A stretch of 64,000 nt of DNA. Source: Thioalkalivibrio sp. XN8. GTDB taxonomy: Bacteria; Pseudomonadota; Gammaproteobacteria; Steroidobacterales; XN24. This document shows positions 1 through 64,000 of the stretch, piece by piece. The notes beneath the pieces are model-generated. The model was not told the origin of the DNA, did no database searches, and saw only the letters and a program-made list of their open reading frames with translations. Where the stretch lies: positions 1 to 64,000 of the forward strand of contig NZ_JAALFH010000034.1 in the NCBI RefSeq assembly GCF_011058255.1, written 5' to 3'. Each line of letters opens with the position of its first letter. Positions within the stretch are counted from its first letter, which is position 1. A program made the translations under genes and the position numbers.

Positions 1-749
1 GGGAGGCGGCCGTGGCGGCGGCGGGCGCGCCGGGCGGGCCGCCCACGGCCGGCATCGCGGCAGTCGGTTTCGTGCTGGGCACGCTCGGCATCGGCCTCGG
101 TTATCCCGGCCAGCCGCACGTGGTGAACCGCTTCATGGCATTGCGTAATGAACGGGCGCTGCGCGACGGCCGGGTCATCGCGCTGAGCTGGGCGGTGATC
201 ATCTATGCCGGCATGATCACGCTCGGCTTCGCGGCGCGCGCCCTGTACGGGCCGGCGCTGCCCGACGAGCAGGTGCTGTTCGAGACGGCCGGCCGGCTGT
301 TCCCGCCGGTAGTGGCGGCGGTGATGATCGCCGCGGTACTGTCGGCCATCATGTCCACGGCCGACAGCCAGCTGCTGGTGGCGGCATCCTCCGCCAGCCA
401 CGACCTGCCCCGCGGCGGCGGCAGCCTGTGGGTGTCGCGCCTGGTGGTGGCGCTGATCAGCGTGCTGGCGGTGGTCATTGCGGTGCAGCTGCCGCAGAGC
501 ATCTTCGCCCGGGTGCTGTTCGCCTGGGCGGCGCTGGGCGCAGCCTTCGGGCCGCCGTTGCTGGCGCGCCTGGCCGGGCTGGCGGTGCCGCCGGCCGCGG
601 TGTTCGCCGCCATGGCGGTCGGCTTCGGCGGCACCCTGTTGTTCTATTGGCTGCCGAACACGCCGGGCGACTGGCTGGAGCGGCTGGTGCCGTTCGGCGC
701 CGGACTGGCGATCTGCCTCGTGGCGGCGCGGCGGCGGGTGGCGGCATGA
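1..749 (+). CDS. Sodium/solute symporter, PutP-like (C-terminal part)
   Basis: C-terminal part of an SSS-family Na+-coupled symporter; the reading frame is open at the left edge (first whole codon at base 3), so the N-terminal half is missing. PutP-type signatures are visible: GQPHVVNRFMA near the start, TADSQLLVAASS in the middle and FAWAALGAAFGP later. Between them lie about six hydrophobic membrane segments. The family couples inner-membrane uptake of proline or a similar small solute to the Na+ gradient. The substrate cannot be fixed from this fragment. Its stop overlaps the start of the next gene (ATGA), so the two are probably co-translated. Confidence 0.85.
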   Translation, partial: EAAVAAAGAPGGPPTAGIAAVGFVLGTLGIGLGYPGQPHVVNRFMALRNERALRDGRVIALSWAVIIYAGMITLGFAARALYGPALPDEQVLFETAGRLFPPVVAAVMIAAVLSAIMSTADSQLLVAASSASHDLPRGGGSLWVSRLVVALISVLAVVIAVQLPQSIFARVLFAWAALGAAFGPPLLARLAGLAVPPAAVFAAMAVGFGGTLLFYWLPNTPGDWLERLVPFGAGLAICLVAARRRVAA

Positions 750-2236
750 GGCGGGACCGGCGCATTCGGCTGCTGCTGGCCGGGGTGGTGCTGGTCGCGC
801 TGGTGCTCTTCGCCGGCGCCCTGCTGGCCGTGGCGGACACGGTGCTGTCGATCCTGCAGCGCCTGCAGGACGGGCCCGCGGCCTTGTACTACGGCTTCCT
901 GGCGTTGCTGGCCGCCGGCGGCGCGCTGGCCGCCTGGCTGTTGTGGTGGCTGCTGGCGCCGGTGCGGCGCCGGCTGGAGCAGCCGGCCGAGCAGGCGGGG
1001 CCGCCCGACGAGGCGTCGCTGCGGGAACGCCTCGAGGCGGAACGCGCCGCCGGCGGGGACGTCGCGGCGATCGAGCGGGAACTGGCCGAGCTGAGCCGGC
1101 GCCGGGAGGGCGGCCGGCTGTACGTGGCGATGTTCGGCGACGCCAGCGCCGGCAAGAGTTCGCTGGTCCAGGCGCTGGTGCCGGACGCGACGCCGGAGCG
1201 GGCGGTCACCGCGGGCACCACGCGCGCGGTGAAGCATTACCAGTGGCGGTTGTCCTCGGGCGACGTGGTGGAGCTGGCCGACGTCCCCGGCAGCGGCGAC
1301 GAGGCGGCGCTGGAGGCGGCGGCCCTGGGCGAGGCCATGCGGGCACACCTGGTGATCTATGTCTGCGAGGGCGACCTGAGCCGCAGCCAGCACGAGGACG
1401 TGCTGGCGCTGGCGCAGGTCGGCAAGCCGCTGGTGCTGGCGGTCAACAAGGCCGACTGGTATGCCGAGGAAGACCTGCAACGCATCGTGGCGCGGCTGGC
1501 GGAGCGCCTCGGGGAGCTCGACCCGGCCCCGGCAGTGGTGCCGGTGGTGGCCGGCGGCACCGAGCGCGTGCTGCAGCCCGACGGCCGCGGCGGCGAGACA
1601 GAAGTGGAGCGCCCGCGGGCGCCGCGGGTGGAGCTGCTGCGCGAGGCCCTGCAGGCGGAACTCGACCGGGCCCCCGCGGCCCTCGATGCACTGCGCGATG
1701 CCTCGGTCTTCCGCCTGGCGGCGGCCCGGCTGGAAGATGCTGCGGCCCTGCGGCGGCGCGAGCAGGCGGCGCAGGTGGTGTCCGACTACACGAAGAAGGC
1801 CGTCATCGGCGCGCTGGCGGCGGTCAGCCCCGGCACCGACGTGCTCATCCAGGGTTATCTCGGCACGGCCCTGGTCAAGGCCCTGTGCCAGATCTACGGC
1901 GTGCCGGCGCGCGAGATCGACATCCAGCGCTTCCTCGATATCGCCCAGGGCTACGTCGGGCGCGCGGTGCCGCTGGTGCTGGCGATTGCGGGCAACGTGC
2001 TGAAGGCGTTCCCCGGCGCGGGCACGGTGGCCGGCGGGCTGGTGCACGCCGTGGCCTACGGGATCGTGTTCGATGCGATGGGCAAGGGGCTGGCCCGCAG
2101 CCTCGAGACCACGGGTGAACTGCGACCGGCGGCAGCGGCCCGCAAGGTGGGAGACGAGTTCGGTGAAGAAATCGGCAAGAAAGCCCGGCAGCTGGCTCGG
2201 CTGGCCCTGGAAGCGCAGCGCGAAAGCCGCGACTGA
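746..2236 (+). CDS. Membrane-anchored GTPase with DUF697-like C-terminus
   Basis: 496-residue P-loop GTPase of the Era/EngA-like class. Two N-terminal hydrophobic helices (about residues 8-30 and 48-70) should anchor it in the inner membrane. G1 is GDASAGKSS at 131-139, G3 is DVPG at 179-182 and G4 is NKAD at 234-237. The C-terminal third holds hydrophobic helices resembling the DUF697 region of YcjF-type proteins. The ATG at 746 overlaps the symporter stop and is preferred over longer in-frame extensions that would run deep into the symporter. A second GTPase follows with a 74-base overlap. The cellular role is not known; these proteins are usually linked to envelope or stress functions by inference only. 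Confidence 0.85.
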   Translation: MRRDRRIRLLLAGVVLVALVLFAGALLAVADTVLSILQRLQDGPAALYYGFLALLAAGGALAAWLLWWLLAPVRRRLEQPAEQAGPPDEASLRERLEAERAAGGDVAAIERELAELSRRREGGRLYVAMFGDASAGKSSLVQALVPDATPERAVTAGTTRAVKHYQWRLSSGDVVELADVPGSGDEAALEAAALGEAMRAHLVIYVCEGDLSRSQHEDVLALAQVGKPLVLAVNKADWYAEEDLQRIVARLAERLGELDPAPAVVPVVAGGTERVLQPDGRGGETEVERPRAPRVELLREALQAELDRAPAALDALRDASVFRLAAARLEDAAALRRREQAAQVVSDYTKKAVIGALAAVSPGTDVLIQGYLGTALVKALCQIYGVPAREIDIQRFLDIAQGYVGRAVPLVLAIAGNVLKAFPGAGTVAGGLVHAVAYGIVFDAMGKGLARSLETTGELRPAAAARKVGDEFGEEIGKKARQLARLALEAQRESRD

Positions 2237-3542
2237 GGCCGACCCGGCGACGCCGGCGCCGGCGGGCGAGCGCCACCTTGCGCTGGCGCAGGACAGCCTG
2301 CGCCGGCTGCTCGACGACCCTGGCCTGCCGGTCGGCGTCCGCGAGGCGCTGGCGCCCGAGTTCGCCGAGGTCGAGCGGATGCTGCAGAAGCTGGAGCAGG
2401 GCGAGATCCACATCGCGGTGCTCGGCGAGGTCAGCGTCGGCAAGTCGTCGCTGTTGAACGCGCTGCTCGGCGAGGCGCGCTTCGCCACCAGCGCGCTGCA
2501 TGGCGAAACGCGGGAGACGGCCGAGGCGCGCTGGCAGGAGACCCGCTCGGGCCAGGTCTGCCTGCTGGATACGCCCGGCATCAACGAGGTCGGCGGCGAG
2601 GCGCGCGAGCGCATGGCGCGCGAGGTGGCGGAACGTGCCGACCTGGTCCTGTTCGTGGTCGACGGCGATCTCAACGCGTCCGAGCAGGCGGCGCTGGAGC
2701 AGGCCCTCGCGCCGGGCCGGCCGGTGGTGCTGGTGCTCAACAAGGCCGACCGTTACACCGCCGAGGAGCGCGCCCAGCTGCTCGCCCGCCTGGCGGAGCG
2801 CACCCGCGGGCGGCTGCCGCCGGAGCAGGTCGTCGCGGCGGCCGCGGACCCTGCGCCGGCCCGCCGCATCGTGCTCGGCCCCGACGGCTCCGAGCGCGAG
2901 GAGCGTACCGTGCTGCCGCCCGACGTCGAGGCGTTGCGCGAGCGCCTGTGGCAGATTCTCGAGCGCGAGGGCGACACCCTGTCGGCGCTGACCGCAGGCC
3001 TGTTCGCCGGCGAGGTGAGCGAACGCGTGGGGCGGCGGGTGGTCGAGCTGCGCCGGGAAGCCGCCGGGCGCCTGGTGCGGCAGTACTGCATCGCCAAGGG
3101 CGTCGCGGTGGCCATCAACCCGGTGCCGGCCGCCGACCTGCTGGCGGCGGCGGCCATCGACGCCGGCATGGTGTTTCACCTGTCACGGCTGTACGGCCTG
3201 CCGCTGAGCCGCGCCGAAGCCGGCTCGCTGGTCACAGTGATCGCCACCCAGATGACCGTGCTGATGGGGACGGTCTGGCTGACCCACCTCATCTCGGCGG
3301 CGCTCAAGGCCGGCACCGCGGGCCTCTCCACGGTGTTCACCGCCGGCGCCCAGGGCGCCGTGGCCTACTACGGCACCTACCTGATCGGCCGCGTGGCCGA
3401 GGAGTATTTCGCGCGCGGCAAGTCCTGGGGCGCGGGCGGGCCCAAGGCCGTGGTGCAGGAGATCCTCGAGAGCGTAGATCGCGATTCCGTGCTGGCCCAG
3501 GCCCGCGCGGACCTGGCCGGCCGGTTGCGGGCCCGCGCCTAG
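2163..3542 (+). CDS. Second GTPase with DUF697 domain
   Basis: 459 residues if started at GTG 2163, which has GGGAG about ten bases upstream; longer in-frame starts overlap the previous gene more. G1 is GEVSVGKSS at 88-96, G3 is DTPG at 136-139 and G4 is NKADR at 193-197. The C-terminal half matches the DUF697 pattern: an INPVPAADLLAAAAIDAGM segment, then hydrophobic stretches. Unlike its neighbour it has no N-terminal membrane helices. Tandem GTPases of similar architecture suggest they act together, perhaps as a heteromer at the membrane. That is inference from the arrangement. Confidence 0.85.
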   Translation: MKKSARKPGSWLGWPWKRSAKAATEADPATPAPAGERHLALAQDSLRRLLDDPGLPVGVREALAPEFAEVERMLQKLEQGEIHIAVLGEVSVGKSSLLNALLGEARFATSALHGETRETAEARWQETRSGQVCLLDTPGINEVGGEARERMAREVAERADLVLFVVDGDLNASEQAALEQALAPGRPVVLVLNKADRYTAEERAQLLARLAERTRGRLPPEQVVAAAADPAPARRIVLGPDGSEREERTVLPPDVEALRERLWQILEREGDTLSALTAGLFAGEVSERVGRRVVELRREAAGRLVRQYCIAKGVAVAINPVPAADLLAAAAIDAGMVFHLSRLYGLPLSRAEAGSLVTVIATQMTVLMGTVWLTHLISAALKAGTAGLSTVFTAGAQGAVAYYGTYLIGRVAEEYFARGKSWGAGGPKAVVQEILESVDRDSVLAQARADLAGRLRARA

Positions 3543-3582
3543 CCGCCCGGGCGACGCCTGTTACACTCGGCTCCCCCTGGCG

Positions 3583-4116
3583 ATGGTGCATTCACTGGTG
3601 CGTCGCAGCGTGTCCCGCAAGCCCTATATCTGCTTTTCGCATGGCAAGGAGAGCGGCCCCTGGGGCAGCAAGATCGCCGCCATGGCCGACCTGGCGCGGG
3701 ACCGCGGCTTCGAGCTCGACAGCATCGACTACCGCGGCCTGGACGAGCCGGCCGCGCGGGTCGCGCGGCTGGTCGCGCACTGCCGGCCCCTCGAGCGGCC
3801 GCTGGTGCTGGTGGGCTCGAGCATGGGCGGCCACGTCGCCGCCGCCGCCTCGGCCGAGCTGGAGGACGTGCGCGGCCTGTTCCTGATCGCGCCGGCCTTC
3901 TACATGCCGGGCTACGAGGCGCTGACGCCGCAGCCGCGGGCGCGGCGCATCGACATCGTGCACGGCTGGCGCGACGACATCGTGCCCGCGGACAACAGCA
4001 TTCGCTTCGCCCGCGAGCACGGGGCCACGCTGCACCTGATCGACGGCGACCACCGGCTCACCGATCACCTGTTCGAGGTCAACCGGTTCTTCAACTGGTT
4101 CCTCGACCACGTCTGA
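3583..4116 (+). CDS. Small alpha/beta-fold hydrolase
   Basis: 177-residue single-domain alpha/beta hydrolase. The early SHGKESGPWGSK stretch fits the oxyanion-hole region. The nucleophile elbow is GSSMG with Ser80. Asp131 in GWRDD and His157 in GDHRL complete a plausible Ser-Asp-His triad. No signal peptide is seen, so it is probably cytoplasmic. It resembles the short esterase/hydrolase group that includes YqiA-type proteins; the substrate cannot be told. A TACACT hexamer at 3563-3568 could be a -10 element, which would leave a very short leader. Several GTG/ATG choices lie within the first ten codons, so the start is approximate. Confidence 0.8.
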   Translation: MVHSLVRRSVSRKPYICFSHGKESGPWGSKIAAMADLARDRGFELDSIDYRGLDEPAARVARLVAHCRPLERPLVLVGSSMGGHVAAAASAELEDVRGLFLIAPAFYMPGYEALTPQPRARRIDIVHGWRDDIVPADNSIRFAREHGATLHLIDGDHRLTDHLFEVNRFFNWFLDHV

Positions 4117-4162
4117 CCCGAGTCATCGCCACGCCAGCTGGAACCTGGCCGCGGAGCCGGCC

Positions 4163-4216
4163 CCTGTAGGGTCCCCTTCGCTTGGAAATCTGATGCCGCT
4201 CAGGGGACCCTACAGG
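4163..4216 (+). repeat. Hairpin repeat, copy 1 (15-bp stem, 24-nt loop)
   Basis: Perfect inverted repeat: 4163-4177 pairs with 4202-4216 (arm CCTGTAGGGTCCCCT). The loop is 24 bases (4178-4201), starting TCGCTTGGAA and ending ATGCCGCTC. The loop is almost identical (22 of 24) to the reverse complement of the loop at 4448-4471, although the stems differ outside the four pairs next to the loop. It may be a REP-like or RNA structural element. Confidence 0.75.
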
Positions 4217-4432
4217 ACCCGGCCCCGCTGCAATGCTTCAGGGACCCGACGCCGACAGCGCACCAGGGCTCGGTGGCTGGTTCCGGCACGCGCCAGCTCG
4301 GCTCGGGAACAGGGTGCAGTTACTCGGGTCGCGGCCACGCCGGACCGGGCCGACGCCGGGAGGGCCTGATCTGCTGAATTCCTGGCCGCGTGCCCGGTCC
4401 GTGCAGGCTTTGAGGTGGCAGCGGGGGCGTGA

Positions 4433-4486
4433 CATGCATGGCGCCCTGAGCGGCATAAGAATTCCAAGCGAAGGGTGCCATGCATG
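4433..4486 (-). repeat. Hairpin repeat, copy 2 (15-bp stem, 24-nt loop)
   Basis: 4433-4447 pairs with 4472-4486 (arm CATGCATGGCGCCCT, one G-T pair). The loop is 4448-4471. Read on the minus strand the loop begins TCGCTTGGAA and ends ATGCCGCTC, differing at two positions from copy 1. Total length (54) and stem/loop dimensions are identical to copy 1, while the outer stem bases are unrelated. This pattern suggests selection for pairing plus a fixed loop. Confidence 0.75.
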
Positions 4487-4571
4487 GCGCGGCCCTGCGG
4501 TCAGGTCTTCAGCGGGCTTCAGGGGCCGGCCCCGCGGCCAGGTCTTACAGGAACCCTAGGAGACCGCGTAC

Positions 4572-5375
4572 CTACTTCCGCTCGGCGATCGCCTTGGCCG
4601 CGATCCGGTCGATCGCCCCGGGCGCGACGATCTTGAGGAAGCGCCCCAGCTTGCCGCGCCACGAGGTGATGAGCAGGCGCTGGCGCTTCGCCATGGCCGG
4701 GATCATCAGCGCGGCGCATTCCTCCGCTGTCATGATCTTCGATTCCTGCATCGGCGTTTCGCCCAGCGGCCGGCCGTGGCCGTCCAGCGCGCGGCGGTGA
4801 ATCTGGGTGACCACGAAGTCGGGGCAGATGGTCGTGATCGTGACGCCGGTGTCCGCCAGCTCGATGCGCAGCGAGTCGAAGAAGCCGATGACCGCATGCT
4901 TGCTGGCGCAGTAGACGCTGCGCGACGGCACGCCGGTCAGCCCGGCGATGCTCGCCACCGGCACGATCCGGCCGTGCGCGGCCTTGAGGTGCGGCAAGGC
5001 CGCCATGGTCAGCGTCACCAGCGAGAAGAAGTTCAGTTCCATCACGTCGCGGACGATGGCCGGATCCTCGATCTCGTCGACCCGGGCCCACATGGTGCGT
5101 CCGGCATTGGCCACCAGGGTGTCGAGCCGGCCGAAGCGCTCCATGGCGGCGTCGACCAGGTGGTGGCAGTCCCCGGGTCGCGTCAGGTCGCCCGGCACGA
5201 CCAGCACCTCGGCGCCCGCCTGGCGGCAGGTGTCCGCGAGCGACTCCAGCCGCTCCGCGTTGCGGGCCGAGAGCACGAGCTTCGGTCGCTGCGGCGCCAG
5301 TGCCTCGCACAGCGCCCGGCCGATGCCTTCGGACGCGCCCGTGACGACGACGACGTTGTGGGTGAAGGTGTTCAT
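4572..5375 (-). CDS. SDR-family NAD(P)-dependent oxidoreductase
   Basis: 267-residue classical short-chain dehydrogenase. The cofactor motif TGASEGIG lies at about 12-19, NAG follows, and the catalytic YCASK pair is near 155 with the Ser about 13 residues before it. The C-terminus is basic and hydrophobic (KLGRFLKIVAPG), as in membrane-associated SDRs of the DltE/YqjQ type. It should oxidise or reduce a hydroxyl/keto group on an unidentified, possibly lipid, substrate. It is divergent from the small lipoprotein gene, with about 75 bases between starts. Confidence 0.88.
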   Translation of the reverse strand: MNTFTHNVVVVTGASEGIGRALCEALAPQRPKLVLSARNAERLESLADTCRQAGAEVLVVPGDLTRPGDCHHLVDAAMERFGRLDTLVANAGRTMWARVDEIEDPAIVRDVMELNFFSLVTLTMAALPHLKAAHGRIVPVASIAGLTGVPSRSVYCASKHAVIGFFDSLRIELADTGVTITTICPDFVVTQIHRRALDGHGRPLGETPMQESKIMTAEECAALMIPAMAKRQRLLITSWRGKLGRFLKIVAPGAIDRIAAKAIAERK

Positions 5376-5450
5376 TGGACCGGCCTGCTGCAGGTGGAGG
5401 CCTGCTACGCTAGCATTTCGACACGCCCACAGTCAGCTGCGAGGCAAGCG

Positions 5451-5657
5451 ATGAAACTGGAAGTACTGGTCCTGTCGGCCGCGTTGGCGCTGGGCGCCGG
5501 ATGTGCCGAGCGCCCTGAGCCGCCGCCGGTCGAGGAGACCGTGTTCAAGGAGCAGGTGGAAGCGCTGGACAAGGCGCGGGAGGTCGAGGCGCAGCTGGAG
5601 CAGCGCCAGCGCGAACTCGACCGGCAAGTGGAGCGCGACGGCGGAGGCGGGAGCTGA
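5451..5657 (+). CDS. Small putative lipoprotein
   Basis: 68-residue protein. A hydrophobic N-terminal segment ends in LALGAGC, a slightly atypical lipobox with Gly at -3. After the cysteine comes a proline-rich stretch (PEPPPVEE), then a charged, coiled-coil-prone helix (EQVEALDKAREVEAQLEQRQ). Its stop overlaps the ATG of the methyltransferase that follows (TGATG-type junction), so it is co-translated. No family recognised; it may be a small envelope-tethered helix protein. The start at 5451 puts the hydrophobic segment at the N-terminus, unlike the longer in-frame options. Confidence 0.65.
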   Translation: MKLEVLVLSAALALGAGCAERPEPPPVEETVFKEQVEALDKAREVEAQLEQRQRELDRQVERDGGGGS

Positions 5658-6322
5658 TGCAGAGGATTCCTGAACCGGAGCTGATGGATGACGAGGGGCA
5701 GGCGCGGGCTTATGCCGAGGCTGATTTCGAGGAGCCCAACAGGCGCTTCGCGGAGCTCTACACCGAGTTCGTGGGCACCTTGCGACCGGGCGCCGCGGTG
5801 CTCGATCTCGGCTGCGGGCCGGGCGACATCACCCTGCGGATCGCCGCCGCGCATCCGGAGATCGAGATCCACGGCCTGGACGGCTCGGCGGCCATGCTGG
5901 CTTTCGGCCACGCCGCGCTGGCCGCGCGCCCCGAACTCGCCACGCGGGTGTCCTTCATCGAGGGGCTGGTACCCGACGCGGTGTTGCCCTGCGCGCGCTA
6001 CGAGGCGGTGTTGTCGAACAGCCTGTTGCACCACCTCCACCAGCCCGAGACCTTGTGGCGCATGGTCCGCGACCGCGCTCGTCCGGGCGCGCCGGTGCTG
6101 GTGATGGACCTGATGCGCCCGGCCGACGAGGCGGCGGCGCAGGCGCTGGTGGACGAATACGCCGGGGGAGAACCCGAAGTGCTGCGCCGGGACTTCTACA
6201 ATTCGCTGCTGGCGGCGTTCGAGCCGGGAGAAGTGCGCCGGCAGCTGGAGCTCGCGGGGCTGGGCGGGCTCGAGGTGCTGCCGGTGAGCGACCGGCACCT
6301 CCTGGTGCGCGGGCGCGCCTGA
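5657..6322 (+). CDS. Class I SAM-dependent methyltransferase
   Basis: 221 residues with the Rossmann-like methyltransferase fold. Motif I is VLDLGCGPGD near 48-57, the acidic end of strand 2 is HGLDGS, and LSNSLLHHLHQPE is the motif IV region. These are the features of Methyltransf_11/25-type enzymes acting on small molecules. The acceptor cannot be inferred. It is translationally coupled to the lipoprotein upstream. It ends convergent with otsA, 15 bases away. Confidence 0.85.
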   Translation: MQRIPEPELMDDEGQARAYAEADFEEPNRRFAELYTEFVGTLRPGAAVLDLGCGPGDITLRIAAAHPEIEIHGLDGSAAMLAFGHAALAARPELATRVSFIEGLVPDAVLPCARYEAVLSNSLLHHLHQPETLWRMVRDRARPGAPVLVMDLMRPADEAAAQALVDEYAGGEPEVLRRDFYNSLLAAFEPGEVRRQLELAGLGGLEVLPVSDRHLLVRGRA

Positions 6323-6337
6323 GCCGCGCCGCCGGGG

Positions 6338-7708
6338 TCAGGCGCCGAGGGCATCGACAAAGCGCTTGCGCCAGGCATGGATGTCGTTGGCGCGCAGCAC
6401 CTCGAGCATCGCGGCATGCCGTGCCTGCCGTTCCGCCAGCGGCATCTCGGTGGCCTTGAGGATGGCGTCGGCCACGCCGACGGCATCATAGGGATTGACC
6501 AGCAGCGCCTGCTCGCCGAGCTCCGCCGCGGCCCCGGCGAGCTCGGACAGCACCAGGACCCCGGGATCGGCGGGGTCCTGCGCCGCAACGAACTCCTTGG
6601 CGACCAGGTTCATCCCGTCGCGGATCGGGGTCACCAGCCCGATGCGCGCGACCCGGAAATAGCCCATCAGCATCTTCCGCGATATGCCGCGGTTGATGTA
6701 GCGGATGGGGGTCCAGTCGGGCTCCGCAAAACGCCCGTTGATATGGCCGGCCGACTGCTCCAGCTCGTGGCGGATCTCGTCGTAGGCGCGCACGCCGGTG
6801 CGGGTCGGCGAGGCGATCTGCAGGAAGACGAGCTGCCGGTGGCTGGCGGGATGGCGCGCCAGCAGGGTCTCGAAGGCGCGGAAGCGCTCCGGCAGCCCCT
6901 TGCTGTAGTCGAGGCGGTCCACGCCGATCACCAGCTCACGCTCGACGAGGTCGTGGCGCAGGCGCTGGACGCTGGCTGAGGCGATTGCCGCCTCTGCCTG
7001 CTGCACCGCCTCGCCGACGTCGATGCCGATGGGGAAGGCGTCGACCCGGATGCGGCGGTCCAGCGCCGTCACCCGCCCGTCGCCGTCCCGTTCGCCGCCC
7101 AGGCCGGCGCTGCGCAGGCAGCCGAGAAAATTCTCGCAGTCCTGGCGGGTCTGGAAGCCGACCACGTCGTACTGCGCCAGCGCGCGCAGCAGGTGCTCAT
7201 AGCCGGGCAGTGTGCGGAGCACGTCGTAGCCCGGGAAGGGCACGTGCAGGAAGAAGCCGATCGGCTGCGTGACACCGGCGCGGCGCAGTTCCTGGGCCAG
7301 CGGGATCAGGTGGTAGTCGTGGACCCAGATGTGGTCGTCCGGGCGGAGCATCGGCCGCAGCTTGCGGGCGAACAGCTGGTTCACGCGCTGGTAGGCCTCG
7401 TGCTGGGCCTGGTCGTAACGCAGGATGCCGAGCATGAAATGCAGCAGCGGCCAGAGCGTGCCGTTGCAGTAGCCGTTGTAATAACTGTCGAAGTCCGCCT
7501 TGCTGATGTCGACGGTGGCGAAGGTGATGTTGCCGCGCCGCTCCAGGCGCGGCTCGGAGGGCTCGCCGTGACAGGTCTTGCCGCCCCAGCCGAACCAGAT
7601 GCCGCCGCTCTGGCGCAGGGCGGCGAGGATGCCGACGGCGAGCCCGCCGGCGGTCTTGCCGCCGGAGGGTGGCGCCACACGATTGGAGATGGCGACCAGT
7701 CGGCTCAA
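6338..7708 (-). CDS. otsA: Trehalose-6-phosphate synthase
   Basis: 456-residue GT20 enzyme making trehalose-6-phosphate from UDP-glucose and glucose-6-phosphate. Seen: the N-terminal SRLVAISNRVAPP start, HDYHLIPLAQELR, HVPFPGYD, GVDRLDYSKGLPERF and TPIRDGMNLVAKEFVA, all conserved in OtsA. The start is TTG at 7708-7706, with a strong GGAGG seven bases upstream and a TTGA overlap with the GH15 stop; this matches the conserved N-terminus. Length fits the family (about 450-480). It is the last gene of the otsB-GH15-otsA operon. Trehalose would serve as an osmolyte or stress protectant. Confidence 0.95.
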   Translation of the reverse strand: MSRLVAISNRVAPPSGGKTAGGLAVGILAALRQSGGIWFGWGGKTCHGEPSEPRLERRGNITFATVDISKADFDSYYNGYCNGTLWPLLHFMLGILRYDQAQHEAYQRVNQLFARKLRPMLRPDDHIWVHDYHLIPLAQELRRAGVTQPIGFFLHVPFPGYDVLRTLPGYEHLLRALAQYDVVGFQTRQDCENFLGCLRSAGLGGERDGDGRVTALDRRIRVDAFPIGIDVGEAVQQAEAAIASASVQRLRHDLVERELVIGVDRLDYSKGLPERFRAFETLLARHPASHRQLVFLQIASPTRTGVRAYDEIRHELEQSAGHINGRFAEPDWTPIRYINRGISRKMLMGYFRVARIGLVTPIRDGMNLVAKEFVAAQDPADPGVLVLSELAGAAAELGEQALLVNPYDAVGVADAILKATEMPLAERQARHAAMLEVLRANDIHAWRKRFVDALGA

Positions 7709-9507
7709 AACGCATCCTCCCACGGCTTGCTCAGGCGAATGGCGCCGAGAATGATCCCGACGAGGCTGTAGGTCTGAGGATAGTTGCCCCAGAGCTCGTC
7801 CGTGGCCACGTCGAGGTCTTCGGACAGCAGGCCGAGGCGGGTCCGGCGGCTGAGCATGTCCTCGAACAGCGCCCGCGCCTCGTCCTTGCGGCCGATCTCG
7901 GCCAGCGCGTTGATGTACCAGAAGGTGCAGATATTGAACGCGGTTTCCGGTTCGCCGAAGTCGTCGGCCTCGCCGTAGCGGAACATGTGTCCGCCGCGCA
8001 GCAGCTTGCGCCCGATGCAGTCCACGGTGCTGCGGAAACGGGGGTCGTCGCCCTGCAGGAAACCCAGGTCGCTGATCAACAGCATACTCGCGTCCAGGCT
8101 CTTGCCGCCGAAACTCTCGGTGAAGCAGCCCTGGTCCTCGTCCCAGGCGCGCTCGCAGATCACCGCATGGATCCGGTCGGCAGCGCTGCGCCATTCGTCT
8201 GCCTTTTCGGCCTCGCCGAGATGGGCGGAGATGCGCGCCAGCCGGTCACAGGCGGCCCAGCACATCATGCTGGAGAAGGTGTGCACGCGCGCGCGCCCCC
8301 GGTACTCCCAGATGCCCGCGTCAGGCTGGTCGAAGAGCTCGATCGCGCGGCGGCCGACCTGCTCGAGCAACTCGAACTGCTCCGCGCCGGCAGGGGCATT
8401 GAGACGCTCGTCGAAGAAAGCTTGCGCCGAGGACAGCACGACCGAGCCGTAGACATCGTTCTGCACCTGCTCGTAGGCCTGGTTCCCGACCCGCACCGGC
8501 CCCATGCCGCGGTAGCCCGGCAGGTGCGGGACTTCCGTCTCCGTCAGGTCGGTTTCGCCGCTGATGCCGTAGACCGGCTGCAGTCCGCGGCCGTCGCCGG
8601 CGGCCGTGACATTCAGGATCCAGCCGAGGTAGGCCTCCATCGTCCGGGTCGCGCCAAGCCGGTTCAGGGCGTGCACCACGAAGAAGCTGTCCCGCAGCCA
8701 GCAGTAGCGATAGTCCCAGTTCCGCCCCGTGGACGGGGCCTCCGGGATGGAGCTGGTGATGGCTGCAATAATTGCGCCGGTATCCTCGTAGGAACAGAGC
8801 TTCAGGGTGATTGCCGCCCGGATGACCGCTTCCTGCCACTCGAAAGGCACTGCCAGGCCGCGCACCCAGTCCTGCCAGTAGGCGCGGGTCTGCTCGAAAT
8901 GGTGGCGGCTGCCGCGGGAGACCGACTCGGGCAGGCTCTCGTCCGGGCCGAGGATGAAGCTCAGCGGCCGGGTCAGGCGGAACGGCCGCTCCTCGCGCAC
9001 ATGGGTGAGGGAGGCGTCGGTGGTCAGGCGCAGGGTCAGGTCCGGCAGCACGTAACGGATGTGGTTGCTGCCGAAAGTCTGGCGGGCATCTTCCCCGCCG
9101 TAGTGGCCGGCGGGACGCAGCCGCACGACGACCCGCGGCGCGCCCGCGACGGGCTCGAGATGACGCACGAACATGTAGGGATGGAAGGTGCGCTCGAACT
9201 GCTCGTAGCGCGGGGCGAAGTCCGTCAGCTTGACACAGCCGCCATGGCGGTCGTAGAGCCAGGTCTGCAGGATCGGCGTGTTCCTGATGTAGGCCTGCTC
9301 GGCATGGGCGAAATCCTCCAGCTCGATCTCGAACACGCCGCGCTCGACCTGCTCCTGGTCACCCATCATCAGGGCGCAGAACACCGGCTCCGCGTCAAAG
9401 CGCGGCATGCAGGACCAGACGTAGCGGCCGTGCCCGTCCACCAGGGCGCTGACCTGGCAGTTGCCGATCACGCCGAGTTCGAGGCTGCTTTCAGGACGCT
9501 GGTACAT
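7705..9507 (-). CDS. GH15 glycoside hydrolase (glucoamylase/trehalase type)
   Basis: 600-residue GH15 enzyme. Diagnostic segments are NWDYRYCWLRDSFF in the (alpha/alpha)6 barrel, HLPGYRGMGPVRVGN, QNDVYGSV and ETAFNICTFWYINAL. The N-terminal region is beta-rich. ATG 9507 is chosen because GGAG sits seven bases upstream; an ATG at 9528 would overlap otsB further. Family members hydrolyse alpha-glucosides, and some bacterial and mycobacterial members are trehalases. Its position inside a trehalose operon suggests trehalose turnover or use of a related glucan. It overlaps otsB by 17 bases and otsA by 4. Confidence 0.9.
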   Translation of the reverse strand: MYQRPESSLELGVIGNCQVSALVDGHGRYVWSCMPRFDAEPVFCALMMGDQEQVERGVFEIELEDFAHAEQAYIRNTPILQTWLYDRHGGCVKLTDFAPRYEQFERTFHPYMFVRHLEPVAGAPRVVVRLRPAGHYGGEDARQTFGSNHIRYVLPDLTLRLTTDASLTHVREERPFRLTRPLSFILGPDESLPESVSRGSRHHFEQTRAYWQDWVRGLAVPFEWQEAVIRAAITLKLCSYEDTGAIIAAITSSIPEAPSTGRNWDYRYCWLRDSFFVVHALNRLGATRTMEAYLGWILNVTAAGDGRGLQPVYGISGETDLTETEVPHLPGYRGMGPVRVGNQAYEQVQNDVYGSVVLSSAQAFFDERLNAPAGAEQFELLEQVGRRAIELFDQPDAGIWEYRGRARVHTFSSMMCWAACDRLARISAHLGEAEKADEWRSAADRIHAVICERAWDEDQGCFTESFGGKSLDASMLLISDLGFLQGDDPRFRSTVDCIGRKLLRGGHMFRYGEADDFGEPETAFNICTFWYINALAEIGRKDEARALFEDMLSRRTRLGLLSEDLDVATDELWGNYPQTYSLVGIILGAIRLSKPWEDAF

Positions 9508-10255
9508 GGATGGACTCCGTGCTTGCATTGAGCCAGTCGCGCACGGCCGCCACGTCCGTGGCGACGATGTGCGCGGCGCTGCCGTCGCGCGGCGGCCCGA
9601 CGCGGATCGACAGGCCGGCCCGGGCGTTGACGGCCCGAAAGCCGTCCTCGTCGGTCAGGTCGTCGCCCACGAAAACCGGCCGGCGCCCGGCGAAGGGCGC
9701 CTCCTCGAGGAAGGCCAGTATGGCGGTGCCCTTGTCCTGGCCCGACGGCTTGAGCTCGAGCACCATCTTGCCGCGCTGGACGTGAAAGTCCGTGCCGGCG
9801 GCCTGCTCGGCGAGCGCCATGTGGCGCTCGCACTCCGCGGCCAGTGCCGGGGCGTTGCGGTAATGCAGGGCCAGTGCGGCGCCCTTGTCCTCCAGCAGCA
9901 GGCCCGGGGCGGACTGGACGAAGCCGACCAGCTCGGCGCGCGCCGCCGCGATCCGGTCGGCGTAACCCGCGGGATAGTGGACGCGCCCGTCCGCATCCCG
10001 GCGCTCGAGGCCGTGCAGGCCCGCGGCCGGCAGGCACAGGGGCGCGAAGATCCGGTCGATGCTGGCGATCGAGCGGCCGCTCACCAGCGCCAGCGCGCCG
10101 TCCAGCGCGCGTGCGGTGGTCGCCAGGGATCGTCGCAGTTCCGGCTCGGCCCGCACCTCGTCCGGGTGGCGCTCGATGTCCACCAGCGTGCCGTCGACGT
10201 CGAGGAACAGGGCCCAGCGGCGGTCCCACGCGGGCAGGGTGGCCGTCATTTCCAT
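9491..10255 (-). CDS. otsB: Trehalose-6-phosphate phosphatase
   Basis: 254-residue HAD-superfamily phosphatase converting trehalose-6-phosphate to trehalose. The nucleophile motif LFLDVDGTLV lies near 15-24, SGR marks motif II, and GDDLTDEDGF is the C-terminal Mg2+-binding motif. ATG 10255 puts the HAD motif at the usual distance; ATG 10249 is also possible, and an upstream in-frame start would run into the plsB promoter. First gene of the trehalose operon and divergent from plsB. Confidence 0.93.
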   Translation of the reverse strand: MEMTATLPAWDRRWALFLDVDGTLVDIERHPDEVRAEPELRRSLATTARALDGALALVSGRSIASIDRIFAPLCLPAAGLHGLERRDADGRVHYPAGYADRIAAARAELVGFVQSAPGLLLEDKGAALALHYRNAPALAAECERHMALAEQAAGTDFHVQRGKMVLELKPSGQDKGTAILAFLEEAPFAGRRPVFVGDDLTDEDGFRAVNARAGLSIRVGPPRDGSAAHIVATDVAAVRDWLNASTESIHVPAS

Positions 10256-10314
10256 GCGCCAAGGGTACTGGCGGCGCGCGCCGATTACCAAGCAGGGGCG
10301 CCGGCGAGTCGCCG

Positions 10315-10343
10315 CTGACGCGGACCCGCCGGGCGGGTACACT
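10315..10343 (+). promoter_or_regulatory. Candidate sigma70-type promoter of plsB
   Basis: CTGACG at 10315-10320 and TACACT at 10338-10343, separated by 17 bases, each matching four of six consensus positions. The predicted start of transcription (about 10350) is only a few bases before the plsB ATG at 10354, so the mRNA would have almost no leader. Confidence 0.4.
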
Positions 10344-10353
10344 CGCTGGCCTC

Positions 10354-12810
10354 ATGTACCCATGGCACGGAATCTGGCGGCTCTCGCTCTGGCTCACGAG
10401 GAAGCTGCTGTTCCTCTGGGTGCGCACGCGCACGCTCGAGACGCAGCTGGAGCGGGTGGGGGCGCTCGCCGGGACGCCGGTCTGTTACGTGCTGGAGCAT
10501 CCCGGCATGGCGGACATGGCGGTGCTGGAGCAGGAGTGTATCCGGCACGGGCTGCCGCGCCCGAGCGCGGGCCTGGTGCTCGGCGAGCTGCGGGAATGGC
10601 GTGCCGTCGCCTACCTGCGCCGCAAGCCGCGCCGCAGCCGCAAGGGCAAGCCGGGCCGGCTGGAGCGGCTGGCGGCCGCGGTGCAGGCGGGCCAGGTGCA
10701 GGACGTCGCGGTGGTGCCGGTCTCGATCTTCTGGGGCCGCTCGCCGGACAAGGAGCGGGGGCTGTTCCAGCTGCTGTTCTCCGAAGGCTGGGCGCTGGTC
10801 GGCCGCCTGCGCAAGCTGTTCATGATCATTTTCCACGGCCGCAACGTGCTGGTGCAGTTCAGCGAGCCGGTGATGCTGTCGCAGCTGGTCGAGCAGGGGC
10901 CCAACCCGGCGCTGGTCGCCCGCAAGCTCGGCCGGGTGCTGCGGGTGCACTTCCGTCGCCTGCGCATCGCCACGATCGGGCCGGACCTGTCGCACCGGCG
11001 CACGCTGCTGAATCAGGTGGTGAACTCGGAGTCGGTGCGGCGCGCCATCCGGCGCTACAGCGAGGCCAACAAGCAGCCGATGCACAAGTCGGTGCAGCGG
11101 GCGCGGCGCTACGCCAACGAGATTGCGGCCAACTACAGCTACACCACGGTGCGCATCGGCGAGCGGGTCCTGACCTGGCTGTGGAACCGCCTCTACGACG
11201 GCATCGAGGTCAGCGGCGTCGACCGCCTCAAGGCCGTCTCGGAGGGCAACGAGGTCATCTACGTGCCCTGCCACCGCAGCCACATCGACTACCTGCTGCT
11301 GTCCTACGTGGTGTACCAGAACGGCCTGGTGCCGCCGCACATCGCGGCCGGCGTCAACCTCAACCTGCCGGTGATCGGGCCGATCCTGCGCACCGGCGGC
11401 GCGTTCTTCATGCGCCGCAGTTTCCGTGACGACCCGCTGTACGCGGCCGTGTTCCGGCGTTACTTCGCCCTCAACCTGGCCAAGGGCGTGGCCATGGAGT
11501 ATTTCATCGAGGGTGGCCGCAGCCGCACCGGCCGCCTGTTGCCGGCCAAGCCGGGCATGCTCGCGATGACGGTACGCGCCTACCTGCGCGAGCCGGTGCG
11601 TCCGGTCGTGTTCGTGCCGGTCTATTTCGGTTACGAGCGCCTGTTCGAGGGGCGCTCCTATGTCTCGGAGCTGTCGGGCCGGCCGAAGGAAAAGGAGACC
11701 GTGCTCGGCGTGCTCAAGGCGATCCGCCAGCTGCGCCGCGAGTTCGGCCGCGTGCACGTGAACTTCGGCGAGCCGTTCTTCCTCGACGAGATGTTGCAGC
11801 GACACCGGCCCGGCTGGCGCGAGGAGCCGGTCGAGGAAGACGAGCGCCCGGGCTGGACCGGTCCGGTGGTGGAGCAGCTCGGCGAAGAGATTCTCGAGCG
11901 CATCAACGCGGCGGCCGCGGTGAGCCCGGTGAACCTGCTGGCCATGGTCCTGCTGGCGACGCCGCGGCAGAGCATGGTGGAGCAGCCGCTGGTGCGCCTG
12001 CTGGAACTGTTCGCCGACATGCTGCGCCAGGCGCCCTACGATCCGGCCGTGACGGTCACGAGCAAGGGCGGCGCGGAGATGATCGCCTATGGCGAGCGTC
12101 TCGGCCTGCTCGAGCGCCGTCCCCACCGGCTGGGCGACATCATCTCGCTGGCGCCGCAGGAAGCGCTGCTCGCGACCTACTTCCGCAACAACGTCACGCA
12201 CCTGTTCGCGATCCCCTCGCTGGTCGCCTGCTGCTTCATCGACAAGCCGGTGCAGGCGGTGGGGCGCGTCCGCGGCCTGGCGCGCATGGTCTACCCCTAC
12301 CTTGGCGGCGAGCTGTTCCTGCGCTGGGCCCCGGAGCAGGTGGATGCCGAGGTGGACCGCGTGATCGAACTGATGGCGGAACGGGGTTTGCTGCGGCGCG
12401 ACAACGAGGGCGACGAGCCCTGCCTCCGCCGGCCCGAGCCGCATACGCCCGAGGCGATCCAGATGTGGCTGCTGGCGCAATGCTCGGTGCAGACACTGGA
12501 ACGGTTCTACATGACCGCGGCCCTGCTGGCGAAGCACGGCTCCGGCACGCTGCGCCCGGCGCAGCTGGAGGACCTGTGCCACCTGATGGCGCAGCGCATG
12601 TCGATGTTGTTCCAGTTCAGCGCGCCGGAGTTCTTCGACAAGAGCCTGTTCCGGGGTTTCATCGGCCGACTGCGCGAGAACGGCGTGTTGCGCACCGACG
12701 AGACCGGCCTGCTCGTGTTCGACCAGCGCCTGGTGCGAGCCATGGAAGACGCCCGCCAGTTTCTCGGCGACCGCCTGCGTAACGACGTCCTGCAGGCGAT
12801 GAATCTCTGA
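10354..12810 (+). CDS. plsB: Glycerol-3-phosphate 1-O-acyltransferase
   Basis: 818 residues, close to the usual ~807 of PlsB. It performs the first acylation of glycerol-3-phosphate in phospholipid synthesis at the inner membrane. The acyltransferase block is clear: PCHRSHIDYLLLSY (HX4D motif) near residue 308, then GGAFFMRRSF, IEGGRSRTGR and VPVYFGYERL. The N-terminal ~280 residues and a long helical C-terminal region are as in PlsB. ATG 10354 follows a plausible promoter; a longer in-frame extension to 9844 is antisense to otsB and is rejected. Confidence 0.96.
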   Translation: MYPWHGIWRLSLWLTRKLLFLWVRTRTLETQLERVGALAGTPVCYVLEHPGMADMAVLEQECIRHGLPRPSAGLVLGELREWRAVAYLRRKPRRSRKGKPGRLERLAAAVQAGQVQDVAVVPVSIFWGRSPDKERGLFQLLFSEGWALVGRLRKLFMIIFHGRNVLVQFSEPVMLSQLVEQGPNPALVARKLGRVLRVHFRRLRIATIGPDLSHRRTLLNQVVNSESVRRAIRRYSEANKQPMHKSVQRARRYANEIAANYSYTTVRIGERVLTWLWNRLYDGIEVSGVDRLKAVSEGNEVIYVPCHRSHIDYLLLSYVVYQNGLVPPHIAAGVNLNLPVIGPILRTGGAFFMRRSFRDDPLYAAVFRRYFALNLAKGVAMEYFIEGGRSRTGRLLPAKPGMLAMTVRAYLREPVRPVVFVPVYFGYERLFEGRSYVSELSGRPKEKETVLGVLKAIRQLRREFGRVHVNFGEPFFLDEMLQRHRPGWREEPVEEDERPGWTGPVVEQLGEEILERINAAAAVSPVNLLAMVLLATPRQSMVEQPLVRLLELFADMLRQAPYDPAVTVTSKGGAEMIAYGERLGLLERRPHRLGDIISLAPQEALLATYFRNNVTHLFAIPSLVACCFIDKPVQAVGRVRGLARMVYPYLGGELFLRWAPEQVDAEVDRVIELMAERGLLRRDNEGDEPCLRRPEPHTPEAIQMWLLAQCSVQTLERFYMTAALLAKHGSGTLRPAQLEDLCHLMAQRMSMLFQFSAPEFFDKSLFRGFIGRLRENGVLRTDETGLLVFDQRLVRAMEDARQFLGDRLRNDVLQAMNL

Positions 12811-13053
12811 GTTCACCCGCGCGTTTTTTTGCTGCGGCGCAATGCGCGACCCCCGCCGCCGCGATCCTGCGCTCGCCTCGTCTTGGTATCCGCGCAACAG
12901 CCTTTATCGCGGGCGCGGCCTTTCGCACCTGCAATTGATCCAAGATGTTGTTTTCGGCGCACGAATTCTGTAAGAGTAGCGGGACGCACCGGCACGGGCC
13001 GGTGGCGGGCAACGTGCGAGACACATTCAAGACAAAGAACCGGGGAGTCCTTA

Positions 13054-15138
13054 ATGAGCGCGCAACCCTCCAGGGCCCGTCCGAGTAACGGACGACTCCT
13101 GGCGACCGCAATCGCGGCCGCTTTTGCTGCAAGCTACGCCGGGCCTGCATCGGCAGTGCCAATCCAAACTGAGAACTGGTCAGGCAGCTGGGACACCACG
13201 GTGACGCTCGGCGCACTGTGGCGTGTCCAGAGCACTGACTGCCGGCTCGTCGCCAATGCCAACGGCGGCTGCGGCCGCAGCGCCAACGGCGACGACGGCA
13301 CCCTCAACTACGGCAACGGCCTGGTGTCGAACGCACTTCGGGTGACGTCCGAGATGGAGCTGCGGTTCCGGGACTCCTGGGGCTTCTTCGTCCGGGGCAC
13401 CGGCTTCACCGACTGGGAGGTCGGCGACACGCTGCGCACGGAACTGTCCGATGCGGCCAGGGATGAAGTCGAAGAGGATATCGAGCTGCTCGACGCCTTC
13501 GTCTTCGTGCCCTTCGAGCTCGGCAGCTGGCCCGCCGAGTTCCGCGTCGGCCAGCAGGTGATCAACTGGGGCGAAAGCACGTTCATCCAGGGTGGTATCA
13601 ACATCACCAATCCCTTCAACGTCGCCCAGCTGCGTGTGCCGGGCGCCGAGCTGCGCGAGGCGCTGGTGCCGCAGGGCATGGCGTCCCTCAGCTTCTCGCC
13701 GACGCTCAACACCAGCATCGAGGCGTACTACCAGTACCAGTGGGAAAAGGTCGAGCCGGACCCGGCCGGCAGCTACTTCTCCACCAACGATTTCGCCACC
13801 AAGGGCGGCACGCACGTGATGCTCGGCTTCGGCGCGTGGGGCGACCTGGGCACGGACTTCTCACCGCTGGGCGGGAGCTTCGACCCCGATTTCAACTTCG
13901 TGCCCCGCGGCGCGACCAGCGAGCCGGACGACGGGGGCCAGTACGGCCTCGCCTTCCGCTACTTCGCCGAGAACTTCATGGGCGGCATGGAGTTCGGCGC
14001 CTACTACATTCGCTACCACAGCCGGTTGCCGCTGCTGAACGGCCTGACCGGCACGCAGGCCGGGCTGGGCAATGCCGCAGCGGTCGCAACGGCGGCCCAG
14101 GCGACCGCGATCGGCCTCGCTTCCGGCCTGTCCTTCGACGCGGCGGTGAACACCGCCACGGCGCAGGCGCTGGCCACGGCGGCGAACCTGGGCGGCGACA
14201 TCACCGAGGCCAGGGTTCGCGACCGCGCCATCGTGGCCGGGAACGTGTTCCTGGGCAATGCCGCGGCGCTATCGCCGCTGGCGAGCTCCTTCGCCTCCGA
14301 CGAGCTGGCGCAGACGTCGCGCTACACCGTGCTCTACCCTGAGGACCTCGACCTGTGGGGCTTCAGCTGGAGCGGCTACCTCTTCAACACCGGCATCGCC
14401 TGGCAGGGCGAGGTGTCCTACAGGCCCGACGCCCCGTTCCAGGTGGACGATGTGGAGCTGCTGTTCGCGGCGCTCTCGCCGCTGGACGGCCTGAGCCCGA
14501 ACCCGAACCTGTGCCCGACCAACCCGAACGGCGCCGTCGGCGCGCTCGGCTGCTTCAACCAGCTGGGTCCGTACGGGCTGAACCAGGTCATCGACGGCGT
14601 GGTGGAGCTCGACGCCTGGCAGGCCCAGACGACCTTCACCTACCTGTCGGGCCCGGCCCTGTGGGCGGACACGGGCGCCTTCGTGCTGGAAGTGGGCATG
14701 AACTACGTGCCCGACCTGCCCGACACCAACACCGGCGGCCCGAACGGCGTCGGCCTGCGGCTGGAAGGTCCGGGCACGGTGATCTCGGGCAACGCCGCCC
14801 TGGCCAGTTCACATTTCGGCGAGGTGGATCCGCGCAGCGCCTTCCCGAGCAAGACCTCCTGGGGTTATCGCTTGCGCGGCGCGCTGATCTACAACAACGC
14901 GATCGGCCCCTGGACGATGTCGCCAGTCGTAGGCTGGAGCCACGACGTCAACGGCGTCTCGCCCGGTCCCGGCGGCAACTTCATCGAGGACCGCACTTCG
15001 TTGTCCGTGTCCCTGAAGGGCACGCTCCGCAACAAGTACGAAGTGGAACTGGGCTATGCCCAGTTCGGCGGCGCCGGCAGGTACAACCAGACCAACGACC
15101 GCGACTTCATTTCGCTCACGGGCAAGGTCTCGTTCTAA
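13054..15138 (+). CDS. DUF1302 family outer-membrane protein
   Basis: 694 residues with a signal peptide ending near GPASAVP, and a GGGGAG-like ribosome site before ATG 13054. The body is beta-rich with alternating aromatic and polar residues and ends in phenylalanine (TGKVSF), typical of an outer-membrane barrel. An Ala-rich insert lies around residues 335-400. This is the DUF1302 pattern. The gene heads a cluster with DUF1329, a Ycf48-like protein and an MMPL transporter, a combination recurrent in gammaproteobacteria. The biochemical role is not established; transport of a hydrophobic compound across the envelope is inferred. Confidence 0.88.
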   Translation: MSAQPSRARPSNGRLLATAIAAAFAASYAGPASAVPIQTENWSGSWDTTVTLGALWRVQSTDCRLVANANGGCGRSANGDDGTLNYGNGLVSNALRVTSEMELRFRDSWGFFVRGTGFTDWEVGDTLRTELSDAARDEVEEDIELLDAFVFVPFELGSWPAEFRVGQQVINWGESTFIQGGINITNPFNVAQLRVPGAELREALVPQGMASLSFSPTLNTSIEAYYQYQWEKVEPDPAGSYFSTNDFATKGGTHVMLGFGAWGDLGTDFSPLGGSFDPDFNFVPRGATSEPDDGGQYGLAFRYFAENFMGGMEFGAYYIRYHSRLPLLNGLTGTQAGLGNAAAVATAAQATAIGLASGLSFDAAVNTATAQALATAANLGGDITEARVRDRAIVAGNVFLGNAAALSPLASSFASDELAQTSRYTVLYPEDLDLWGFSWSGYLFNTGIAWQGEVSYRPDAPFQVDDVELLFAALSPLDGLSPNPNLCPTNPNGAVGALGCFNQLGPYGLNQVIDGVVELDAWQAQTTFTYLSGPALWADTGAFVLEVGMNYVPDLPDTNTGGPNGVGLRLEGPGTVISGNAALASSHFGEVDPRSAFPSKTSWGYRLRGALIYNNAIGPWTMSPVVGWSHDVNGVSPGPGGNFIEDRTSLSVSLKGTLRNKYEVELGYAQFGGAGRYNQTNDRDFISLTGKVSF

Positions 15139-15158
15139 GAATTCGAGGAGAGTCAGAC

Positions 15159-16538
15159 ATGACACGCAACAGAATCAAGCAGGCCCTGGCAGCGCTGGCG
15201 CTGGTCGGGCTTGCCGCGCCGGCGGCGGCCCAGGGCCTTTCTCCTGCCGAGGTGGCGCGCCTGGGCAACGACCTCACCCCGCTGGGTGCGATTCGCGCCG
15301 GCAACGAAGCCGGCACCATTCCCGAGTGGACGGGCGGCATTCGGAGCGCGGCCGAGGCCGGGTTCCCGGACTTCCAGTCCGGCGGCCATCACCCGGATCC
15401 CTTCGCCGACGACAAGCCGCTGTTCCGCATCACGGCGGCCAACATGGATGAGTACGCCGACATCCTCACCGAGGGCCACAAGGCCATGTTCCGGGCCTAT
15501 CCGGAGTACTTCATGGAGGTGTACCCGACCCGGCGCAGCGCGGCGGTGCCGGAGCGCATCTACGATGCCACCAAGCGTATTGCGCCCAACATGCGCCTGA
15601 TCGAGGGCGGCAACGGTTTCAGCGGCGGCGCCGAGGGCATTCCCTTCCCGGTTCCGCAGAACGGGCTCGAGGCGATCTGGAACCACATCGTGCGCTATCG
15701 CACCGACAGTGCCCGCCGCACCATCGGCCAGGCGCCGGTGACCCGTGACGGCAACTACACCATGGTGATGTTCACGGACGAGTATCTCGGCGCCTATGGT
15801 CTCGAGGGCGCCAAGGAAGAGGAGCTCGACAACGTCATCGTCTACTTCAAGCAGACCGTGACGGCCCCGGCCCGCCTGGCCGGCGAGGTGCTGCTGGTAC
15901 ACGAGACGCTGAACCAGGCCAAGGAGAACCGCAAGGCGTGGCTGTACAACCCGGGCCAGCGCCGCGTGCGCCGGGCGCCGAACGTCGCGCACGACAACCC
16001 GCGCACGGCCTCGGACGGCCTGGCCACCTCGGACCAGCTCGATATCTTCAACGGCAGCCCGGAGCGCTATAACTGGGAGCTGGTCGGGCGCAAGGAAATG
16101 CTGATCCCGTACAACAGCTACAAGCTGCACAGCAACAAGCTGAAGTACGACGACATCCTCAAGCCGCTGCACATCAACCAGGCCCATGCGCGCTACGAGC
16201 TGCACCGGGTGTGGGTGGTGGATGCGACCGTCAAGGAAGGCACGCGCCACGTCTACAAGCGGCGCACCTTCTACATCGACGAGGATTCCTGGCAGGCCAT
16301 GGTCGTCGATTGCTACGACAACCGCGACCAGATCTGGCGCGTGCAGGAAGCGCATTCGATCAACTACTACGACGTGCCAAGCTTCTGGACGACGCTCGAG
16401 CTGACCATGGACCTGCAGTCCGGTCGTTACCTGGCCATCGGCCTCAATAACGAGGAGCCGGTGACCTACGACTTCAGCCCGAACTACACGCCGGAAGACT
16501 TCGCGCCGGCGATCCTGCGCCGGTCGGGCGTCCGCTAG
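15159..16538 (+). CDS. DUF1329 family periplasmic protein
   Basis: 459 residues with a cleavable signal peptide (AAPAAAQG). The mature protein has the LolB/outer-membrane-lipoprotein-sorting-like features of DUF1329: NGFSGGAEGIPFPVPQNG, YNPGQRRVRRAPNVA and YKLHSNKLKYDDILKP. GAGGAG lies nine bases before ATG 15159. It follows the DUF1302 gene by 20 bases and is surely co-transcribed. Likely a periplasmic partner carrying a lipid-like substrate between the MMPL transporter and the DUF1302 barrel; that role is inference from fold and context. Confidence 0.88.
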   Translation: MTRNRIKQALAALALVGLAAPAAAQGLSPAEVARLGNDLTPLGAIRAGNEAGTIPEWTGGIRSAAEAGFPDFQSGGHHPDPFADDKPLFRITAANMDEYADILTEGHKAMFRAYPEYFMEVYPTRRSAAVPERIYDATKRIAPNMRLIEGGNGFSGGAEGIPFPVPQNGLEAIWNHIVRYRTDSARRTIGQAPVTRDGNYTMVMFTDEYLGAYGLEGAKEEELDNVIVYFKQTVTAPARLAGEVLLVHETLNQAKENRKAWLYNPGQRRVRRAPNVAHDNPRTASDGLATSDQLDIFNGSPERYNWELVGRKEMLIPYNSYKLHSNKLKYDDILKPLHINQAHARYELHRVWVVDATVKEGTRHVYKRRTFYIDEDSWQAMVVDCYDNRDQIWRVQEAHSINYYDVPSFWTTLELTMDLQSGRYLAIGLNNEEPVTYDFSPNYTPEDFAPAILRRSGVR

Positions 16539-16623
16539 CCGGGGAGGGCCGGGGCGCCGACCGCGTCCCGGCCCGCCGCCCTGGCGGGATTCATCAAGAC
16601 TGCAACCTGGGGGCGCAGCGCTT

Positions 16624-17691
16624 TTGTCCAGACTCGTGCATGGCCTGCTGATCGGCCTCCTGCTGGCGGCTTTTTCCGTCCCGGCCCGAGCCGTTTGCGA
16701 GGACCCGGTTCCCGAGGGCGAGTGGTCCGTCCTGATGCCGCTCGCGTCCCAGTCGCTGATGCTCGACATCGGCCAGGCCGGCGATGACCTGGTGGTGGTC
16801 GGCGAGCGCGGCCACGTACTGATCAGCCATGACCAGGGCGTGACCTGGGAACAGCAGCGCACGCCCACGCGCACGCTGCTCACCGCGGTCTGGTTCCATG
16901 ACCGGCAGCTGGGCTGGGCCGTCGGGCACGACGCGGTCATCCTGCGCACCGAGGACGGCGGCGAGAACTGGTGCCGCGTGCACTTCGCGCCCGAGCTCGA
17001 ATTCCCCCTGTTCGATGTCTGGTTCGCCGACGAGAGCAACGGCTTCGCGGTCGGCGCCTACGGTTACTTCCTGCGCACCTCCGACGGCGGCACGACCTGG
17101 GAGGAGGAGATGCTGGAGCTGGTCGAGCCCGAGCCCGAGTCCGTGGACGAGGCGGTTGAGCAGGGCGGCGAAACCGACGATTACGCCAGCGAGGACGACT
17201 GGGAGGACGACCTGCCGGCCGACCTGCACATGAATCGCATCGTCAGCGACGCCAGGGGCCGGCTGTACATCATGGCGGAAGCCGGTACGGTGTTCCGTTC
17301 CGGCGACCAGGGCTATACCTGGACGGCGCTGGCGCCGCCCTACGACGGCTCCTTCTTCGGCGGCGTCACGCCCGACGACGAGTCGCTGCTGGTGTTCGGG
17401 CTGCGCGGCAACATGTTCCGTACCTGGGACGGCGGCGAGACCTGGAGCGCCGTCCGCCTGCCGGTGGACACCTCGCTGTTCGGCGGCGCGCGCCTGGCCG
17501 ACGGCAGTGTGCTGGTCGTCGGTACGGCGGGCGTGATGTTATACAGCCGCGAGGGCGGGAGTTTCAGCCTCCACCAGCGGGGAGACCGGAAGGCGCTGAT
17601 GTCCGCCTTCGGCCTGGATGACGGCACCGTGATCGTGATCGGCGAGCCGGGCGTGGAACGCCTCGACCGCCGCGCCGAAGGGATGGAGTAA
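16624..17691 (+). CDS. Ycf48/BNR-repeat periplasmic protein
   Basis: 355 residues, signal peptide ending near VPARAVC. The body is a beta-propeller built from Asp-box repeats; five S/T-x-D-x-G-x-T-W units are seen (HDQGVTWEQQ, EDGGENWCR, SDGGTTWEEE, GDQGYTWTAL, WDGGETWSAV). An acidic insert (about residues 163-195) sits between repeats 3 and 4. Start taken as TTG 16624 with GGGGGC upstream; GTG 16636 is an alternative. The stop is three bases before the MMPL gene. Probably an assembly or docking factor for the transporter complex. Confidence 0.82.
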   Translation: MSRLVHGLLIGLLLAAFSVPARAVCEDPVPEGEWSVLMPLASQSLMLDIGQAGDDLVVVGERGHVLISHDQGVTWEQQRTPTRTLLTAVWFHDRQLGWAVGHDAVILRTEDGGENWCRVHFAPELEFPLFDVWFADESNGFAVGAYGYFLRTSDGGTTWEEEMLELVEPEPESVDEAVEQGGETDDYASEDDWEDDLPADLHMNRIVSDARGRLYIMAEAGTVFRSGDQGYTWTALAPPYDGSFFGGVTPDDESLLVFGLRGNMFRTWDGGETWSAVRLPVDTSLFGGARLADGSVLVVGTAGVMLYSREGGSFSLHQRGDRKALMSAFGLDDGTVIVIGEPGVERLDRRAEGME

Positions 17692-17694
17692 AGC

Positions 17695-20052
17695 ATGTCG
17701 GCGCCCAAGCAGTCGCGTATCACCGCCGCCCTGGAGAACCTGATCTTCAGCCACCGGCCGCTGGTGATCGCCATCTTCGCCATCATCACCGCGCTGCTGG
17801 CCTGGAGCGCGGTCACGGGTCTTCGCGTCGACGCCGGCTTCAGCAAGCAGCTGCCGCTGCAGCACGAGTACATGGAGACCTTCGTCGAGCACTACGAGGA
17901 CTTCGGCGGGGCGGACCGGATCGTGATCGCGCTGGTGGACCAGAGCGGGGACATGTTCAACCCCGACTTCTTCCGCGCCCTGCGCCAGGCCACCGATGCG
18001 GTGTTTTTCATTCCCGGCGTGGACCGGGCGCGCGTCACCTCGATTTTCACGCCCAACGTCCGTTACCTGGAGGTCACGGAAGAGGGCATCGAGGCCGGCG
18101 ACGTCATCCCCGCCGACTTCCAGTACACGCTGGCCGACCTCGAGCGTGTCCGCGAGAACATCCTCAAGGCCGGTATCGTCGGCCGGCTGGTGGCGAACGA
18201 TTTCTCAGGCGCCCTCATCAGCGCCCAGCTGCTGGAGGTGAATCCCGACACCCAGGAGAGGCTCGACTACTTCGACGTGGCGCGCCAGCTCGAGGAACAG
18301 GTCCGCGACAAGATCCAGACCGACAACATCCAGGTCCGGATCATCGGTTTCGCCAAGGTGGTCGGCGACATCAAGGAAGGCGCCAACCGCATCGTGCTGT
18401 TCTTCGGCATCGCGCTGCTGGTGACGGCGCTGCTGGTCTATATCTACAGCCAGTCGGTCAAGCTCACCATCGTCCCGCTGGTATGCAGCGTCTTCGCCGT
18501 GATCTGGGAACTCGGCATGTTGCCGCTGCTGGGTTTCGGGATCGATCCGATGGGCTTGCTGGTGCCATTCCTGGTATTCGCCATCGGCGTCTCCCATGGC
18601 GTGCAGATGATATCCGGCTACGCCGCCGAGGTATTCGACGGCGCCGGTCCCGAGGAGGCGGCGCGCGCCACCTTCCGGCGGCTGCTGGTCCCCGGCAGCG
18701 TCGCCCTGGCTTCGGACACCATCGGCTTCATCACCATCCTGTTCATCGAGATCCGCATCATCCAGGAGATGGCGATCATGGCCTCGCTCGGCGTGGCCTG
18801 TATCATCCTCACCAACCTGGTGCTGCTGCCAGTCCTGATCAGTTACGTCAAGCCCGACGAGGGCTACAAGGAGCGGCTGCGGCGGCGCGCCGCCCAGATG
18901 CGGCCCCTTTGGGATCGCCTCTCCCTGGTCTCGACCCGCGGCCCCGCGACGGTCATCATCCTGGTTTCGGTCGGCCTCTTCGCCTTCGGCGCCTGGAAGG
19001 GCTCGCAGGTCAAGATCGGCGACCTGCACGAGGGCGTGCCGGAGCTGCGTCCCGACTCGCGCTACAACCTCGATACCAAGGACATCACCGCGCGCTTCTC
19101 CATCGGTGTCGACCTGATCAACGTGATCGTCGAGGTCGGTGAGAACGGCTGTATCGACTACGAGGTGATGGACCTCATCGACCGCTTTGCCTGGCACATG
19201 CGCAACGTCGAGGGCGTGCAGACGGTCATCGCCCTGCCGCAGGTCGCCAAGATCGTGACCGCCGGCTGGAACGAGGGTTATCCCGCCTGGCGGACGCTGT
19301 CGCGCAACGAGCAGGTGCTGGTGCAGGCGCTGGCGCGCGTGGAGACCAGCACCGGCCTGCTCAACACCGACTGCAGCGTGATCCCGGTGATGGTCTATAC
19401 CGAGGACCACAAGGCCGGGACCATCGAGCGGGTGATCGAGGAGGTCAAGGCCTGGCGCCAGGAATTCGCGCCCGAGGACATGGAGTTCCGCCTCGCCACC
19501 GGCAACGTCGGCGTGATGGCGGCCATGAACGAGGAGGTCTCCGCGGCGCAGTTCCCGATCCTGCTCTATGTCTTCGGCGCGGTGATCCTGCTGTGCTGGC
19601 TGAGCTTCCGCTCGCTGCGGGCGGTGGCCTGCATCGTGATCCCGCTGGCGCTGGTTTCGCTGCTGGCCTATGCGTTGATGGCCTACCTCGAGATCGGCCT
19701 GAAGGTGAACACGCTGCCGGTGGCCGCGCTGGGCGTGGGCATCGGCGTGGACTACGGTATCTACATCTTCAGCCGCTTCCAGCACTTTCTCCGGCAGGGG
19801 GCGAGTATCCAGCAGGCTTACGCCCAGACGCTGCGCGTCACCGGCAACGCCGTGGTCTTCACCGGGATCACGCTGGCCATCGGCGTGTTCACCTGGGTGT
19901 TCTCGCCGCTGCAGTTCCAGGCCGACATGGGCATCCTGCTGACCTTCATGTTCCTGGTGAACATGTTCGGCGCGATCCTGCTGCTGCCGGCGCTGGCGAG
20001 CTGGCTGCTGCCGGCGAAGTACCAGCACGAGCGGCTGGCCGGGGACGACTGA
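17695..20052 (+). CDS. MMPL/RND-family transporter
   Basis: 785-residue inner-membrane permease. It has one N-terminal TM helix, a large periplasmic loop, a block of about five TM helices (FFGIALLVTALLVYIYS onwards), and then the whole arrangement repeated in the second half (PILLYVFGAVILLCWLSF, GVGIGVDYGIYIFSRF). This is the architecture of MMPL/HpnN-type RND exporters, which use the proton gradient to move lipids or hydrophobic compounds. The VGIGVDYGIY segment carries the intramembrane acid typical of the family. Last gene of the DUF1302-DUF1329-Ycf48 cluster; no membrane-fusion protein is nearby. Confidence 0.9.
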   Translation: MSAPKQSRITAALENLIFSHRPLVIAIFAIITALLAWSAVTGLRVDAGFSKQLPLQHEYMETFVEHYEDFGGADRIVIALVDQSGDMFNPDFFRALRQATDAVFFIPGVDRARVTSIFTPNVRYLEVTEEGIEAGDVIPADFQYTLADLERVRENILKAGIVGRLVANDFSGALISAQLLEVNPDTQERLDYFDVARQLEEQVRDKIQTDNIQVRIIGFAKVVGDIKEGANRIVLFFGIALLVTALLVYIYSQSVKLTIVPLVCSVFAVIWELGMLPLLGFGIDPMGLLVPFLVFAIGVSHGVQMISGYAAEVFDGAGPEEAARATFRRLLVPGSVALASDTIGFITILFIEIRIIQEMAIMASLGVACIILTNLVLLPVLISYVKPDEGYKERLRRRAAQMRPLWDRLSLVSTRGPATVIILVSVGLFAFGAWKGSQVKIGDLHEGVPELRPDSRYNLDTKDITARFSIGVDLINVIVEVGENGCIDYEVMDLIDRFAWHMRNVEGVQTVIALPQVAKIVTAGWNEGYPAWRTLSRNEQVLVQALARVETSTGLLNTDCSVIPVMVYTEDHKAGTIERVIEEVKAWRQEFAPEDMEFRLATGNVGVMAAMNEEVSAAQFPILLYVFGAVILLCWLSFRSLRAVACIVIPLALVSLLAYALMAYLEIGLKVNTLPVAALGVGIGVDYGIYIFSRFQHFLRQGASIQQAYAQTLRVTGNAVVFTGITLAIGVFTWVFSPLQFQADMGILLTFMFLVNMFGAILLLPALASWLLPAKYQHERLAGDD

Positions 20053-20085
20053 GGGCCGGGGTCCGGACCCGCCGGGCCCGCTTCC

Positions 20086-20304
20086 TCAGGCGTTGAGATC
20101 GGGGATCAGCTCGCTCTCGAGCCGCGTGATCAGGTCCTTCAGCATGAGCTTGCGCTTCTTCAGCCGCTTGAGCTGCAACTGGTCGACCAGCGGATCATCA
20201 GCCAGCCGCGTGATCACGTCGTCCAGGTCGCGGTGCGCGATGCGCAGCTCCTTGAGCCGCGTCATGTTGCCGAAGATATAGGTATCGACCTTATTGTCGT
20301 TCAT
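20086..20304 (-). CDS. DUF465 (YdcH-type) small protein
   Basis: 72 residues, almost entirely helical and highly charged, with LKELRIAHRDLDDVITRL and LKRLKKRKLMLKDLITRLES. This is the DUF465/YdcH signature of short helical-hairpin proteins of unknown function. ATG 20304 gives the conserved length. It is transcribed in the same direction as DUF3301 and cysQ, 28 bases downstream. Confidence 0.8.
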   Translation of the reverse strand: MNDNKVDTYIFGNMTRLKELRIAHRDLDDVITRLADDPLVDQLQLKRLKKRKLMLKDLITRLESELIPDLNA

Positions 20305-20332
20305 GGTCGTTGCTGGCCCCCGTCGGACAAGC

Positions 20333-20653
20333 TTAGCCAAGGTGCTCGGCGGCCGCCAGCCCCACGGCCGAGACCTGCCGGCCGAGCATGATGACGAAGC
20401 CCTGCAGCCGCCGGTGGCCGTCGTCGGTGTACTCGAAAGCATAGGTCCGCTCCAGCCGCAGCCGCCCGTGGCGATCGCGCCGGGGCCAGGCCCGGGCCAG
20501 CGCCACGGTGCCGTCGAGCATCAGCAGCTGCTGCCGCCCGCAGGCCTCGCGCGCGGCCTGGTTCGCCCGCTCCCGCGCGGCCATGCTGGCGTACCAGGCC
20601 CAGGTGAGCGCGCCCAGGAGGCCGGCGACGAACACCATGGAAAAGCGGCTCAC
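20333..20653 (-). CDS. DUF3301 family membrane protein
   Basis: 106 residues: one N-terminal TM helix (FVAGLLGALTWAW) followed by the conserved WYASMAARERANQAAREACG and LMLDGTVAL segments of DUF3301. Function unknown. The GTG start at 20653 overlaps the cysQ stop (GTGA), so it is translationally coupled to cysQ. This cysQ-DUF3301 pairing is common in gammaproteobacteria, but no role has been assigned. Confidence 0.8.
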   Translation of the reverse strand: MSRFSMVFVAGLLGALTWAWYASMAARERANQAAREACGRQQLLMLDGTVALARAWPRRDRHGRLRLERTYAFEYTDDGHRRLQGFVIMLGRQVSAVGLAAAEHLG

Positions 20654-21450
20654 GGCAGGTATTCGGTCCAGTCGCGCGAGTCGTCGCCCGAGGCGATGAA
20701 CCACGGGTTCAGCAGGTCGGGGCCCTTGTTGTAGGCCATCGGCTGGCCGTTGCTGGCGACCACGCGGCCGCCGGCCGCCACCAGCACCGCCTCCGCCGCG
20801 GCCGTGTCCCACTCCGAGGTCGGGCCCAGGCGGGGATACACGTCGGCCTCGCCCTCGGCGATGATGCAGAACTTCAGCGACGAGCCCATCGGCACCATCT
20901 CGTGCTCCCCGAGGCGCTCGAGATACCCGTCCAGGTCCGGCCCGCGATGCGAGCGGGAACCGACCACCCGGATCGGGCCCTCACCCAGCGGGCGCACGGC
21001 GATCGGCTGCCGTTGGCCGTCGGCCGACTCCTTCCAGGCTTCCTCGCCGACCACGCCCCCGTAGGTCACGCCCTGGACCGGCACATGCACCACGCCCAGC
21101 ACCGGGCGGCCCAGCCGCACCAGGGCGATGTTCACCGTGAACTGGCCGTTGCGCTGGATGAACTCCTTGGTGCCGTCCAGGGGGTCGACCAGCCAGTATT
21201 CCTTCCACTGGCGCCGCTGTTCCCACGGCAGGGTGCGCGCTTCCTCGGACAGGATGGGGCGGTCGCCGGGCAGTTGCTCGAGGGCGGCGCGGATCAGGTC
21301 GTGGGCCCGGCGGTCGGCCTCGGTGATGGGCGAGTCGTCCTGCTTGGCCTCCACGGCGAAGTCGCTGTGGTAGACCTCGAGGATGGCGGCGCCGGCCTGC
21401 CGCGCGATGCGAGCGAGGGCCTCCAGTAAATCAGCGTGGGCGTCGGTCAC
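20650..21450 (-). CDS. cysQ: 3'(2'),5'-bisphosphate nucleotidase CysQ
   Basis: 266-residue inositol-monophosphatase-fold enzyme that removes the 3'-phosphate from PAP, a by-product of sulfate assimilation. Metal-binding motifs are visible: DDSPITEADRRAH, SEEA, DPLDGTKEF and SEWDTAAAEAV. The start is taken at GTG 21450, with GGAG about nine bases upstream; longer in-frame extensions would enter the divergent yrfG gene. The start lies 42 bases from yrfG on the other strand. Confidence 0.92.
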   Translation of the reverse strand: MTDAHADLLEALARIARQAGAAILEVYHSDFAVEAKQDDSPITEADRRAHDLIRAALEQLPGDRPILSEEARTLPWEQRRQWKEYWLVDPLDGTKEFIQRNGQFTVNIALVRLGRPVLGVVHVPVQGVTYGGVVGEEAWKESADGQRQPIAVRPLGEGPIRVVGSRSHRGPDLDGYLERLGEHEMVPMGSSLKFCIIAEGEADVYPRLGPTSEWDTAAAEAVLVAAGGRVVASNGQPMAYNKGPDLLNPWFIASGDDSRDWTEYLP

Positions 21451-21492
21451 CGGCCGGGCTCCGTCGGGAGAGGGCGTATATGATACCCCTCC

Positions 21493-22185
21493 ATGGACCT
21501 CGTCTCCCGCCATGCCTTCGACTGGGACCTGTACGACACCGTCCTGCTCGACATGGACGGCACGCTGCTGGACCTGCGCTTCGACAACTTCTTCTGGCAG
21601 CAGCTGATCCCGGCGCGCTACGCCGACCTGCACGGCCTGCCGCACGCCGAGGCGGTGGCGGTGCTGGAGCCGCGCTTCGCAGCAGCCCGGGGGCGGCTCG
21701 AGTGGTACTGCATCGATCACTGGAGCCGCGAGCTCGGCCTCGACATTGCCGCGCTGAAGCGCGAGGCCGAGGACCACATCGACTTCCTGCCCGATGTGCC
21801 GGAGTTCCTGCTGGCGGTGCGGCAGCTGCGCAAGCGGGTGGTGCTGGTGACCAACGCGCATCAACGCACCCTGGCGATCAAGCTGCAGCGCACCCGGCTG
21901 GACGAGTACCTGGACGCGATGTACTCCAGCCATGACCTCGGGCTGCCCAAGGAGGATCGTTCGTTCTGGGAGCGGCTGCGCGGGCTGGAGCCCTTCGACC
22001 CGGCGCGCACGGTGCTGGTGGACGACAGCCTGCCGGTGCTGCGCTCGGCGCACGACTACGGCCTGGCGCGGGTGATTGCCATCCTCCGGCCGGATTCATC
22101 GCGGCCGCCGGCGGCGGCCGGCGAGTTCCACGGCGTGCACAGCGTGACGGAGCTGCTGCCCGTCGCGCCCCGCAGGAAAGACTGA
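21493..22185 (+). CDS. yrfG: GMP/IMP nucleotidase, YrfG-like HAD phosphatase
   Basis: 230 residues. The HAD nucleophile motif is VLLDMDGTLLDLRFDNFFW, closely matching E. coli YrfG. It is followed by WYCIDHWSRELGLDI, motif II VTNAH, Lys in GLPKEDRSFW and the acidic pair VDDS. YrfG hydrolyses purine nucleoside monophosphates. Length and motif order match throughout. A TATGAT hexamer at 21479-21484 lies eight bases before the ATG, suggesting a nearly leaderless mRNA. Confidence 0.9.
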   Translation: MDLVSRHAFDWDLYDTVLLDMDGTLLDLRFDNFFWQQLIPARYADLHGLPHAEAVAVLEPRFAAARGRLEWYCIDHWSRELGLDIAALKREAEDHIDFLPDVPEFLLAVRQLRKRVVLVTNAHQRTLAIKLQRTRLDEYLDAMYSSHDLGLPKEDRSFWERLRGLEPFDPARTVLVDDSLPVLRSAHDYGLARVIAILRPDSSRPPAAAGEFHGVHSVTELLPVAPRRKD

Positions 22186-22192
22186 AGGCCGG

Positions 22193-23695
22193 TTACTCGG
22201 CCTGGCCGGAGCCGCCGGGAATGCCCGCGTCACCCTGGCCGCCGGCGCGGCTCTTGCGACGACGCCGGCGTCGCTTCTTCGGCGCGGCCTGGCCTTCGGC
22301 GGGCGCCGTCCCCTGGCTTTCGGCGGGCGGCTGCGGGGCTGGTGCCGGTCCCGCTGCTGCGGCCGGGCGTTCCTCCTGCGGCTTGCTGCGCCGCGAGCGG
22401 TCGCCGTCGCGCGGCTTGCGCTCGCGCCCCTGGCGCTCGCCCCGGCCGCGGCCGCCGCCCTCGGGCGGCCGGGAGCCCCACTCGGTGCGTTCCTTGCGGC
22501 TGCTGCGGGCGGGGCGGACGACCTCCGGCAGGCGCGCCCGGTCGATGGCCTCGACCGGGATCTTCATGCCGATGTAGTCCTCGATCTCGGGCAGCGTCTG
22601 GACGTAGGTCTCGCAGCCGAAGCTGATGGCGTCGCCTGACTCGCCGGCGCGCGCGGTGCGGCCGATGCGGTGCACGTAGTCCTCGCGGTCCTGCGGCAGG
22701 TCGTAGTTGACCACGTGCGAGACCCCCGGGATGTGCAGGCCGCGCGAGCCCACGTCCGTCGTCACCAGGATGGCGAGCTCGCCGGACTGGAAGCGCCCCA
22801 GCACCTTCTGGCGCTTCTTCTGCGGCACGTCGCCGGAGATCACTTCCGCCGGCAGCCCGTTGGCCTCGAGATAGTCCCGGACCCGGTCGGCCTCGCGCTT
22901 GGTGTTGACGAACACCATGGTGCGGGTCGCGTCCATGTCGCGCATCAGCCCGATCAGCAGTGCCAGCTTCTCGTTGTTGGCCGGGAAGTAGATGCGCTGG
23001 CGCACCTTCTCCGCCGTGACCTGCTCGGGTTCGATCCGCACCAGCGTCGGGTCGTTCATGTGCTCGTAGGCCAGCTCCAGCACCCGGTGCGACAGGGTGG
23101 CGGAGAACACCAGGTTGAGGCGCTCGCCCGGCGGCGGCAGGCGGCGCATCACGTAGCGGATGTCCTTGATGAAGCCCAGGTCGAACATCCGGTCGGCCTC
23201 GTCCAGGATCATGACCTGGACGTGGTGCAGCCCGAAGATGTGCTGCTTGAAGTAGTCGATGAGGCGCCCGGGCGTTCCGATCAGCACGTCCACGCCGGCC
23301 TGGATGTGGGCCCGCTGTTTCTCGTAGTCGGTGCCGCCGTAGGCCAGCCCCAGCACCAGTCCGGTGTGGGCGCCGAGCAGCTCGGCGTCCTTGTGGATCT
23401 GGATCGCCAGCTCGCGGGTCGGCGCCAGGATCAGCGCCCGCGGGTCCGTGAGGCCCCGGGTCGGCCTGGGCAGGTTGCGCTCGAGATGGGTGAACATGGC
23501 GACCAGGAAAGCGGCGGTCTTGCCGGTCCCGGTCTGGGCCTGGCCGGCCACGTCGCCCCCGCCGAGGGCGATCGGCAGGGTCTCGGCCTGGATGGGCGTG
23601 CACTGGTCGAAGCCCGCGTCAGCGAGCCCCTGCATGGCGGAGTCGGGCAAATCCAGCTCTGCGAAACGCAGCTGTGTAAGCAGTCCTTCTGACAT
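22193..23695 (-). CDS. rhlB: DEAD-box RNA helicase RhlB
   Basis: 500 residues. Motifs in order: Q motif near the start ([12 protein letters not shown]), [23 protein letters not shown] ([10 protein letters not shown]), SAT, and [10 protein letters not shown]. The core matches RhlB, the degradosome helicase, and the rhlB-trxA-rho neighbourhood is the same as in E. coli. The C-terminal ~100 residues are low-complexity, rich in Arg, Gly, Pro and Ala, longer than the E. coli tail. They probably bind RNA or RNase E. Divergent from trxA. Confidence 0.92.
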
Positions 23696-23907
23696 TGTTG
23701 TGGTGTGCTTCCTGGGGAAAACGGCCTAAAGGTATTGCAACTCGCGTGAAATCCGGGCCAGAATACAGGCCTGTCGGCTCTGGACAGCCCTTCCGGAGCT
23801 CCCCGCGCAGAAGAATTCATAAGCTTTTTGCCGCGAGCGCAGCGACATTGTGCCTCATCGAGCGGGGCGCGTCACATCCCGTAGTTGCGCCGCAAGGCCC
23901 CGGTTCA

Positions 23908-23920
23908 GGGGTCCGACCCC
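23908..23920. repeat. Short perfect palindrome upstream of trxA
   Basis: GGGGTC-C-GACCCC lies in the 278-base rhlB/trxA gap, about 55 bases before trxA. It could be a protein-binding site or a fragment of a dispersed repeat. No matching copy was noticed elsewhere in the window. Confidence 0.35.
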
Positions 23921-23973
23921 GTGGAACAGTTTCTCCTGACAGTTTTTACAGCAAGCTTGCGGAGGCAAGAACA

Positions 23974-24300
23974 GTGAGCGAGCAAATCGTTTACACCAGC
24001 GATGCCAGTTTCGAGAACGACGTGCTGAAGGCCGACGTTCCCGTACTGCTGGACTTCTGGGCCGAGTGGTGCGGCCCCTGCAAGATGATCGCCCCCATCC
24101 TCGAAGAGGTCGCGACCGAATATGCCGGCCGCGTGCGGGTCGCCAAGATCAATATCGACGAGAACCCGCACACGCCGCCGAAGTTCGGCATCCGCGGGAT
24201 TCCGACGCTGATGCTGTTCAAGAACGGCTCGGTGGAGGCCCAGAAGGTGGGCGCACTGAGCAAGCGGCAGCTTGCCGAATTCCTGGACCAGCATCTGTGA
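23974..24300 (+). CDS. trxA: Thioredoxin 1
   Basis: 108-residue thioredoxin with the active site WCGPC and the conserved cis-proline segment [14 protein letters not shown]. General cytoplasmic disulfide reductase. The start is GTG 23974, with GGAGG eight bases before it, giving the standard length; an in-frame extension to 23695 has no protein character. Rho follows after 65 bases. Confidence 0.96.
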
Positions 24301-24365
24301 GCGACTTGCCGGGCGATCCGCCCCGGGGCGCCAGGGACAACCGCAACCCACGCCGGAATAACGCT

Positions 24366-25817
<1,452 letters not shown>

Positions 25818-25857
25818 CGGGCGGCCCGGCGTCGGTCGGGCCTGCTCCCCCCTGACC

Positions 25858-25929
25858 GCGGCACCGACCGCGCACACCTCCCGCTGGGCTCAGATGCCTG
25901 GCGCGTGAGGTGTGCGCGGTCGGTGCCGC
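25858..25929. repeat. Long perfect hairpin after rho (23-bp stem)
   Basis: 25858-25880 pairs without mismatch with 25907-25929 (arm begins GCGGCACCGACC). The loop is 26 bases (25881-25906). It lies 40 bases after rho and 40 bases before the end of the convergent TlpA-like gene. It may act as a bidirectional transcription barrier, but there is no T-run. The reverse-complement loop shares ATCTGA at nearly the same offset as the hairpin repeat at 4163-4216, so it could be a distant member of that family. Confidence 0.65.
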
Positions 25930-25968
25930 TGCATCGTGGCCAGGCCGACCTTCGCTGTGCAGCGTGAA

Positions 25969-27828
25969 CTACGATGACTCGCGCAGCGCCATCACGTGGC
26001 GCAGCAGCGCGTCGAGCGAGCTCACGAAGCGGAGCCGGCCCTTGCCGTCGAGCACGTAGTACTGCGGTGTGCCCCAGTTGTTCAGGGTCTGCCCGAAAGA
26101 GCCCTGGTCGTCGAACAAGACGTCGAGATTGAAGCCGTTCTCTACCAGGTATTCTTGGGCGTCGCGGGGCGGGTCGTTGGTCACGGCCAGCAGGGGTACG
26201 CCTGCCTTGGCCAACCGGCTCGCCATGGCCGCGATCCGCGGCATCGCCGCGAGCGACGCGCCGCAGTAGCGAGACCAGAAGACGACGACCGTCGCCTCGG
26301 GGCCGAGCAGTCCGGTCAGCTCCACTTCAGGGCCGCCAGGCAGCCGGGCGGAGGGCGAGCCGACGTCTTCGTCGCGGGCTTCCGCGAGGGTTCGCTCGAG
26401 CATTGCCCGCGTCGCCCGCTCCACATCGGCAGCCCACGTCTCCGCGGAGACGTTCGCGATGGCGCGCAGTGAATCGGCGGTCGACTCGTCCGTGGCGGGG
26501 TCGGCCGCCACCGCCGCCAATGCCGACACAGCGCCCGAAGTGTCGCCCGCGGCAAGCCGCGCTTCCGCGAGGCTTCGCAGCCAATCGGCATTCCAGCCGG
26601 TCGCCGTTGCCTGCTCGAGCTCGATGATCGCTTCGCCTGCACGACCTGCGGACAGGAGCGCATCACCTAGCGCCGCGCGCAACTCCGCGACCTGTTGTGC
26701 CACGGTCGCCCCGTGCTCCGCTATCGTCTGGCCGAGCGCCCGCTCTCGATCCGTTGCGTCCGAGATTTCCTCGATGGTGGTGCGGAGACGCCGCATACCC
26801 TCGTCCCGCGTGGCTTCGATGCCGGCGACGGTGGCCAGGGCCCAGGCTGCATGGGTGGGCTCCATGGCAACGTAACGGTCGACCCACCGCAGGATCGCCT
26901 CGGGATCCCCGGCCTGGCGCGCAAACTCGAAGCCGAGGGTGACGACAGGCCGGCGCGTCCGCTGATCTGCCGCCGACTCCCAGACCGGCTCGAGCCCCGC
27001 GAGGAATTTCGCCGGGTCACCGCCATGGTCACGATAGAGCTCGCTGAGGCGCTCCTGCACCGCGAAGAAGCTCGTCGGATGGTCGGCGAGGAGGCGCGCC
27101 CGCCAGTACGAGGCAATCTCTTCGGCGCCGACCACGCGCGCAGAGAAAAAAAGATTGCCGACGTCGGCAGCGGAGGGGTTGGGCGCCGCGCGGAGCGTGC
27201 GATCCAGCGCCACCACCCGCGCCAGATGGCGTGCGGTGCGTGTTTCCTCGTTATCCGTAGAGCCGACCCAGCCCTCCGCAGCCCGCAGGGCGGACCAGGA
27301 CAGCGGGGCGTCCGGGTAAACGCGGATCATGGCGCGGGCGGTCGCGAGGACCTCGCTCATGTCCCGGCCCATGTGGTCGTTGAAGCGCTGTTCAAGGGCT
27401 TCGAGGAGAGGGCGCCCATCGGTGTCGTGCAGCAGCAGTTCCCAGAACCGGCCCTCGCGGCTGTCCGTCCGGGATGCGCCCGGATTCTCGATCGCGAAGG
27501 CTGCATAGACCGCGTCGCGAGGCAGGCGGAACGCGCCGCGCGCCACGCCGTCGGCGCCCGCCTCCAGGCGGACCACCTCGATCGATCCCATGCCGGTGTT
27601 GTAGGCCCCGTCCCTCACAGTTCGCAGGCGCGCCCGAAGGTGAAGCGTGTCTTCGCCCGCGAGCTTCGCGGCCGGACGGTACGACACCTCGACGTGCTCG
27701 CCGGCACGGGGTTGGTCCGGGTCGAAAACAAGGACGCCCGCCTGCGCGGCGAGGGCCGGTGACCCGGCCAGCACGCCGACGATAAGGAGCGCCAACACGA
27801 TCGCGGTGGAGTCGGTGCGGATGGGCAT
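25969..27828 (-). CDS. TlpA-like thioredoxin-fold protein with helical-repeat region
   Basis: 619-residue exported protein with a signal peptide (VLAGSPALAAQ). About residues 30-130 are beta-rich. The central ~350 residues are helical, Ala/Arg-rich and TPR-like. The last ~125 form a TlpA/AhpC-like thioredoxin fold (VVVFWSRYCGASLAAMPRI, then cis-Pro in WGTPQYYVLDG). The usual CxxC is CGAS, so only one cysteine remains. It is therefore unlikely to be a normal dithiol reductase. AAGGA lies before ATG 27828. No operon partner; convergent with rho. Confidence 0.75.
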   Translation of the reverse strand: MPIRTDSTAIVLALLIVGVLAGSPALAAQAGVLVFDPDQPRAGEHVEVSYRPAAKLAGEDTLHLRARLRTVRDGAYNTGMGSIEVVRLEAGADGVARGAFRLPRDAVYAAFAIENPGASRTDSREGRFWELLLHDTDGRPLLEALEQRFNDHMGRDMSEVLATARAMIRVYPDAPLSWSALRAAEGWVGSTDNEETRTARHLARVVALDRTLRAAPNPSAADVGNLFFSARVVGAEEIASYWRARLLADHPTSFFAVQERLSELYRDHGGDPAKFLAGLEPVWESAADQRTRRPVVTLGFEFARQAGDPEAILRWVDRYVAMEPTHAAWALATVAGIEATRDEGMRRLRTTIEEISDATDRERALGQTIAEHGATVAQQVAELRAALGDALLSAGRAGEAIIELEQATATGWNADWLRSLAEARLAAGDTSGAVSALAAVAADPATDESTADSLRAIANVSAETWAADVERATRAMLERTLAEARDEDVGSPSARLPGGPEVELTGLLGPEATVVVFWSRYCGASLAAMPRIAAMASRLAKAGVPLLAVTNDPPRDAQEYLVENGFNLDVLFDDQGSFGQTLNNWGTPQYYVLDGKGRLRFVSSLDALLRHVMALRESS

Positions 27829-27970
27829 AGAGAGACATCCTTCACTGGGCGCGATAGTCGATTAGCCTACCAATTCGCGAAGCCAACAGGACGAGTAGCA
27901 AAGTCATGTGGCGTTGTCACACGAGTTCCAGGGCGGGGAATGAATTTCTCCGAATTGGGTATGCCGGTTT

Positions 27971-28018
27971 GATTTGCTCACGTCATTGAGTAAAAATACT
28001 CATCATGTTGAGCAAATC
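27971..28018. promoter_or_regulatory. Two tandem palindromes over the ATPase start codon
   Basis: A 48-base nested inverted repeat. The outer arms are 27971-27980 (GATTTGCTCA) and 28009-28018; the inner arms are TGAGTA (27987-27992) and TACTCA (27997-28002) around AAAA. It can equally be read as two copies, 22 bases apart, of TRCTCA-N6-TGAGYA (27975-27992 and 27997-28014). The second copy covers the ATG at 28005. The 22-base period (about two helical turns) is that of a cooperative repressor site. Confidence 0.6.
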
Positions 28019-29219
28019 GTCAGGTTCCTTTCAGCGGGCGCAGGTCAAGGAGCTCGCGCGCAGGTTGCGGGAGCCGCGGCGTTTCATCCAGGTCGTCGCC
28101 GGGCCAAGACAGGTCGGCAAGACCACCCTGGTCCACCAGGTCGCAGCAACCTTGCGGCCGGGCTTCCTTTACGCCACTGCCGACGAGCCGATGCTGCGCG
28201 GCGCTGAGTGGATTACGCAGCAGTGGGATGCCGCGCGCCTGGAGGCGCGCGAGGCGGGCCAGCGCGGCGCAGTTCTGGCGCTTGATGAGATTCAGAAAAT
28301 CCCGGGCTGGTCGGAAACCGTCAAGCGTCTCTGGGATGAGGATACGCGCCGCAAGATCCCGCTGCGGGTCGTGTTGCTTGGCTCAGCGCCATTGTTGATC
28401 GCGCGCGGCACGTCGGAGAGCCTGGCAGGCCGGTTCGAACTCTTGCACCTGCCGCACTGGTCTTTCACCGAAATGCGCGAGGCTTTCGGGTTCACGCTCG
28501 AAGAATACTGCTACTTCGGCGGCTATCCCGGCGCCGCGCCGCTGGCCGGCGAGCCCGAACGCTGGCGGCGTTACGTCATCGACAGCCTGGTGGAAACATC
28601 GATTTCCCGCGACGTGCTGTTGCTCACGCGGGTGGACAAGCCGGCCCTGCTGCGGCGCCTGTTCGAGCTCGCGTGTCGTTATTCCGGGCAGATCCTGTCT
28701 TACAACAAGATGCTCGGCCAGTTGCAGGACGCCGGGAACACCACGACGCTGGCACATTACCTCGAACTGTTGGCGGCGGCCGGGATGGTCTGCGGGCTGC
28801 AGAAGTTCGCCGGCGACACGGCGCGCAGCCGGGGCTCGAGCCCGAAACTCCAGGTCCTGAACACCGCGTTGATGTCCGCTCTGGCCGGCGTGTCGCCCGC
28901 GGAAGCCTGGTCGGATCCGGAGTATCGGGGGCGCCTGGTCGAGTCGACTATCGGCGCCCACCTGGCGAACGCGGCAGCCTGCGGCGAGTGCGAGTTGTTC
29001 TACTGGCGCGAGCGCAATGCTGAGGTCGACTTCGTGGTTCGCTCGGGACGTCGCCTCATCGCCATCGAAGTAAAGAGCACCGCCAGGGCCAGAGCGCAGC
29101 GCGGGATCACGAGCTTCGAGGCGGCGTTCAGGCCGGATCGAAGCCTGCTGGTAGGCGGCGACGGAATCGAGCTGGAGGGCTTCCTTTCACGCCCGGTACG
29201 GCACTGGATTGAACCCTGA
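28005..29219 (+). CDS. AAA_14 ATPase with DUF4143 (PD-(D/E)XK-like) domain
   Basis: 404 residues. The N-terminal AAA_14 domain has Walker A GPRQVGKTT at 33-41 and Walker B VLALDEIQK near 88-96. The C-terminal DUF4143 part ends with the nuclease-like pattern YWRERNAEVDFVVRSG followed by IAIEVKST, the E...D...E-x-K arrangement of PD-(D/E)XK folds. Such proteins are widespread, often horizontally transferred and of uncertain function; roles in defence or DNA handling have been suggested only by analogy. It stands alone, preceded by AT-richer DNA and a striking operator-like repeat. Confidence 0.88.
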   Translation: MLSKSSGSFQRAQVKELARRLREPRRFIQVVAGPRQVGKTTLVHQVAATLRPGFLYATADEPMLRGAEWITQQWDAARLEAREAGQRGAVLALDEIQKIPGWSETVKRLWDEDTRRKIPLRVVLLGSAPLLIARGTSESLAGRFELLHLPHWSFTEMREAFGFTLEEYCYFGGYPGAAPLAGEPERWRRYVIDSLVETSISRDVLLLTRVDKPALLRRLFELACRYSGQILSYNKMLGQLQDAGNTTTLAHYLELLAAAGMVCGLQKFAGDTARSRGSSPKLQVLNTALMSALAGVSPAEAWSDPEYRGRLVESTIGAHLANAAACGECELFYWRERNAEVDFVVRSGRRLIAIEVKSTARARAQRGITSFEAAFRPDRSLLVGGDGIELEGFLSRPVRHWIEP

Positions 29220-29253
29220 GGTCGACGAAAGGTAGAACGACTCCCGCGGCGCC

Positions 29254-30219
29254 TTAGCCGGAGGCCGGAGTCCCGCCGGCCTTTTCCTGCGCAACGCGGG
29301 CCGAATTCAATACCTCGGCCAGTCCCGCGACGGCGCCGCCGATGTTGCTCAGCTCCGCGGGCAGAATCAGGGTGTTGTTCGTCTTGGCGAGATTGCCGAA
29401 CTCGCGCACATACTGCTCGGCGATCCGCAGGCTGACCGCTTCCCGGCCGCCGGGGATGTTGATTGCGGTGGCGATGCGCTCGATGCCGAGCGCCGTGGCT
29501 TCGGCGAGCATCTGGATCTCGCGCGCCTTGCCCTCGGCCTCGTTGATCTGCTTCTGCTTCTGCGCCTCGGAGAGATTGATGATCTGGATCTTTTCGCCTT
29601 CGGACACGTTGATCTGTTCCTGGCGCTGCCCCTCCGACCGCGCCACGACCGCACGACGCTCGCGCTCCGCGCGCATCTGCTGTTCGAGCGCGTCCGTGAT
29701 CGTGGTCGGCACCACGATATCGGCGATCTCGTAGCGCAGCACCTTGACGCCCCATGGATTGGCCGCTTCGTCCAGCGCCTTGACGACTTCCTCGTTGATC
29801 TTGGCGCGCTCCTCGAAGGTCTTGTCGAGTTCGATCTGGCCGACCACGGAGCGCAGCGTCGTTTGCGCGAGGCTCGTCGTGGCGAACTGGTAATTGGCGA
29901 TGCCGTAACTGGCGGCGTGTGGGTCCACGACCTGCAGGTAGAGCACGCCATCCACCGACACGCTGATGTTGTCGCGGGTGATGCACTGCTGTTGCGGCAC
30001 ATCGATAGCCTCTTCCTTGAGCGTCTGGCGATAGGCCACGCGATCAATGAAGGGAATGAGGATGTGGAAGCCGGCATCCAGGGTGCGCGCGTAGCGCCCG
30101 AGGCGCTCGACAATATAAGCCGAGCGCTGCGGCACGATCTGCGCGGTCTTGAACAACGCGACCACGATGATGGCGAGGATGACCACTGACACCACGGTCA
30201 TGATGTTGAGATTGTCCAC
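29254..30219 (-). CDS. qmcA: SPFH/stomatin-family membrane protein QmcA
   Basis: 321 residues: one N-terminal TM helix, an SPFH domain (VPQRSAYIVERLGRYARTLDAGFH, given here as its first and last parts VPQRSAYIVE and LDAGFH), then an Ala/Glu/Lys-rich coiled coil (INVSEGEKIQIINLSEAQ). Typical of QmcA/stomatins, which form large oligomers organising membrane microdomains. The GTG start at 30219 has AGGGAG seven bases upstream and is preferred over ATG 30201. It is co-transcribed with the NfeD gene just upstream, the usual partner. Confidence 0.92.
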   Translation of the reverse strand: MDNLNIMTVVSVVILAIIVVALFKTAQIVPQRSAYIVERLGRYARTLDAGFHILIPFIDRVAYRQTLKEEAIDVPQQQCITRDNISVSVDGVLYLQVVDPHAASYGIANYQFATTSLAQTTLRSVVGQIELDKTFEERAKINEEVVKALDEAANPWGVKVLRYEIADIVVPTTITDALEQQMRAERERRAVVARSEGQRQEQINVSEGEKIQIINLSEAQKQKQINEAEGKAREIQMLAEATALGIERIATAINIPGGREAVSLRIAEQYVREFGNLAKTNNTLILPAELSNIGGAVAGLAEVLNSARVAQEKAGGTPASG

Positions 30220-30248
30220 GTGAATGCTCCCTGGGAAATCGGCCTCGG

Positions 30249-30710
30249 CTAATCGGCCGGGCGCTCGCTGCTGACGTTCAGGACGAGTCCGTGCCGTCCC
30301 GTGATCCAAAGTCTCTGCCCGGCGGTGACCGGCTCTGCGCACTCGGCGTTCCAGCGTGCACCGCGATAGGTGACCACGCCAACGCCATCCACGAAGTCCT
30401 CCTGCGCGACTACGCCGGTGCCCAGTACCAGCACTTCGATTCCATCGCTCGCATGCTCGGATTTGCCGCGGAACCAGTTCTTCACGCGCTTGCGCGCCAG
30501 CACCAGCAGCCCGACCGCGAGTACGCCGAACAGCAGGATCTGCATGTTGAGCGACAGACCGACGCCGAACCACAGCGCGAGGCCGATGAGCAAGGCAGCG
30601 ATGCCGAAGAACACCAGGATCACGCCCGGGAAAGCGAACTCGGCCAGGATCAGGAGCACCCCAAGCAAGGCCCACACGGCCGGCGGCGAAATACTGAAAT
30701 CGATATTCAT
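30249..30710 (-). CDS. NfeD family protein
   Basis: 153 residues: three to four TM helices in the first 80 residues (WALLGVLLILAEFAFPGVIL, and LLFGVLAVGLLVLA), then a C-terminal OB-fold NfeD domain (GTGVVAQEDFVDGVGVVTYRG). NfeD proteins pair with stomatins in membrane quality control. It precedes qmcA by 29 bases in the same operon. Divergent from lrgA, with about 140 bases between starts. Confidence 0.9.
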   Translation of the reverse strand: MNIDFSISPPAVWALLGVLLILAEFAFPGVILVFFGIAALLIGLALWFGVGLSLNMQILLFGVLAVGLLVLARKRVKNWFRGKSEHASDGIEVLVLGTGVVAQEDFVDGVGVVTYRGARWNAECAEPVTAGQRLWITGRHGLVLNVSSERPAD

Positions 30711-30849
30711 GCCGAAATCTCGCCAAGCCCGTTGCGGGGCGACAGGGCCAGTTTAAGCGTACCGAGCCTCGCGGGGTACCGTGCCAATACGTAACAGGCA
30801 GGCATCACCGGTCGCCAAGCAGCGGCCCGCCCGAGTATCCTTCGCCGCT

Positions 30850-31209
30850 ATGCTGCAAGGCCTGGCCCTCATCTTTCTCTGCCAGCTCGCGGGCGAGACC
30901 CTGGTCCGCCTGCTGGGCGTGCCGGTGCCCGGGCCGGTGGCGGGGATGGTGATCCTGCTGGTCGGGCTGGTGCTGGCCGGCGGGCCGGGTGGGTCGCTGC
31001 GCCGCGCCGGGACCGGGCTGCTCGGTTATCTCACGCTGTTCTTCGTGCCGGCGGGCGTCGGGCTGGTGACGCACGGGCCGCGGCTGGCGGCCGACTGGCT
31101 GCCGATCCTGGTGGCGATCGTGGTCAGCACGCTGGCAACCATGCTGCTGGTCGGCTGGCTGGTGGGGCGACGCATCCCGCTCGAACCGGAGCCCGGTGGC
31201 GATGCCTGA
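30850..31209 (+). CDS. lrgA: CidA/LrgA family holin-like protein
   Basis: 119 residues with about four TM helices. The conserved GETLVRLLGVPVPGPVAGM segment of the LrgA/CidA family is near the N-terminus. Members form holin-like membrane oligomers and act with LrgB in murein hydrolase control or in export of pyruvate or similar metabolites. ATG 30850 is chosen; a GTG 23 codons upstream would add a basic tail not typical of the family. Overlaps the lrgB start. Confidence 0.9.
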   Translation: MLQGLALIFLCQLAGETLVRLLGVPVPGPVAGMVILLVGLVLAGGPGGSLRRAGTGLLGYLTLFFVPAGVGLVTHGPRLAADWLPILVAIVVSTLATMLLVGWLVGRRIPLEPEPGGDA

Positions 31210-31921
31210 GTTCGGCGACATCTGGGTCTACCTCGCTGAGGCGCCGCTGCTGTGGCTGACGCTGACGCTGGTCGCCTATCTCGGTGGCGTGTGGCTGAAC
31301 CGCAAGCTCAAGGGCAACCCGCTGGTGCACCCGGTGCTGGTGGCGATGCTGGTGCTGATCAGCCTGCTGCTGTTGACCGGCACCTCCTACGACACCTACT
31401 TCGAAGGCGCGCAGTTCATCCACTTCCTGCTCGGCCCGGCCACCGTCGCGCTGGCGATCCCGCTGTACGACAACCTGCGCCAGGTGCGTGAGCTGCTGTG
31501 GCCGCTGCTGCTGGCCTGCGTGACCGGCGTGACCGTCGCAGTGGGCAGCGCCGTCGGCGTGGCGTGGCTGCTCGGGGCGCGCGGTGAAACCCTGCTGTCG
31601 CTGGCGCCGAAGTCAGTGACGACGCCGATCGCCATGGGCATTGCCGAGCAGGTCGGCGGATTGCCCTCGCTGGCTGCCGGCATCGTGCTGGTGACCGGCG
31701 CGGTCGGGGCGGTCGCGGCCGGGCCGCTGTTCCGCCTCGCCGGCATCCATGACCAGCGCGCGCAGGGCTTTGCGCTGGGCATCGCGGCGCACGGCTTCGG
31801 CACGGCGCATGCGCTGACCATCGGCCTGCGCGCCGGGGCGTTTGCGGGCCTCGGGCTCGGGCTGGCGGGGCTGCTGACCGCCTTCGCGCTGCCGCTGGTG
31901 GTGACCCTGTTCAGCAACTGA
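31202..31921 (+). CDS. lrgB: LrgB/CidB family protein
   Basis: 239 residues, six or more TM helices. The family segments FLLGPATVALAIPLY, SLAPKSVTTPIAMGIAEQVGG (read as LAPKSVTTPIAMG) and AAHGFGTAHAL are all present. Inner-membrane partner of LrgA, translated from an overlapping start (ATG 31202 within the end of lrgA). The stop lies nine bases before the diguanylate cyclase start. Confidence 0.92.
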   Translation: MPEFGDIWVYLAEAPLLWLTLTLVAYLGGVWLNRKLKGNPLVHPVLVAMLVLISLLLLTGTSYDTYFEGAQFIHFLLGPATVALAIPLYDNLRQVRELLWPLLLACVTGVTVAVGSAVGVAWLLGARGETLLSLAPKSVTTPIAMGIAEQVGGLPSLAAGIVLVTGAVGAVAAGPLFRLAGIHDQRAQGFALGIAAHGFGTAHALTIGLRAGAFAGLGLGLAGLLTAFALPLVVTLFSN

Positions 31922-31930
31922 CGATGTCCC

Positions 31931-33261
31931 ATGGAAGAACGCTCGACCACGTCCCCCGCTGCCTCCTCCGCACCCGCTGACCGCCGGGGCTTCCTGCGGC
32001 CGGAGCTGCTGTATTCGCTGCTGCTGTTCGCCGCGGCCGCTGCCTTTGTGCTTGCTTCGGTGAGCCAGTGGGGCTGGCTCCCGGAAGGCGCCGGAGCGGG
32101 CTCGGCCGTGTTCTTCCTCGCCTACGGCCTGTTCACCATTTCGATGGGCTTCAGCCATCCGCGGCTCGGTTACGTCTCTTTCGATCGCGTCGCCCAGCTG
32201 GCGTCCATCCTGGTGCTGGGCCCGGTCGCCGCCGCCTGGCTCAGCGGCCTCGCGTCGCTGCTGTATCCCTGGCAGCGACTGCGCCGGGGCCGCCCGCTGC
32301 CCGAGGTGCTCACGGCTTCGCTGCACAACAGCGGCCTGATGAGCCTGGTGGTGCTGCTGGCGGGCCTGGCCTACGAGAAGCTGGGCGGGGCGATTCCGTT
32401 GGTGTCGCTGGGCTGGCGCGACGTGGCGCTGCTGCTGGGGGTGCTGGCGGCCATGGAGATCCTCAACGACCTTGGCATGCGGATCTTCCTGGCGCTGCGG
32501 GACGGGCGGCTGCCGCGCGAGATCAGCGTGTTCGCCTTCGTGGTGGAGTGGGGCGCCGGACTCGGCGGCATCCTGGTGGCGATCATCTTCAACCGCATGG
32601 AGCCGCCGGTCGTGGCGCTGCTGCTGGTGGTGCTCAGCCTCGGCATGCTGACCCTGACCGAGCTGGCGCGCATGCGCGAAGGCCTGGAGAAACTCGTGGC
32701 AGTGCGCACGCGGAGCCTGCAGGAGAAGAGCCTCGAGCTCGAGCGGCTGGCGACGCATGACGCCCTGACGGGGCTGCACAACCGCCGCAGCGCCGACGAG
32801 TGCCTCGAGGAGCGCATCGCGGAGTTCGACCGCTACGGACGCCGCTTCTCGGTGGCGCTGGTGGACCTCGATGATTTCAAGCGCATCAACGACAACCATT
32901 CGCACGACGCCGGCGATCGCGTGCTGGAGGCCGTGGCCGCGCGGCTGGTGGCCTGCTGCCGCAGCACCGACCTGGTGGCGCGCTACGGCGGCGAGGAGTT
33001 CCTGTTGTGCTTTCCCGGCACGGAGCTGGCCGCCGCGGTCGAGGCCTGCGAGAAGATCCGCCTCGAGGTGGCCGGGGTGGACTGGTCGGAGGTGGCGCCG
33101 GGGCTGAAGGTCACGCTGAGCGCGGGCGTGGCCGAGATGCAGCGGGGCCTGGGCCGCCGGGGCCTGCTCGGCACGGCCGATGCCGCGCTGTACCACGCCA
33201 AGGCCACCGGCCGGGACCGGGTGGTGTCGACCGCCGAGCTGAGCGGCCAGGGCGGGCCGGC

Positions 33262-33271
<10 letters not shown>
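31931..33271 (+). CDS. Membrane-bound diguanylate cyclase
   Basis: 446 residues. The N-terminal half has about seven TM helices forming a membrane sensor region of no clear named family. A short coiled linker (EGLEKLVAVRTRSLQEKSLE) leads to the GGDEF domain (THDALTGLHNRRSADE onwards). The active site is RYGGEEFLLCFPG, expected to make c-di-GMP. An RSTD inhibitory I-site lies exactly five residues before GGEEF, so product inhibition is likely. The 3' end overlaps the convergent ABC transporter gene by 10 bases. Confidence 0.92.
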
Positions 33272-35121
<1,850 letters not shown>

Positions 35122-35124
35122 GAT

Positions 35125-35874
35125 TCAGCGCGACGGCAACACGCGACTGTTGCCGTTGGGCGCCAGGCGGTCCAGCCAGTTGCCGAACACGCGTTCCGCC
35201 AGCCGCTGGGTGGGCGGGAGGAATTGCTGCGTGTCGTCGAGGATCTTTGCGGGGGTGTGGTCGAGGCCGGAGTCGCGCAGGTCGGCCAGGTAGCCCGGCG
35301 AATGCAGCCAGCGCCGGATCAGGCCCTCGTCCAGCTCGAGATGGAACTGGAAGCCCCAGGCGGTGTCCTGGTAGCTCATGGCCTGGCCCGGGCAGTCCTC
35401 GCTCTCGGCCAGGTGCTTCGCGCCGGCCGGGATGTCGAAGCCGTAGCCGTGCCACTGGAACACGGGGTGCTCGTCCTGCAACGGGTGCAGCACCGGGTCG
35501 GATTGCACCGCTGGCAAGCGCGGCTGCACCGGGTACCAGCCGATCTCGGGCCGTCGGGCCCGGGCGACGCGCGCGCCGAGCACGTGCGCCAGCAGCTGCG
35601 CGCCGAGGCAGATGCCGAGGATGGGGAGCTGCCGGGCCAGCGCCTCCTCGATCAGCGCGCACTCGGTGCGCAGGTGGGGATGCTTGTCGTCCTCACCCAC
35701 GTTCATCGGCCCGCCCAGCACCACCAGCGCCTGGTAGCGGTCGAGCGCGGGCTGCGCATCGGGTTGGCGGTGGAAATTGACGTAGCGGATGCGGTGGCCG
35801 CGGGCGCGGATCATCGGGTCGAGCAGCCCGAGCGGCTCGGCGGCGACATGCTTGAGCACCATGATCCTGGCCAT
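35125..35874 (-). CDS. Class I glutamine amidotransferase-like protein
   Basis: 249 residues with the GATase1 triad: Cys in LGICLGAQLLAH, and His and Glu in WGFQFHLE. The early LVVLGGPMNVGEDD is typical of stand-alone GATase-like proteins related to GuaA N-domain/YfeJ. Usually such proteins transfer ammonia or hydrolyse gamma-glutamyl compounds; the acceptor is unknown. It lies in a probable operon with the membrane protein upstream and the ABC exporter downstream. Confidence 0.85.
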   Translation of the reverse strand: MARIMVLKHVAAEPLGLLDPMIRARGHRIRYVNFHRQPDAQPALDRYQALVVLGGPMNVGEDDKHPHLRTECALIEEALARQLPILGICLGAQLLAHVLGARVARARRPEIGWYPVQPRLPAVQSDPVLHPLQDEHPVFQWHGYGFDIPAGAKHLAESEDCPGQAMSYQDTAWGFQFHLELDEGLIRRWLHSPGYLADLRDSGLDHTPAKILDDTQQFLPPTQRLAERVFGNWLDRLAPNGNSRVLPSR

Positions 35875-35884
35875 GGCGCGGATT

Positions 35885-36343
35885 CTACTCGGCCGAGTTG
35901 CCCACGGCGCGTGAGCCCTCGGTGCCGGTCAGGCGCCAGTCGTACTCGACCCCGATCTCGAGCCCGAAGAAACGCAGCGTCTCCCAGCGTGCCTGGCCCG
36001 GCGGCACGTTGACCCGGTGGGTGAACTCCTGGCGGTCGATGACGGTGCCGTCGTCCATGCGCGCGACCTTCTCCGAGTGCAGCGCGATCAGCGTCCAGTC
36101 GGGGTTGTTGTTACGCACCAGGTAGTCGGTGCTGCTGCCGCGCTCGCGGGTCTCGAGGATCTCGACCTGCGCCACGGGGATGGCGTCGCGCTGGGTGATC
36201 GGGCCGCGCTCGGTGTACCACGCCCACGCCAGCATGGCGGCCACGATCGCCGCCGCAGCGCCGAGCATGCCGATCCCCGCGCGGCGCGAAACGAAAAAGG
36301 CGCCGACGACGAGGGCGAGCAGGATAGCGATGATGACCGGCAC
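35885..36343 (-). CDS. Small membrane protein of unknown function
   Basis: 152 residues. Two TM helices at the N-terminus (IIAILLALVVGAFFVS and GIGMLGAAAAIVAAMLAWAWY) are followed by a ~100-residue soluble beta-rich domain with TDYLVRNNNPDWTLIALH and QEFTHRVNVPPGQ. No family recognised with confidence. The gene precedes the amidotransferase by 10 bases on the same strand, so the three genes down to the ABC exporter are likely one unit. The soluble part should face the periplasm if the hairpin starts inside. Confidence 0.6.
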   Translation of the reverse strand: MPVIIAILLALVVGAFFVSRRAGIGMLGAAAAIVAAMLAWAWYTERGPITQRDAIPVAQVEILETRERGSSTDYLVRNNNPDWTLIALHSEKVARMDDGTVIDRQEFTHRVNVPPGQARWETLRFFGLEIGVEYDWRLTGTEGSRAVGNSAE

Positions 36344-36445
36344 GGCAGGCGTTCTCCTCAGCGTGGGTATGGAATGGGTTTCGCCATACTCTGCCCGATG
36401 GATGCCGCGCTTCCAAGGGCGAGGCCGCCCCGCCGCGGCGCGGTT

Positions 36446-36460
36446 CCCGTAGAATACGGG
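36446..36460 (+). promoter_or_regulatory. Small hairpin/-10-like element before abgT
   Basis: CCCGTA-GAA-TACGGG is a perfect 6-bp inverted repeat. It contains TAGAAT (36450-36455), a good -10 hexamer match, 30 bases before the GTG start. No clear -35 is seen 16-18 bases upstream. Confidence 0.35.
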
Positions 36461-36485
36461 CTCTCAACGCCACGGAGCGGGGACC

Positions 36486-38081
36486 GTGACGAACCAGCCG
36501 GACAGCGACCAGCAGGTGGAGGAGACGCCGGGGCGCATCGCGCGCTTCCTGCGCGTGGTCGAATGGCTGGGGAATGCCCTGCCGCATCCGGTCACCCTGT
36601 TCGCGCTTTTCGCCGCCAGCGTGGTGCTGTTCAGCGGCCTGATGGGCTGGCTCGGCGTGGCGGTGCCGGACCCGCGGCCGGAGGGCGCGGCGGGCCGCGC
36701 CGCCGACGGCATGATCCGCGTCGTCAGCCTGATGAACGCCGACGGCCTGCGGCGCATCGTCCAGAACCTGGTCACCAACTTCACCAGCTTCGTGCCGCTC
36801 GGCACGGTGCTGGTGGCGATGCTCGGGGTCGGCGTCGCGGAACGTTCGGGCCTGCTCACCGCCGTGGTGCGGGCCATGGTGTTGCGCGCCAGTCCGGGCA
36901 CGGTCACCGTGACCATCGTGTTCGCCGGCGTGATTTCCAACACCGCCTCGGAGATGGGCTACGTGGTGCTGGTGCCGCTGGCCGCGATGGTCTATTACTC
37001 GCTCGGCCGCCATCCGCTCGCCGGGCTGTCCGCCGCCTTCGCCGGCGTGTCGGGCGGCTACAGCGCCAACCTGCTGCTGGGGACCGTGGACCCGCTCCTG
37101 GCGGGCATCACGCAGGAGGCGGCGCGCCTGATCGAGCCGGGCTACCTGGTGGACGCCAGCGCGAACTGGTTCTTCATGATCGGCAGCACCTTCCTGGTGG
37201 TGACCGTCGTCAGCTGGATCAGCCTGAAGATCGTCGAGCCGGCGCTCGGGCCCTACGACCGCAGCCAGGCCCGGCTGGGCGACGACGACGCGCAACGCAT
37301 GGAAGCGCTGACGGACGCGGAGCGCCGCGGCCTGCGCTACGCGGGCCTCGCGGCGCTGGGCATGATCGCGCTGATCGCCCTGCTGGTGGTGCCGGAGGGC
37401 GCGGTGCTGCGCAATCCGGAGACCGGCGCCATCAAGGGCTCGCCCTTCCTGCGCGGCATCGTGGCGCTGATCTTCGTGTTCTTCCTGGTGCCGGGCACGG
37501 TGTACGGCGCCGTGGTCGGCACCATGCGCAGCGATCGCGACGTCATCAACGCCATGGCCGGCGCCATGAGCACGCTGGGCCTTTACATGGTGCTGGTGTT
37601 CTTCGCCGCCCAGTTCGTCGCCTTCTTCTCCTGGACCAACCTGGGCGCGGTCACCGCCGTGACCGGCGCGGAGCTGCTGAAGTCCATCGGCCTGACCGGC
37701 CCGCTGGTGTTCGTGTTCTTCGTCCTGATGTGCGGTTTCGTCAACCTGATGCTCGGCTCGGCCTCGGCGCAGTGGGCGGTGACGGCGCCGATCTTCGTGC
37801 CCATGCTGATGCTGCTCGGCTACAGCCCGGAGATCATCCAGGCCGCGTACCGCATCGGCGACTCCACCACCAACATCATCACGCCGATGATGAGCTACTT
37901 CGGGCTGATCATGGCATTCGCCGCGCGCTACGTGCCGAAGGCCGGCATCGGCACGCTGATCTCCATGATGCTGCCCTATTCGGTCGCCCTGATCACGCTC
38001 TGGACCGCTTTCTTCTTCCTCTGGGTCTTCGGTCTCGGCCTGCCGGTCGGGCCCGCCACGCCGACTTACTTCACCCCCTGA
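36486..38081 (+). CDS. AbgT family transporter
   Basis: 531 residues, about 11-13 TM helices. Family signatures are GVGVAERSGLLTAVVRA, the SNTASEMGYVVLVPLAA loop, GGYSANLLLGTVDPLL and the second-half LGSASAQWAVTAPIFVPML with YRIGDSTTNIITPMMSYFG. AbgT proteins import p-aminobenzoyl-glutamate or export antimetabolites such as sulfonamides, driven by an ion gradient. GTG 36486 with GGGGA upstream is the start. Its stop is six bases before the palindrome that precedes the Mrp genes. Confidence 0.93.
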   Translation: MTNQPDSDQQVEETPGRIARFLRVVEWLGNALPHPVTLFALFAASVVLFSGLMGWLGVAVPDPRPEGAAGRAADGMIRVVSLMNADGLRRIVQNLVTNFTSFVPLGTVLVAMLGVGVAERSGLLTAVVRAMVLRASPGTVTVTIVFAGVISNTASEMGYVVLVPLAAMVYYSLGRHPLAGLSAAFAGVSGGYSANLLLGTVDPLLAGITQEAARLIEPGYLVDASANWFFMIGSTFLVVTVVSWISLKIVEPALGPYDRSQARLGDDDAQRMEALTDAERRGLRYAGLAALGMIALIALLVVPEGAVLRNPETGAIKGSPFLRGIVALIFVFFLVPGTVYGAVVGTMRSDRDVINAMAGAMSTLGLYMVLVFFAAQFVAFFSWTNLGAVTAVTGAELLKSIGLTGPLVFVFFVLMCGFVNLMLGSASAQWAVTAPIFVPMLMLLGYSPEIIQAAYRIGDSTTNIITPMMSYFGLIMAFAARYVPKAGIGTLISMMLPYSVALITLWTAFFFLWVFGLGLPVGPATPTYFTP

Positions 38082-38087
38082 GCGGCA

Positions 38088-38136
38088 GGAGCGCTTGACC
38101 CGGGTCAAGGCGCTCCGGTCCACGCTCGACTATAGG
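38088..38136 (+). promoter_or_regulatory. FNR/CRP-type site and -10 box before the Mrp cluster
   Basis: TTGACCCGGGTCAA at 38095-38108 is a perfect palindrome matching TTGA-N6-TCAA, the FNR/ANR/FixK consensus. TATAGG at 38131-38136 fits a -10 box. If transcription starts at 38143, the palindrome is centred exactly at -41.5, the class II activator position. The site is embedded in a larger imperfect palindrome (38088-38116), which could alternatively be an RNA hairpin after abgT. Confidence 0.5.
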
Positions 38137-38209
38137 AAGTACAGGGCCGGAGGTTTCCCGGGCCGGCACGGGCGCGGGAGCGACCTCGGGCGTCACGGGG
38201 GATCCCGGC

Positions 38210-38752
38210 ATGAGGCCACCGACGAAACCGGTCCCGCGGGAGGGACGGGCCAGGACCGGCACGCTGCGCGCGGCGACCGCGGCGGCGCTGGCAGTCTTCG
38301 CTTTCTGGCTGATCGTCTCCGCTTCGCTCGACCCCGCCGACCTCGCGGCCGGCGCGCTGCTCGCCGTCCTCCTGGGCTGGTGGTCGGCGCGCTTTCTCTG
38401 GGCCGGCGCCCCGCCGGTGATTGCGCCGGGCGTGCTGCTCGGGCTGCCCGGCCACCTGGTCCGGCTGGCGGGCGAAGTCGTGGTCGCCGCGCTGCACGTG
38501 GCGCGCCTGGTACTCGATCCCCGCCTGCGGGTGGCGCCGCGCCTGCTGCGCATCCGGACGGGGCTGCGCAGCCCCGCCGCCCGGATCACCTTCGCGCTCT
38601 CGCTGACGCTCACCCCGGGCACCCTGGCGATCGACCTCGAGGACGGCGTGTTCCTCGTGCATTGCCTCGACGAGGCCTCGGCCGAGCGGCTGCTCGACGG
38701 CGCGCTGGAACGGCGCATCGCGCGCGTGTTCGGCGAGGAGGCGGGGCCATGA
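38210..38752 (+). CDS. mrpE: Mrp antiporter subunit E (module 1)
   Basis: 180 residues. After a basic, likely cytoplasmic N-terminus come two or three TM helices, then the MrpE domain with LTLTPGTLAIDLEDGVFLVHCLD, seen here as LTPGTLAID and FLVHCLD, which are diagnostic. MrpE is a small subunit of multi-protein cation/proton antiporters and equals MbhA in membrane hydrogenases. First gene of module 1, overlapping mrpF by four bases (ATGA). A 67-base leader separates it from the predicted FNR-type promoter start. Confidence 0.9.
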   Translation: MRPPTKPVPREGRARTGTLRAATAAALAVFAFWLIVSASLDPADLAAGALLAVLLGWWSARFLWAGAPPVIAPGVLLGLPGHLVRLAGEVVVAALHVARLVLDPRLRVAPRLLRIRTGLRSPAARITFALSLTLTPGTLAIDLEDGVFLVHCLDEASAERLLDGALERRIARVFGEEAGP

Positions 38753-39027
38753 CGGCGTTCTTCTGGGGGCTGGCCACTTTCCTGCTGGTGAACGCTTTCG
38801 CCTGCCTGTGGCGGGCCTGGCGGGGGCCGACGGTGGTCGACCGCATCCTCGCCACCAACGTGGTGAACAGCAAGGCGCTGGTCGTGCTGGTGCTGCTCGG
38901 ACTGGCCTTCGAGCGCAGCCTGCTGCTCGACGTGGCGCTGGTCTACGGCCTGCTGAACTTCGGCATCACCATCGCCGCGAGCCGCTTCCTCGAGACCGGC
39001 CGCATCCGCGGGAGCTGGCAGTCATGA
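38749..39027 (+). CDS. mrpF: Mrp antiporter subunit F (module 1)
   Basis: 92 residues with three TM helices. WRAWRGPTVVDRILATNVV is the conserved MrpF/MbhB segment (GPTxxDRxxAxN). ATG 38749 overlaps the mrpE stop, and the gene overlaps mrpG by four bases. Small membrane subunit next to MrpG in the complex. Confidence 0.9.
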   Translation: MTAFFWGLATFLLVNAFACLWRAWRGPTVVDRILATNVVNSKALVVLVLLGLAFERSLLLDVALVYGLLNFGITIAASRFLETGRIRGSWQS

Positions 39028-39344
39028 CGGCCGTGTGGCACGCGATCGTGGTGGCGCTGGCGCTGTTCGGCGCGGCCTTCTTCCTCGCCGGCACGCTCGG
39101 GCTGTTGCGCCTGCCGGACTTTTATACCCGTGCCCACGCCGTCTCCAAGTGCGACACCGTCGGCGCCGGCTCGATCCTGCTGGCGTTGGCGCTGTATGTC
39201 GCGCCGCAGCCGGAGGCGCTGAAGATCCTGTTGCTGCTGTTGCTCGTGCTGCTCTCCAGCCCGACCTCCTGCCACGCGCTGGCGCACGCCGCGCATCACA
39301 CCGGGCTCGAGCCGCGCGAGCCGCGGGCAGGGGAGCCGTCATGA
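39024..39344 (+). CDS. mrpG: Mrp antiporter subunit G (module 1)
   Basis: 106 residues, three TM helices. Conserved MrpG features: GTLGLLRLPDFYTRAHA and KCDTVGAG, then SSPTSCHALAHAAH. In the family these residues line the interface with MrpF and the MrpA-like part. Translation is coupled on both sides through ATGA overlaps. Confidence 0.92.
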   Translation: MTAVWHAIVVALALFGAAFFLAGTLGLLRLPDFYTRAHAVSKCDTVGAGSILLALALYVAPQPEALKILLLLLLVLLSSPTSCHALAHAAHHTGLEPREPRAGEPS

Positions 39345-39583
39345 GCGCGCTGTTCGACCTGGTGATGCTGGCGCTGCTGCTCGGCATGGCGCTGGCGGTG
39401 GCGCGCACCCGCGACCTGCTCGCGGCGGCGATCCTGTTCTCGGGCTACAGCCTGGTGATGTGCCTGCTGTGGCTACACCGGGGCGCGCCCGACGTGGCGA
39501 TGACCGAGGCGGCCGTGGGCGCCGGCGTCACCACCATCCTGTTCCTGCTCGCCATCGGCCGCACGGGGAGGCGGGAGCGATGA
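39341..39583 (+). CDS. MbhD-like (DUF4040) subunit, module 1
   Basis: 80 residues, two or three TM helices. GYSLVMCLLWLHRGAPDVAMTEA contains the conserved GAPDVAMTEAAVGAG element found in the C-terminal part of MrpA and in stand-alone MbhD (DUF4040). Its presence as a separate gene between G and B is the Mbh-type gene order rather than the classic Mrp one, in which it is fused to MrpA. The conserved Glu in MTEA lies on the proposed lateral ion path. Confidence 0.85.
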   Translation: MSALFDLVMLALLLGMALAVARTRDLLAAAILFSGYSLVMCLLWLHRGAPDVAMTEAAVGAGVTTILFLLAIGRTGRRER

Positions 39584-40299
39584 GGCGCCTGTTGACCGCA
39601 CTGGCGCTGGCGATCGTGGGGGCCGTCATGCTGGCCGGCCTGGCGGGCCTGCCGCGGCCGGGCGATCCCGCGGCGCCCGTGCACACGCACGTGGCGGCCC
39701 ACATCGTGGCTCATGGCGTCGAGGACACCGGTTCCCGCAACCTGGTGACGGCCGTGTTGCTGGCCTACCGGGCCTACGACACCTTCGGCGAGGTGGTGGT
39801 GATCTTCGCTGCGCTGGCCGCCGTCATGGTGGTGCTGGCGCCGGCCGCCGCCCCGCCGCCGGGAAAGACCGCGCCGCCCCCGTCGCCCGCTCCCGCGGTG
39901 GCGCCCAGCCCGGTGGTGGGCTTCGTCATCCGCCTGCTGGCGCCGTTCATCGCGGCCTTTGCGGCGCTGGTCCTCTGGCACGGCGAAGCCCTGCCGGGCG
40001 GCGGCTTCCAGGCCGGCGTCATCCTCGGGGCGTTGCTGGTGCTGTTGAGCGTGGTGATGGGCCGGGGGCTGGAGCAGCCGCTCGTCCCCGCGGCGGCCGC
40101 GCGCTGGCTGCAGGCGGCCGGGCCGCTCGCGTTCGCGGCGGCGATGCTGATCGGCCTCGCCGGCGCCGGGGCCGTGCTCGGGCTGCCGGCCGAGCCGGCC
40201 TGGGGCCGCCATGCCGTGCTGCTGCTGCTGGAGCTGGGCATCGGGCTGGGCGGCGCGGCCATCATCCTCGGTCTCTACCTGCAGATGCGGGGGCACTGA
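39580..40299 (+). CDS. mrpB: MrpB subunit (MbhE-MbhF fusion type), module 1
   Basis: 239 residues. The N-terminal third resembles MbhE (NLVTAVLLAYRAYDTFGEVVVIF). A Pro/Ala-rich linker (residues ~90-105) joins it to the MrpB/MbhF domain, with WHGEALPGGGFQAGVILGA. About seven TM helices in total. MrpB contributes to the ion-translocation path between MrpA- and MrpD-like subunits. Starts in an overlap with the previous stop (ATGA). Confidence 0.88.
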   Translation: MRRLLTALALAIVGAVMLAGLAGLPRPGDPAAPVHTHVAAHIVAHGVEDTGSRNLVTAVLLAYRAYDTFGEVVVIFAALAAVMVVLAPAAAPPPGKTAPPPSPAPAVAPSPVVGFVIRLLAPFIAAFAALVLWHGEALPGGGFQAGVILGALLVLLSVVMGRGLEQPLVPAAAARWLQAAGPLAFAAAMLIGLAGAGAVLGLPAEPAWGRHAVLLLLELGIGLGGAAIILGLYLQMRGH

Positions 40300-40300
40300 C

Positions 40301-40651
40301 ATGGACGGCGGCTGGCAGCATCTCGACTACTTCGCCTTCGTCGCGCTGTTCTGCATCGGCCTCTATGTCGTGCTGGCCAAGTCGAACCTGGTGAAGAAGC
40401 TGCTCGGGCTGAACATCATGGAAACCTCGGTGTTCGCCTTCATCGTGACTTCCGGCATGGTGGACGGCGGTACCGCGCCGGTGGTCGGGCCCGGCATCGA
40501 CGCCCCCTTCGCCAGCCCGCTGCCCCATGCCCTGATCCTCACCGGCATCGTGGTCGCGGTCAGCATCACCGCGCTGGCGCTGGCGCTGATCGTCGAGATC
40601 AAGCGCCAGTGCGGCACCATCGAGGCGGACGAGCTCAAAGGGGCGGAGTGA
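40301..40651 (+). CDS. mrpC: Mrp antiporter subunit C (module 1)
   Basis: 116-residue NuoK-like subunit with three TM helices. Seen: KKLLGLNIMETSVFAFIV and DPLPHALILTGIVVAVSITA-like sequence (SPLPHALILTGIVV). The family is homologous to complex I NuoK. One base separates it from mrpB, and its stop overlaps the mrpD start by one base. Confidence 0.92.
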   Translation: MDGGWQHLDYFAFVALFCIGLYVVLAKSNLVKKLLGLNIMETSVFAFIVTSGMVDGGTAPVVGPGIDAPFASPLPHALILTGIVVAVSITALALALIVEIKRQCGTIEADELKGAE

Positions 40652-42126
40652 TGGAGCACCTGCTGCCCCTGGCGGCCGCGCTGCCCCTGGTCGCGGCGGC
40701 CCTGCTGCCGGCGGTGGCCTGGCGCCGCCCGGATGCGGCCTGGGGCTGGGCGGTGGCAGTGGGCGCCGGCCTGCTCGGGATCGTGGGCCTGCTGCTGCGC
40801 CGGCTGCTGCAGGATGGGCCGTTCTCCTACGCGGTCGGGGGCTGGGCGCCGCCCTGGGGCATCGAGCTGCGCTTCGATGCGCTGAGCGCCTTCAGCCTGG
40901 GCATCGCGCTGGTCGGCGTGGCGGTGCTGGTGTTCAGCGGCCGCTATGCGCAGGCCGCGGTGCCGCCGCAGCGCCGGGCCTGGTACTACAGCCTGTTGCT
41001 GGTGAACCTCGGCGGGCTGGTCGGCTTCGCCTGCGCCGCCGACCTGTTCAACCTGTTCGTCTGCATGGAGCTGGTCTCGGTCTCCAGCTATGCGCTGGTG
41101 GCGGCGGGCGGGGGCCGGATCGCAGCGCTGGCCGCCTTCAAGTACCTCGTCGCAGGCGCGGTGTCGTCGCTGCTGGTGCTGTTCGCCGTCGGCATCCTCC
41201 ATGCCCTGACGGGCAGCCTGAACATGGCCGACGTCGCGCTGCGGCTGGCGGACGTGGAGGCGCGCGGGCCGGTGCTGCTGGCGCTCGGCGCGCTGACGGC
41301 GGGCTTCATGGTCAAGGCGGCGCTGTTCCCGCTGCACCTGTGGCTGCCGGACGCCCACGCCAGCGCGCCCAGCCCGGTCAGCGCCGTGCTCTCCGCGCTG
41401 GTGGTGAAGCTGGGGGTGCTCGGCCTGGCGCGCGTGCTGCCGCTGTTCGCCGGGCTCGACTGGCTGGTGCTGGCGCCGCTGCACGAGGGCCTGGCCTGGC
41501 TGGGCGCCATCGCCATCGTCGCGGGCGCGCTGGCGGCGCTGCTGCAGGAAGACCTGAAGCTGATGCTGGCCTACTCCACGGTTTCCAACATCGGCTACAT
41601 CGTGCTCGGCCTCGGCCTGGCGACGCCGCTGGCGATGACGGGCGGCCTGGTGCACGTGTTCTACCACGCGCTGATCAAGGCCACGCTGTTTCTCGCCGCC
41701 GGCGCCATCATCCACCAGGCCGGCTTCCGCACGCTGCGGGACCTGCGGGGCGTCGGCCGGGCCATGCCGTGGACCGGCGTCGCGCTGTCGCTGGGCGTGC
41801 TGGCCATCGTCGGCCTGCCGCCGACCGCCGGCTTCCTGGGCAAGTGGTACCTCCTGCTGGGCGCGCTCGAGGCGGGCCGGCCCGGCTTCGCCGTGGCGCT
41901 GCTGGCCGGCGCCCTGCTGATCTTCGTCTATTACCTGCGCATCCTGAACGCCTTCTACTTCCGCGCCCCGCTGCGGGAACAGATCCTGGCGGTCCGCGAG
42001 GCGCCGTTGTCCATGCTGCTGCCGGTCATGGCGCTGGCGCTGCTGTGCCTGCTCGGCGGCCTGTTCGGCAGCGGTCCGGTCGCGCTCGCGGCGCTGGCCG
42101 CCGCGCGCCTGGCAGGCGGAGGCTGA
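40651..42126 (+). CDS. mrpD: Mrp antiporter subunit D (module 1)
   Basis: 491-residue antiporter-like subunit with about 14 TM helices (Proton_antipo_M family). All key charged residues are in place: the TM5-type Glu in FVCMELVSVSSYAL, TM7 Lys in GFMVKAALFPLH, TM8 Lys in ALVVKLGVLG and the TM12 Lys in GFLGKWYLLL. It therefore looks capable of proton or cation conduction. It sits at the MrpD/MbhH position, directly after mrpC. Three further antiporter-like genes follow, which is unusual. Confidence 0.93.
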   Translation: MEHLLPLAAALPLVAAALLPAVAWRRPDAAWGWAVAVGAGLLGIVGLLLRRLLQDGPFSYAVGGWAPPWGIELRFDALSAFSLGIALVGVAVLVFSGRYAQAAVPPQRRAWYYSLLLVNLGGLVGFACAADLFNLFVCMELVSVSSYALVAAGGGRIAALAAFKYLVAGAVSSLLVLFAVGILHALTGSLNMADVALRLADVEARGPVLLALGALTAGFMVKAALFPLHLWLPDAHASAPSPVSAVLSALVVKLGVLGLARVLPLFAGLDWLVLAPLHEGLAWLGAIAIVAGALAALLQEDLKLMLAYSTVSNIGYIVLGLGLATPLAMTGGLVHVFYHALIKATLFLAAGAIIHQAGFRTLRDLRGVGRAMPWTGVALSLGVLAIVGLPPTAGFLGKWYLLLGALEAGRPGFAVALLAGALLIFVYYLRILNAFYFRAPLREQILAVREAPLSMLLPVMALALLCLLGGLFGSGPVALAALAAARLAGGG

Positions 42127-42129
42127 GCG

Positions 42130-43617
42130 ATGGAAGTCCTCGACATCCGGGTCGTGCTGGCGCCGGGCATCTCGCTGCTCTGCGCCCTGCTGGTGTTCGT
42201 GCTGGGGCGTCATGACGGCTGGCGCGCCACCTTCACCCTGGGCGCGGCGCTGATCAAGCTGGTCCTCATCCTGACGCTGCTGCCGGGCAGCCTCGAGGGC
42301 GTGGTGTACGTCTACCGCGCCTTCGACTTTCCGCCCGGCATCGGCATCGCCTTCCGGGTGGACGGGCTGGGCATGTTCTTCGCCCTGGTGTCGTCCACGC
42401 TGTGGGTGCTGACGACCATCTACGCCATCGGCTACATGCGCGACCAGCACGACCGCGTGCGCTTCTTCGGCTTCTTCGCGCTGTGCGTGTCGACTACGGT
42501 GGGCATCGCCTTCGCCGCCAACCTGCTCACCCTGCTGCTGTTCTACGAGCTGCTCACTATCTGCACCTACCCGCTGGTGATCCACGACGAGACCCCGGCG
42601 GCGCTGAAGGCCGGGCGCAAGTACCTGGCCTACACGCTGGCCGGCGGCGCCCTGATCCTGCTCGGCACGGTGCTGGTCCAGCACCTCGCCGGCAGCCTGG
42701 CTTTCGGGACCGGCGGGCTGCTCGCCGGCGCCGCGGGCCAGCCGCTGCTGCCGCTGGCCTTCGTGGCGCTGGTCGCCGGCTTCGGCGTCAAGGCCTGCCT
42801 GATGCCGCTGCACGGCTGGCTGCCCACCGCGATGGTGGCGCCCACGCCGGTGAGCGCGCTGCTGCACGCGGTGGCGGTGGTGAAGGCGGGCGTCTTCGGC
42901 CTGCTGCGCGTGATCTACGATGTCTTCGGCGTCGAGCTGCTGGCCGGGCTCGGCTACACCAGCTGGCTGGCGGCGCTGGCCGCCTTCACCATCCTGGCCG
43001 CCTCCTTCGCCGCGCTCGCCCAGGTGAACTTCAAGCGGCGGCTCGCCTGGTCGACCATCAGCCAGCTGTCCTACATCGTGCTCGGCGCCGCGCTGCTGAC
43101 GCCCTTCGCCGCCCTGGCGGCGATCGTGCACATCGCCAACCAGGCCTTCGCCAAGATCACCATGTTTTTCGTCGCCGGCGCCGTCGAGCGCACCACCGGC
43201 CGCACCGAGTTGCGCGAACTCACCGGGCTGGGCCACGTCATGCCCTGGACCATGACCGCCTTCACCATCGCCGCGCTGAGTTTCGTCGGCGTGCCGCTGT
43301 TCGCCGGCTTCGTCACCAAGTGGTACCTGTCGCTCGGCGGGCTGCAGGCGGGCGCCTGGTGGGTGGTGCTGCTGATGCTCGCCAGCGCGCTGCTGAATGC
43401 GGCCTACTGGCTGCCGGTGGTCTACCGGGCCTGGTTCCAGCCGCCGCGCGGGCTGGAGCCGGGCGTCCGGGAGGCGCCCCTGCTGTTGCTCGCGCCGGCG
43501 CTGGTCAGCGCCGCCTACGTGCTGCTGCTCGGCGTCAGCACGCGCGTGCCCGGGATGCCGTTCTCGCTGGCCGAGGCCGCCGTCCGCTTCGTCTCCGGCA
43601 TCGGGGCCGCGCCATGA
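42130..43617 (+). CDS. Second antiporter-like (NuoL/M-type) subunit, module 1
   Basis: 495 residues, about 14 TM helices, Proton_antipo_M family. Key residues are intact: Glu in LLLFYELLTICTYPLV, Lys in GFGVKACLMPLHGW, Lys in HAVAVVKAGVFG and Lys in GFVTKWYLSL. GMFFALVSSTLWVLTTIYAIGYM and the HxxPxAxKAGRKY segment resemble MrpA/NuoL-type subunits. It could take the place of MrpA, which is otherwise absent. Three bases after mrpD. Its colinear counterpart in module 2 is at 52398-53891. Confidence 0.9.
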   Translation: MEVLDIRVVLAPGISLLCALLVFVLGRHDGWRATFTLGAALIKLVLILTLLPGSLEGVVYVYRAFDFPPGIGIAFRVDGLGMFFALVSSTLWVLTTIYAIGYMRDQHDRVRFFGFFALCVSTTVGIAFAANLLTLLLFYELLTICTYPLVIHDETPAALKAGRKYLAYTLAGGALILLGTVLVQHLAGSLAFGTGGLLAGAAGQPLLPLAFVALVAGFGVKACLMPLHGWLPTAMVAPTPVSALLHAVAVVKAGVFGLLRVIYDVFGVELLAGLGYTSWLAALAAFTILAASFAALAQVNFKRRLAWSTISQLSYIVLGAALLTPFAALAAIVHIANQAFAKITMFFVAGAVERTTGRTELRELTGLGHVMPWTMTAFTIAALSFVGVPLFAGFVTKWYLSLGGLQAGAWWVVLLMLASALLNAAYWLPVVYRAWFQPPRGLEPGVREAPLLLLAPALVSAAYVLLLGVSTRVPGMPFSLAEAAVRFVSGIGAAP

Positions 43618-45101
43618 CCGGCCGCGCCGACCTGCTGCCGCTGCTGGCCGTGGCCCTGCCGCTGCTCGGCGCAGTCCTGGCCTGGCCGGCCCGGCGGCTC
43701 GGCCGCAACGGACGCTTCGTGTGCCTGCTCACGCTTGCCGGGCTGGCGACGGCCGTCGCGCTGGCGCTGGTGGCCGTCGTGCTCGCCGGCGCAGAGCCCG
43801 GCCTGGCCGTGCTGCGCTTTACTCCGCAGGCGACGCTGTACCTCAGGGTGGACGCCCTCGGCGCGCTGTACGGCGCGACCGTCTCGCTGCTGTTTTTCCT
43901 GGCGCTCTGCTATTCGTGGGGCTACCTCCGGGGCGATCCGCACGAAAGCCGCTACCTCGCGTTCTTCATGGCCGCCCACGGCTGGCTGCTGGGCGTGGCC
44001 TACGCGGGGAATCTCCTCACGCTGCTGGTCTTCTACGAGCTGTTCTCGATCCTCGCCTATCCGCTGGTGGTGCACGAGGAGACGCCTGCCGCGCTGCGCG
44101 CCGGCACCAAGTACATCGTCTACATCCTGCTCGGCGGCACGCTGGTCCTGCTGGGCGTGATCCTGTGCTTCTACCTGGCCGGCGACCGGCCGTTCGCGCC
44201 GGGCGGGATGCTGGCGCCGGACGCCGATCCCGCGCTGCTGCGGGCGGCATTCTGGTGCCTGGTGGCGGGCTTCGGCGTGAAGGCGGCGGTGATGCCGCTG
44301 CACGGCTGGGTGCCCGACGTGCACCCGGCGGCACCGGCGCCGTTCTCCGCGCTCCTGTCGGGCGTGATGGTGGCGGCCGGCGGCTTTGCCATCATGCGGG
44401 TCGTGTTCGAGGTCTTCGGCGCCGGGCTGGCGGCGACGCTGGGCGTGCTGCCGTGGCTGCAGGGGCTGGCCGCCGTCACCGCGCTGCTGGCGGCGGTCCT
44501 CGCGGTGGCGGAGGACGAGCTGAAGCGGCGGCTGGCCTGGTCGACCATCAGCCAGATGGCCTACGTGCTGCTCGCCGTCGCGCTGCTGGCGCCGGAGGCC
44601 GTCGCCGGCGCCATGGCGCACATCACGCATCACGCCTTCCTCAAGGGCGGGCTGTTCTTCTGCGCCGGGCTCCTGGCCACCGGCGCCGGCGTCCGCCATG
44701 TCTCCGCCCTGCGTGGGATGGGCCGGCGCATGCCGCTGACCATGGCTGCTTTCACCATCGCCGCGCTGGGCATCGTCGGGGTGCCGCCGCTCTCCGGCTT
44801 TATCGGCAAGTGGGTGATGGGCGTCGGCCTGGCCGAGGCGGGCCATCCGCTGTACCTGCTGGTGCTGCTGGGCGGCGCACTGCTGGCGGCGATGTACCTG
44901 CTGCCGCCGGTCTGGCTGGCGTACTTCAGCCCGGCGCCGGACGCGCCGCCGCCGCGCGGGCGCGAGGGCCCGCCGGCCATGCTCCTCGCGCTCGCGGCGG
45001 CCACCGCGCTCAGCATCCTGCTCGGCCTGGCCGCGGCCTGGCCGGGGATGCCGCTGTCGCTGGCGCGACGGGCCGTGGCCGCCTTCTTCGGGGGTGGCTG
45101 A
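43614..45101 (+). CDS. Third antiporter-like subunit, module 1 (TM8 Lys missing)
   Basis: 495 residues, Proton_antipo_M family. Glu in LVFYELFSILAYPLV, the TM7 Lys in GFGVKAAVMPLHGW and a TM12 Lys in GFIGKWVMGV are present. The TM8 Lys, found as VVVKAG in its neighbours, is replaced: the segment reads SGVMVAAGGFAIMR. Such a change would be expected to impair the proton path. Overlaps the preceding gene by four bases (ATGA). Its positional counterpart in module 2 (53888-55435) is even more degenerate. Confidence 0.9.
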   Translation: MTGRADLLPLLAVALPLLGAVLAWPARRLGRNGRFVCLLTLAGLATAVALALVAVVLAGAEPGLAVLRFTPQATLYLRVDALGALYGATVSLLFFLALCYSWGYLRGDPHESRYLAFFMAAHGWLLGVAYAGNLLTLLVFYELFSILAYPLVVHEETPAALRAGTKYIVYILLGGTLVLLGVILCFYLAGDRPFAPGGMLAPDADPALLRAAFWCLVAGFGVKAAVMPLHGWVPDVHPAAPAPFSALLSGVMVAAGGFAIMRVVFEVFGAGLAATLGVLPWLQGLAAVTALLAAVLAVAEDELKRRLAWSTISQMAYVLLAVALLAPEAVAGAMAHITHHAFLKGGLFFCAGLLATGAGVRHVSALRGMGRRMPLTMAAFTIAALGIVGVPPLSGFIGKWVMGVGLAEAGHPLYLLVLLGGALLAAMYLLPPVWLAYFSPAPDAPPPRGREGPPAMLLALAAATALSILLGLAAAWPGMPLSLARRAVAAFFGGG

Positions 45102-45103
45102 GC

Positions 45104-47680
45104 ATGGGCATCGACATCGTGCTGCGCGAGCTGCCGCTGCTGCTGGTCTTCGGGCCGATGGCCGCGGCTGCCGTCGTGCCCTGGCTGCAACGCCGCGGGC
45201 CCGGCCTGCGCGACGCCTGGGTGCTGGGAGTGACGGCCGCGACCCTGGCGGGCGTGGTGGCGCTGCTGCTGCAGGACGGCGACGTGCCCGCTGCCGGCGT
45301 GCCGGTCCTGCTGGGGCGGCTGAGTTTCGCCGCCGACGCCTTCGGGCTGCTGTTCGCGCTATTCAGCGCCTTCGTGTGGTTCTGCGCCACGCTGTTCGCG
45401 CTGTCCTACCTCCGTGGCGACGGCCGGGCCGGGCGCTTCCATGCCGCCAGCCTGGTGACCCTGGGGGCGCAGCTCGGCGTGGCGCTGGCCGCCGACCTCG
45501 TGACGCTCTATGTCTGCTTCGAAACCCTCGGCCTGGTGGCGCTGCTGCTGGTGGTCCACCGGGGCACGGCGGAAGCGCGCCGCGCGGCGACCCAGTACTT
45601 CTGGCTCACCGTGCTCGGCGGGATCCTGCTGCTCGCGGGCATCATGCTGGTCGCGGCGCTCGGCGGCGGCGAACTGCAGCCGGGCCGTCTCGCCGGGGGA
45701 GGCGCCACGGCGGCCACGGCGGCGGCGCTGATGGTGCTCGGCTTCGGCGTGAAGGCGGGCATGGTGCCGCTGCACCTGTGGCTGCCGAACGCGCATCCGG
45801 TCGCGCCGCCGCCGGCCAGCGCGCTGCTCTCGGGCGTGATGATCAAGGCCGGCGCCTGCGGCATTTTCCGCACGCTTTACCTGGTCTTCTGGCCTGCGCC
45901 GCAGGCCGGCGGTATCGGGCCGGCTTTCACCGCGCAGCTCGGCCTGGTCGTGCTCTGGCTCGGGATCCTCACCATGGCGGTGGGCGTGGTCATGGCGCTG
46001 GGCCAGCGGGACGCCAAGCGGATGCTCGCCTATCACAGCATCAGCCAGATGGGCTTCATCCTGGCGGGCCTGGGCGCCGGCGCCTTCCTCGGCGCCGAGG
46101 GCGCAAGCGGCGCCGCGGGCGGCCTGATGCACGCGCTCAACCATGCCCTGTTCAAGAGCTGCCTGTTCCTCGGCATCGGCGCGGTGGCGTGGCGCGCCGG
46201 CACGGGCGACATGTACGCCCTGGGCGGCCTGTGGCGTCGCATGCCCGTGACGTTCGTGCTGATGCTGGTCGCGGCTGCCGGGATTTCGGGCGTGCCGCTG
46301 TTCAACGGCTTTATCAGCAAGTGCCTGGTGCACCATGCGCTCACCGCGGCCGAGGTCGCCAGCGGACTGCGCTCGCTGCGGGTGGCCGAGTTCGTCTACG
46401 TGCTGGTCTGCGCCGGCACCGCGGCCTCCTTCATCAAGCTGGTCGGGCTGGTGTTCCTGGGCCGGGCGCGCGGCGAGGCTTCGGCGCGGGCGCGCGAGGC
46501 GCCGGCGCCGATGCTGCTGGCCATGGCGCTGCTGTGCCTGCCGATCGTCTGGCTCGGGCTGGACCCGGCCCCGGTGCTGGGCGGGCTGCTGGCGCCGGGG
46601 CTGGCCGGGGCCGGGCTGGCCGTGGCGGGCCTGCACGAGCACGTGCACCACGGCTTCCTGGTCGCCGGCGACACCATGCTGGCGCTGGCGATGGTCGCGC
46701 TCGGCGCGGTGATCTGCCTGCTCGGCCTGCGGCTGGGCTGGTTCCACTGGCAGCCGCCGCGCTGGCTGGGGCTGGGCTGGTGGCTGCAGCGCGCCGGCCT
46801 CGGCGTGCTGGCCGGAGCGCCCGGCGAGCCCGGCCTGGCAAGCGGGCTGGTCCGGTTCGCCAGGCTCTATGCCCGCTTCGCGCAACGCCTGGCCTGGCTC
46901 GGGCGCCGCGCCGGGCGGCGCTGCATGGGCGCCTTGCGGGGTTTCGACCTGGCCCGGCGCGGGCTGGCGCAAGGCTGGCTGGCGGGCCCGCCCGGTTCCC
47001 CCGGGCAGGCCTTCCTCGAGGCGGCCTGGCTCGACCTGGAACAGGAGCGGCAGCGCACGCTGCGGGCCGCCTGGCAGGCCATCGCGGCAGACTGCGACAC
47101 CCGCGGCGCCGCGCTGGCGCCCCACGAGCGGGAAGCCCAGCTCGCGGCCGGCCGGGCGGTGGCCGGCGCCATGGCCACCGCGTTGTTCGAGCATCGGCTG
47201 GCGGCGCTGACGGCGGCCGCCCGCACGGAAGCGCCCGGGCGGCTGCGCGCGCGCTACCAGGAACTCCATCGGATGCTCGCAGCCTCGCGCCAGGCCGTGG
47301 CCGCCGCGGCGCCGGACCTGGCGGCCACGCGGCGACGCGGCGACAACCTGTTCCGACCCTTGCACGCAGCGTTGGACCCGCTGCTCCGGCGTGAGGCCGC
47401 AGTGCTCGGGGACGAAGCCGCGCACCCGGCTCCCGCCGTGGCGGCACCGGCGGGCGGCATCCGGGGCTGGCTGCTCGCAGTGCTGCGACTCGGTGTCGCG
47501 GAACTCCGCCAGCACCAGGCGGCCTGGCCGCGGGCCGAAGGGCTCGATACCGACCCCGCCGTGCTCCTGGGGCGCTGGCAGCTGCAGCGCTACGCGCGCG
47601 ACATGGGACTGAACGTCGGCCTCGCCGTGGTGTTGATGGCGGCGCTGGTCATCGCCCTCTGGCTGGCAGGTGCGGCGTGA
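45104..47680 (+). CDS. Long antiporter-like subunit with C-terminal extension, module 1
   Basis: 858 residues. The first ~500 are a Proton_antipo_M domain resembling HyfB/NuoL: Glu in YVCFETLGLVALLLV, Lys in GFGVKAGMVPLHLWLP, HPVAPPPASALLSGVMIKAG with the TM8 Lys, and Lys in GFISKCLVHH. Two more TM helices follow, then ~250 Arg/Ala-rich soluble helical residues (about 590-830), ending in one TM helix. The tail resembles a greatly enlarged NuoL-like lateral helix plus final TM; its function is unknown. Last gene of module 1. Confidence 0.88.
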   Translation: MGIDIVLRELPLLLVFGPMAAAAVVPWLQRRGPGLRDAWVLGVTAATLAGVVALLLQDGDVPAAGVPVLLGRLSFAADAFGLLFALFSAFVWFCATLFALSYLRGDGRAGRFHAASLVTLGAQLGVALAADLVTLYVCFETLGLVALLLVVHRGTAEARRAATQYFWLTVLGGILLLAGIMLVAALGGGELQPGRLAGGGATAATAAALMVLGFGVKAGMVPLHLWLPNAHPVAPPPASALLSGVMIKAGACGIFRTLYLVFWPAPQAGGIGPAFTAQLGLVVLWLGILTMAVGVVMALGQRDAKRMLAYHSISQMGFILAGLGAGAFLGAEGASGAAGGLMHALNHALFKSCLFLGIGAVAWRAGTGDMYALGGLWRRMPVTFVLMLVAAAGISGVPLFNGFISKCLVHHALTAAEVASGLRSLRVAEFVYVLVCAGTAASFIKLVGLVFLGRARGEASARAREAPAPMLLAMALLCLPIVWLGLDPAPVLGGLLAPGLAGAGLAVAGLHEHVHHGFLVAGDTMLALAMVALGAVICLLGLRLGWFHWQPPRWLGLGWWLQRAGLGVLAGAPGEPGLASGLVRFARLYARFAQRLAWLGRRAGRRCMGALRGFDLARRGLAQGWLAGPPGSPGQAFLEAAWLDLEQERQRTLRAAWQAIAADCDTRGAALAPHEREAQLAAGRAVAGAMATALFEHRLAALTAAARTEAPGRLRARYQELHRMLAASRQAVAAAAPDLAATRRRGDNLFRPLHAALDPLLRREAAVLGDEAAHPAPAVAAPAGGIRGWLLAVLRLGVAELRQHQAAWPRAEGLDTDPAVLLGRWQLQRYARDMGLNVGLAVVLMAALVIALWLAGAA

Positions 47681-47795
47681 GCCGGTTTCGGAAAATCCCA
47701 ACGCGGGCGGCCGGCGCGCAGGTCATCATGGATACCCAAATGCCTGCGGGGCGCCAAGCCCGTGGGCCGGCCGATGCCAGGGAGGGGGCACCGCC

Positions 47796-48533
47796 ATGAG
47801 CCACGCCTACCGGGAGGACCTGTCCTGGATCCATGACCTGGGATTCGGGGACCTGGCGCGCAGCGCGGCCGAGCAGCTCCTGCGCGAGTTCGCCGCCGCG
47901 GGCGTGGACGGCGGGCTGGTGGTCGACCTCGGGTGCGGCAGCGGTATTTTCGCCGAGCTGCTGTCGAACAGCGGCTACGACGTGCTCGGCATCGACCTGT
48001 CGCCGGTGATGATCGAGATGGCCCGGCGGCGGGTGCCCGAGGCGGAGTTCCGCTGCGAGTCGCTGCTGACGGCCGCGCTGCCGTCATGCATCGCGGTCGC
48101 AGCGGTCGGCGAGGTCTTCAATTACCGCTTCGACGAGAGCAATTCCCGCGCCGCGCGCCAGGCGCTTTACCGGCGCATCCGCGCTGCGCTGCACCCCGGG
48201 GGCGTGCTGTTGTTCGACGCCGCCGGCCCCGGCCGCGTGGCGGGCGACGGGCGCCTGCAGGCCTCGGTGGACGGCGGCGCCTGGGCGCTCCTGATGCACG
48301 CCGAGGAGGATGAAGCCGCCCGCCGGCTCACCCGCTGCATCACCAGTTTCCGCCGGACCGGCGAGCTCTATCGCCGCGACGACGAATGCCACGAGCTGGA
48401 CCTGCTGCCGCCCGAGGAGGTGCTGGCGGACCTCGCGGCGGCCGGTCTCGAGGCCGAGCGGCTCGAGGCCTACCAGGATTTCGAGCTGCCGGCGGGGCTG
48501 CACGGCTTCCTCGCCCGCCGCCCGCTGGACTGA
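47796..48533 (+). CDS. SAM-dependent methyltransferase between the two Mrp modules
   Basis: 245-residue class I methyltransferase: motif I VVDLGCGSGIF, acidic GIDLSPVMIEMAR, and the motif IV region VAAVGEVFNYRFDE. It is cytoplasmic with no membrane segments. ATG 47796 follows GGGAGGGGG. It sits 115 bases after module 1 and 27 bases before module 2, on the same strand, so it is probably co-transcribed. The substrate is unknown. A role in modifying a subunit or a regulator of the complex is possible but is inference only. Confidence 0.85.
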   Translation: MSHAYREDLSWIHDLGFGDLARSAAEQLLREFAAAGVDGGLVVDLGCGSGIFAELLSNSGYDVLGIDLSPVMIEMARRRVPEAEFRCESLLTAALPSCIAVAAVGEVFNYRFDESNSRAARQALYRRIRAALHPGGVLLFDAAGPGRVAGDGRLQASVDGGAWALLMHAEEDEAARRLTRCITSFRRTGELYRRDDECHELDLLPPEEVLADLAAAGLEAERLEAYQDFELPAGLHGFLARRPLD

Positions 48534-48560
48534 ACGGAGCAACCCGCCACAGGAGCCGCG

Positions 48561-49100
48561 ATGAACCCGAACCCAGCGCTTGCCAGCCAAGCCGCCCCGT
48601 CCGCGGGATGGCGGGCTTGGCTGCGGCGGCTGGTGTTGTTCACGCTCCTGTGGTGGGTGCTGAGCGGCGGCGATGCCTCGGGCTGGATGGTCGGCGCGCC
48701 CTTCGTAGTGCTGGCAAGCTGGCTGAGCCTGGAACTCTGGACGAGTTACCGGCTGTCGCTGGTGGGCGTGCTGCGCTTCCTGCCGTGGTTTGCCGTGCAG
48801 TCTGTGGCCGGCGCCACCGACGTCGCCCGGCGCGCCTTCGATCCGCGCCTGCCGCTGCGCCCGGGACTGGTGCGGCATCGACTGCGGCTGCCATCCGGCG
48901 TCTGCCGGGTCTCGCTGGCCAATATCGTGACCATGCTGCCGGGTACTCTCAGCGCGGACCTCGTGGACGACGAACTGGTCATCCATACCCTCGACATCGG
49001 CCGGGACCTGCACGCCATGGTGGAGGACCTCGAGCCCCGCATCGCGGGCGTGTTCGGCCTGCGCTTCGATGACTTGCCGCAGCCGGAGGCGCCGCGATGA
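48561..49100 (+). CDS. mrpE: Mrp antiporter subunit E (module 2)
   Basis: 179 residues. The TM-rich N-terminus (LVLFTLLWWVLSGGDASGWM) is followed by the MrpE domain with VTMLPGTLSADLVDDELVIH, seen as MLPGTLSADL, and HTLDIGRDLHAMVEDLE. Same architecture as the module 1 copy at 38210 but clearly diverged in sequence. Overlaps mrpF by four bases (ATGA). Confidence 0.9.
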   Translation: MNPNPALASQAAPSAGWRAWLRRLVLFTLLWWVLSGGDASGWMVGAPFVVLASWLSLELWTSYRLSLVGVLRFLPWFAVQSVAGATDVARRAFDPRLPLRPGLVRHRLRLPSGVCRVSLANIVTMLPGTLSADLVDDELVIHTLDIGRDLHAMVEDLEPRIAGVFGLRFDDLPQPEAPR

Positions 49101-49372
49101 ACCTGCTCCTGCTCGGCATTGCCGCCTTCCTGCTGCTCAACCTGGCGGCGGGGCTGTGGCGCGTGATGCGCGGCCCCACGGCGGCGGACCGGATGCTGGC
49201 GGCGCAGTTGTTCGGCACCACCGCCGTGGCGGTGCTGCTGCTGTTGGCAGAAGGCATGGCGCAGCCGGCGCTGCGCGACGTGGCACTGGTGTTCGGGCTG
49301 CTGGCTGCGGTGGCCGCGGTGGCGTTCGTGCAGCGCGTCTGGAGCCGGGGAGGGGGCCATGACGGGCATTGA
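49097..49372 (+). CDS. mrpF: Mrp antiporter subunit F (module 2)
   Basis: 91 residues, three TM helices, with the MrpF signature WRVMRGPTAADRMLAAQLFG (GPTxxDRxxA). Start overlaps the mrpE stop. The 3' end overlaps mrpG by 14 bases. Confidence 0.88.
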   Translation: MNLLLLGIAAFLLLNLAAGLWRVMRGPTAADRMLAAQLFGTTAVAVLLLLAEGMAQPALRDVALVFGLLAAVAAVAFVQRVWSRGGGHDGH

Positions 49373-49661
49373 GCTGCTCAGCACGTTCTTCCTGCTCGCC
49401 GGCGCGGGTTTCTTCTTCGCCGGCACCGTCGGCCTGTTGCGTTTTCCCGATGTCTTCAGCCGCCTGCACGCCCTGACCAAGGGCGATAACGTCGGCCTCG
49501 GCCTGACGGTGCTCGGGCTGGCGCTGCGGGCCGACTCGCCCGCAGTGATCGGCAAGTTGCTGCTGATCTGGCTGCTGGTCCTGCTGGCCGGCGCGACCGC
49601 CTCGCATCTCATCGCCCGCTCGAGCCTGCGGCGGGGCATCGAGCCCTGGAGGGCGCCGTGA
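49359..49661 (+). CDS. mrpG: Mrp antiporter subunit G (module 2)
   Basis: 100 residues, three TM helices. MrpG features: GTVGLLRFPDVFSRLHALTKGDNVG and ATASHLIARSSLRRG, quoted here as GLLRFPDVFSRLHA and TASHLIARS. It lacks the SSPTSCHALAHAAH form of the module 1 copy; the equivalent here is AGATASHLIAR. ATG 49359 lies inside the end of mrpF. Confidence 0.88.
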   Translation: MTGIELLSTFFLLAGAGFFFAGTVGLLRFPDVFSRLHALTKGDNVGLGLTVLGLALRADSPAVIGKLLLIWLLVLLAGATASHLIARSSLRRGIEPWRAP

Positions 49662-49957
49662 ACCCCGGGCTGCTGTTCGACGCCGTGCTGGTCACGGTGC
49701 TGCTGTGGGTCGCCTGGGCGGCGCTCGCCAGCCGCGACCTGTTCCGCGGCATCGTGTTGTTCATCGCCTTCGGGCTGGTGTTGTCCATGGGCTGGGTGCG
49801 GCTGGGGGCGCCGGACGTCGCGCTCGCGGAGGCGGCGATCGGGGCCGGCATCGCCGGGGCGCTGCTGCTGGCAACCTGGGCGCGCCTGCCGGGCAAGACC
49901 GAGGAACGGCCGGGGGACGACCTCGAGGGTCAGGAGCGGGATCATGAGCAGCGCTAG
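49658..49957 (+). CDS. MbhD-like (DUF4040) subunit, module 2
   Basis: 99 residues, about three TM helices. The conserved element reads RLGAPDVALAEAAIGAG, matching GAPDVAMTEAAVGAG of module 1, with the functional Glu retained. A ~25-residue hydrophilic, acidic C-terminal tail (KTEERPGDDLEGQERDHEQR) is absent from the module 1 copy. Overlaps the next gene by 14 bases. Confidence 0.85.
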   Translation: MNPGLLFDAVLVTVLLWVAWAALASRDLFRGIVLFIAFGLVLSMGWVRLGAPDVALAEAAIGAGIAGALLLATWARLPGKTEERPGDDLEGQERDHEQR

Positions 49958-50630
49958 CCGGCCGCCCGGCGAGCCGGGGCTGCTGCTGCGCGCGGTGCTC
50001 GCGCTGCTGCTGCTGGCCGCGGCAGCCGGGGTGGCGCTTGCCCTGGTGGCGGGACAGGTTGCGCCCGGCCTCAGCGGCGCGGTGGCCGCAGCCCTGCCGG
50101 ACAGCGGCGCCAGCAATCCTGTGACTGCGGTACTGCTGAACTTCCGCGGCTACGACACGCTGCTGGAGATGGCGGTCCTCACCGCGGCCGTGGTCGGCGT
50201 GTGGTCACTCGGCCCGGCGCCACGCATTCGCGAGACCGAGCCCAGCCCGGTGCTGCTGGGCATGAACAGCGTGCTGATTCCCCTGGCGCCGCTCATCTGC
50301 GCCTACCTGCTGTGGGCCGGCAGCAGCCGCCCGGGCGGGGCATTCCAGGCCGGCGCCGTGCTGGCGGCCGCCGGCGTGCTGTTCATCATCTCCGGCCGCC
50401 GGCCGGCCGTGCACCTGCCGGCTGCGCCGATGAGCTGGGGCATCGTGGCGGGCCTGGGCGTGTTCCTGGCGGTCGCCCTCGCGGTGATGCCCGGCGGGCG
50501 GGAGCTGCTGGAGTATCCCCGGGGTCTCGCCGGCGCGCTGATCCTGCTCGTCGAGACGGCCGCGACCGTGAGCATCGCGCTGATCCTGGCGGGCCTGTTC
50601 ATCGGCGGCCGGCCCGAGGACGAGCCGTGA
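49944..50630 (+). CDS. mrpB: MrpB subunit (MbhE-MbhF fusion type), module 2
   Basis: 228 residues, about seven TM helices. The MbhE-like part contains NPVTAVLLNFRGYDTLLEMAVL, quoted as NPVTAVLLNFRGYDT; the MrpB-like part contains LWAGSSRPGGAFQAGAVLAA. Same two-domain plan as the module 1 protein, with a shorter linker. The GTG of mrpC overlaps its stop (GTGA). Confidence 0.87.
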   Translation: MSSASRPPGEPGLLLRAVLALLLLAAAAGVALALVAGQVAPGLSGAVAAALPDSGASNPVTAVLLNFRGYDTLLEMAVLTAAVVGVWSLGPAPRIRETEPSPVLLGMNSVLIPLAPLICAYLLWAGSSRPGGAFQAGAVLAAAGVLFIISGRRPAVHLPAAPMSWGIVAGLGVFLAVALAVMPGGRELLEYPRGLAGALILLVETAATVSIALILAGLFIGGRPEDEP

Positions 50631-50956
50631 GCAGCGCGCTGCTCTACGCCGGCGCCGGTATGGGCCTGCTCCTGGTAGGCGTCTGGGCGCTGGTGCTGCG
50701 CGCGCACCTGCTGCGCAAGGTGCTCGCCATCAATGTCATGGGCAGCGGCGCCTTCCTGCTGCTGGTCGGCGCCGGCGCCATGGGCGGCGGTCCGGTCGAC
50801 CCGGTGCCGCAAGCCATGGTCATCACCGGCATCGTGGTCTCGATCTCCGCGACGGCGCTGGCGCTGGCGCTGGTGCTCCGGATCGCGTACGCCACGGGCA
50901 AGGCCGCGCTGCCGGAAGACCGCGAGCGCGACCTCATGGACAGGGAAGGGAGATAG
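50627..50956 (+). CDS. mrpC: Mrp antiporter subunit C (module 2)
   Basis: 109-residue NuoK-like subunit, three TM helices. LLRKVLAINVMGSGAFLLLV and DPVPQAMVITGIVVSISATA (given as DPVPQAMVITGIV) are the family signatures. The start is GTG 50627, overlapping the mrpB stop; no ATG is available at this position. Five bases before mrpD. Confidence 0.9.
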   Translation: MSSALLYAGAGMGLLLVGVWALVLRAHLLRKVLAINVMGSGAFLLLVGAGAMGGGPVDPVPQAMVITGIVVSISATALALALVLRIAYATGKAALPEDRERDLMDREGR

Positions 50957-50961
50957 CCGGC

Positions 50962-52401
50962 ATGAGCACGTGGCTGGCGGCGCTCCCCTGGATGGTCCTG
51001 GCGATTGCCATCCCCTTGCTGGGAGCTCTGGCCGCTTTCGTCCAGCCGCGCCGGGCCCAGGTGATCGGGCTGAGCTTCAGTTTCCTCACCGCCGGCGCGG
51101 CCGTGGGCGTGGTGCTCGATTTCATCACCCTGGGCCCGCAGCAGCACGCGGTGGGCGGCTGGGGCGCGCCCCTCGGGATCGACCTGGTCGCCGACGGCCT
51201 GAGCATCCTGATGCTGGGGATGTCGGCGGTGGTGGGCGTCGCCGTCAGCATCTACGCGCGGGCCTATTTCGTGCCCTACCCGGACAAGGCGCCGCGCTTC
51301 TGGCCGCTGTGGCTGTTTCTCTGGGCGGCCCTGAACGCCCTGTTCCAGTCGGCCGACGTGTTCAACCTCTACGTCACGCTCGAGCTCATGGGGCTGTCGG
51401 CCGTCGCGCTGGTGGCGCTGACCGGTTCCGGCCCGGCGCTGTGGGGCGCCATGCGCTACCTGCTGGTCAGCCTGCTGGGCTCGCTGGCCTACCTGGTCGG
51501 CGTGGCGCTCCTGTATCACGCCTACGGCACGGTGGATCTCACGCTGCTCGCCGAGCGCGCCGACGGGGGCCTGCAGCTGGCGGTGCCGCTGGGCGCCATG
51601 ATCGCGGGGCTGCTGCTCAAGACCGGCCTGTTCCCCTTCCACGTCTGGCTGCCGCCGGCACACGGCAGCGCCCGCGCGCCGGTCAGCGCGCTGCTGTCGG
51701 GGCTGGTGGTCAAGGCTTCGTTCTACCTGGTGCTGCGGCTGTGGTTCACCTTCGTGCCCGAGGGCGAGGGGCTGCCCCTGCTGCTGGGCTGCCTCGGTGC
51801 CGCGGCGATCTTCTGGGGCTCGATCCAGGCCCTGCGCCAGAAGCGCCTGAAGCTGCTCGTCGCCTATTCGACGGTAGCCCAGCTGGGTTACCTGTTCATC
51901 GCCTTCCCGCTCGCCGGCCTGGAGCCGCAGATGGCCTGGAGCGGCTCGATCTACCTGGCGCTGTCGCACGCCTTCGCCAAGGGCGCGATGTTCCTGGCCG
52001 CCGGCGCCATCATGACCCAGGGCGGCCATGACGAGATCGACGAGCTCGACCTGGTGGTGGACCGCATGCCGCTGACCCTGGCGGCCTTCGCCCTGGCGGG
52101 CATCAGTCTCGCCGGCCTGCCGCCGAGCGGCGGCTTCGTCGGCAAGTGGCTCCTGCTCGAGTCCGCCATGGCGCAGGGCAAGGGCATCTGGGCCGCGATC
52201 ATCATCGTCGGCGGCCTGCTCACCGCCACCTACGTGTTCCGCGTGCTGGGCTTCGCCTTCACCCGCTCCGAGCATCACCACGAGCGCCATGAAGTGCCGG
52301 CTGCCATGGAGTGGACAGCGCTGTTGCTGGCCCTGGGCGCAGTGCTGCTCGGCTTCGTCGCGCCCTGGGCGCTGCCCCTGCTCGACGGGGTGCTGCCATG
52401 A
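50962..52401 (+). CDS. mrpD: Mrp antiporter subunit D (module 2)
   Basis: 479 residues, about 14 TM helices. Charged residues for ion conduction are intact: Glu in YVTLELMGLSAVAL, Lys in GLLLKTGLFPFHVWLP, Lys in SGLVVKASFYLV and Lys in GFVGKWLLLES. A His-rich C-terminal loop (SEHHHERHE) may be a proton antenna or a metal site; it is not seen in the module 1 MrpD. ATG 50962 follows GGGAGA. Confidence 0.92.
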   Translation: MSTWLAALPWMVLAIAIPLLGALAAFVQPRRAQVIGLSFSFLTAGAAVGVVLDFITLGPQQHAVGGWGAPLGIDLVADGLSILMLGMSAVVGVAVSIYARAYFVPYPDKAPRFWPLWLFLWAALNALFQSADVFNLYVTLELMGLSAVALVALTGSGPALWGAMRYLLVSLLGSLAYLVGVALLYHAYGTVDLTLLAERADGGLQLAVPLGAMIAGLLLKTGLFPFHVWLPPAHGSARAPVSALLSGLVVKASFYLVLRLWFTFVPEGEGLPLLLGCLGAAAIFWGSIQALRQKRLKLLVAYSTVAQLGYLFIAFPLAGLEPQMAWSGSIYLALSHAFAKGAMFLAAGAIMTQGGHDEIDELDLVVDRMPLTLAAFALAGISLAGLPPSGGFVGKWLLLESAMAQGKGIWAAIIIVGGLLTATYVFRVLGFAFTRSEHHHERHEVPAAMEWTALLLALGAVLLGFVAPWALPLLDGVLP

Positions 52402-53891
52402 CCACCAACGCCTGGCTGCCGCTGCTGGTGCTGGCCTCCTCGCTGATCCCGGGGCTGATCATCTTCACCCTGCCGGAGAAGGCCGTCGCCTGGCGCATCA
52501 CGCTCAACCTCGGCGGGGCCCTGCTGAAGATCCTGCTGCTGGTGCTGATGATGATCGGCGTGTTCCACGGCGTGAACTACGAGTTTCGCGTGCCGCTGGT
52601 CCCGGGCATCGATTTCGTGCTGCACGCCGACGCGCTGTCGCTGCTGTTCGTCAACCTGTCGGCGGTGCTGTGGCTCGCCACCACCGTCTACGCCATCGGC
52701 TACCTCGAGGACTCCCCCAACCGGAGCCGCTTCTTCGGCTATTTCAGCCTCTGCGTGACCACGACCGTTGGCCTGGCGATGGCCGGGAACCTGCTCACCT
52801 TCCTGGTCTTCTACGAGGCGCTGACGCTCTCCACCTACCCCCTGGTCGTGCATCGCGGCACCGAGGTGGCGCGCAAGGCCGGCCGCACCTACCTGGCCTA
52901 TACGTTGCTCGGCGGTGTGCTGCTGCTGGCCGGCACCATCTGGCTGCATGCCCTCACCGGTACCCTGGAGTTCGTCGACCGGGGCTTCGTCCGCGGTCTC
53001 GACCTCGACCCCGCCACGCTGCGCATGGTCTTCACGCTGCTGATCCTCGGCGTGGGCGTCAAGGCCGCGCTGGTGCCGCTGCACGCCTGGCTGCCGCAGG
53101 CCATGGTCGCGCCGGCGCCGGTGAGCGCGCTGCTGCATGCCGTCGCGGTCGTGAAGGCCGGCGCCTTCGGGGTGGTGCGCATCATCTACGACGTGTTCGG
53201 CATCGAGTTCGCCGCCGAACTGGGGGTGACCCTGCCGCTGGCGGTGCTGGCCGCCGTCACCATCATCTACGGCTCGGTGCGGGCGCTGTTCCAGGAAGAC
53301 CTGAAGCGGCGGCTGGCTTTCTCCACCGTCAGCCAGGTGTCCTACATCACCCTGGGCGTCGCCATTGCCGGCCCGATCGCCACCATCGGCGGGCTCGCGC
53401 ACCTGGTCCACCAGGGCTTCATGAAGATCACCCTGTTCTTCTGCGCCGGCAACTACGCGGAAACGCTGGGCGTGCACAAGGTCAGCGAGCTGCGCGGCAT
53501 CGGCCGGCGCATGCCCTGGACCACGGCGGCCTTCACGGTCGCGGCCTTCGGCATGATCGGCGTGCCGCCGGTGGTCGGCTTCGTCAGCAAGTGGTACCTC
53601 GGGCTCGGCGCACTCGAGGTCGGCCAGGACTGGGTGGTCTACGTCCTGGCCGGCAGCAGCCTGCTGAACGCGGCCTATTTCCTGCCGCTGGTGCGGGCCG
53701 CCTGGTTCGAGCCGCCCCCTGACGAATGGCCGCATGAGCGGAACTTCGGCCGCAAGGAAACGGCCTGGATGCTGCTGCTGCCGCCGCTGTTCACGGCGCT
53801 GGCGGCGCTGGCCTGGGGCCTGTTCGCCTCCATGCCCGGCACGCCGCTCGACTGGGTCCAGTTCATCGCGGCCCGGAAGTACGGCTCATGA
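52398..53891 (+). CDS. Second antiporter-like (NuoL/M-type) subunit, module 2
   Basis: 497 residues. Clear counterpart of 42130-43617: both have TVYAIGY/TIYAIGY, FYEALTLSTYPLV, GVKAALVPLHAWLPQAMVAP and HAVAVVKAGAFG. All key Glu and Lys residues are kept, including Lys in GFVSKWYLGL. Likely an active ion-conducting subunit. Four-base overlaps join it to both neighbours. An in-frame upstream ATG (52311) would overlap mrpD by 91 bases and is rejected. Confidence 0.9.
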   Translation: MTTNAWLPLLVLASSLIPGLIIFTLPEKAVAWRITLNLGGALLKILLLVLMMIGVFHGVNYEFRVPLVPGIDFVLHADALSLLFVNLSAVLWLATTVYAIGYLEDSPNRSRFFGYFSLCVTTTVGLAMAGNLLTFLVFYEALTLSTYPLVVHRGTEVARKAGRTYLAYTLLGGVLLLAGTIWLHALTGTLEFVDRGFVRGLDLDPATLRMVFTLLILGVGVKAALVPLHAWLPQAMVAPAPVSALLHAVAVVKAGAFGVVRIIYDVFGIEFAAELGVTLPLAVLAAVTIIYGSVRALFQEDLKRRLAFSTVSQVSYITLGVAIAGPIATIGGLAHLVHQGFMKITLFFCAGNYAETLGVHKVSELRGIGRRMPWTTAAFTVAAFGMIGVPPVVGFVSKWYLGLGALEVGQDWVVYVLAGSSLLNAAYFLPLVRAAWFEPPPDEWPHERNFGRKETAWMLLLPPLFTALAALAWGLFASMPGTPLDWVQFIAARKYGS

Positions 53892-55435
53892 ACCTCCTGC
53901 TCGCCCTGCCGCTGCTGCCGCTGGCCGTGCTGCTCTGGCTGGCGCTGTCACGCCGCCGGGAGGCGCTGGAGACGGGCTGGCTGGTGGCCCTGGTGGCGTC
54001 TCTCCCGCTGGCCGTCGCGGTGCTGATGGCGCCCCAGGAGATGGCGCTGCCGGACCTGCTGGTGCAGGGCTCGGCCGCGCTCGTGCTGGACGGCACGGCC
54101 CGGGCCGGGCTGCTGCTGTTCGGCGGCGGGTGGTTCGTCGCCGGCCTGTTGATGACTCACGGCGGCGAGCGCAGCCCGGCGGTGATGGCCCTGCTCGTCA
54201 CCCTGTCCGGCGCGCTCACCGTCGCCCTGGGGCAGGGGGGGCCGTTGGTCTATGCCGGCTTGCTCGCTCTCGGTTACGGGCTGTACGGGGTCGTGGCCAG
54301 CGAGCGCCATGACGGCTGGCAACGGCCGGGCGCCGTACTCATCGTGTTCCTGGTGGTCAGCGACCTGCTGGTGTTCGAGGTCCTGCTCGATCGCACCGCG
54401 CACCCGAGCGGTGCCGGGCTCGCCCTGCTGGCAGTGATCGCCCTGGCGCTGCGCGGCGGCGTGCCGCCTGCCCATGGGTGGCTGCCCCAGCTGCTGCAGG
54501 TCGGTAGTGCGCCGGCGGCGGTGCTGCTGGCCATGGTCCCGGCGGGCGCCGCCTGGCTGGGCGGCGTCAAGATCATGCCCTCGGCCGGGGCCGGCGTAGC
54601 CATGTTCTGCCTGTTGGTCGGGCTCATCGGCGCGGCCTGGGCGGCGGTGGCCGGCGTGGTGCAACGGGAAGAGCGGGCGACCCTGGGGTATGCGGTGGCC
54701 GCAAGCTCGGCGTTGCTGCTGGTCGCACTGCCGGCCGGAGTGGCGGGCATGCTGCCGCTGCCCTGGCTGGTGCTGGCCGTGCTGGCCGCCTGCGGCGCCC
54801 AGCCGCTGCTCAGGTTCCTGGCGCCGGGCTGGCTGCACGACCTGGCGGTGGCCCTGCTGCTGCTCGCCCACGGCCTCGCGGCCGGGCAGGTCGCTGTTCA
54901 CGCCGGCACCGCCTTGCCGCCGGGCATCGCCCTGCTGCCCGGGCTCGCGGCCGTGCTCGCCACGTTCGTGCTCACCCTGGCAGTGCGCCGTGTCGGGGGC
55001 CCGGCAGTCTCACCGGAACGGTCGACCGGCCTGGTGTTCACGCCGGTCGCGCTGGCGGTCGCCGGCGTCGGCGCGGCGTGGTGGCTGGCGCCGCCAGGCT
55101 TTGCCTCGGCCTGGTCCGCGCCCGTCGCCATCACGCTGGGCCTGGTCGCGCATCGTCTGACCCGGGAGCGCCTGTCGGCACCCTTCGGCGCCGGGGACGT
55201 GTTCGAGCCGGTCGAGAGCCTCACCGGGCGGCTGGTCCGGGCTGTGGGTGCGTTGTGTCAGCAGCAGGTCGCCCGCATTCGCGACGCCTGCATGGGGGCC
55301 TTGCTCGGGTTGTGGGACGGGCCGGCTTGGGCGCGCCGGATGCAGCAGCTGGACATCCGCCTGCGCTCCTGGCCGGCGACCAGCCTGATGATGCTGGCAG
55401 TCGCCCTGGGCGCAGCCTACCTGCTGGCCCGATGA
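53888..55435 (+). CDS. Degenerate antiporter-like membrane subunit, module 2
   Basis: 515 residues, about 13 TM helices, in the third antiporter-like position. Only faint Proton_antipo_M traces remain: ALRGGVPPAHGWLPQLLQVGSAPA aligns with the TM7-TM8 loop, but the TM7 Lys is Arg and the TM8 Lys is gone. No Glu occupies the TM5 site and no TM12 Lys is seen. The frame is intact and translation-coupled on both sides, so it is probably a kept structural subunit, not a pseudogene. The tail has an amphipathic helix and a terminal TM (WPATSLMMLAVALGAAYLL). Confidence 0.8.
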   Translation: MNLLLALPLLPLAVLLWLALSRRREALETGWLVALVASLPLAVAVLMAPQEMALPDLLVQGSAALVLDGTARAGLLLFGGGWFVAGLLMTHGGERSPAVMALLVTLSGALTVALGQGGPLVYAGLLALGYGLYGVVASERHDGWQRPGAVLIVFLVVSDLLVFEVLLDRTAHPSGAGLALLAVIALALRGGVPPAHGWLPQLLQVGSAPAAVLLAMVPAGAAWLGGVKIMPSAGAGVAMFCLLVGLIGAAWAAVAGVVQREERATLGYAVAASSALLLVALPAGVAGMLPLPWLVLAVLAACGAQPLLRFLAPGWLHDLAVALLLLAHGLAAGQVAVHAGTALPPGIALLPGLAAVLATFVLTLAVRRVGGPAVSPERSTGLVFTPVALAVAGVGAAWWLAPPGFASAWSAPVAITLGLVAHRLTRERLSAPFGAGDVFEPVESLTGRLVRAVGALCQQQVARIRDACMGALLGLWDGPAWARRMQQLDIRLRSWPATSLMMLAVALGAAYLLAR

Positions 55436-57153
55436 ACGGCGCCGGGGCCATGACGGCCGTCGTGGCGCCGCTGCTGGTCGCCGCCGCGCTCGCCGTCCCG
55501 GCGGCCCGACCGGCAGCGCGCCGGCTGGCGCCCTGGGCGCCGCTGCCCGCCGTGTTGCTGCCGCTGTTTGCCGCCGGGACGGTCGACGTGCCCTGGCTGT
55601 TGCTCGGGGCGCGGCTGGGGCTGGACGAAATCGGCCGCGCGCTGCTGCCGCCTACCGCGTTCCTGTGGCTGTGCGCCGGCCTGGCGGTGCCGCATTTCGT
55701 GGGCCCCGAGCGGCGCGACGGCTTCCTTGTATGCTTCCTGGTCGCGATGAGCGGCAACTTCCTCCTGCTGGCGGCGCTGGAGGCGGTTACTTTCTATCTC
55801 GGCTTCGCCCTGATGAGCTTCGCCTCCTACGGGCTCGTGGTGCAGGCCGGCACTGCGCGCGCGCGCCATGCCGGGCGCTACTACATCGTCATGGTGGTGC
55901 TGGGGGAAGTCTGCGTCATCACCGGGCTGATGCTGCTGGCCAGCCGCAGCGCCATCGATTTCGCTGCGATGCGCGCCAGCTTCGCCGGTGGGGCACCGGG
56001 CGCCAATAATCTCGTGCTGGGCCTCCTCCTGGCCGGCTTCGGGATCAAGGCCGGCGTTGCCGGGCTGCATTTCTGGCTGCCGCTGGCCCACCCGGTCGCG
56101 CCGGCGCCGGCCAGTGCCGTGCTGTCCGGGGCCATGATCAAGGCCGGGCTGGTGGCGTGGCTGCGATTCTTCCCCGTCGGGGAGCTGGCGCTGCCGTCCT
56201 GGGGGTTGGCGCTGGCCGCGCTGGGTCTGGGCACAGCCTGTTACGGGGTGCTCGCGGGACTGCCGCAGCGCGAGCCCAAGACCGTCCTGGCGTATTCCAG
56301 CGTCAGCCAGATGGGTCTGATGACCCTGGGCGTCGGCATCGGGCTCGCCTGGCCCGAGCGCTGGCCGCTGGTACAGGCCGCCCTGCTGGTCTACATCGTG
56401 CACCACGGACTGCTGAAGGGCAGCCTGTTCCTCGGCGCCGGCATCGCCCACGAGCCCCTGTCCCCTGGCGCGGCGCGGCTCCTCGCGGCGGGTTTCGTGC
56501 TCGCCGCGGTCTCGATGGCGGGCGGGCCGTGGAGCGGCGGGCTGGTGGCCAAGCTGGGGCTGAAGCATGGCCTGCCCGCGACCGGCGCCTGGCACGACGT
56601 GGTGCCGCCGCTGCTCGTCCTGAGCTCGCTGCTCACGGCGCTGCTGTTGCTGCGGTTCCTCTGGGTGGCGTGGCCGCGCACCGCCGGCGGCCGCGATTCG
56701 CCGCCGGCGCGACTGCTGGCCGGCTGGGCCGTGCTGTTGGCGACGGCCCTGGTCCTGCCATGGTGGCTGGCCGCGGCCGGAACGCGCGCCGGCGCAGTGG
56801 GGCCGTGGGCCGCGCTCGAGGCCGCGTGGCCGCTGCTGGCCGCGCTACTGCTGGCGCTCGGGGTGCTGCGGCTGCCGACGCTGCGGCGCGTCGCCAGCCG
56901 GATCGAGGTGCCGCCCGGCGATCTCGGCATAGCGCTGGAACAAGGGCTGCGGGCCCTCGGCCGGCGCCTGGATCGCGGCCTCGACCGTGTCCGCCAGCAC
57001 GGCAGCGTCTACCGCCAGGCCGGCAGGCTGGCGGCGCTGGTCCCGGCAGCGGCGACTGTCCTCGGACGCGTGGAGGGGCGCCTGAGCGCCTGGTCGATGA
57101 CGGGCCTGCTGCTGCTCGTCGTGGCCATCAGCGCTGCCTGGCTGCTGGGCTGA
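55432..57153 (+). CDS. Long antiporter-like subunit, module 2 (TM5 Glu missing)
   Basis: 573 residues, counterpart of 45104-47680: GFGIKAGVAGLHFWLPLAHP and APASAVLSGAMIKAG are nearly the same in both, with the TM7 and TM8 lysines kept, and Lys in GGLVAKLGLKHG. The TM5 glutamate is replaced: the segment reads FYLGFALMSFASYGLV where the partner has CFETLG. The C-terminal part is a ~70-residue Arg-rich amphipathic region and a last TM (WSMTGLLLLVVAISAAWLL), much shorter than in module 1. Last gene of the Mrp-like region. Confidence 0.88.
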   Translation: MNGAGAMTAVVAPLLVAAALAVPAARPAARRLAPWAPLPAVLLPLFAAGTVDVPWLLLGARLGLDEIGRALLPPTAFLWLCAGLAVPHFVGPERRDGFLVCFLVAMSGNFLLLAALEAVTFYLGFALMSFASYGLVVQAGTARARHAGRYYIVMVVLGEVCVITGLMLLASRSAIDFAAMRASFAGGAPGANNLVLGLLLAGFGIKAGVAGLHFWLPLAHPVAPAPASAVLSGAMIKAGLVAWLRFFPVGELALPSWGLALAALGLGTACYGVLAGLPQREPKTVLAYSSVSQMGLMTLGVGIGLAWPERWPLVQAALLVYIVHHGLLKGSLFLGAGIAHEPLSPGAARLLAAGFVLAAVSMAGGPWSGGLVAKLGLKHGLPATGAWHDVVPPLLVLSSLLTALLLLRFLWVAWPRTAGGRDSPPARLLAGWAVLLATALVLPWWLAAAGTRAGAVGPWAALEAAWPLLAALLLALGVLRLPTLRRVASRIEVPPGDLGIALEQGLRALGRRLDRGLDRVRQHGSVYRQAGRLAALVPAAATVLGRVEGRLSAWSMTGLLLLVVAISAAWLLG

Positions 57154-57233
57154 GGGCCGCGCCCGGCAGGCCGCGGGCGTGACTGCTAGGCTCAGGGTGT
57201 CATGCAACTGACGGCTACGGCCAGGGAGGATTC

Positions 57234-57659
57234 ATGACATCCAGCAAGGGTTTGTTGCTGCCAGTGCTGTGCGCCGCGGTCGCGGCGGCCGGCCTCGCGT
57301 CCGCCGGCTTCGCCGAGCCGCCCGCGGTCGCGGTCGAGATCAGCGTCGAGGCGGCCTATGCCCAGGGCTGCGTCGATTGCCACGACGGCACGGCCGTGGC
57401 GACCGTCGGCGCGCTGCTCGAGGAGCTCGGGCATCCCGACGTCGACGAGGAGACCGAGACGCTGCCCGGCGACTGCGCCGCCTGCCACAGCGAGGAAGGC
57501 GGCATGTGGTTCCTCAGCGAGGTCGCCCACATGTCGCACTACCGTGAGCCGGCCACCAACAGTTTCGTGCAGGACTACGGTGGCGAGTGCCGCCATTGCC
57601 ACCTCATGGACGGGGAAACCGGCGCGGTCAGCGTGAAGTCGGGACCGAAGAACTGGTAA
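57234..57659 (+). CDS. Small periplasmic triheme cytochrome c
   Basis: 141 residues. The signal peptide ends near ASAGFAEP. Three CxxCH heme sites: CVDCH, CAACH and CRHCH, spread across the mature part, with other His (HMSH, GHPD) as possible distal ligands. A small electron-transfer protein of the NapB/multiheme type; no clear family. AGGGAGG lies nine bases before ATG 57234. It follows the Mrp modules by 80 bases and overlaps the convergent Cu-ATPase 3' end by 32 bases. Electron partner unknown. Confidence 0.85.
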   Translation: MTSSKGLLLPVLCAAVAAAGLASAGFAEPPAVAVEISVEAAYAQGCVDCHDGTAVATVGALLEELGHPDVDEETETLPGDCAACHSEEGGMWFLSEVAHMSHYREPATNSFVQDYGGECRHCHLMDGETGAVSVKSGPKNW

Positions 57660-59937
57660 GCCCCGGCGGACGGAAACCGCGCAGCCGCAGCGCGTTGCCG
57701 ACCACGCACAGGCTGGACAGGGCCATGGCGAGCGCGGCCAGCATCGGTGACAGCAGGAGCCCGGTCGCCGGATAGAGCACGCCGGCGGCCACCGGCACCA
57801 GGCTGGCGTTGTAGGCAAACGCCCAGAACAGGTTCTGGCGGATGTTGCGCATGGTCGCGGACGACAGGGCCCGCGCGGTCGGCAGGTGCGCGAGATCGCC
57901 CGACATCAGCACCAGCTGGGCGCTGTCGATGGCGATGTCCGTACCCGTGCCGATGGCGATGCCGACCTCGGCGCGGGCCAGCGCCGGCGCGTCGTTGATG
58001 CCGTCGCCGACGAAGGCGACGCGTCGCCCCTCGGCCTGCAGCCGCCCGATCGACTCCGCCTTGTCGGCCGGCATGAGCTCGGCCTGCCAGTCGTCCACGC
58101 CTGCCGACCGCGCCACCGCGGCTGCCGTGCGCCCATCGTCGCCGGTGAGCATCAGCACCCGCAGCCCGAATCCGCGCAAGGCTGCGACCGCGTCCCGGGC
58201 GCCAGGCTTGAGCGGGTCGGCGACCACCACCAGCGCCGCCAGCCGGCCGTCGAGCGCCACGTACAGCGGCGTGCCGCCCTCGTCTGCCGCGGCCGCCGCC
58301 GCCTCCGCCAGGGGCTCGGGTTCCACGCCCAGCCCGGCCATGAACCGGGCCGCGCCGACCGCAACCTCGCGGCCCGCGACGGTCCCGGTGGCGCCCAGTC
58401 CGGTCTTGCTGCGGAAGCCGTCCGGCGTGGCGAGCTCCAGCCCGCGCCCGCGGGCGCCCGCCACGATCGCCGCGGCGATCGGATGCTCGGAGCGCTGCTC
58501 GACCGAGGCCGCCAGGCGCAGCGCCTCGTCCGCGTCCATGCCGGGCGCGGCCACGACCTGCTCGAGAACCGGCTTGCCCAGCGTCAGCGTGCCGGTCTTG
58601 TCCAGGGCCACGGTGTCGACTTCGCTGAGCAGCTGCAGCGCCTCGCCCTTGCGGAACAGCAGCCCGAGCTCCGCGGCCTTGCCGCTGCCGACCATGATCG
58701 AGGTCGGCGTGGCCAGGCCCATGGCGCAGGGGCAGGCGATGATCAGCACGGCGACGGCATTCACCAGGGCGAAGGTCAGCGCCGGCTGCGGCCCGAGCCA
58801 GAGCCAGGCCAGGAAAGTGAGCAGCGCGATGGCGATGATCACCGGCACGAAGACCTGGGTGACCCGGTCGGCCAGGGCCTGGATCGGCAGCTTCGCGCCC
58901 TGGGCCTGCTCCACCATCCGCACGATCCGCGCCAGCACCGTGTCGGCCCCGACGCGGGTGGCGCGGAAGCTCAGCGCGCCGCTGCCGTTGATGGTGCCGC
59001 CGATGACCTCGTCGCCGGCAGACTTGGCGACGGGCATCGGCTCGCCGCTGACCATCGACTCGTCCAGCCATGATTCGCCCTCGGTCACCTCGCCGTCCAC
59101 CGGCACCTGCTCGCCGGGCCGCAGCAGCACCAGTTCACCCCGTTGCACGCGCTCGACCGGGATCTCCAGCTCCTGGCCATTGCGCCGGACCCGGGCCAGG
59201 CGCGGCTGCAGCGAGACCAGGCGGCGAATGGCGTCGCCGGCGCGGCCGCGCGCGCGGGCCTCGAGGTAGCGGCCGGCGAGGATCAGCGTAATGATCACTG
59301 CCGAGGCCTCGAAATAGACGTTGGCGGTCCCCGCGGGCAGCACCCCGGCGAAGAACACGGCCACCACCGAATAGCCCCAGGCCGCCGAGCTGCCCAGCAT
59401 CACCAGGGAGTTCATGTCCGGCGACCCGCGCCGCAGCGGCGGCCAGCCCGTGCGGTAGAAACGCAGCCCGGGGCCGAACTGGACGGCGGTGGCGAGGACG
59501 AAGTACAGCAGGTGCAGCGGCCGCGTGCCGACGCTTTCGGCCAGGGCGCCGGCCATCCCCGGTACCAGGTGCGCGCCCATCTCCAGTACGAAAATCGGCA
59601 GCGTCAGGATTGCGGCGACCAGGAAGGACCGCAGCAGCCGCTGGATCTCGGCGGCGCGGGTTTCCGCCTCGCGGGCGGCATGCTCCGGCGTGTCGAGCAG
59701 CGGCTCGGCCTCGAAGCCGGCCGATCTTGCCGCCTGCACGGCGGCGCCGGCGTCGCCGCCCGAGATTCGGACGAAGGCGCGCGCGGAGGCGAGGTTGACG
59801 GAGGCCTCGACGACGCCGGGCGCGGCGCGCAGCGCCTTCTCCGCCCGCGCGACGCAGGAGGCGCAATGCAGGCCCCCGAGGCTCAGTATCACCTCCGGGG
59901 CGGCGTCCTCAGGCAGGTTGTCGTCGATGGGCCGCAT
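57628..59937 (-). CDS. copA: Cu+-exporting P1B-type ATPase
   Basis: 769 residues. An N-terminal HMA domain with GLHCASC is followed by eight TM helices. Also seen: the A-domain TEGESWLDESMVSGEP, CPCAMGLATPTS in TM6, the phosphorylated Asp in DKTGTLT, and GDGINDAPA. The late TM residues YN (AFAYNAS) and MALSS, together with CPC, are the Cu+ (P1B-1) signature. It exports copper to the periplasm for detoxification or cuproenzyme assembly. The start lies 34 bases downstream of the DUF2061 stop on the same strand. Confidence 0.94.
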   Translation of the reverse strand: MRPIDDNLPEDAAPEVILSLGGLHCASCVARAEKALRAAPGVVEASVNLASARAFVRISGGDAGAAVQAARSAGFEAEPLLDTPEHAAREAETRAAEIQRLLRSFLVAAILTLPIFVLEMGAHLVPGMAGALAESVGTRPLHLLYFVLATAVQFGPGLRFYRTGWPPLRRGSPDMNSLVMLGSSAAWGYSVVAVFFAGVLPAGTANVYFEASAVIITLILAGRYLEARARGRAGDAIRRLVSLQPRLARVRRNGQELEIPVERVQRGELVLLRPGEQVPVDGEVTEGESWLDESMVSGEPMPVAKSAGDEVIGGTINGSGALSFRATRVGADTVLARIVRMVEQAQGAKLPIQALADRVTQVFVPVIIAIALLTFLAWLWLGPQPALTFALVNAVAVLIIACPCAMGLATPTSIMVGSGKAAELGLLFRKGEALQLLSEVDTVALDKTGTLTLGKPVLEQVVAAPGMDADEALRLAASVEQRSEHPIAAAIVAGARGRGLELATPDGFRSKTGLGATGTVAGREVAVGAARFMAGLGVEPEPLAEAAAAAADEGGTPLYVALDGRLAALVVVADPLKPGARDAVAALRGFGLRVLMLTGDDGRTAAAVARSAGVDDWQAELMPADKAESIGRLQAEGRRVAFVGDGINDAPALARAEVGIAIGTGTDIAIDSAQLVLMSGDLAHLPTARALSSATMRNIRQNLFWAFAYNASLVPVAAGVLYPATGLLLSPMLAALAMALSSLCVVGNALRLRGFRPPGLTSSSVPTSR

Positions 59938-59971
59938 GGGACCCGATTATCTAACGAAAGGAGGGTTGCCG

Positions 59972-60163
59972 CTAAGCCGCGTTGAGGCGCGGCGCGCGCA
60001 GGCGCTCCCAGGCCTTCTCGTGGAAGAAATAGGCCACGGTGTTCAGTGCCGGCTCGATCAACGCCATGGTGCCACCGATGGCGACGCTGCCGGTCAGCGC
60101 AAAGCCGACGCTGAATGCAACCAGGAAGTGCACGACGGCGAAGCTGAATGTCTTGGTCATCAT
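59972..60163 (-). CDS. DUF2061 small membrane protein
   Basis: 63 residues with two TM helices and the conserved VHFLVAFSVGFALTGS and EPALNTVAYFFHEKAWE elements of DUF2061. Function unknown. ATG 60163 is the second of two adjacent Met codons and follows GGAG. Upstream of copA on the same strand, so it may share its transcript. Confidence 0.82.
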   Translation of the reverse strand: MMTKTFSFAVVHFLVAFSVGFALTGSVAIGGTMALIEPALNTVAYFFHEKAWERLRAPRLNAA

Positions 60164-60238
60164 CGGGTCTCCGGGTGACTTTGGGGTCCAGCCTAGAGCC
60201 CGGCATCCGATATGTGAAATGAATTGTTACTCTCAGGT

Positions 60239-60257
60239 CGATAGCCCAAGGCTATCG
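60239..60257. repeat. Small perfect hairpin (8-bp stem, 3-nt loop)
   Basis: CGATAGCC-CAA-GGCTATCG. It overlaps the stop codon of the possible 27-residue ORF on the minus strand. There is no T-run on either side, so a rho-independent terminator is not supported. Confidence 0.45.
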
Positions 60258-60335
60258 GAGGGCATACAGGACAATGGCGACCACGAGCAGCAGCAGGACC
60301 AGCCGGACGGTGCGGATCAGGGTGCGGTAAGTCAT
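60252..60335 (-). CDS. Possible 27-residue single-TM membrane peptide
   Basis: A short frame: MTYRTLIRTVR, then LVLLLLVVAIVLYAL, ending Arg-stop. It has a basic N-terminus and one clear TM helix. The ATG lies 10 bases after the stop of the flavoprotein gene upstream, with GAGGGA placed as a ribosome site between them. No homologue can be named. The clean ribosome site and membrane-peptide layout support it, but so short a frame can occur by chance. Confidence 0.4.
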   Translation of the reverse strand: MTYRTLIRTVRLVLLLLVVAIVLYALR

Positions 60336-60345
60336 GCGGCATCCC

Positions 60346-61773
60346 TCAGTCGTACTTGAAATGCTCGGCGATGATGCGCCTGCTCGGCACCCCGAAGCCG
60401 ACCAGCGTGTGCTCCACGCTGCGCATCATCGGCGGCGGCCCGCAGACAAAGTACAGCCAGCCGGAGCGACGCTCCGGGTCGAGGCAGCCGGCCAGCAAGT
60501 CGCCCGACAGCTGGCCGGCCAGCCCGCGCCACCCCGGCGGCGGCTCGGACAGCACCAGCCGCAGGTCCAGCGGCATCTCCGCCGCCATGGCCTCGAGCTC
60601 GCCGCGGTACAGCACCTGGGCCTCGATCCGGTTGCCGTAGAGCAGGGTCAGCGGCAGCTTCGAGCCGGTTGCCCGCAACTGCCGGAGAATACTCATTACC
60701 GGCGCGAAGCCGACGCCTCCGGCGATGAACACCAGCCGCTCGTGCGGGTCCGCTGGCACCACGAAGTGGCCGTGGGGGCCGTCCAGCCAGGCGCGGGTGC
60801 CGACGGGGACCTCGCCGATCCGGCCCGTGAAGTCGCCGCTCTGCTTGATGCTGAAGCCGACCTCCGGCAGGTCGGCCGGCGCGGAACTGATGGAGAACGG
60901 GTGTTCCGTCAGGCTGAACGGCGAGTGCCCGACGTTCAGCCAGGCGAATTGTCCGGCGAGGAAGTCCATGGCCGCGTCGTGCTCCGGTCGCAGGCGGAGT
61001 TCCCAGGTCCGGGGGGCTACCTGGCGGTTCGCCGTCACCAGGTAGGGCCGGCGATGTTGCAGCAGCGGCTTGACCACGTACACGAACAGCAGGGTCAGCA
61101 GCGCCACGCCGGCCAGCGCGAGCCACAGGCCGGCCAGTGCCGGGTGATCGCTGCGGCTCCCGACGCTGAGGGTGTGATGCAGGCCGAAGCCCGCCGCCAG
61201 CGCGGCGAGGAGCCCGTGACTGGCGCGCCAGGCTTCGTAGCGGCAGGGAAGGCGGTCGCGCCAGAAAGCCATCGGCACCAGCACCAGCAGCAGGAGCCAG
61301 GCAAGCACTCCCGAGCGATATGCCTCGGCGGTGAACAGCCTTGCCAGGAAGGGCAGCACGCGGCCGGGGTCGTCGGCCAGCCGGGGCACCGCATAGGCGA
61401 GGGGGTGCAGCACCAGGAACCCCAGCAGGGCCAGCGCCGCCAGCTGGTGGACGCGCATGGTGATGTCGATGCCGACCTTGCCGGAGAAGGTGCGGAAGCG
61501 GCCGGACAGCACGAATTCGAACCACAGCATGGCCAGGCCGACCAGGGCGAGGCCGGAGCCGAGCTCACGCCAGAAGTTGCGACCGGCCGGGCCGGTCAGC
61601 GCCGCCAGCACCAGGGGCAGGAGCACGACGAGCAGGTACAGGCCCAGCAGCGCGGGACCGTTGAGCCCGCGCAGGATTTGCTGCCTTCGGTTGGAGCCGG
61701 TCGCGGCGATGCGGAAGATCCTGTCCGTCCGTGTTGCAGGACCACGCTGCCGCGCCTGCAGGCCCCGCGTCAA
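60346..61773 (-). CDS. Ferric-reductase-like transmembrane flavoprotein
   Basis: 475 residues. The N-terminal ~230 carry about six TM helices with paired His on helices (MRVHQLAALALLGFLVLHPLAY and SHGLLAALAAGFGLHHTLS, quoted in part), the heme-b ligands of ferric reductase-like proteins. The C-terminal ferredoxin-NADP reductase half has the FAD-binding EHPFSISS, NAD-binding GGVGFAPVMSILR and CGPPPMMRSV. It should pass electrons from NAD(P)H across the membrane to a metal or oxygen. The start is TTG 61773, the only plausible one, and is weakly supported by a ribosome site. Confidence 0.88.
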   Translation of the reverse strand: MTRGLQARQRGPATRTDRIFRIAATGSNRRQQILRGLNGPALLGLYLLVVLLPLVLAALTGPAGRNFWRELGSGLALVGLAMLWFEFVLSGRFRTFSGKVGIDITMRVHQLAALALLGFLVLHPLAYAVPRLADDPGRVLPFLARLFTAEAYRSGVLAWLLLLVLVPMAFWRDRLPCRYEAWRASHGLLAALAAGFGLHHTLSVGSRSDHPALAGLWLALAGVALLTLLFVYVVKPLLQHRRPYLVTANRQVAPRTWELRLRPEHDAAMDFLAGQFAWLNVGHSPFSLTEHPFSISSAPADLPEVGFSIKQSGDFTGRIGEVPVGTRAWLDGPHGHFVVPADPHERLVFIAGGVGFAPVMSILRQLRATGSKLPLTLLYGNRIEAQVLYRGELEAMAAEMPLDLRLVLSEPPPGWRGLAGQLSGDLLAGCLDPERRSGWLYFVCGPPPMMRSVEHTLVGFGVPSRRIIAEHFKYD

Positions 61774-61838
61774 TCGCGGCTTGCCACAGGAACGCCCCGG
61801 TTTGCGCGCTGGTTCTCAGCATGCGCCGGATTCCGCGG

Positions 61839-61844
61839 TAATCT
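61839..61844 (+). promoter_or_regulatory. -10-like hexamer for a leaderless transcript
   Basis: TAATCT, ending six bases before the ATG at 61851, would put transcription start on or at the start codon. No convincing -35 was found. Confidence 0.3.
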
Positions 61845-61850
61845 AGCGCG

Positions 61851-63512
61851 ATGACGCAGCCGCGGATACGCACCCAGGGACTGGTGGTCGGGCTCGTGGC
61901 CGCAGGCCTGGGCGTGCTCCTCCCCGCTGCGCCACTGGCGGCCGCGGACGGCGCGCAAGGCTGCGCCCTGGCGCCGGAGGAGCTCGAGGCGGCGGGCGCG
62001 CGCATCCGGGCGATCACCATCGACAACCAGAACATCTTCGCCGTCGACACGCCGGAAGAAGACAAGGCGCTGTTCCATCTCATGAACCGGCTCCACGTCA
62101 TGACCCGGCCGGAGGTCGTGCGCAACCAGCTGCTGTTCGACGAGGGGGACGCCTACCAGGCCCAGGCGGTGGAGGAATCGGGCCGCATCCTGCGCCGTAC
62201 GAATTACTTGTACGAGGCCCGGATCGAAGTGGTCTACTGCGACACCGAGGCGGTAGACCTGGTGGTCCACACCCGCGACGTCTGGACGCTCAAGCCTGGC
62301 TTCTCGGTGTCCCGGAGCGGCGGCGAGAATCGCGTCGGGCTCGACCTGGAGGACCAGAACTTCCTCGGCACGGGCAGCACCCTGCGCTTCAGCCGGAGCG
62401 TGGACGAGGAACGGCGATCATCCGAGATCGGTTTCTCGGACGCCAATTTCGGCGGTCGCTGGATAGCCGTCGATGCCGCAGTGGCGGACAACAGCGACGG
62501 CCACCTGGCCGCGTTCAGCCTGGCGCGTCCCTTCTATTCCCTGGACACGCGGCGGGCCCTCGGCGGCCGCGTGCTGGACGAAAGGCGCGAAGACCAGGTG
62601 TACGCGCTCGGGGACGAGATCGGCCGTTATCGCCACGACATCGAGTACCTGAACCTCTTCATCGGGCGCTCCGCCGGGCTCCGGGACGGCTGGGTGCAGC
62701 GCTGGATCGCGGGCGCGGTGTACGACCAGCGCGAGTTCGCGAACGTCAACGATTCGCTCGATCCGGCGCTGGTGCCGGAGGACCGCAAGCTGGTCTATCC
62801 CTATATCGAGTACCAGCTGATCGAGGACGATTTCCTGCGCACTGAGAACCTGGACCAGATCCAGCGGGTGGAGGACGTGCGGCTCGGCGCCGACGTCCGC
62901 GTCGGCCTGGGCCTCATCAGCAGCGGGCTGGGCGCCGACCGCAGCGGCGTCAGTTTCCACGCGCGGGCCAGCTGGGGCCAGGGCGATCCGCTCACCCACT
63001 TGTGGAGCTTCGCCACCTCGGCGACCGGCCGGATCGAGGACACCGAGCTGCGCAATGCGGTTTTCGGCGGCACGGCCCGCTGGTACTTCCGGCAGTCGGA
63101 AAGGTGGCTGCTGTTCGCCTCGCTGCACGCCGACGTCGGCGTGGAGCTCGACCTCGACAACCCGATCGAAATCGGCGGCGACGACGGGCTGAGGGGTTAC
63201 CCGCTGCGTTACCAGCGCGGTGAGCGCCGGGCCCAGTTCACCATCGAGCAGCGCTATTTCACCGACTATTACCTGTGGCGCCTGTTTCGCGTCGGCGGGG
63301 CGGTGTTCTTCGACGCCGGCCGCGTCTGGGGCGACGATCCCTTCGGCAGCGAGAATCTCGGCCTGCTGCGCGACGTGGGCTTCGGGCTGCGGCTGGGCAG
63401 CACCCGCTCGAGCATCGGCAAGATGATCCACATCGACGTGGCCTTTCCGCTGGACGGGGACGACTCCATCGACAGCGTCCAGTTCCTGGTCGAGGGCAAG
63501 CGCAGCTTCTGA
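61851..63512 (+). CDS. BamA/TamA-family outer-membrane protein, single POTRA-like domain
   Basis: 553 residues with a signal peptide (PLAAADGAQ). One POTRA-like domain spans about residues 50-135 (IRAITIDNQNIFAV, then RILRRTNYLYEARIEVVY, then VDLVVHTRDVWTL). The rest is a 16-strand-type barrel containing the lid-lock motif LRGYPLRYQRGE and ending in Phe. TamA has three POTRA domains and BamA five, so this is a shorter relative. It is convergent with tamB, 10 bases apart. It may function with TamB or be a separate Omp85-like protein. Confidence 0.85.
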   Translation: MTQPRIRTQGLVVGLVAAGLGVLLPAAPLAAADGAQGCALAPEELEAAGARIRAITIDNQNIFAVDTPEEDKALFHLMNRLHVMTRPEVVRNQLLFDEGDAYQAQAVEESGRILRRTNYLYEARIEVVYCDTEAVDLVVHTRDVWTLKPGFSVSRSGGENRVGLDLEDQNFLGTGSTLRFSRSVDEERRSSEIGFSDANFGGRWIAVDAAVADNSDGHLAAFSLARPFYSLDTRRALGGRVLDERREDQVYALGDEIGRYRHDIEYLNLFIGRSAGLRDGWVQRWIAGAVYDQREFANVNDSLDPALVPEDRKLVYPYIEYQLIEDDFLRTENLDQIQRVEDVRLGADVRVGLGLISSGLGADRSGVSFHARASWGQGDPLTHLWSFATSATGRIEDTELRNAVFGGTARWYFRQSERWLLFASLHADVGVELDLDNPIEIGGDDGLRGYPLRYQRGERRAQFTIEQRYFTDYYLWRLFRVGGAVFFDAGRVWGDDPFGSENLGLLRDVGFGLRLGSTRSSIGKMIHIDVAFPLDGDDSIDSVQFLVEGKRSF

Positions 63513-63522
63513 AGCGGCCCGG

Positions 63523-64000
63523 CTAGTCCCGCTCGAAGGTGTAATAGGCCTCCGCCGCTTCTTCTTCGCCGGAGGTGGCCTCCAGCGACAGCCGGCGGTT
63601 GACCTGGTAGCGCAGGCGCAGCGTGTTCACCGTGTCGAACAGCCCGACCCCGTAGCTGACATAAAGCCCGCTGCCGAGATACTTGCTGACGACCAGCGCA
63701 GTCTCGTCCGGCCCGCTCCGGGCCGACACCGAGAGCCCTTCGAAGCCCAGGCGGCGAGCGAGGTCCTGCACCACGAGGCTGCCGCCGGACAGCGCGAGCG
63801 CATTGGCGGCCTGGTTGACCGACCCCTGCTCGGCGGTATCCAGCTCGTCCACGCCCTTGCCGAGCGCGAGGTAAGCGAGGATCTCCGCCCGCGGCATGGG
63901 CGGGTCGGAGTACAGCGAGATCTCTGGTTGGTCGAGCGTCCCGCGGACCAGGGCGCCGGCGGTGGTGAAGTCGATTTCCCGCTCGGCGCGGATCTCGAGG
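63523..64000 (-). CDS. tamB: TamB, C-terminal part (runs off right edge)
   Basis: The frame is open to the edge, about 158 residues seen. The DUF490 (TamB) C-terminus is clear: GALVRGTLDQPEISLYSDPP followed by MPRAEILAYLALGKG, then VSKYLGSGLYVSYGVGLFDTVN and the final YYTFERD. TamB is a large periplasm-spanning protein of the AsmA/VPS13-like group, anchored in the inner membrane and implicated in outer-membrane protein assembly and lipid transport. The start lies beyond the window. Confidence 0.9.
   Translation of the reverse strand, partial: LEIRAEREIDFTTAGALVRGTLDQPEISLYSDPPMPRAEILAYLALGKGVDELDTAEQGSVNQAANALALSGGSLVVQDLARRLGFEGLSVSARSGPDETALVVSKYLGSGLYVSYGVGLFDTVNTLRLRYQVNRRLSLEATSGEEEAAEAYYTFERD

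Follow-up and report, generated by a model that had tools for sequence, protein, structure and literature searches.

Do two adjacent Mrp/Mbh-type gene modules, each with four antiporter-like subunits, encode one machine, a duplicated one, part of a redox complex, or two independent transporters? The question is raised by the window analyzed here, a stretch of 64,000 nucleotides from Thioalkalivibrio sp. XN8 (genome G000). The reading that we prefer, with a probability of roughly 0.6, is that of two separate, stand-alone group-3-like Mrp/Mbh-type cation/proton antiporters that lie side by side and have an altered cation path.

Both modules lie on the forward strand, between exact coordinates 38210 (start of E1) and 57153 (end of Ld2), and Pfam and NCBIfam matches give them the same order, with E, F, G, MbhD, an MbhE/MrpB fusion, and C followed by four antiporter-like genes, La, Lb, Lc, and Ld. 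Genes within the modules overlap or abut (spacing -14 to +14 bp), and a scan for promoters and terminators gave no signal above chance. This is the order given in the preliminary description, to which two details are added: the gene called B is a fusion of MbhE (PF20501) with MnhB (PF04039), and a methyltransferase gene separates the modules. The features are as follows.

38210..38752, +, E1, MrpE/MbhA-like (PF01899, 102.8 bits)
38749..39027, +, F1, MrpF/MbhB-like, Asn at the Asp35 position (NCBIfam MrpF models below cut-offs; aligned with five solved chains, all Asp)
39024..39344, +, G1, MrpG/MbhC-like (TIGR01300 over cut-off)
39341..39583, +, MbhD1, Glu56 aligned with Glu69 of MbhD 6cfw_D (PF13244, alignment)
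39580..40299, +, EB1, MbhE-MrpB fusion, exit motif RAYDTFGE retained (PF20501 and PF04039)
40301..40651, +, C1, MrpC/MbhG-like (NCBIfam MrpC models)
40651..42126, +, La1, antiporter-like, proton-path residues complete (PF00361, NCBIfam, residue alignment, tree)
42130..43617, +, Lb1, antiporter-like, residues complete (nearest NCBIfam PRK07234/PRK08375; residue alignment, tree)
43614..45101, +, Lc1, extra antiporter-like subunit, Ala at TMH8 Lys (tree: sister to the Lb class, on an old branch)
45104..47680, +, Ld1, HyfB-like last subunit (best NCBIfam match PRK06521; tree)
47796..48533, +, SAM-dependent methyltransferase, 27 bp upstream of E2 (PF13649)
48561..49100, +, E2, MrpE-like (NCBIfam)
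49097..49372, +, F2, MrpF-like, Gln at the Asp35 position (NCBIfam, alignment)
49359..49661, +, G2, MrpG-like (TIGR01300 over cut-off)
49658..49957, +, MbhD2 (PF13244)
49944..50630, +, EB2, MbhE-MrpB fusion, RGYDTLLE retained (Pfam, alignment)
50627..50956, +, C2, MrpC-like (PF00420)
50962..52401, +, La2, antiporter-like, residues complete (PF00361, NCBIfam, residue alignment)
52398..53891, +, Lb2, antiporter-like, residues complete (PF00361, NCBIfam, residue alignment)
53888..55435, +, Lc2, degenerate antiporter-like subunit (own profile, residue alignment, predicted fold, dN/dS)
55450..57153, +, Ld2, last subunit, Ld class (NCBIfam, residue alignment, tree)

The three-subunit module types of proteobacteria, defined in the present analysis as types A, B, and C, have the same small-subunit block, La, Lb, and last subunit as the window, usually with a single last subunit; a third module of the same genome, on contig C41, also has three. 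Three antiporter-like subunits are the usual state (99/116 modules), which removes the possibility that such subunits never accompany E-F-G-B-C-D elsewhere, while four are an exception that has arisen more than once. Locus L237, which satisfies the four-subunit rule, was discounted: its extra piece, some 3 kb further along, is the first part of a reading frame at the end of the contig. Modules were found with Lb as the marker, in place of Ld1, whose 18 examined best class-wide matches sit in hydrogenase-4/HyfB-like clusters and not in Mrp modules.

No catalytic gene was seen within the modules or their flanks, no NiFe or NuoD-like catalytic subunit adjoins them, and the Nuo redox arm is absent from their cluster. 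A genome search with PF00346 as its only catalytic-family model returned one protein, which belongs to complex I on contig C33, a contig other than that of the modules. The modules might still serve as membrane arm to a redox complex, or to one energised in another way, with catalytic subunits encoded elsewhere, as would suit their Mbh-like order, the split of MbhD and MbhE as in MBH and MBS, the best NCBIfam match of both Ld1 and Ld2 (hydrogenase-4 subunit B), and the clade that these two form with HyfB and the type A last subunits (SH-aLRT 96); the single PF00346 protein and the lack of a catalytic gene at the modules nevertheless make this improbable. Together with the family matches and the tree, the search bears out the initial view of two complete MrpA-less modules with four antiporter-like subunits each.

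Among known systems, the nearest in gene content is Mrp group 3, outlined in PMC8415708 as clusters in which mrpA is absent and only mrpD is present, sometimes in several copies. Clusters without mrpA but with several mrpD genes are thus already known, if little studied, and the statement that the modules match no described Mrp group was too strong. E, F, G, B, C, and D are present in both modules, none of the seven window subunits included in the large-subunit tree (Lc2 was left out) groups with MrpA-N/NuoL, and the C-terminal domain of MrpA is split. The stand-alone mrpEFGBB'CD cluster of P. furiosus, a group 3 member as presented in PMC8415708, likewise has the order E-F-G-B-B'-C-D, fused MrpB-type domains, and neither mrpA nor a catalytic module, but it has one antiporter-like subunit, compared to four here, where the last one is HyfB-like. 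MrpF Asp35, judged against the five solved relatives, is lost here. The arms of P. furiosus MBH (6cfw) and MBS (6u8y) are the best-scoring solved relatives of F1, MbhD1, EB1, and C1, and MbsE, called a fusion in PMC8415708, also matches along MbhE and MrpB; the window modules, however, have more antiporter-like subunits, no catalytic subunits, and no counterpart of Asp35 of MbhB/MbsB. Solved Mrp complexes of groups 1 and 2 (6z16, 7qru, 7d3u) have homologous subunits and share the MrpD-type Glu/Lys path with La and Lb, whereas the window modules lack MrpA with its NuoL-like N-terminal domain, have the C-terminal domain of MrpA divided between MbhD and MbhE, and show replacement of MrpF Asp35 and of the MrpC His. 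Four or more antiporter-like subunits per complex are reported for the Nitrospira 2M complex I and for Complex_I_3 of Manganitrophaceae in PMC9040806, but these are forms of complex I with redox arms, which the window modules do not have. Among the literature matches listed, mostly outside subscription journals, no paper on such a gene set and no transport data for members of these module types were found.

The two modules almost certainly do not descend from a local duplication. The module tree places module 2 within a widespread B/C clade (43 modules) and module 1 outside it, as a separate deep lineage, and a joint clade of both was rejected (delta lnL 337, p-AU 9e-56; 24 modules, LG+G4). 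The extra subunits are not orthologous either, Lc1 being sister to the Lb class and Lc2 falling, on long branches, in the Ld clade. A tandem duplication of one module, proposed earlier from the colinear order and favored also by the matching position of the one extra subunit in each module, is therefore hardly credible. One tree grouped module 1 and type A as sisters (support 81-82), but another did not resolve the point, and no such relationship is proposed.

Adjacency in G000 and G002, together with identical gene order, could also point to a single heteromeric super-complex that combines the two modules, but relatives show that each occurs alone, and this arrangement is very unlikely; an obligatory heteromer is likewise not supported. 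The congener G001 (99% complete) retains the flanking genes of the window locus and has AbgT, the methyltransferase, module 2, a cytochrome, and a P-type ATPase in this order, with no module 1; complex I, module 2, and a type A module account for its nine PF00361 proteins, three apiece. G004, from a related genus, has module 1 but neither module 2 nor a match to Lc2, and its ten PF00361 proteins divide into four from module 1 and three each from complex I and type A. G001 and G002 both have the methyltransferase gene at the corresponding position. In the stretches examined outside the genus of the window, such modules had no second complete one beside them.

The cation path of these separable, putative antiporters is altered. 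MrpF Asp35, located on the Na+ path, is termed "invariably conserved" in PMC7419157, in which its change to Leu inactivated the Mrp of A. flavithermus, and it is Asp in 5/5 matched solved MrpF-type chains. This position is occupied by Asn, Gln, Leu, or Val in 124/124 modules (Asn in F1, Gln in F2), with natural Leu in 19 of the 118 modules outside the family of the window. MrpC of both modules lacks the cation-coordinating His/Asp found in Mrp and MBH. With both sites altered, cation transport is not assured, and the choice of ion or the affinity for it is probably unlike that of canonical Na+/H+ Mrp. The exit acids of MbhE are retained in 120/120 rows and MbhD Glu69 in 120/122, the two exceptions being MrpA-type rows from neighboring clusters in L209 and L239.

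The loss of Asp35 in every module and the replacement of the MrpC ligands would also be consistent with cargo other than metal cations, such as protons alone or a flux linked to inorganic carbon. NuoL-like proteins serve in the DAB inorganic-carbon systems. Such cargo seems unlikely, if still worth weighing, since the acids of MbhD and MbhE are retained, loci of the B/C clade have ion-homeostasis neighbors, and DabA (PF10070) has no match in G000, G001, or G004; G002 has one DabA, elsewhere in its genome.

Not every antiporter-like subunit keeps all the proton-path residues. La and Lb of both modules have the MrpD-type GluTMH5 and LysTMH7/8/12, and the TMH5 Glu/TMH7 Lys pair is present in 259/259 La and Lb rows outside the family of the window. 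Lc1 has Ala in place of the TMH8 Lys, while Ld2 has Ala at the TMH5 Glu and retains the lysines of TMH7/8/12. PF00361 matches seven of the eight large proteins, the exception being Lc2, which has no Pfam or NCBIfam match at 1e-3 and has lost the TMH5 Glu and the TMH7, TMH8, and TMH12 Lys. Lc2 is a remote, divergent member of the family: its own profile matches it, its orthologue in G002 passes the PF00361 cut-off (23.5 bits), and its predicted fold is best matched by NuoL (E 4e-7; medium-confidence model, rmsd 16 Å). The dN/dS of Lc2 is about 0.29. With the complete residue set confined to La2 and Lb2 in module 2, the idea of a large ion pump is weakened; most last subunits of the surveyed modules also lack the TMH5 Glu or the TMH7 Lys, and a larger number of subunits thus does not necessarily imply stronger pumping.

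The last subunits differ in their C-terminal parts. Ld2 ends with a 75-residue stretch and one predicted TM helix, whereas in Ld1 the last two predicted TM helices are about 295 residues apart (329 in G004; 138 in G002, for which one more helix is predicted). The tail of Ld1 (551-858) is mostly of low confidence in the AlphaFold model, and no fold is claimed for it. Lateral-helix length does not rise with subunit number, the median gaps before the last TM helix being 71 and 74 in the three-subunit types B and C and 75 in four-subunit modules; long gaps are found only in Ld1 and in the second Ld of L107/L209 (125).

In the antiporter reading, the block E-F-G-MbhD-MbhE/B-C would be the cation half and the antiporter-like row the proton half, with La placed beside C, then Lb and the two distal subunits, the last of which would carry the lateral-helix-like tail. 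Protons passing through La and Lb would drive the cation in the opposite direction by the Mrp coupling mechanism. The distal subunits of module 2 would mainly cap, tune, or scaffold, whereas those of module 1 may still conduct. In this reading the stacking of the subunits, the antiport, and the identity of the ion are inferred from what was computed, namely gene content, residue states, phylogeny, and separability.

Gene neighbors, counted over distinct loci and limited to the four clusters with Pfam-confirmed representatives (shadow reading frames polluted the clustering), differ between the lineages. In type C, type B, and unassigned loci, respectively, UspA was found near 21/41, 16/64, and 3/7, a CPA2 antiporter near 7/41, 2/64, and 2/7, MscS near 6/41, 2/64, and 0/7, and a cation P-type ATPase near 13/41, 9/64, and 1/7; none of the four occurs in 18 control Hyf loci. 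Loci of the clade holding module 2 are rich in ion and osmotic-stress genes. Type A loci, perhaps the nearest relatives of module 1, have UspA, MscS, and P-type ATPase in 0/19 and CPA2 in 1/19, and this lack of ion-stress neighbors counts against the antiporter reading.

Tentatively, and at a little less than even odds, types A, B, and C and the window modules may together be a class of Mrp-like exchangers that is widespread and distinct in function. Each would keep two proton subunits intact and use the third, or the third together with the fourth, as a distal cap that mostly does not conduct; the cation path would have been rebuilt in the absence of MrpF Asp35, making the ion or the coupling unlike that of Na+/H+ Mrp. 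There is as yet no settled account of how Mrp, MBH, and complex I couple additional antiporter-like subunits to the transport of ions. The modules are natural mutants in this respect, with subunits lacking the TMH5 Glu, the TMH7 Lys, or all key residues beside intact ones, and in their MrpF a residue regarded as essential for Na+ transport is variable, the natural states including the very change to Leu that inactivated a studied Mrp. They make it directly testable whether each antiporter-like subunit pumps and whether Asp35 is required.

On the forward strand of the window, positions 38210–57153 hold two colinear modules (contig C63 of the 3.11-Mb genome, assembled in 67 contigs). Gene calls and profiles assign to each of them E, F, G, MbhD, an MbhE–MrpB fusion, and C, followed by four antiporter-like genes (La, Lb, Lc, and Ld, with a suffix for the module), so that this part of the preliminary description is real. 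The region is arranged as follows:

38210–47680, + strand, module 1 (E1 to Ld1)
47796–48533, methyltransferase gene
48561–57153, + strand, module 2 (E2 to Ld2)
57234–57659, small multihaem c7-like cytochrome gene

Within the modules, genes overlap or lie no more than 14 bp apart; the methyltransferase gene is separated by 115 bp from Ld1 and by 27 bp from E2. In each of the three genus members it lies next to the 5′ end of module 2. The cytochrome gene lies directly 3′ of module 2 and is followed by a heavy-metal P-type ATPase on the opposite strand; both also stand beside module 2 in the congeners G001 and G002. Thirteen proteins of the genome match PF00361, comprising three of complex I (contig C33), three of a further module (contig C41), and seven in the window. 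The genome encodes one PF00346 protein, and no DabA was found in it.

The eighth subunit, Lc2, has no Pfam or NCBIfam match at 1e-3. It is a remote member of the PF00361-type family, as indicated by the score with its own profile (46 bits), the PF00361 match of its G002 orthologue (23.5 bits), and its AlphaFold model (pLDDT 74), which is matched best in the PDB by NuoL (E 4e-7; TM-score 0.55, normalised to the query length; rmsd 16 Å). Its dN/dS versus G001 of about 0.29 (Nei–Gojobori) shows that Lc2 is subject to purifying constraint; the values are 0.12 for La2, 0.11 for Lb2, and 0.40 for Ld2.

The two modules are separable. G001 (99% complete) keeps the order AbgT (95% identity), methyltransferase, module 2, small cytochrome, and P-type ATPase, with ~0.9 kb of other sequence between AbgT and methyltransferase where module 1 would be expected (L045:14570–15440), and all nine of its PF00361 proteins belong to complex I, a type A module, and module 2. 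In turn, G004, from another genus of the family (93% complete), carries module 1, with Lc1 69% identical, and has no match to Lc2.

The preliminary description had proposed an old duplication, which the module tree (six concatenated subunits, 62 modules) contradicts. A single branch (SH-aLRT 100) splits 43 modules of types B and C, including module 2, from type A and module 1; module 2 lies in an 18-module set within the B/C clade (support 100), and module 1 groups separately with the G002 and G004 copies (support 100). Forcing both window modules into one clade costs 337 log units, with p-AU 9e-56 (LG+G4 on a subset of 24 of the 62 modules). Modules 1 and 2 thus have two origins. FastTree places module 1 as sister to type A in the La and Lb subtrees (support 81–82, root-dependent), a relation not resolved in the better-model tree. 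Since the G002 module 1 joins the G004 copy rather than the window copy (support 98), exchange of modules within the family is likely. The extra subunits differ between the modules as well: in the better-model subunit tree, which covers the other seven window subunits and leaves out Lc2, Lc1 branches as the sister of the Lb class (support 99), and in the FastTree analysis Lc2 clusters, less surely in view of long branches, with the Ld class. The better-model tree also unites Ld1 and Ld2 with HyfB and with the last subunits of type A (support 96), and no window subunit in it groups with MrpA-N/NuoL.

A class-wide sample of 369 genomes contains 90 with a relative of Lb1 (E ≤ 1e-75), and public records add Neptunomonas, Shewanella, Thiocapsa, Thiocystis, Alkalimonas, Serpentinimonas, Nitrosomonas, Stutzerimonas, and Desulfopila, among others. 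Profiles built from the window were used to annotate 62 genome stretches and 80 public-record loci, the latter being the best 80 of 361 relatives; genomes near that of the window may be absent from the public-record set. The commonest order is E-F-G-MbhD-(MbhE/B)-C-La-Lb-last, with three antiporter-like subunits. Type A (19 loci) comprises hand-sorted, C41-like modules; types B (64 loci) and C (41 loci) are divided by whether the first subunit after Lb scores above or below 230 bits with a profile built in this analysis, and seven loci were left unassigned. The preliminary description named as a refutation that the extra subunits never co-occur with E-F-G-B-C-D elsewhere; they do. Among 137 distinct modules detected by Lb, 21 were too short to score; of the 116 counted, 99 carry one subunit after Lb, 12 carry two or more, and 5 have none recognised. 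Six of the 12 belong to the family of the window (two each in the window and G002, one each in G001 and G004), and in L209, L121, L211, L219, and L238 the extra subunit is a second Ld. L237 was discounted as a four-subunit module, its extra piece being the start of a reading frame at the contig end about 3 kb away. L221, one of the five modules with no recognised subunit after Lb, carries a natural Lb–Ld fusion in a single 1104-residue reading frame (L221:9917–13228), which suggests that Lb and Ld adjoin in the complex. On the contig shared by L107 (14444–19890) and L209, a four-subunit module is immediately followed by a canonical Mrp cluster that includes MrpA; this cluster serves as an internal control and gives a second example of unlike Mrp clusters side by side. 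In L229 (a Syntrophaceae contig), the last-subunit reading frame begins before C and La, and the order may be rearranged; in L200, a complete E-F-G block is preceded by fragments of further E and F genes, possibly left over from a second module.

UspA accompanies 21/41 type C and 16/64 type B loci, a cation P-type ATPase 13/41 and 9/64, a CPA2 antiporter 7/41 and 2/64, and MscS 6/41 and 2/64. Apart from one CPA2, none of these occurs at the 19 type A loci, and none at 18 Hyf loci of the same class.

Columns for the proton-path residues (TMH5 Glu and TMH7, TMH8, and TMH12 Lys) were defined on Lb2 and extended to the other fetched modules, counting distinct loci and excluding eight rows from neighbouring complex I or true Mrp clusters. 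La and Lb retain Glu5 and Lys7 in 259/259 cases. Type A last subunits keep Glu5 (19/19), with Asn replacing Lys7 in 14/19; those of type B keep Lys7 (69/69) and never Glu5 (0/69; Ala 41, Ser 16, Thr 10, Val 2). In type C, whose definition by low profile score builds in some residue decay, Glu5 is found in 0/38, Lys8 in one, and Lys12 in two. In the window, La1, La2, Lb1, Lb2, and Ld1 have the full set; Lys8 is missing from Lc1 and Glu5 from Ld2, and Lc2 retains no residue of the four. Judging by these residue states, Lc2 and Ld2, at the third and fourth places in module 2, probably do not conduct in the way MrpD does, whereas in module 1 three or four antiporter-like subunits may be functional. 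The G004 Ld1 (L145:11598–13907) lacks ~120 residues in frame in the TMH3–6 region, including TMH5, through a deletion or an assembly error.

On the cation path, residue 35 is Asp in five solved MrpF, MbhB, and MbsB chains. PMC7419157 calls MrpF Asp35 "invariably conserved", reports no growth at high NaCl for Asp35Leu, and recounts a mild effect of Asn or Glu in B. subtilis. None of 124 modules has Asp here; Asp occurs only once at these loci, in the true Mrp cluster next to the L209 module. By distinct loci, the residue is Asn in type A (16/16), Gln (33/36) or Leu (3/36) in type C, Gln (43/59), Leu (14/59), or Val (2/59) in type B, and Gln (5) or Leu (2) in the seven unassigned loci; in the family of the window, three module 1 copies have Asn and three module 2 copies Gln. 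At MrpC positions 37/41 (MBH numbering), where MBH has Asp/His, module 1 has Glu/Phe and module 2 has Gly/Phe; MBS shares the Glu37 of module 1. The equivalent of MbhD Glu69 is retained in 120/122 rows (the other two are of MrpA type and come from L209 and L239), and the exit Asp/Glu of MbhE is present in 120/120. By these residues, the cation path is altered at the cytoplasmic entry and the coupling cavity, not erased.

No literature on these modules was found among the matches listed. The suggestion that they match no described Mrp group is too strong, since group 3, as described in PMC8415708, takes in MrpA-less clusters with one or several mrpD, as in both window modules. Other sources describe duplicated mrpD in cyanobacteria and Microbacterium (PMC5703873), one to four antiporter-like subunits per complex (PMC7419157), and complementation of E. 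coli by Ehrlichia genes whose annotations name subunits D, E, F, G, B, C, and DUF4040 (PMC8395091); the four- and five-subunit examples in PMC9040806 are forms of complex I. Both window modules are real and represent a variant of Mrp group 3; their wide distribution is ordinary, and they are unusual in their fourth subunits, the pairing of unlike modules, and the altered cation path.
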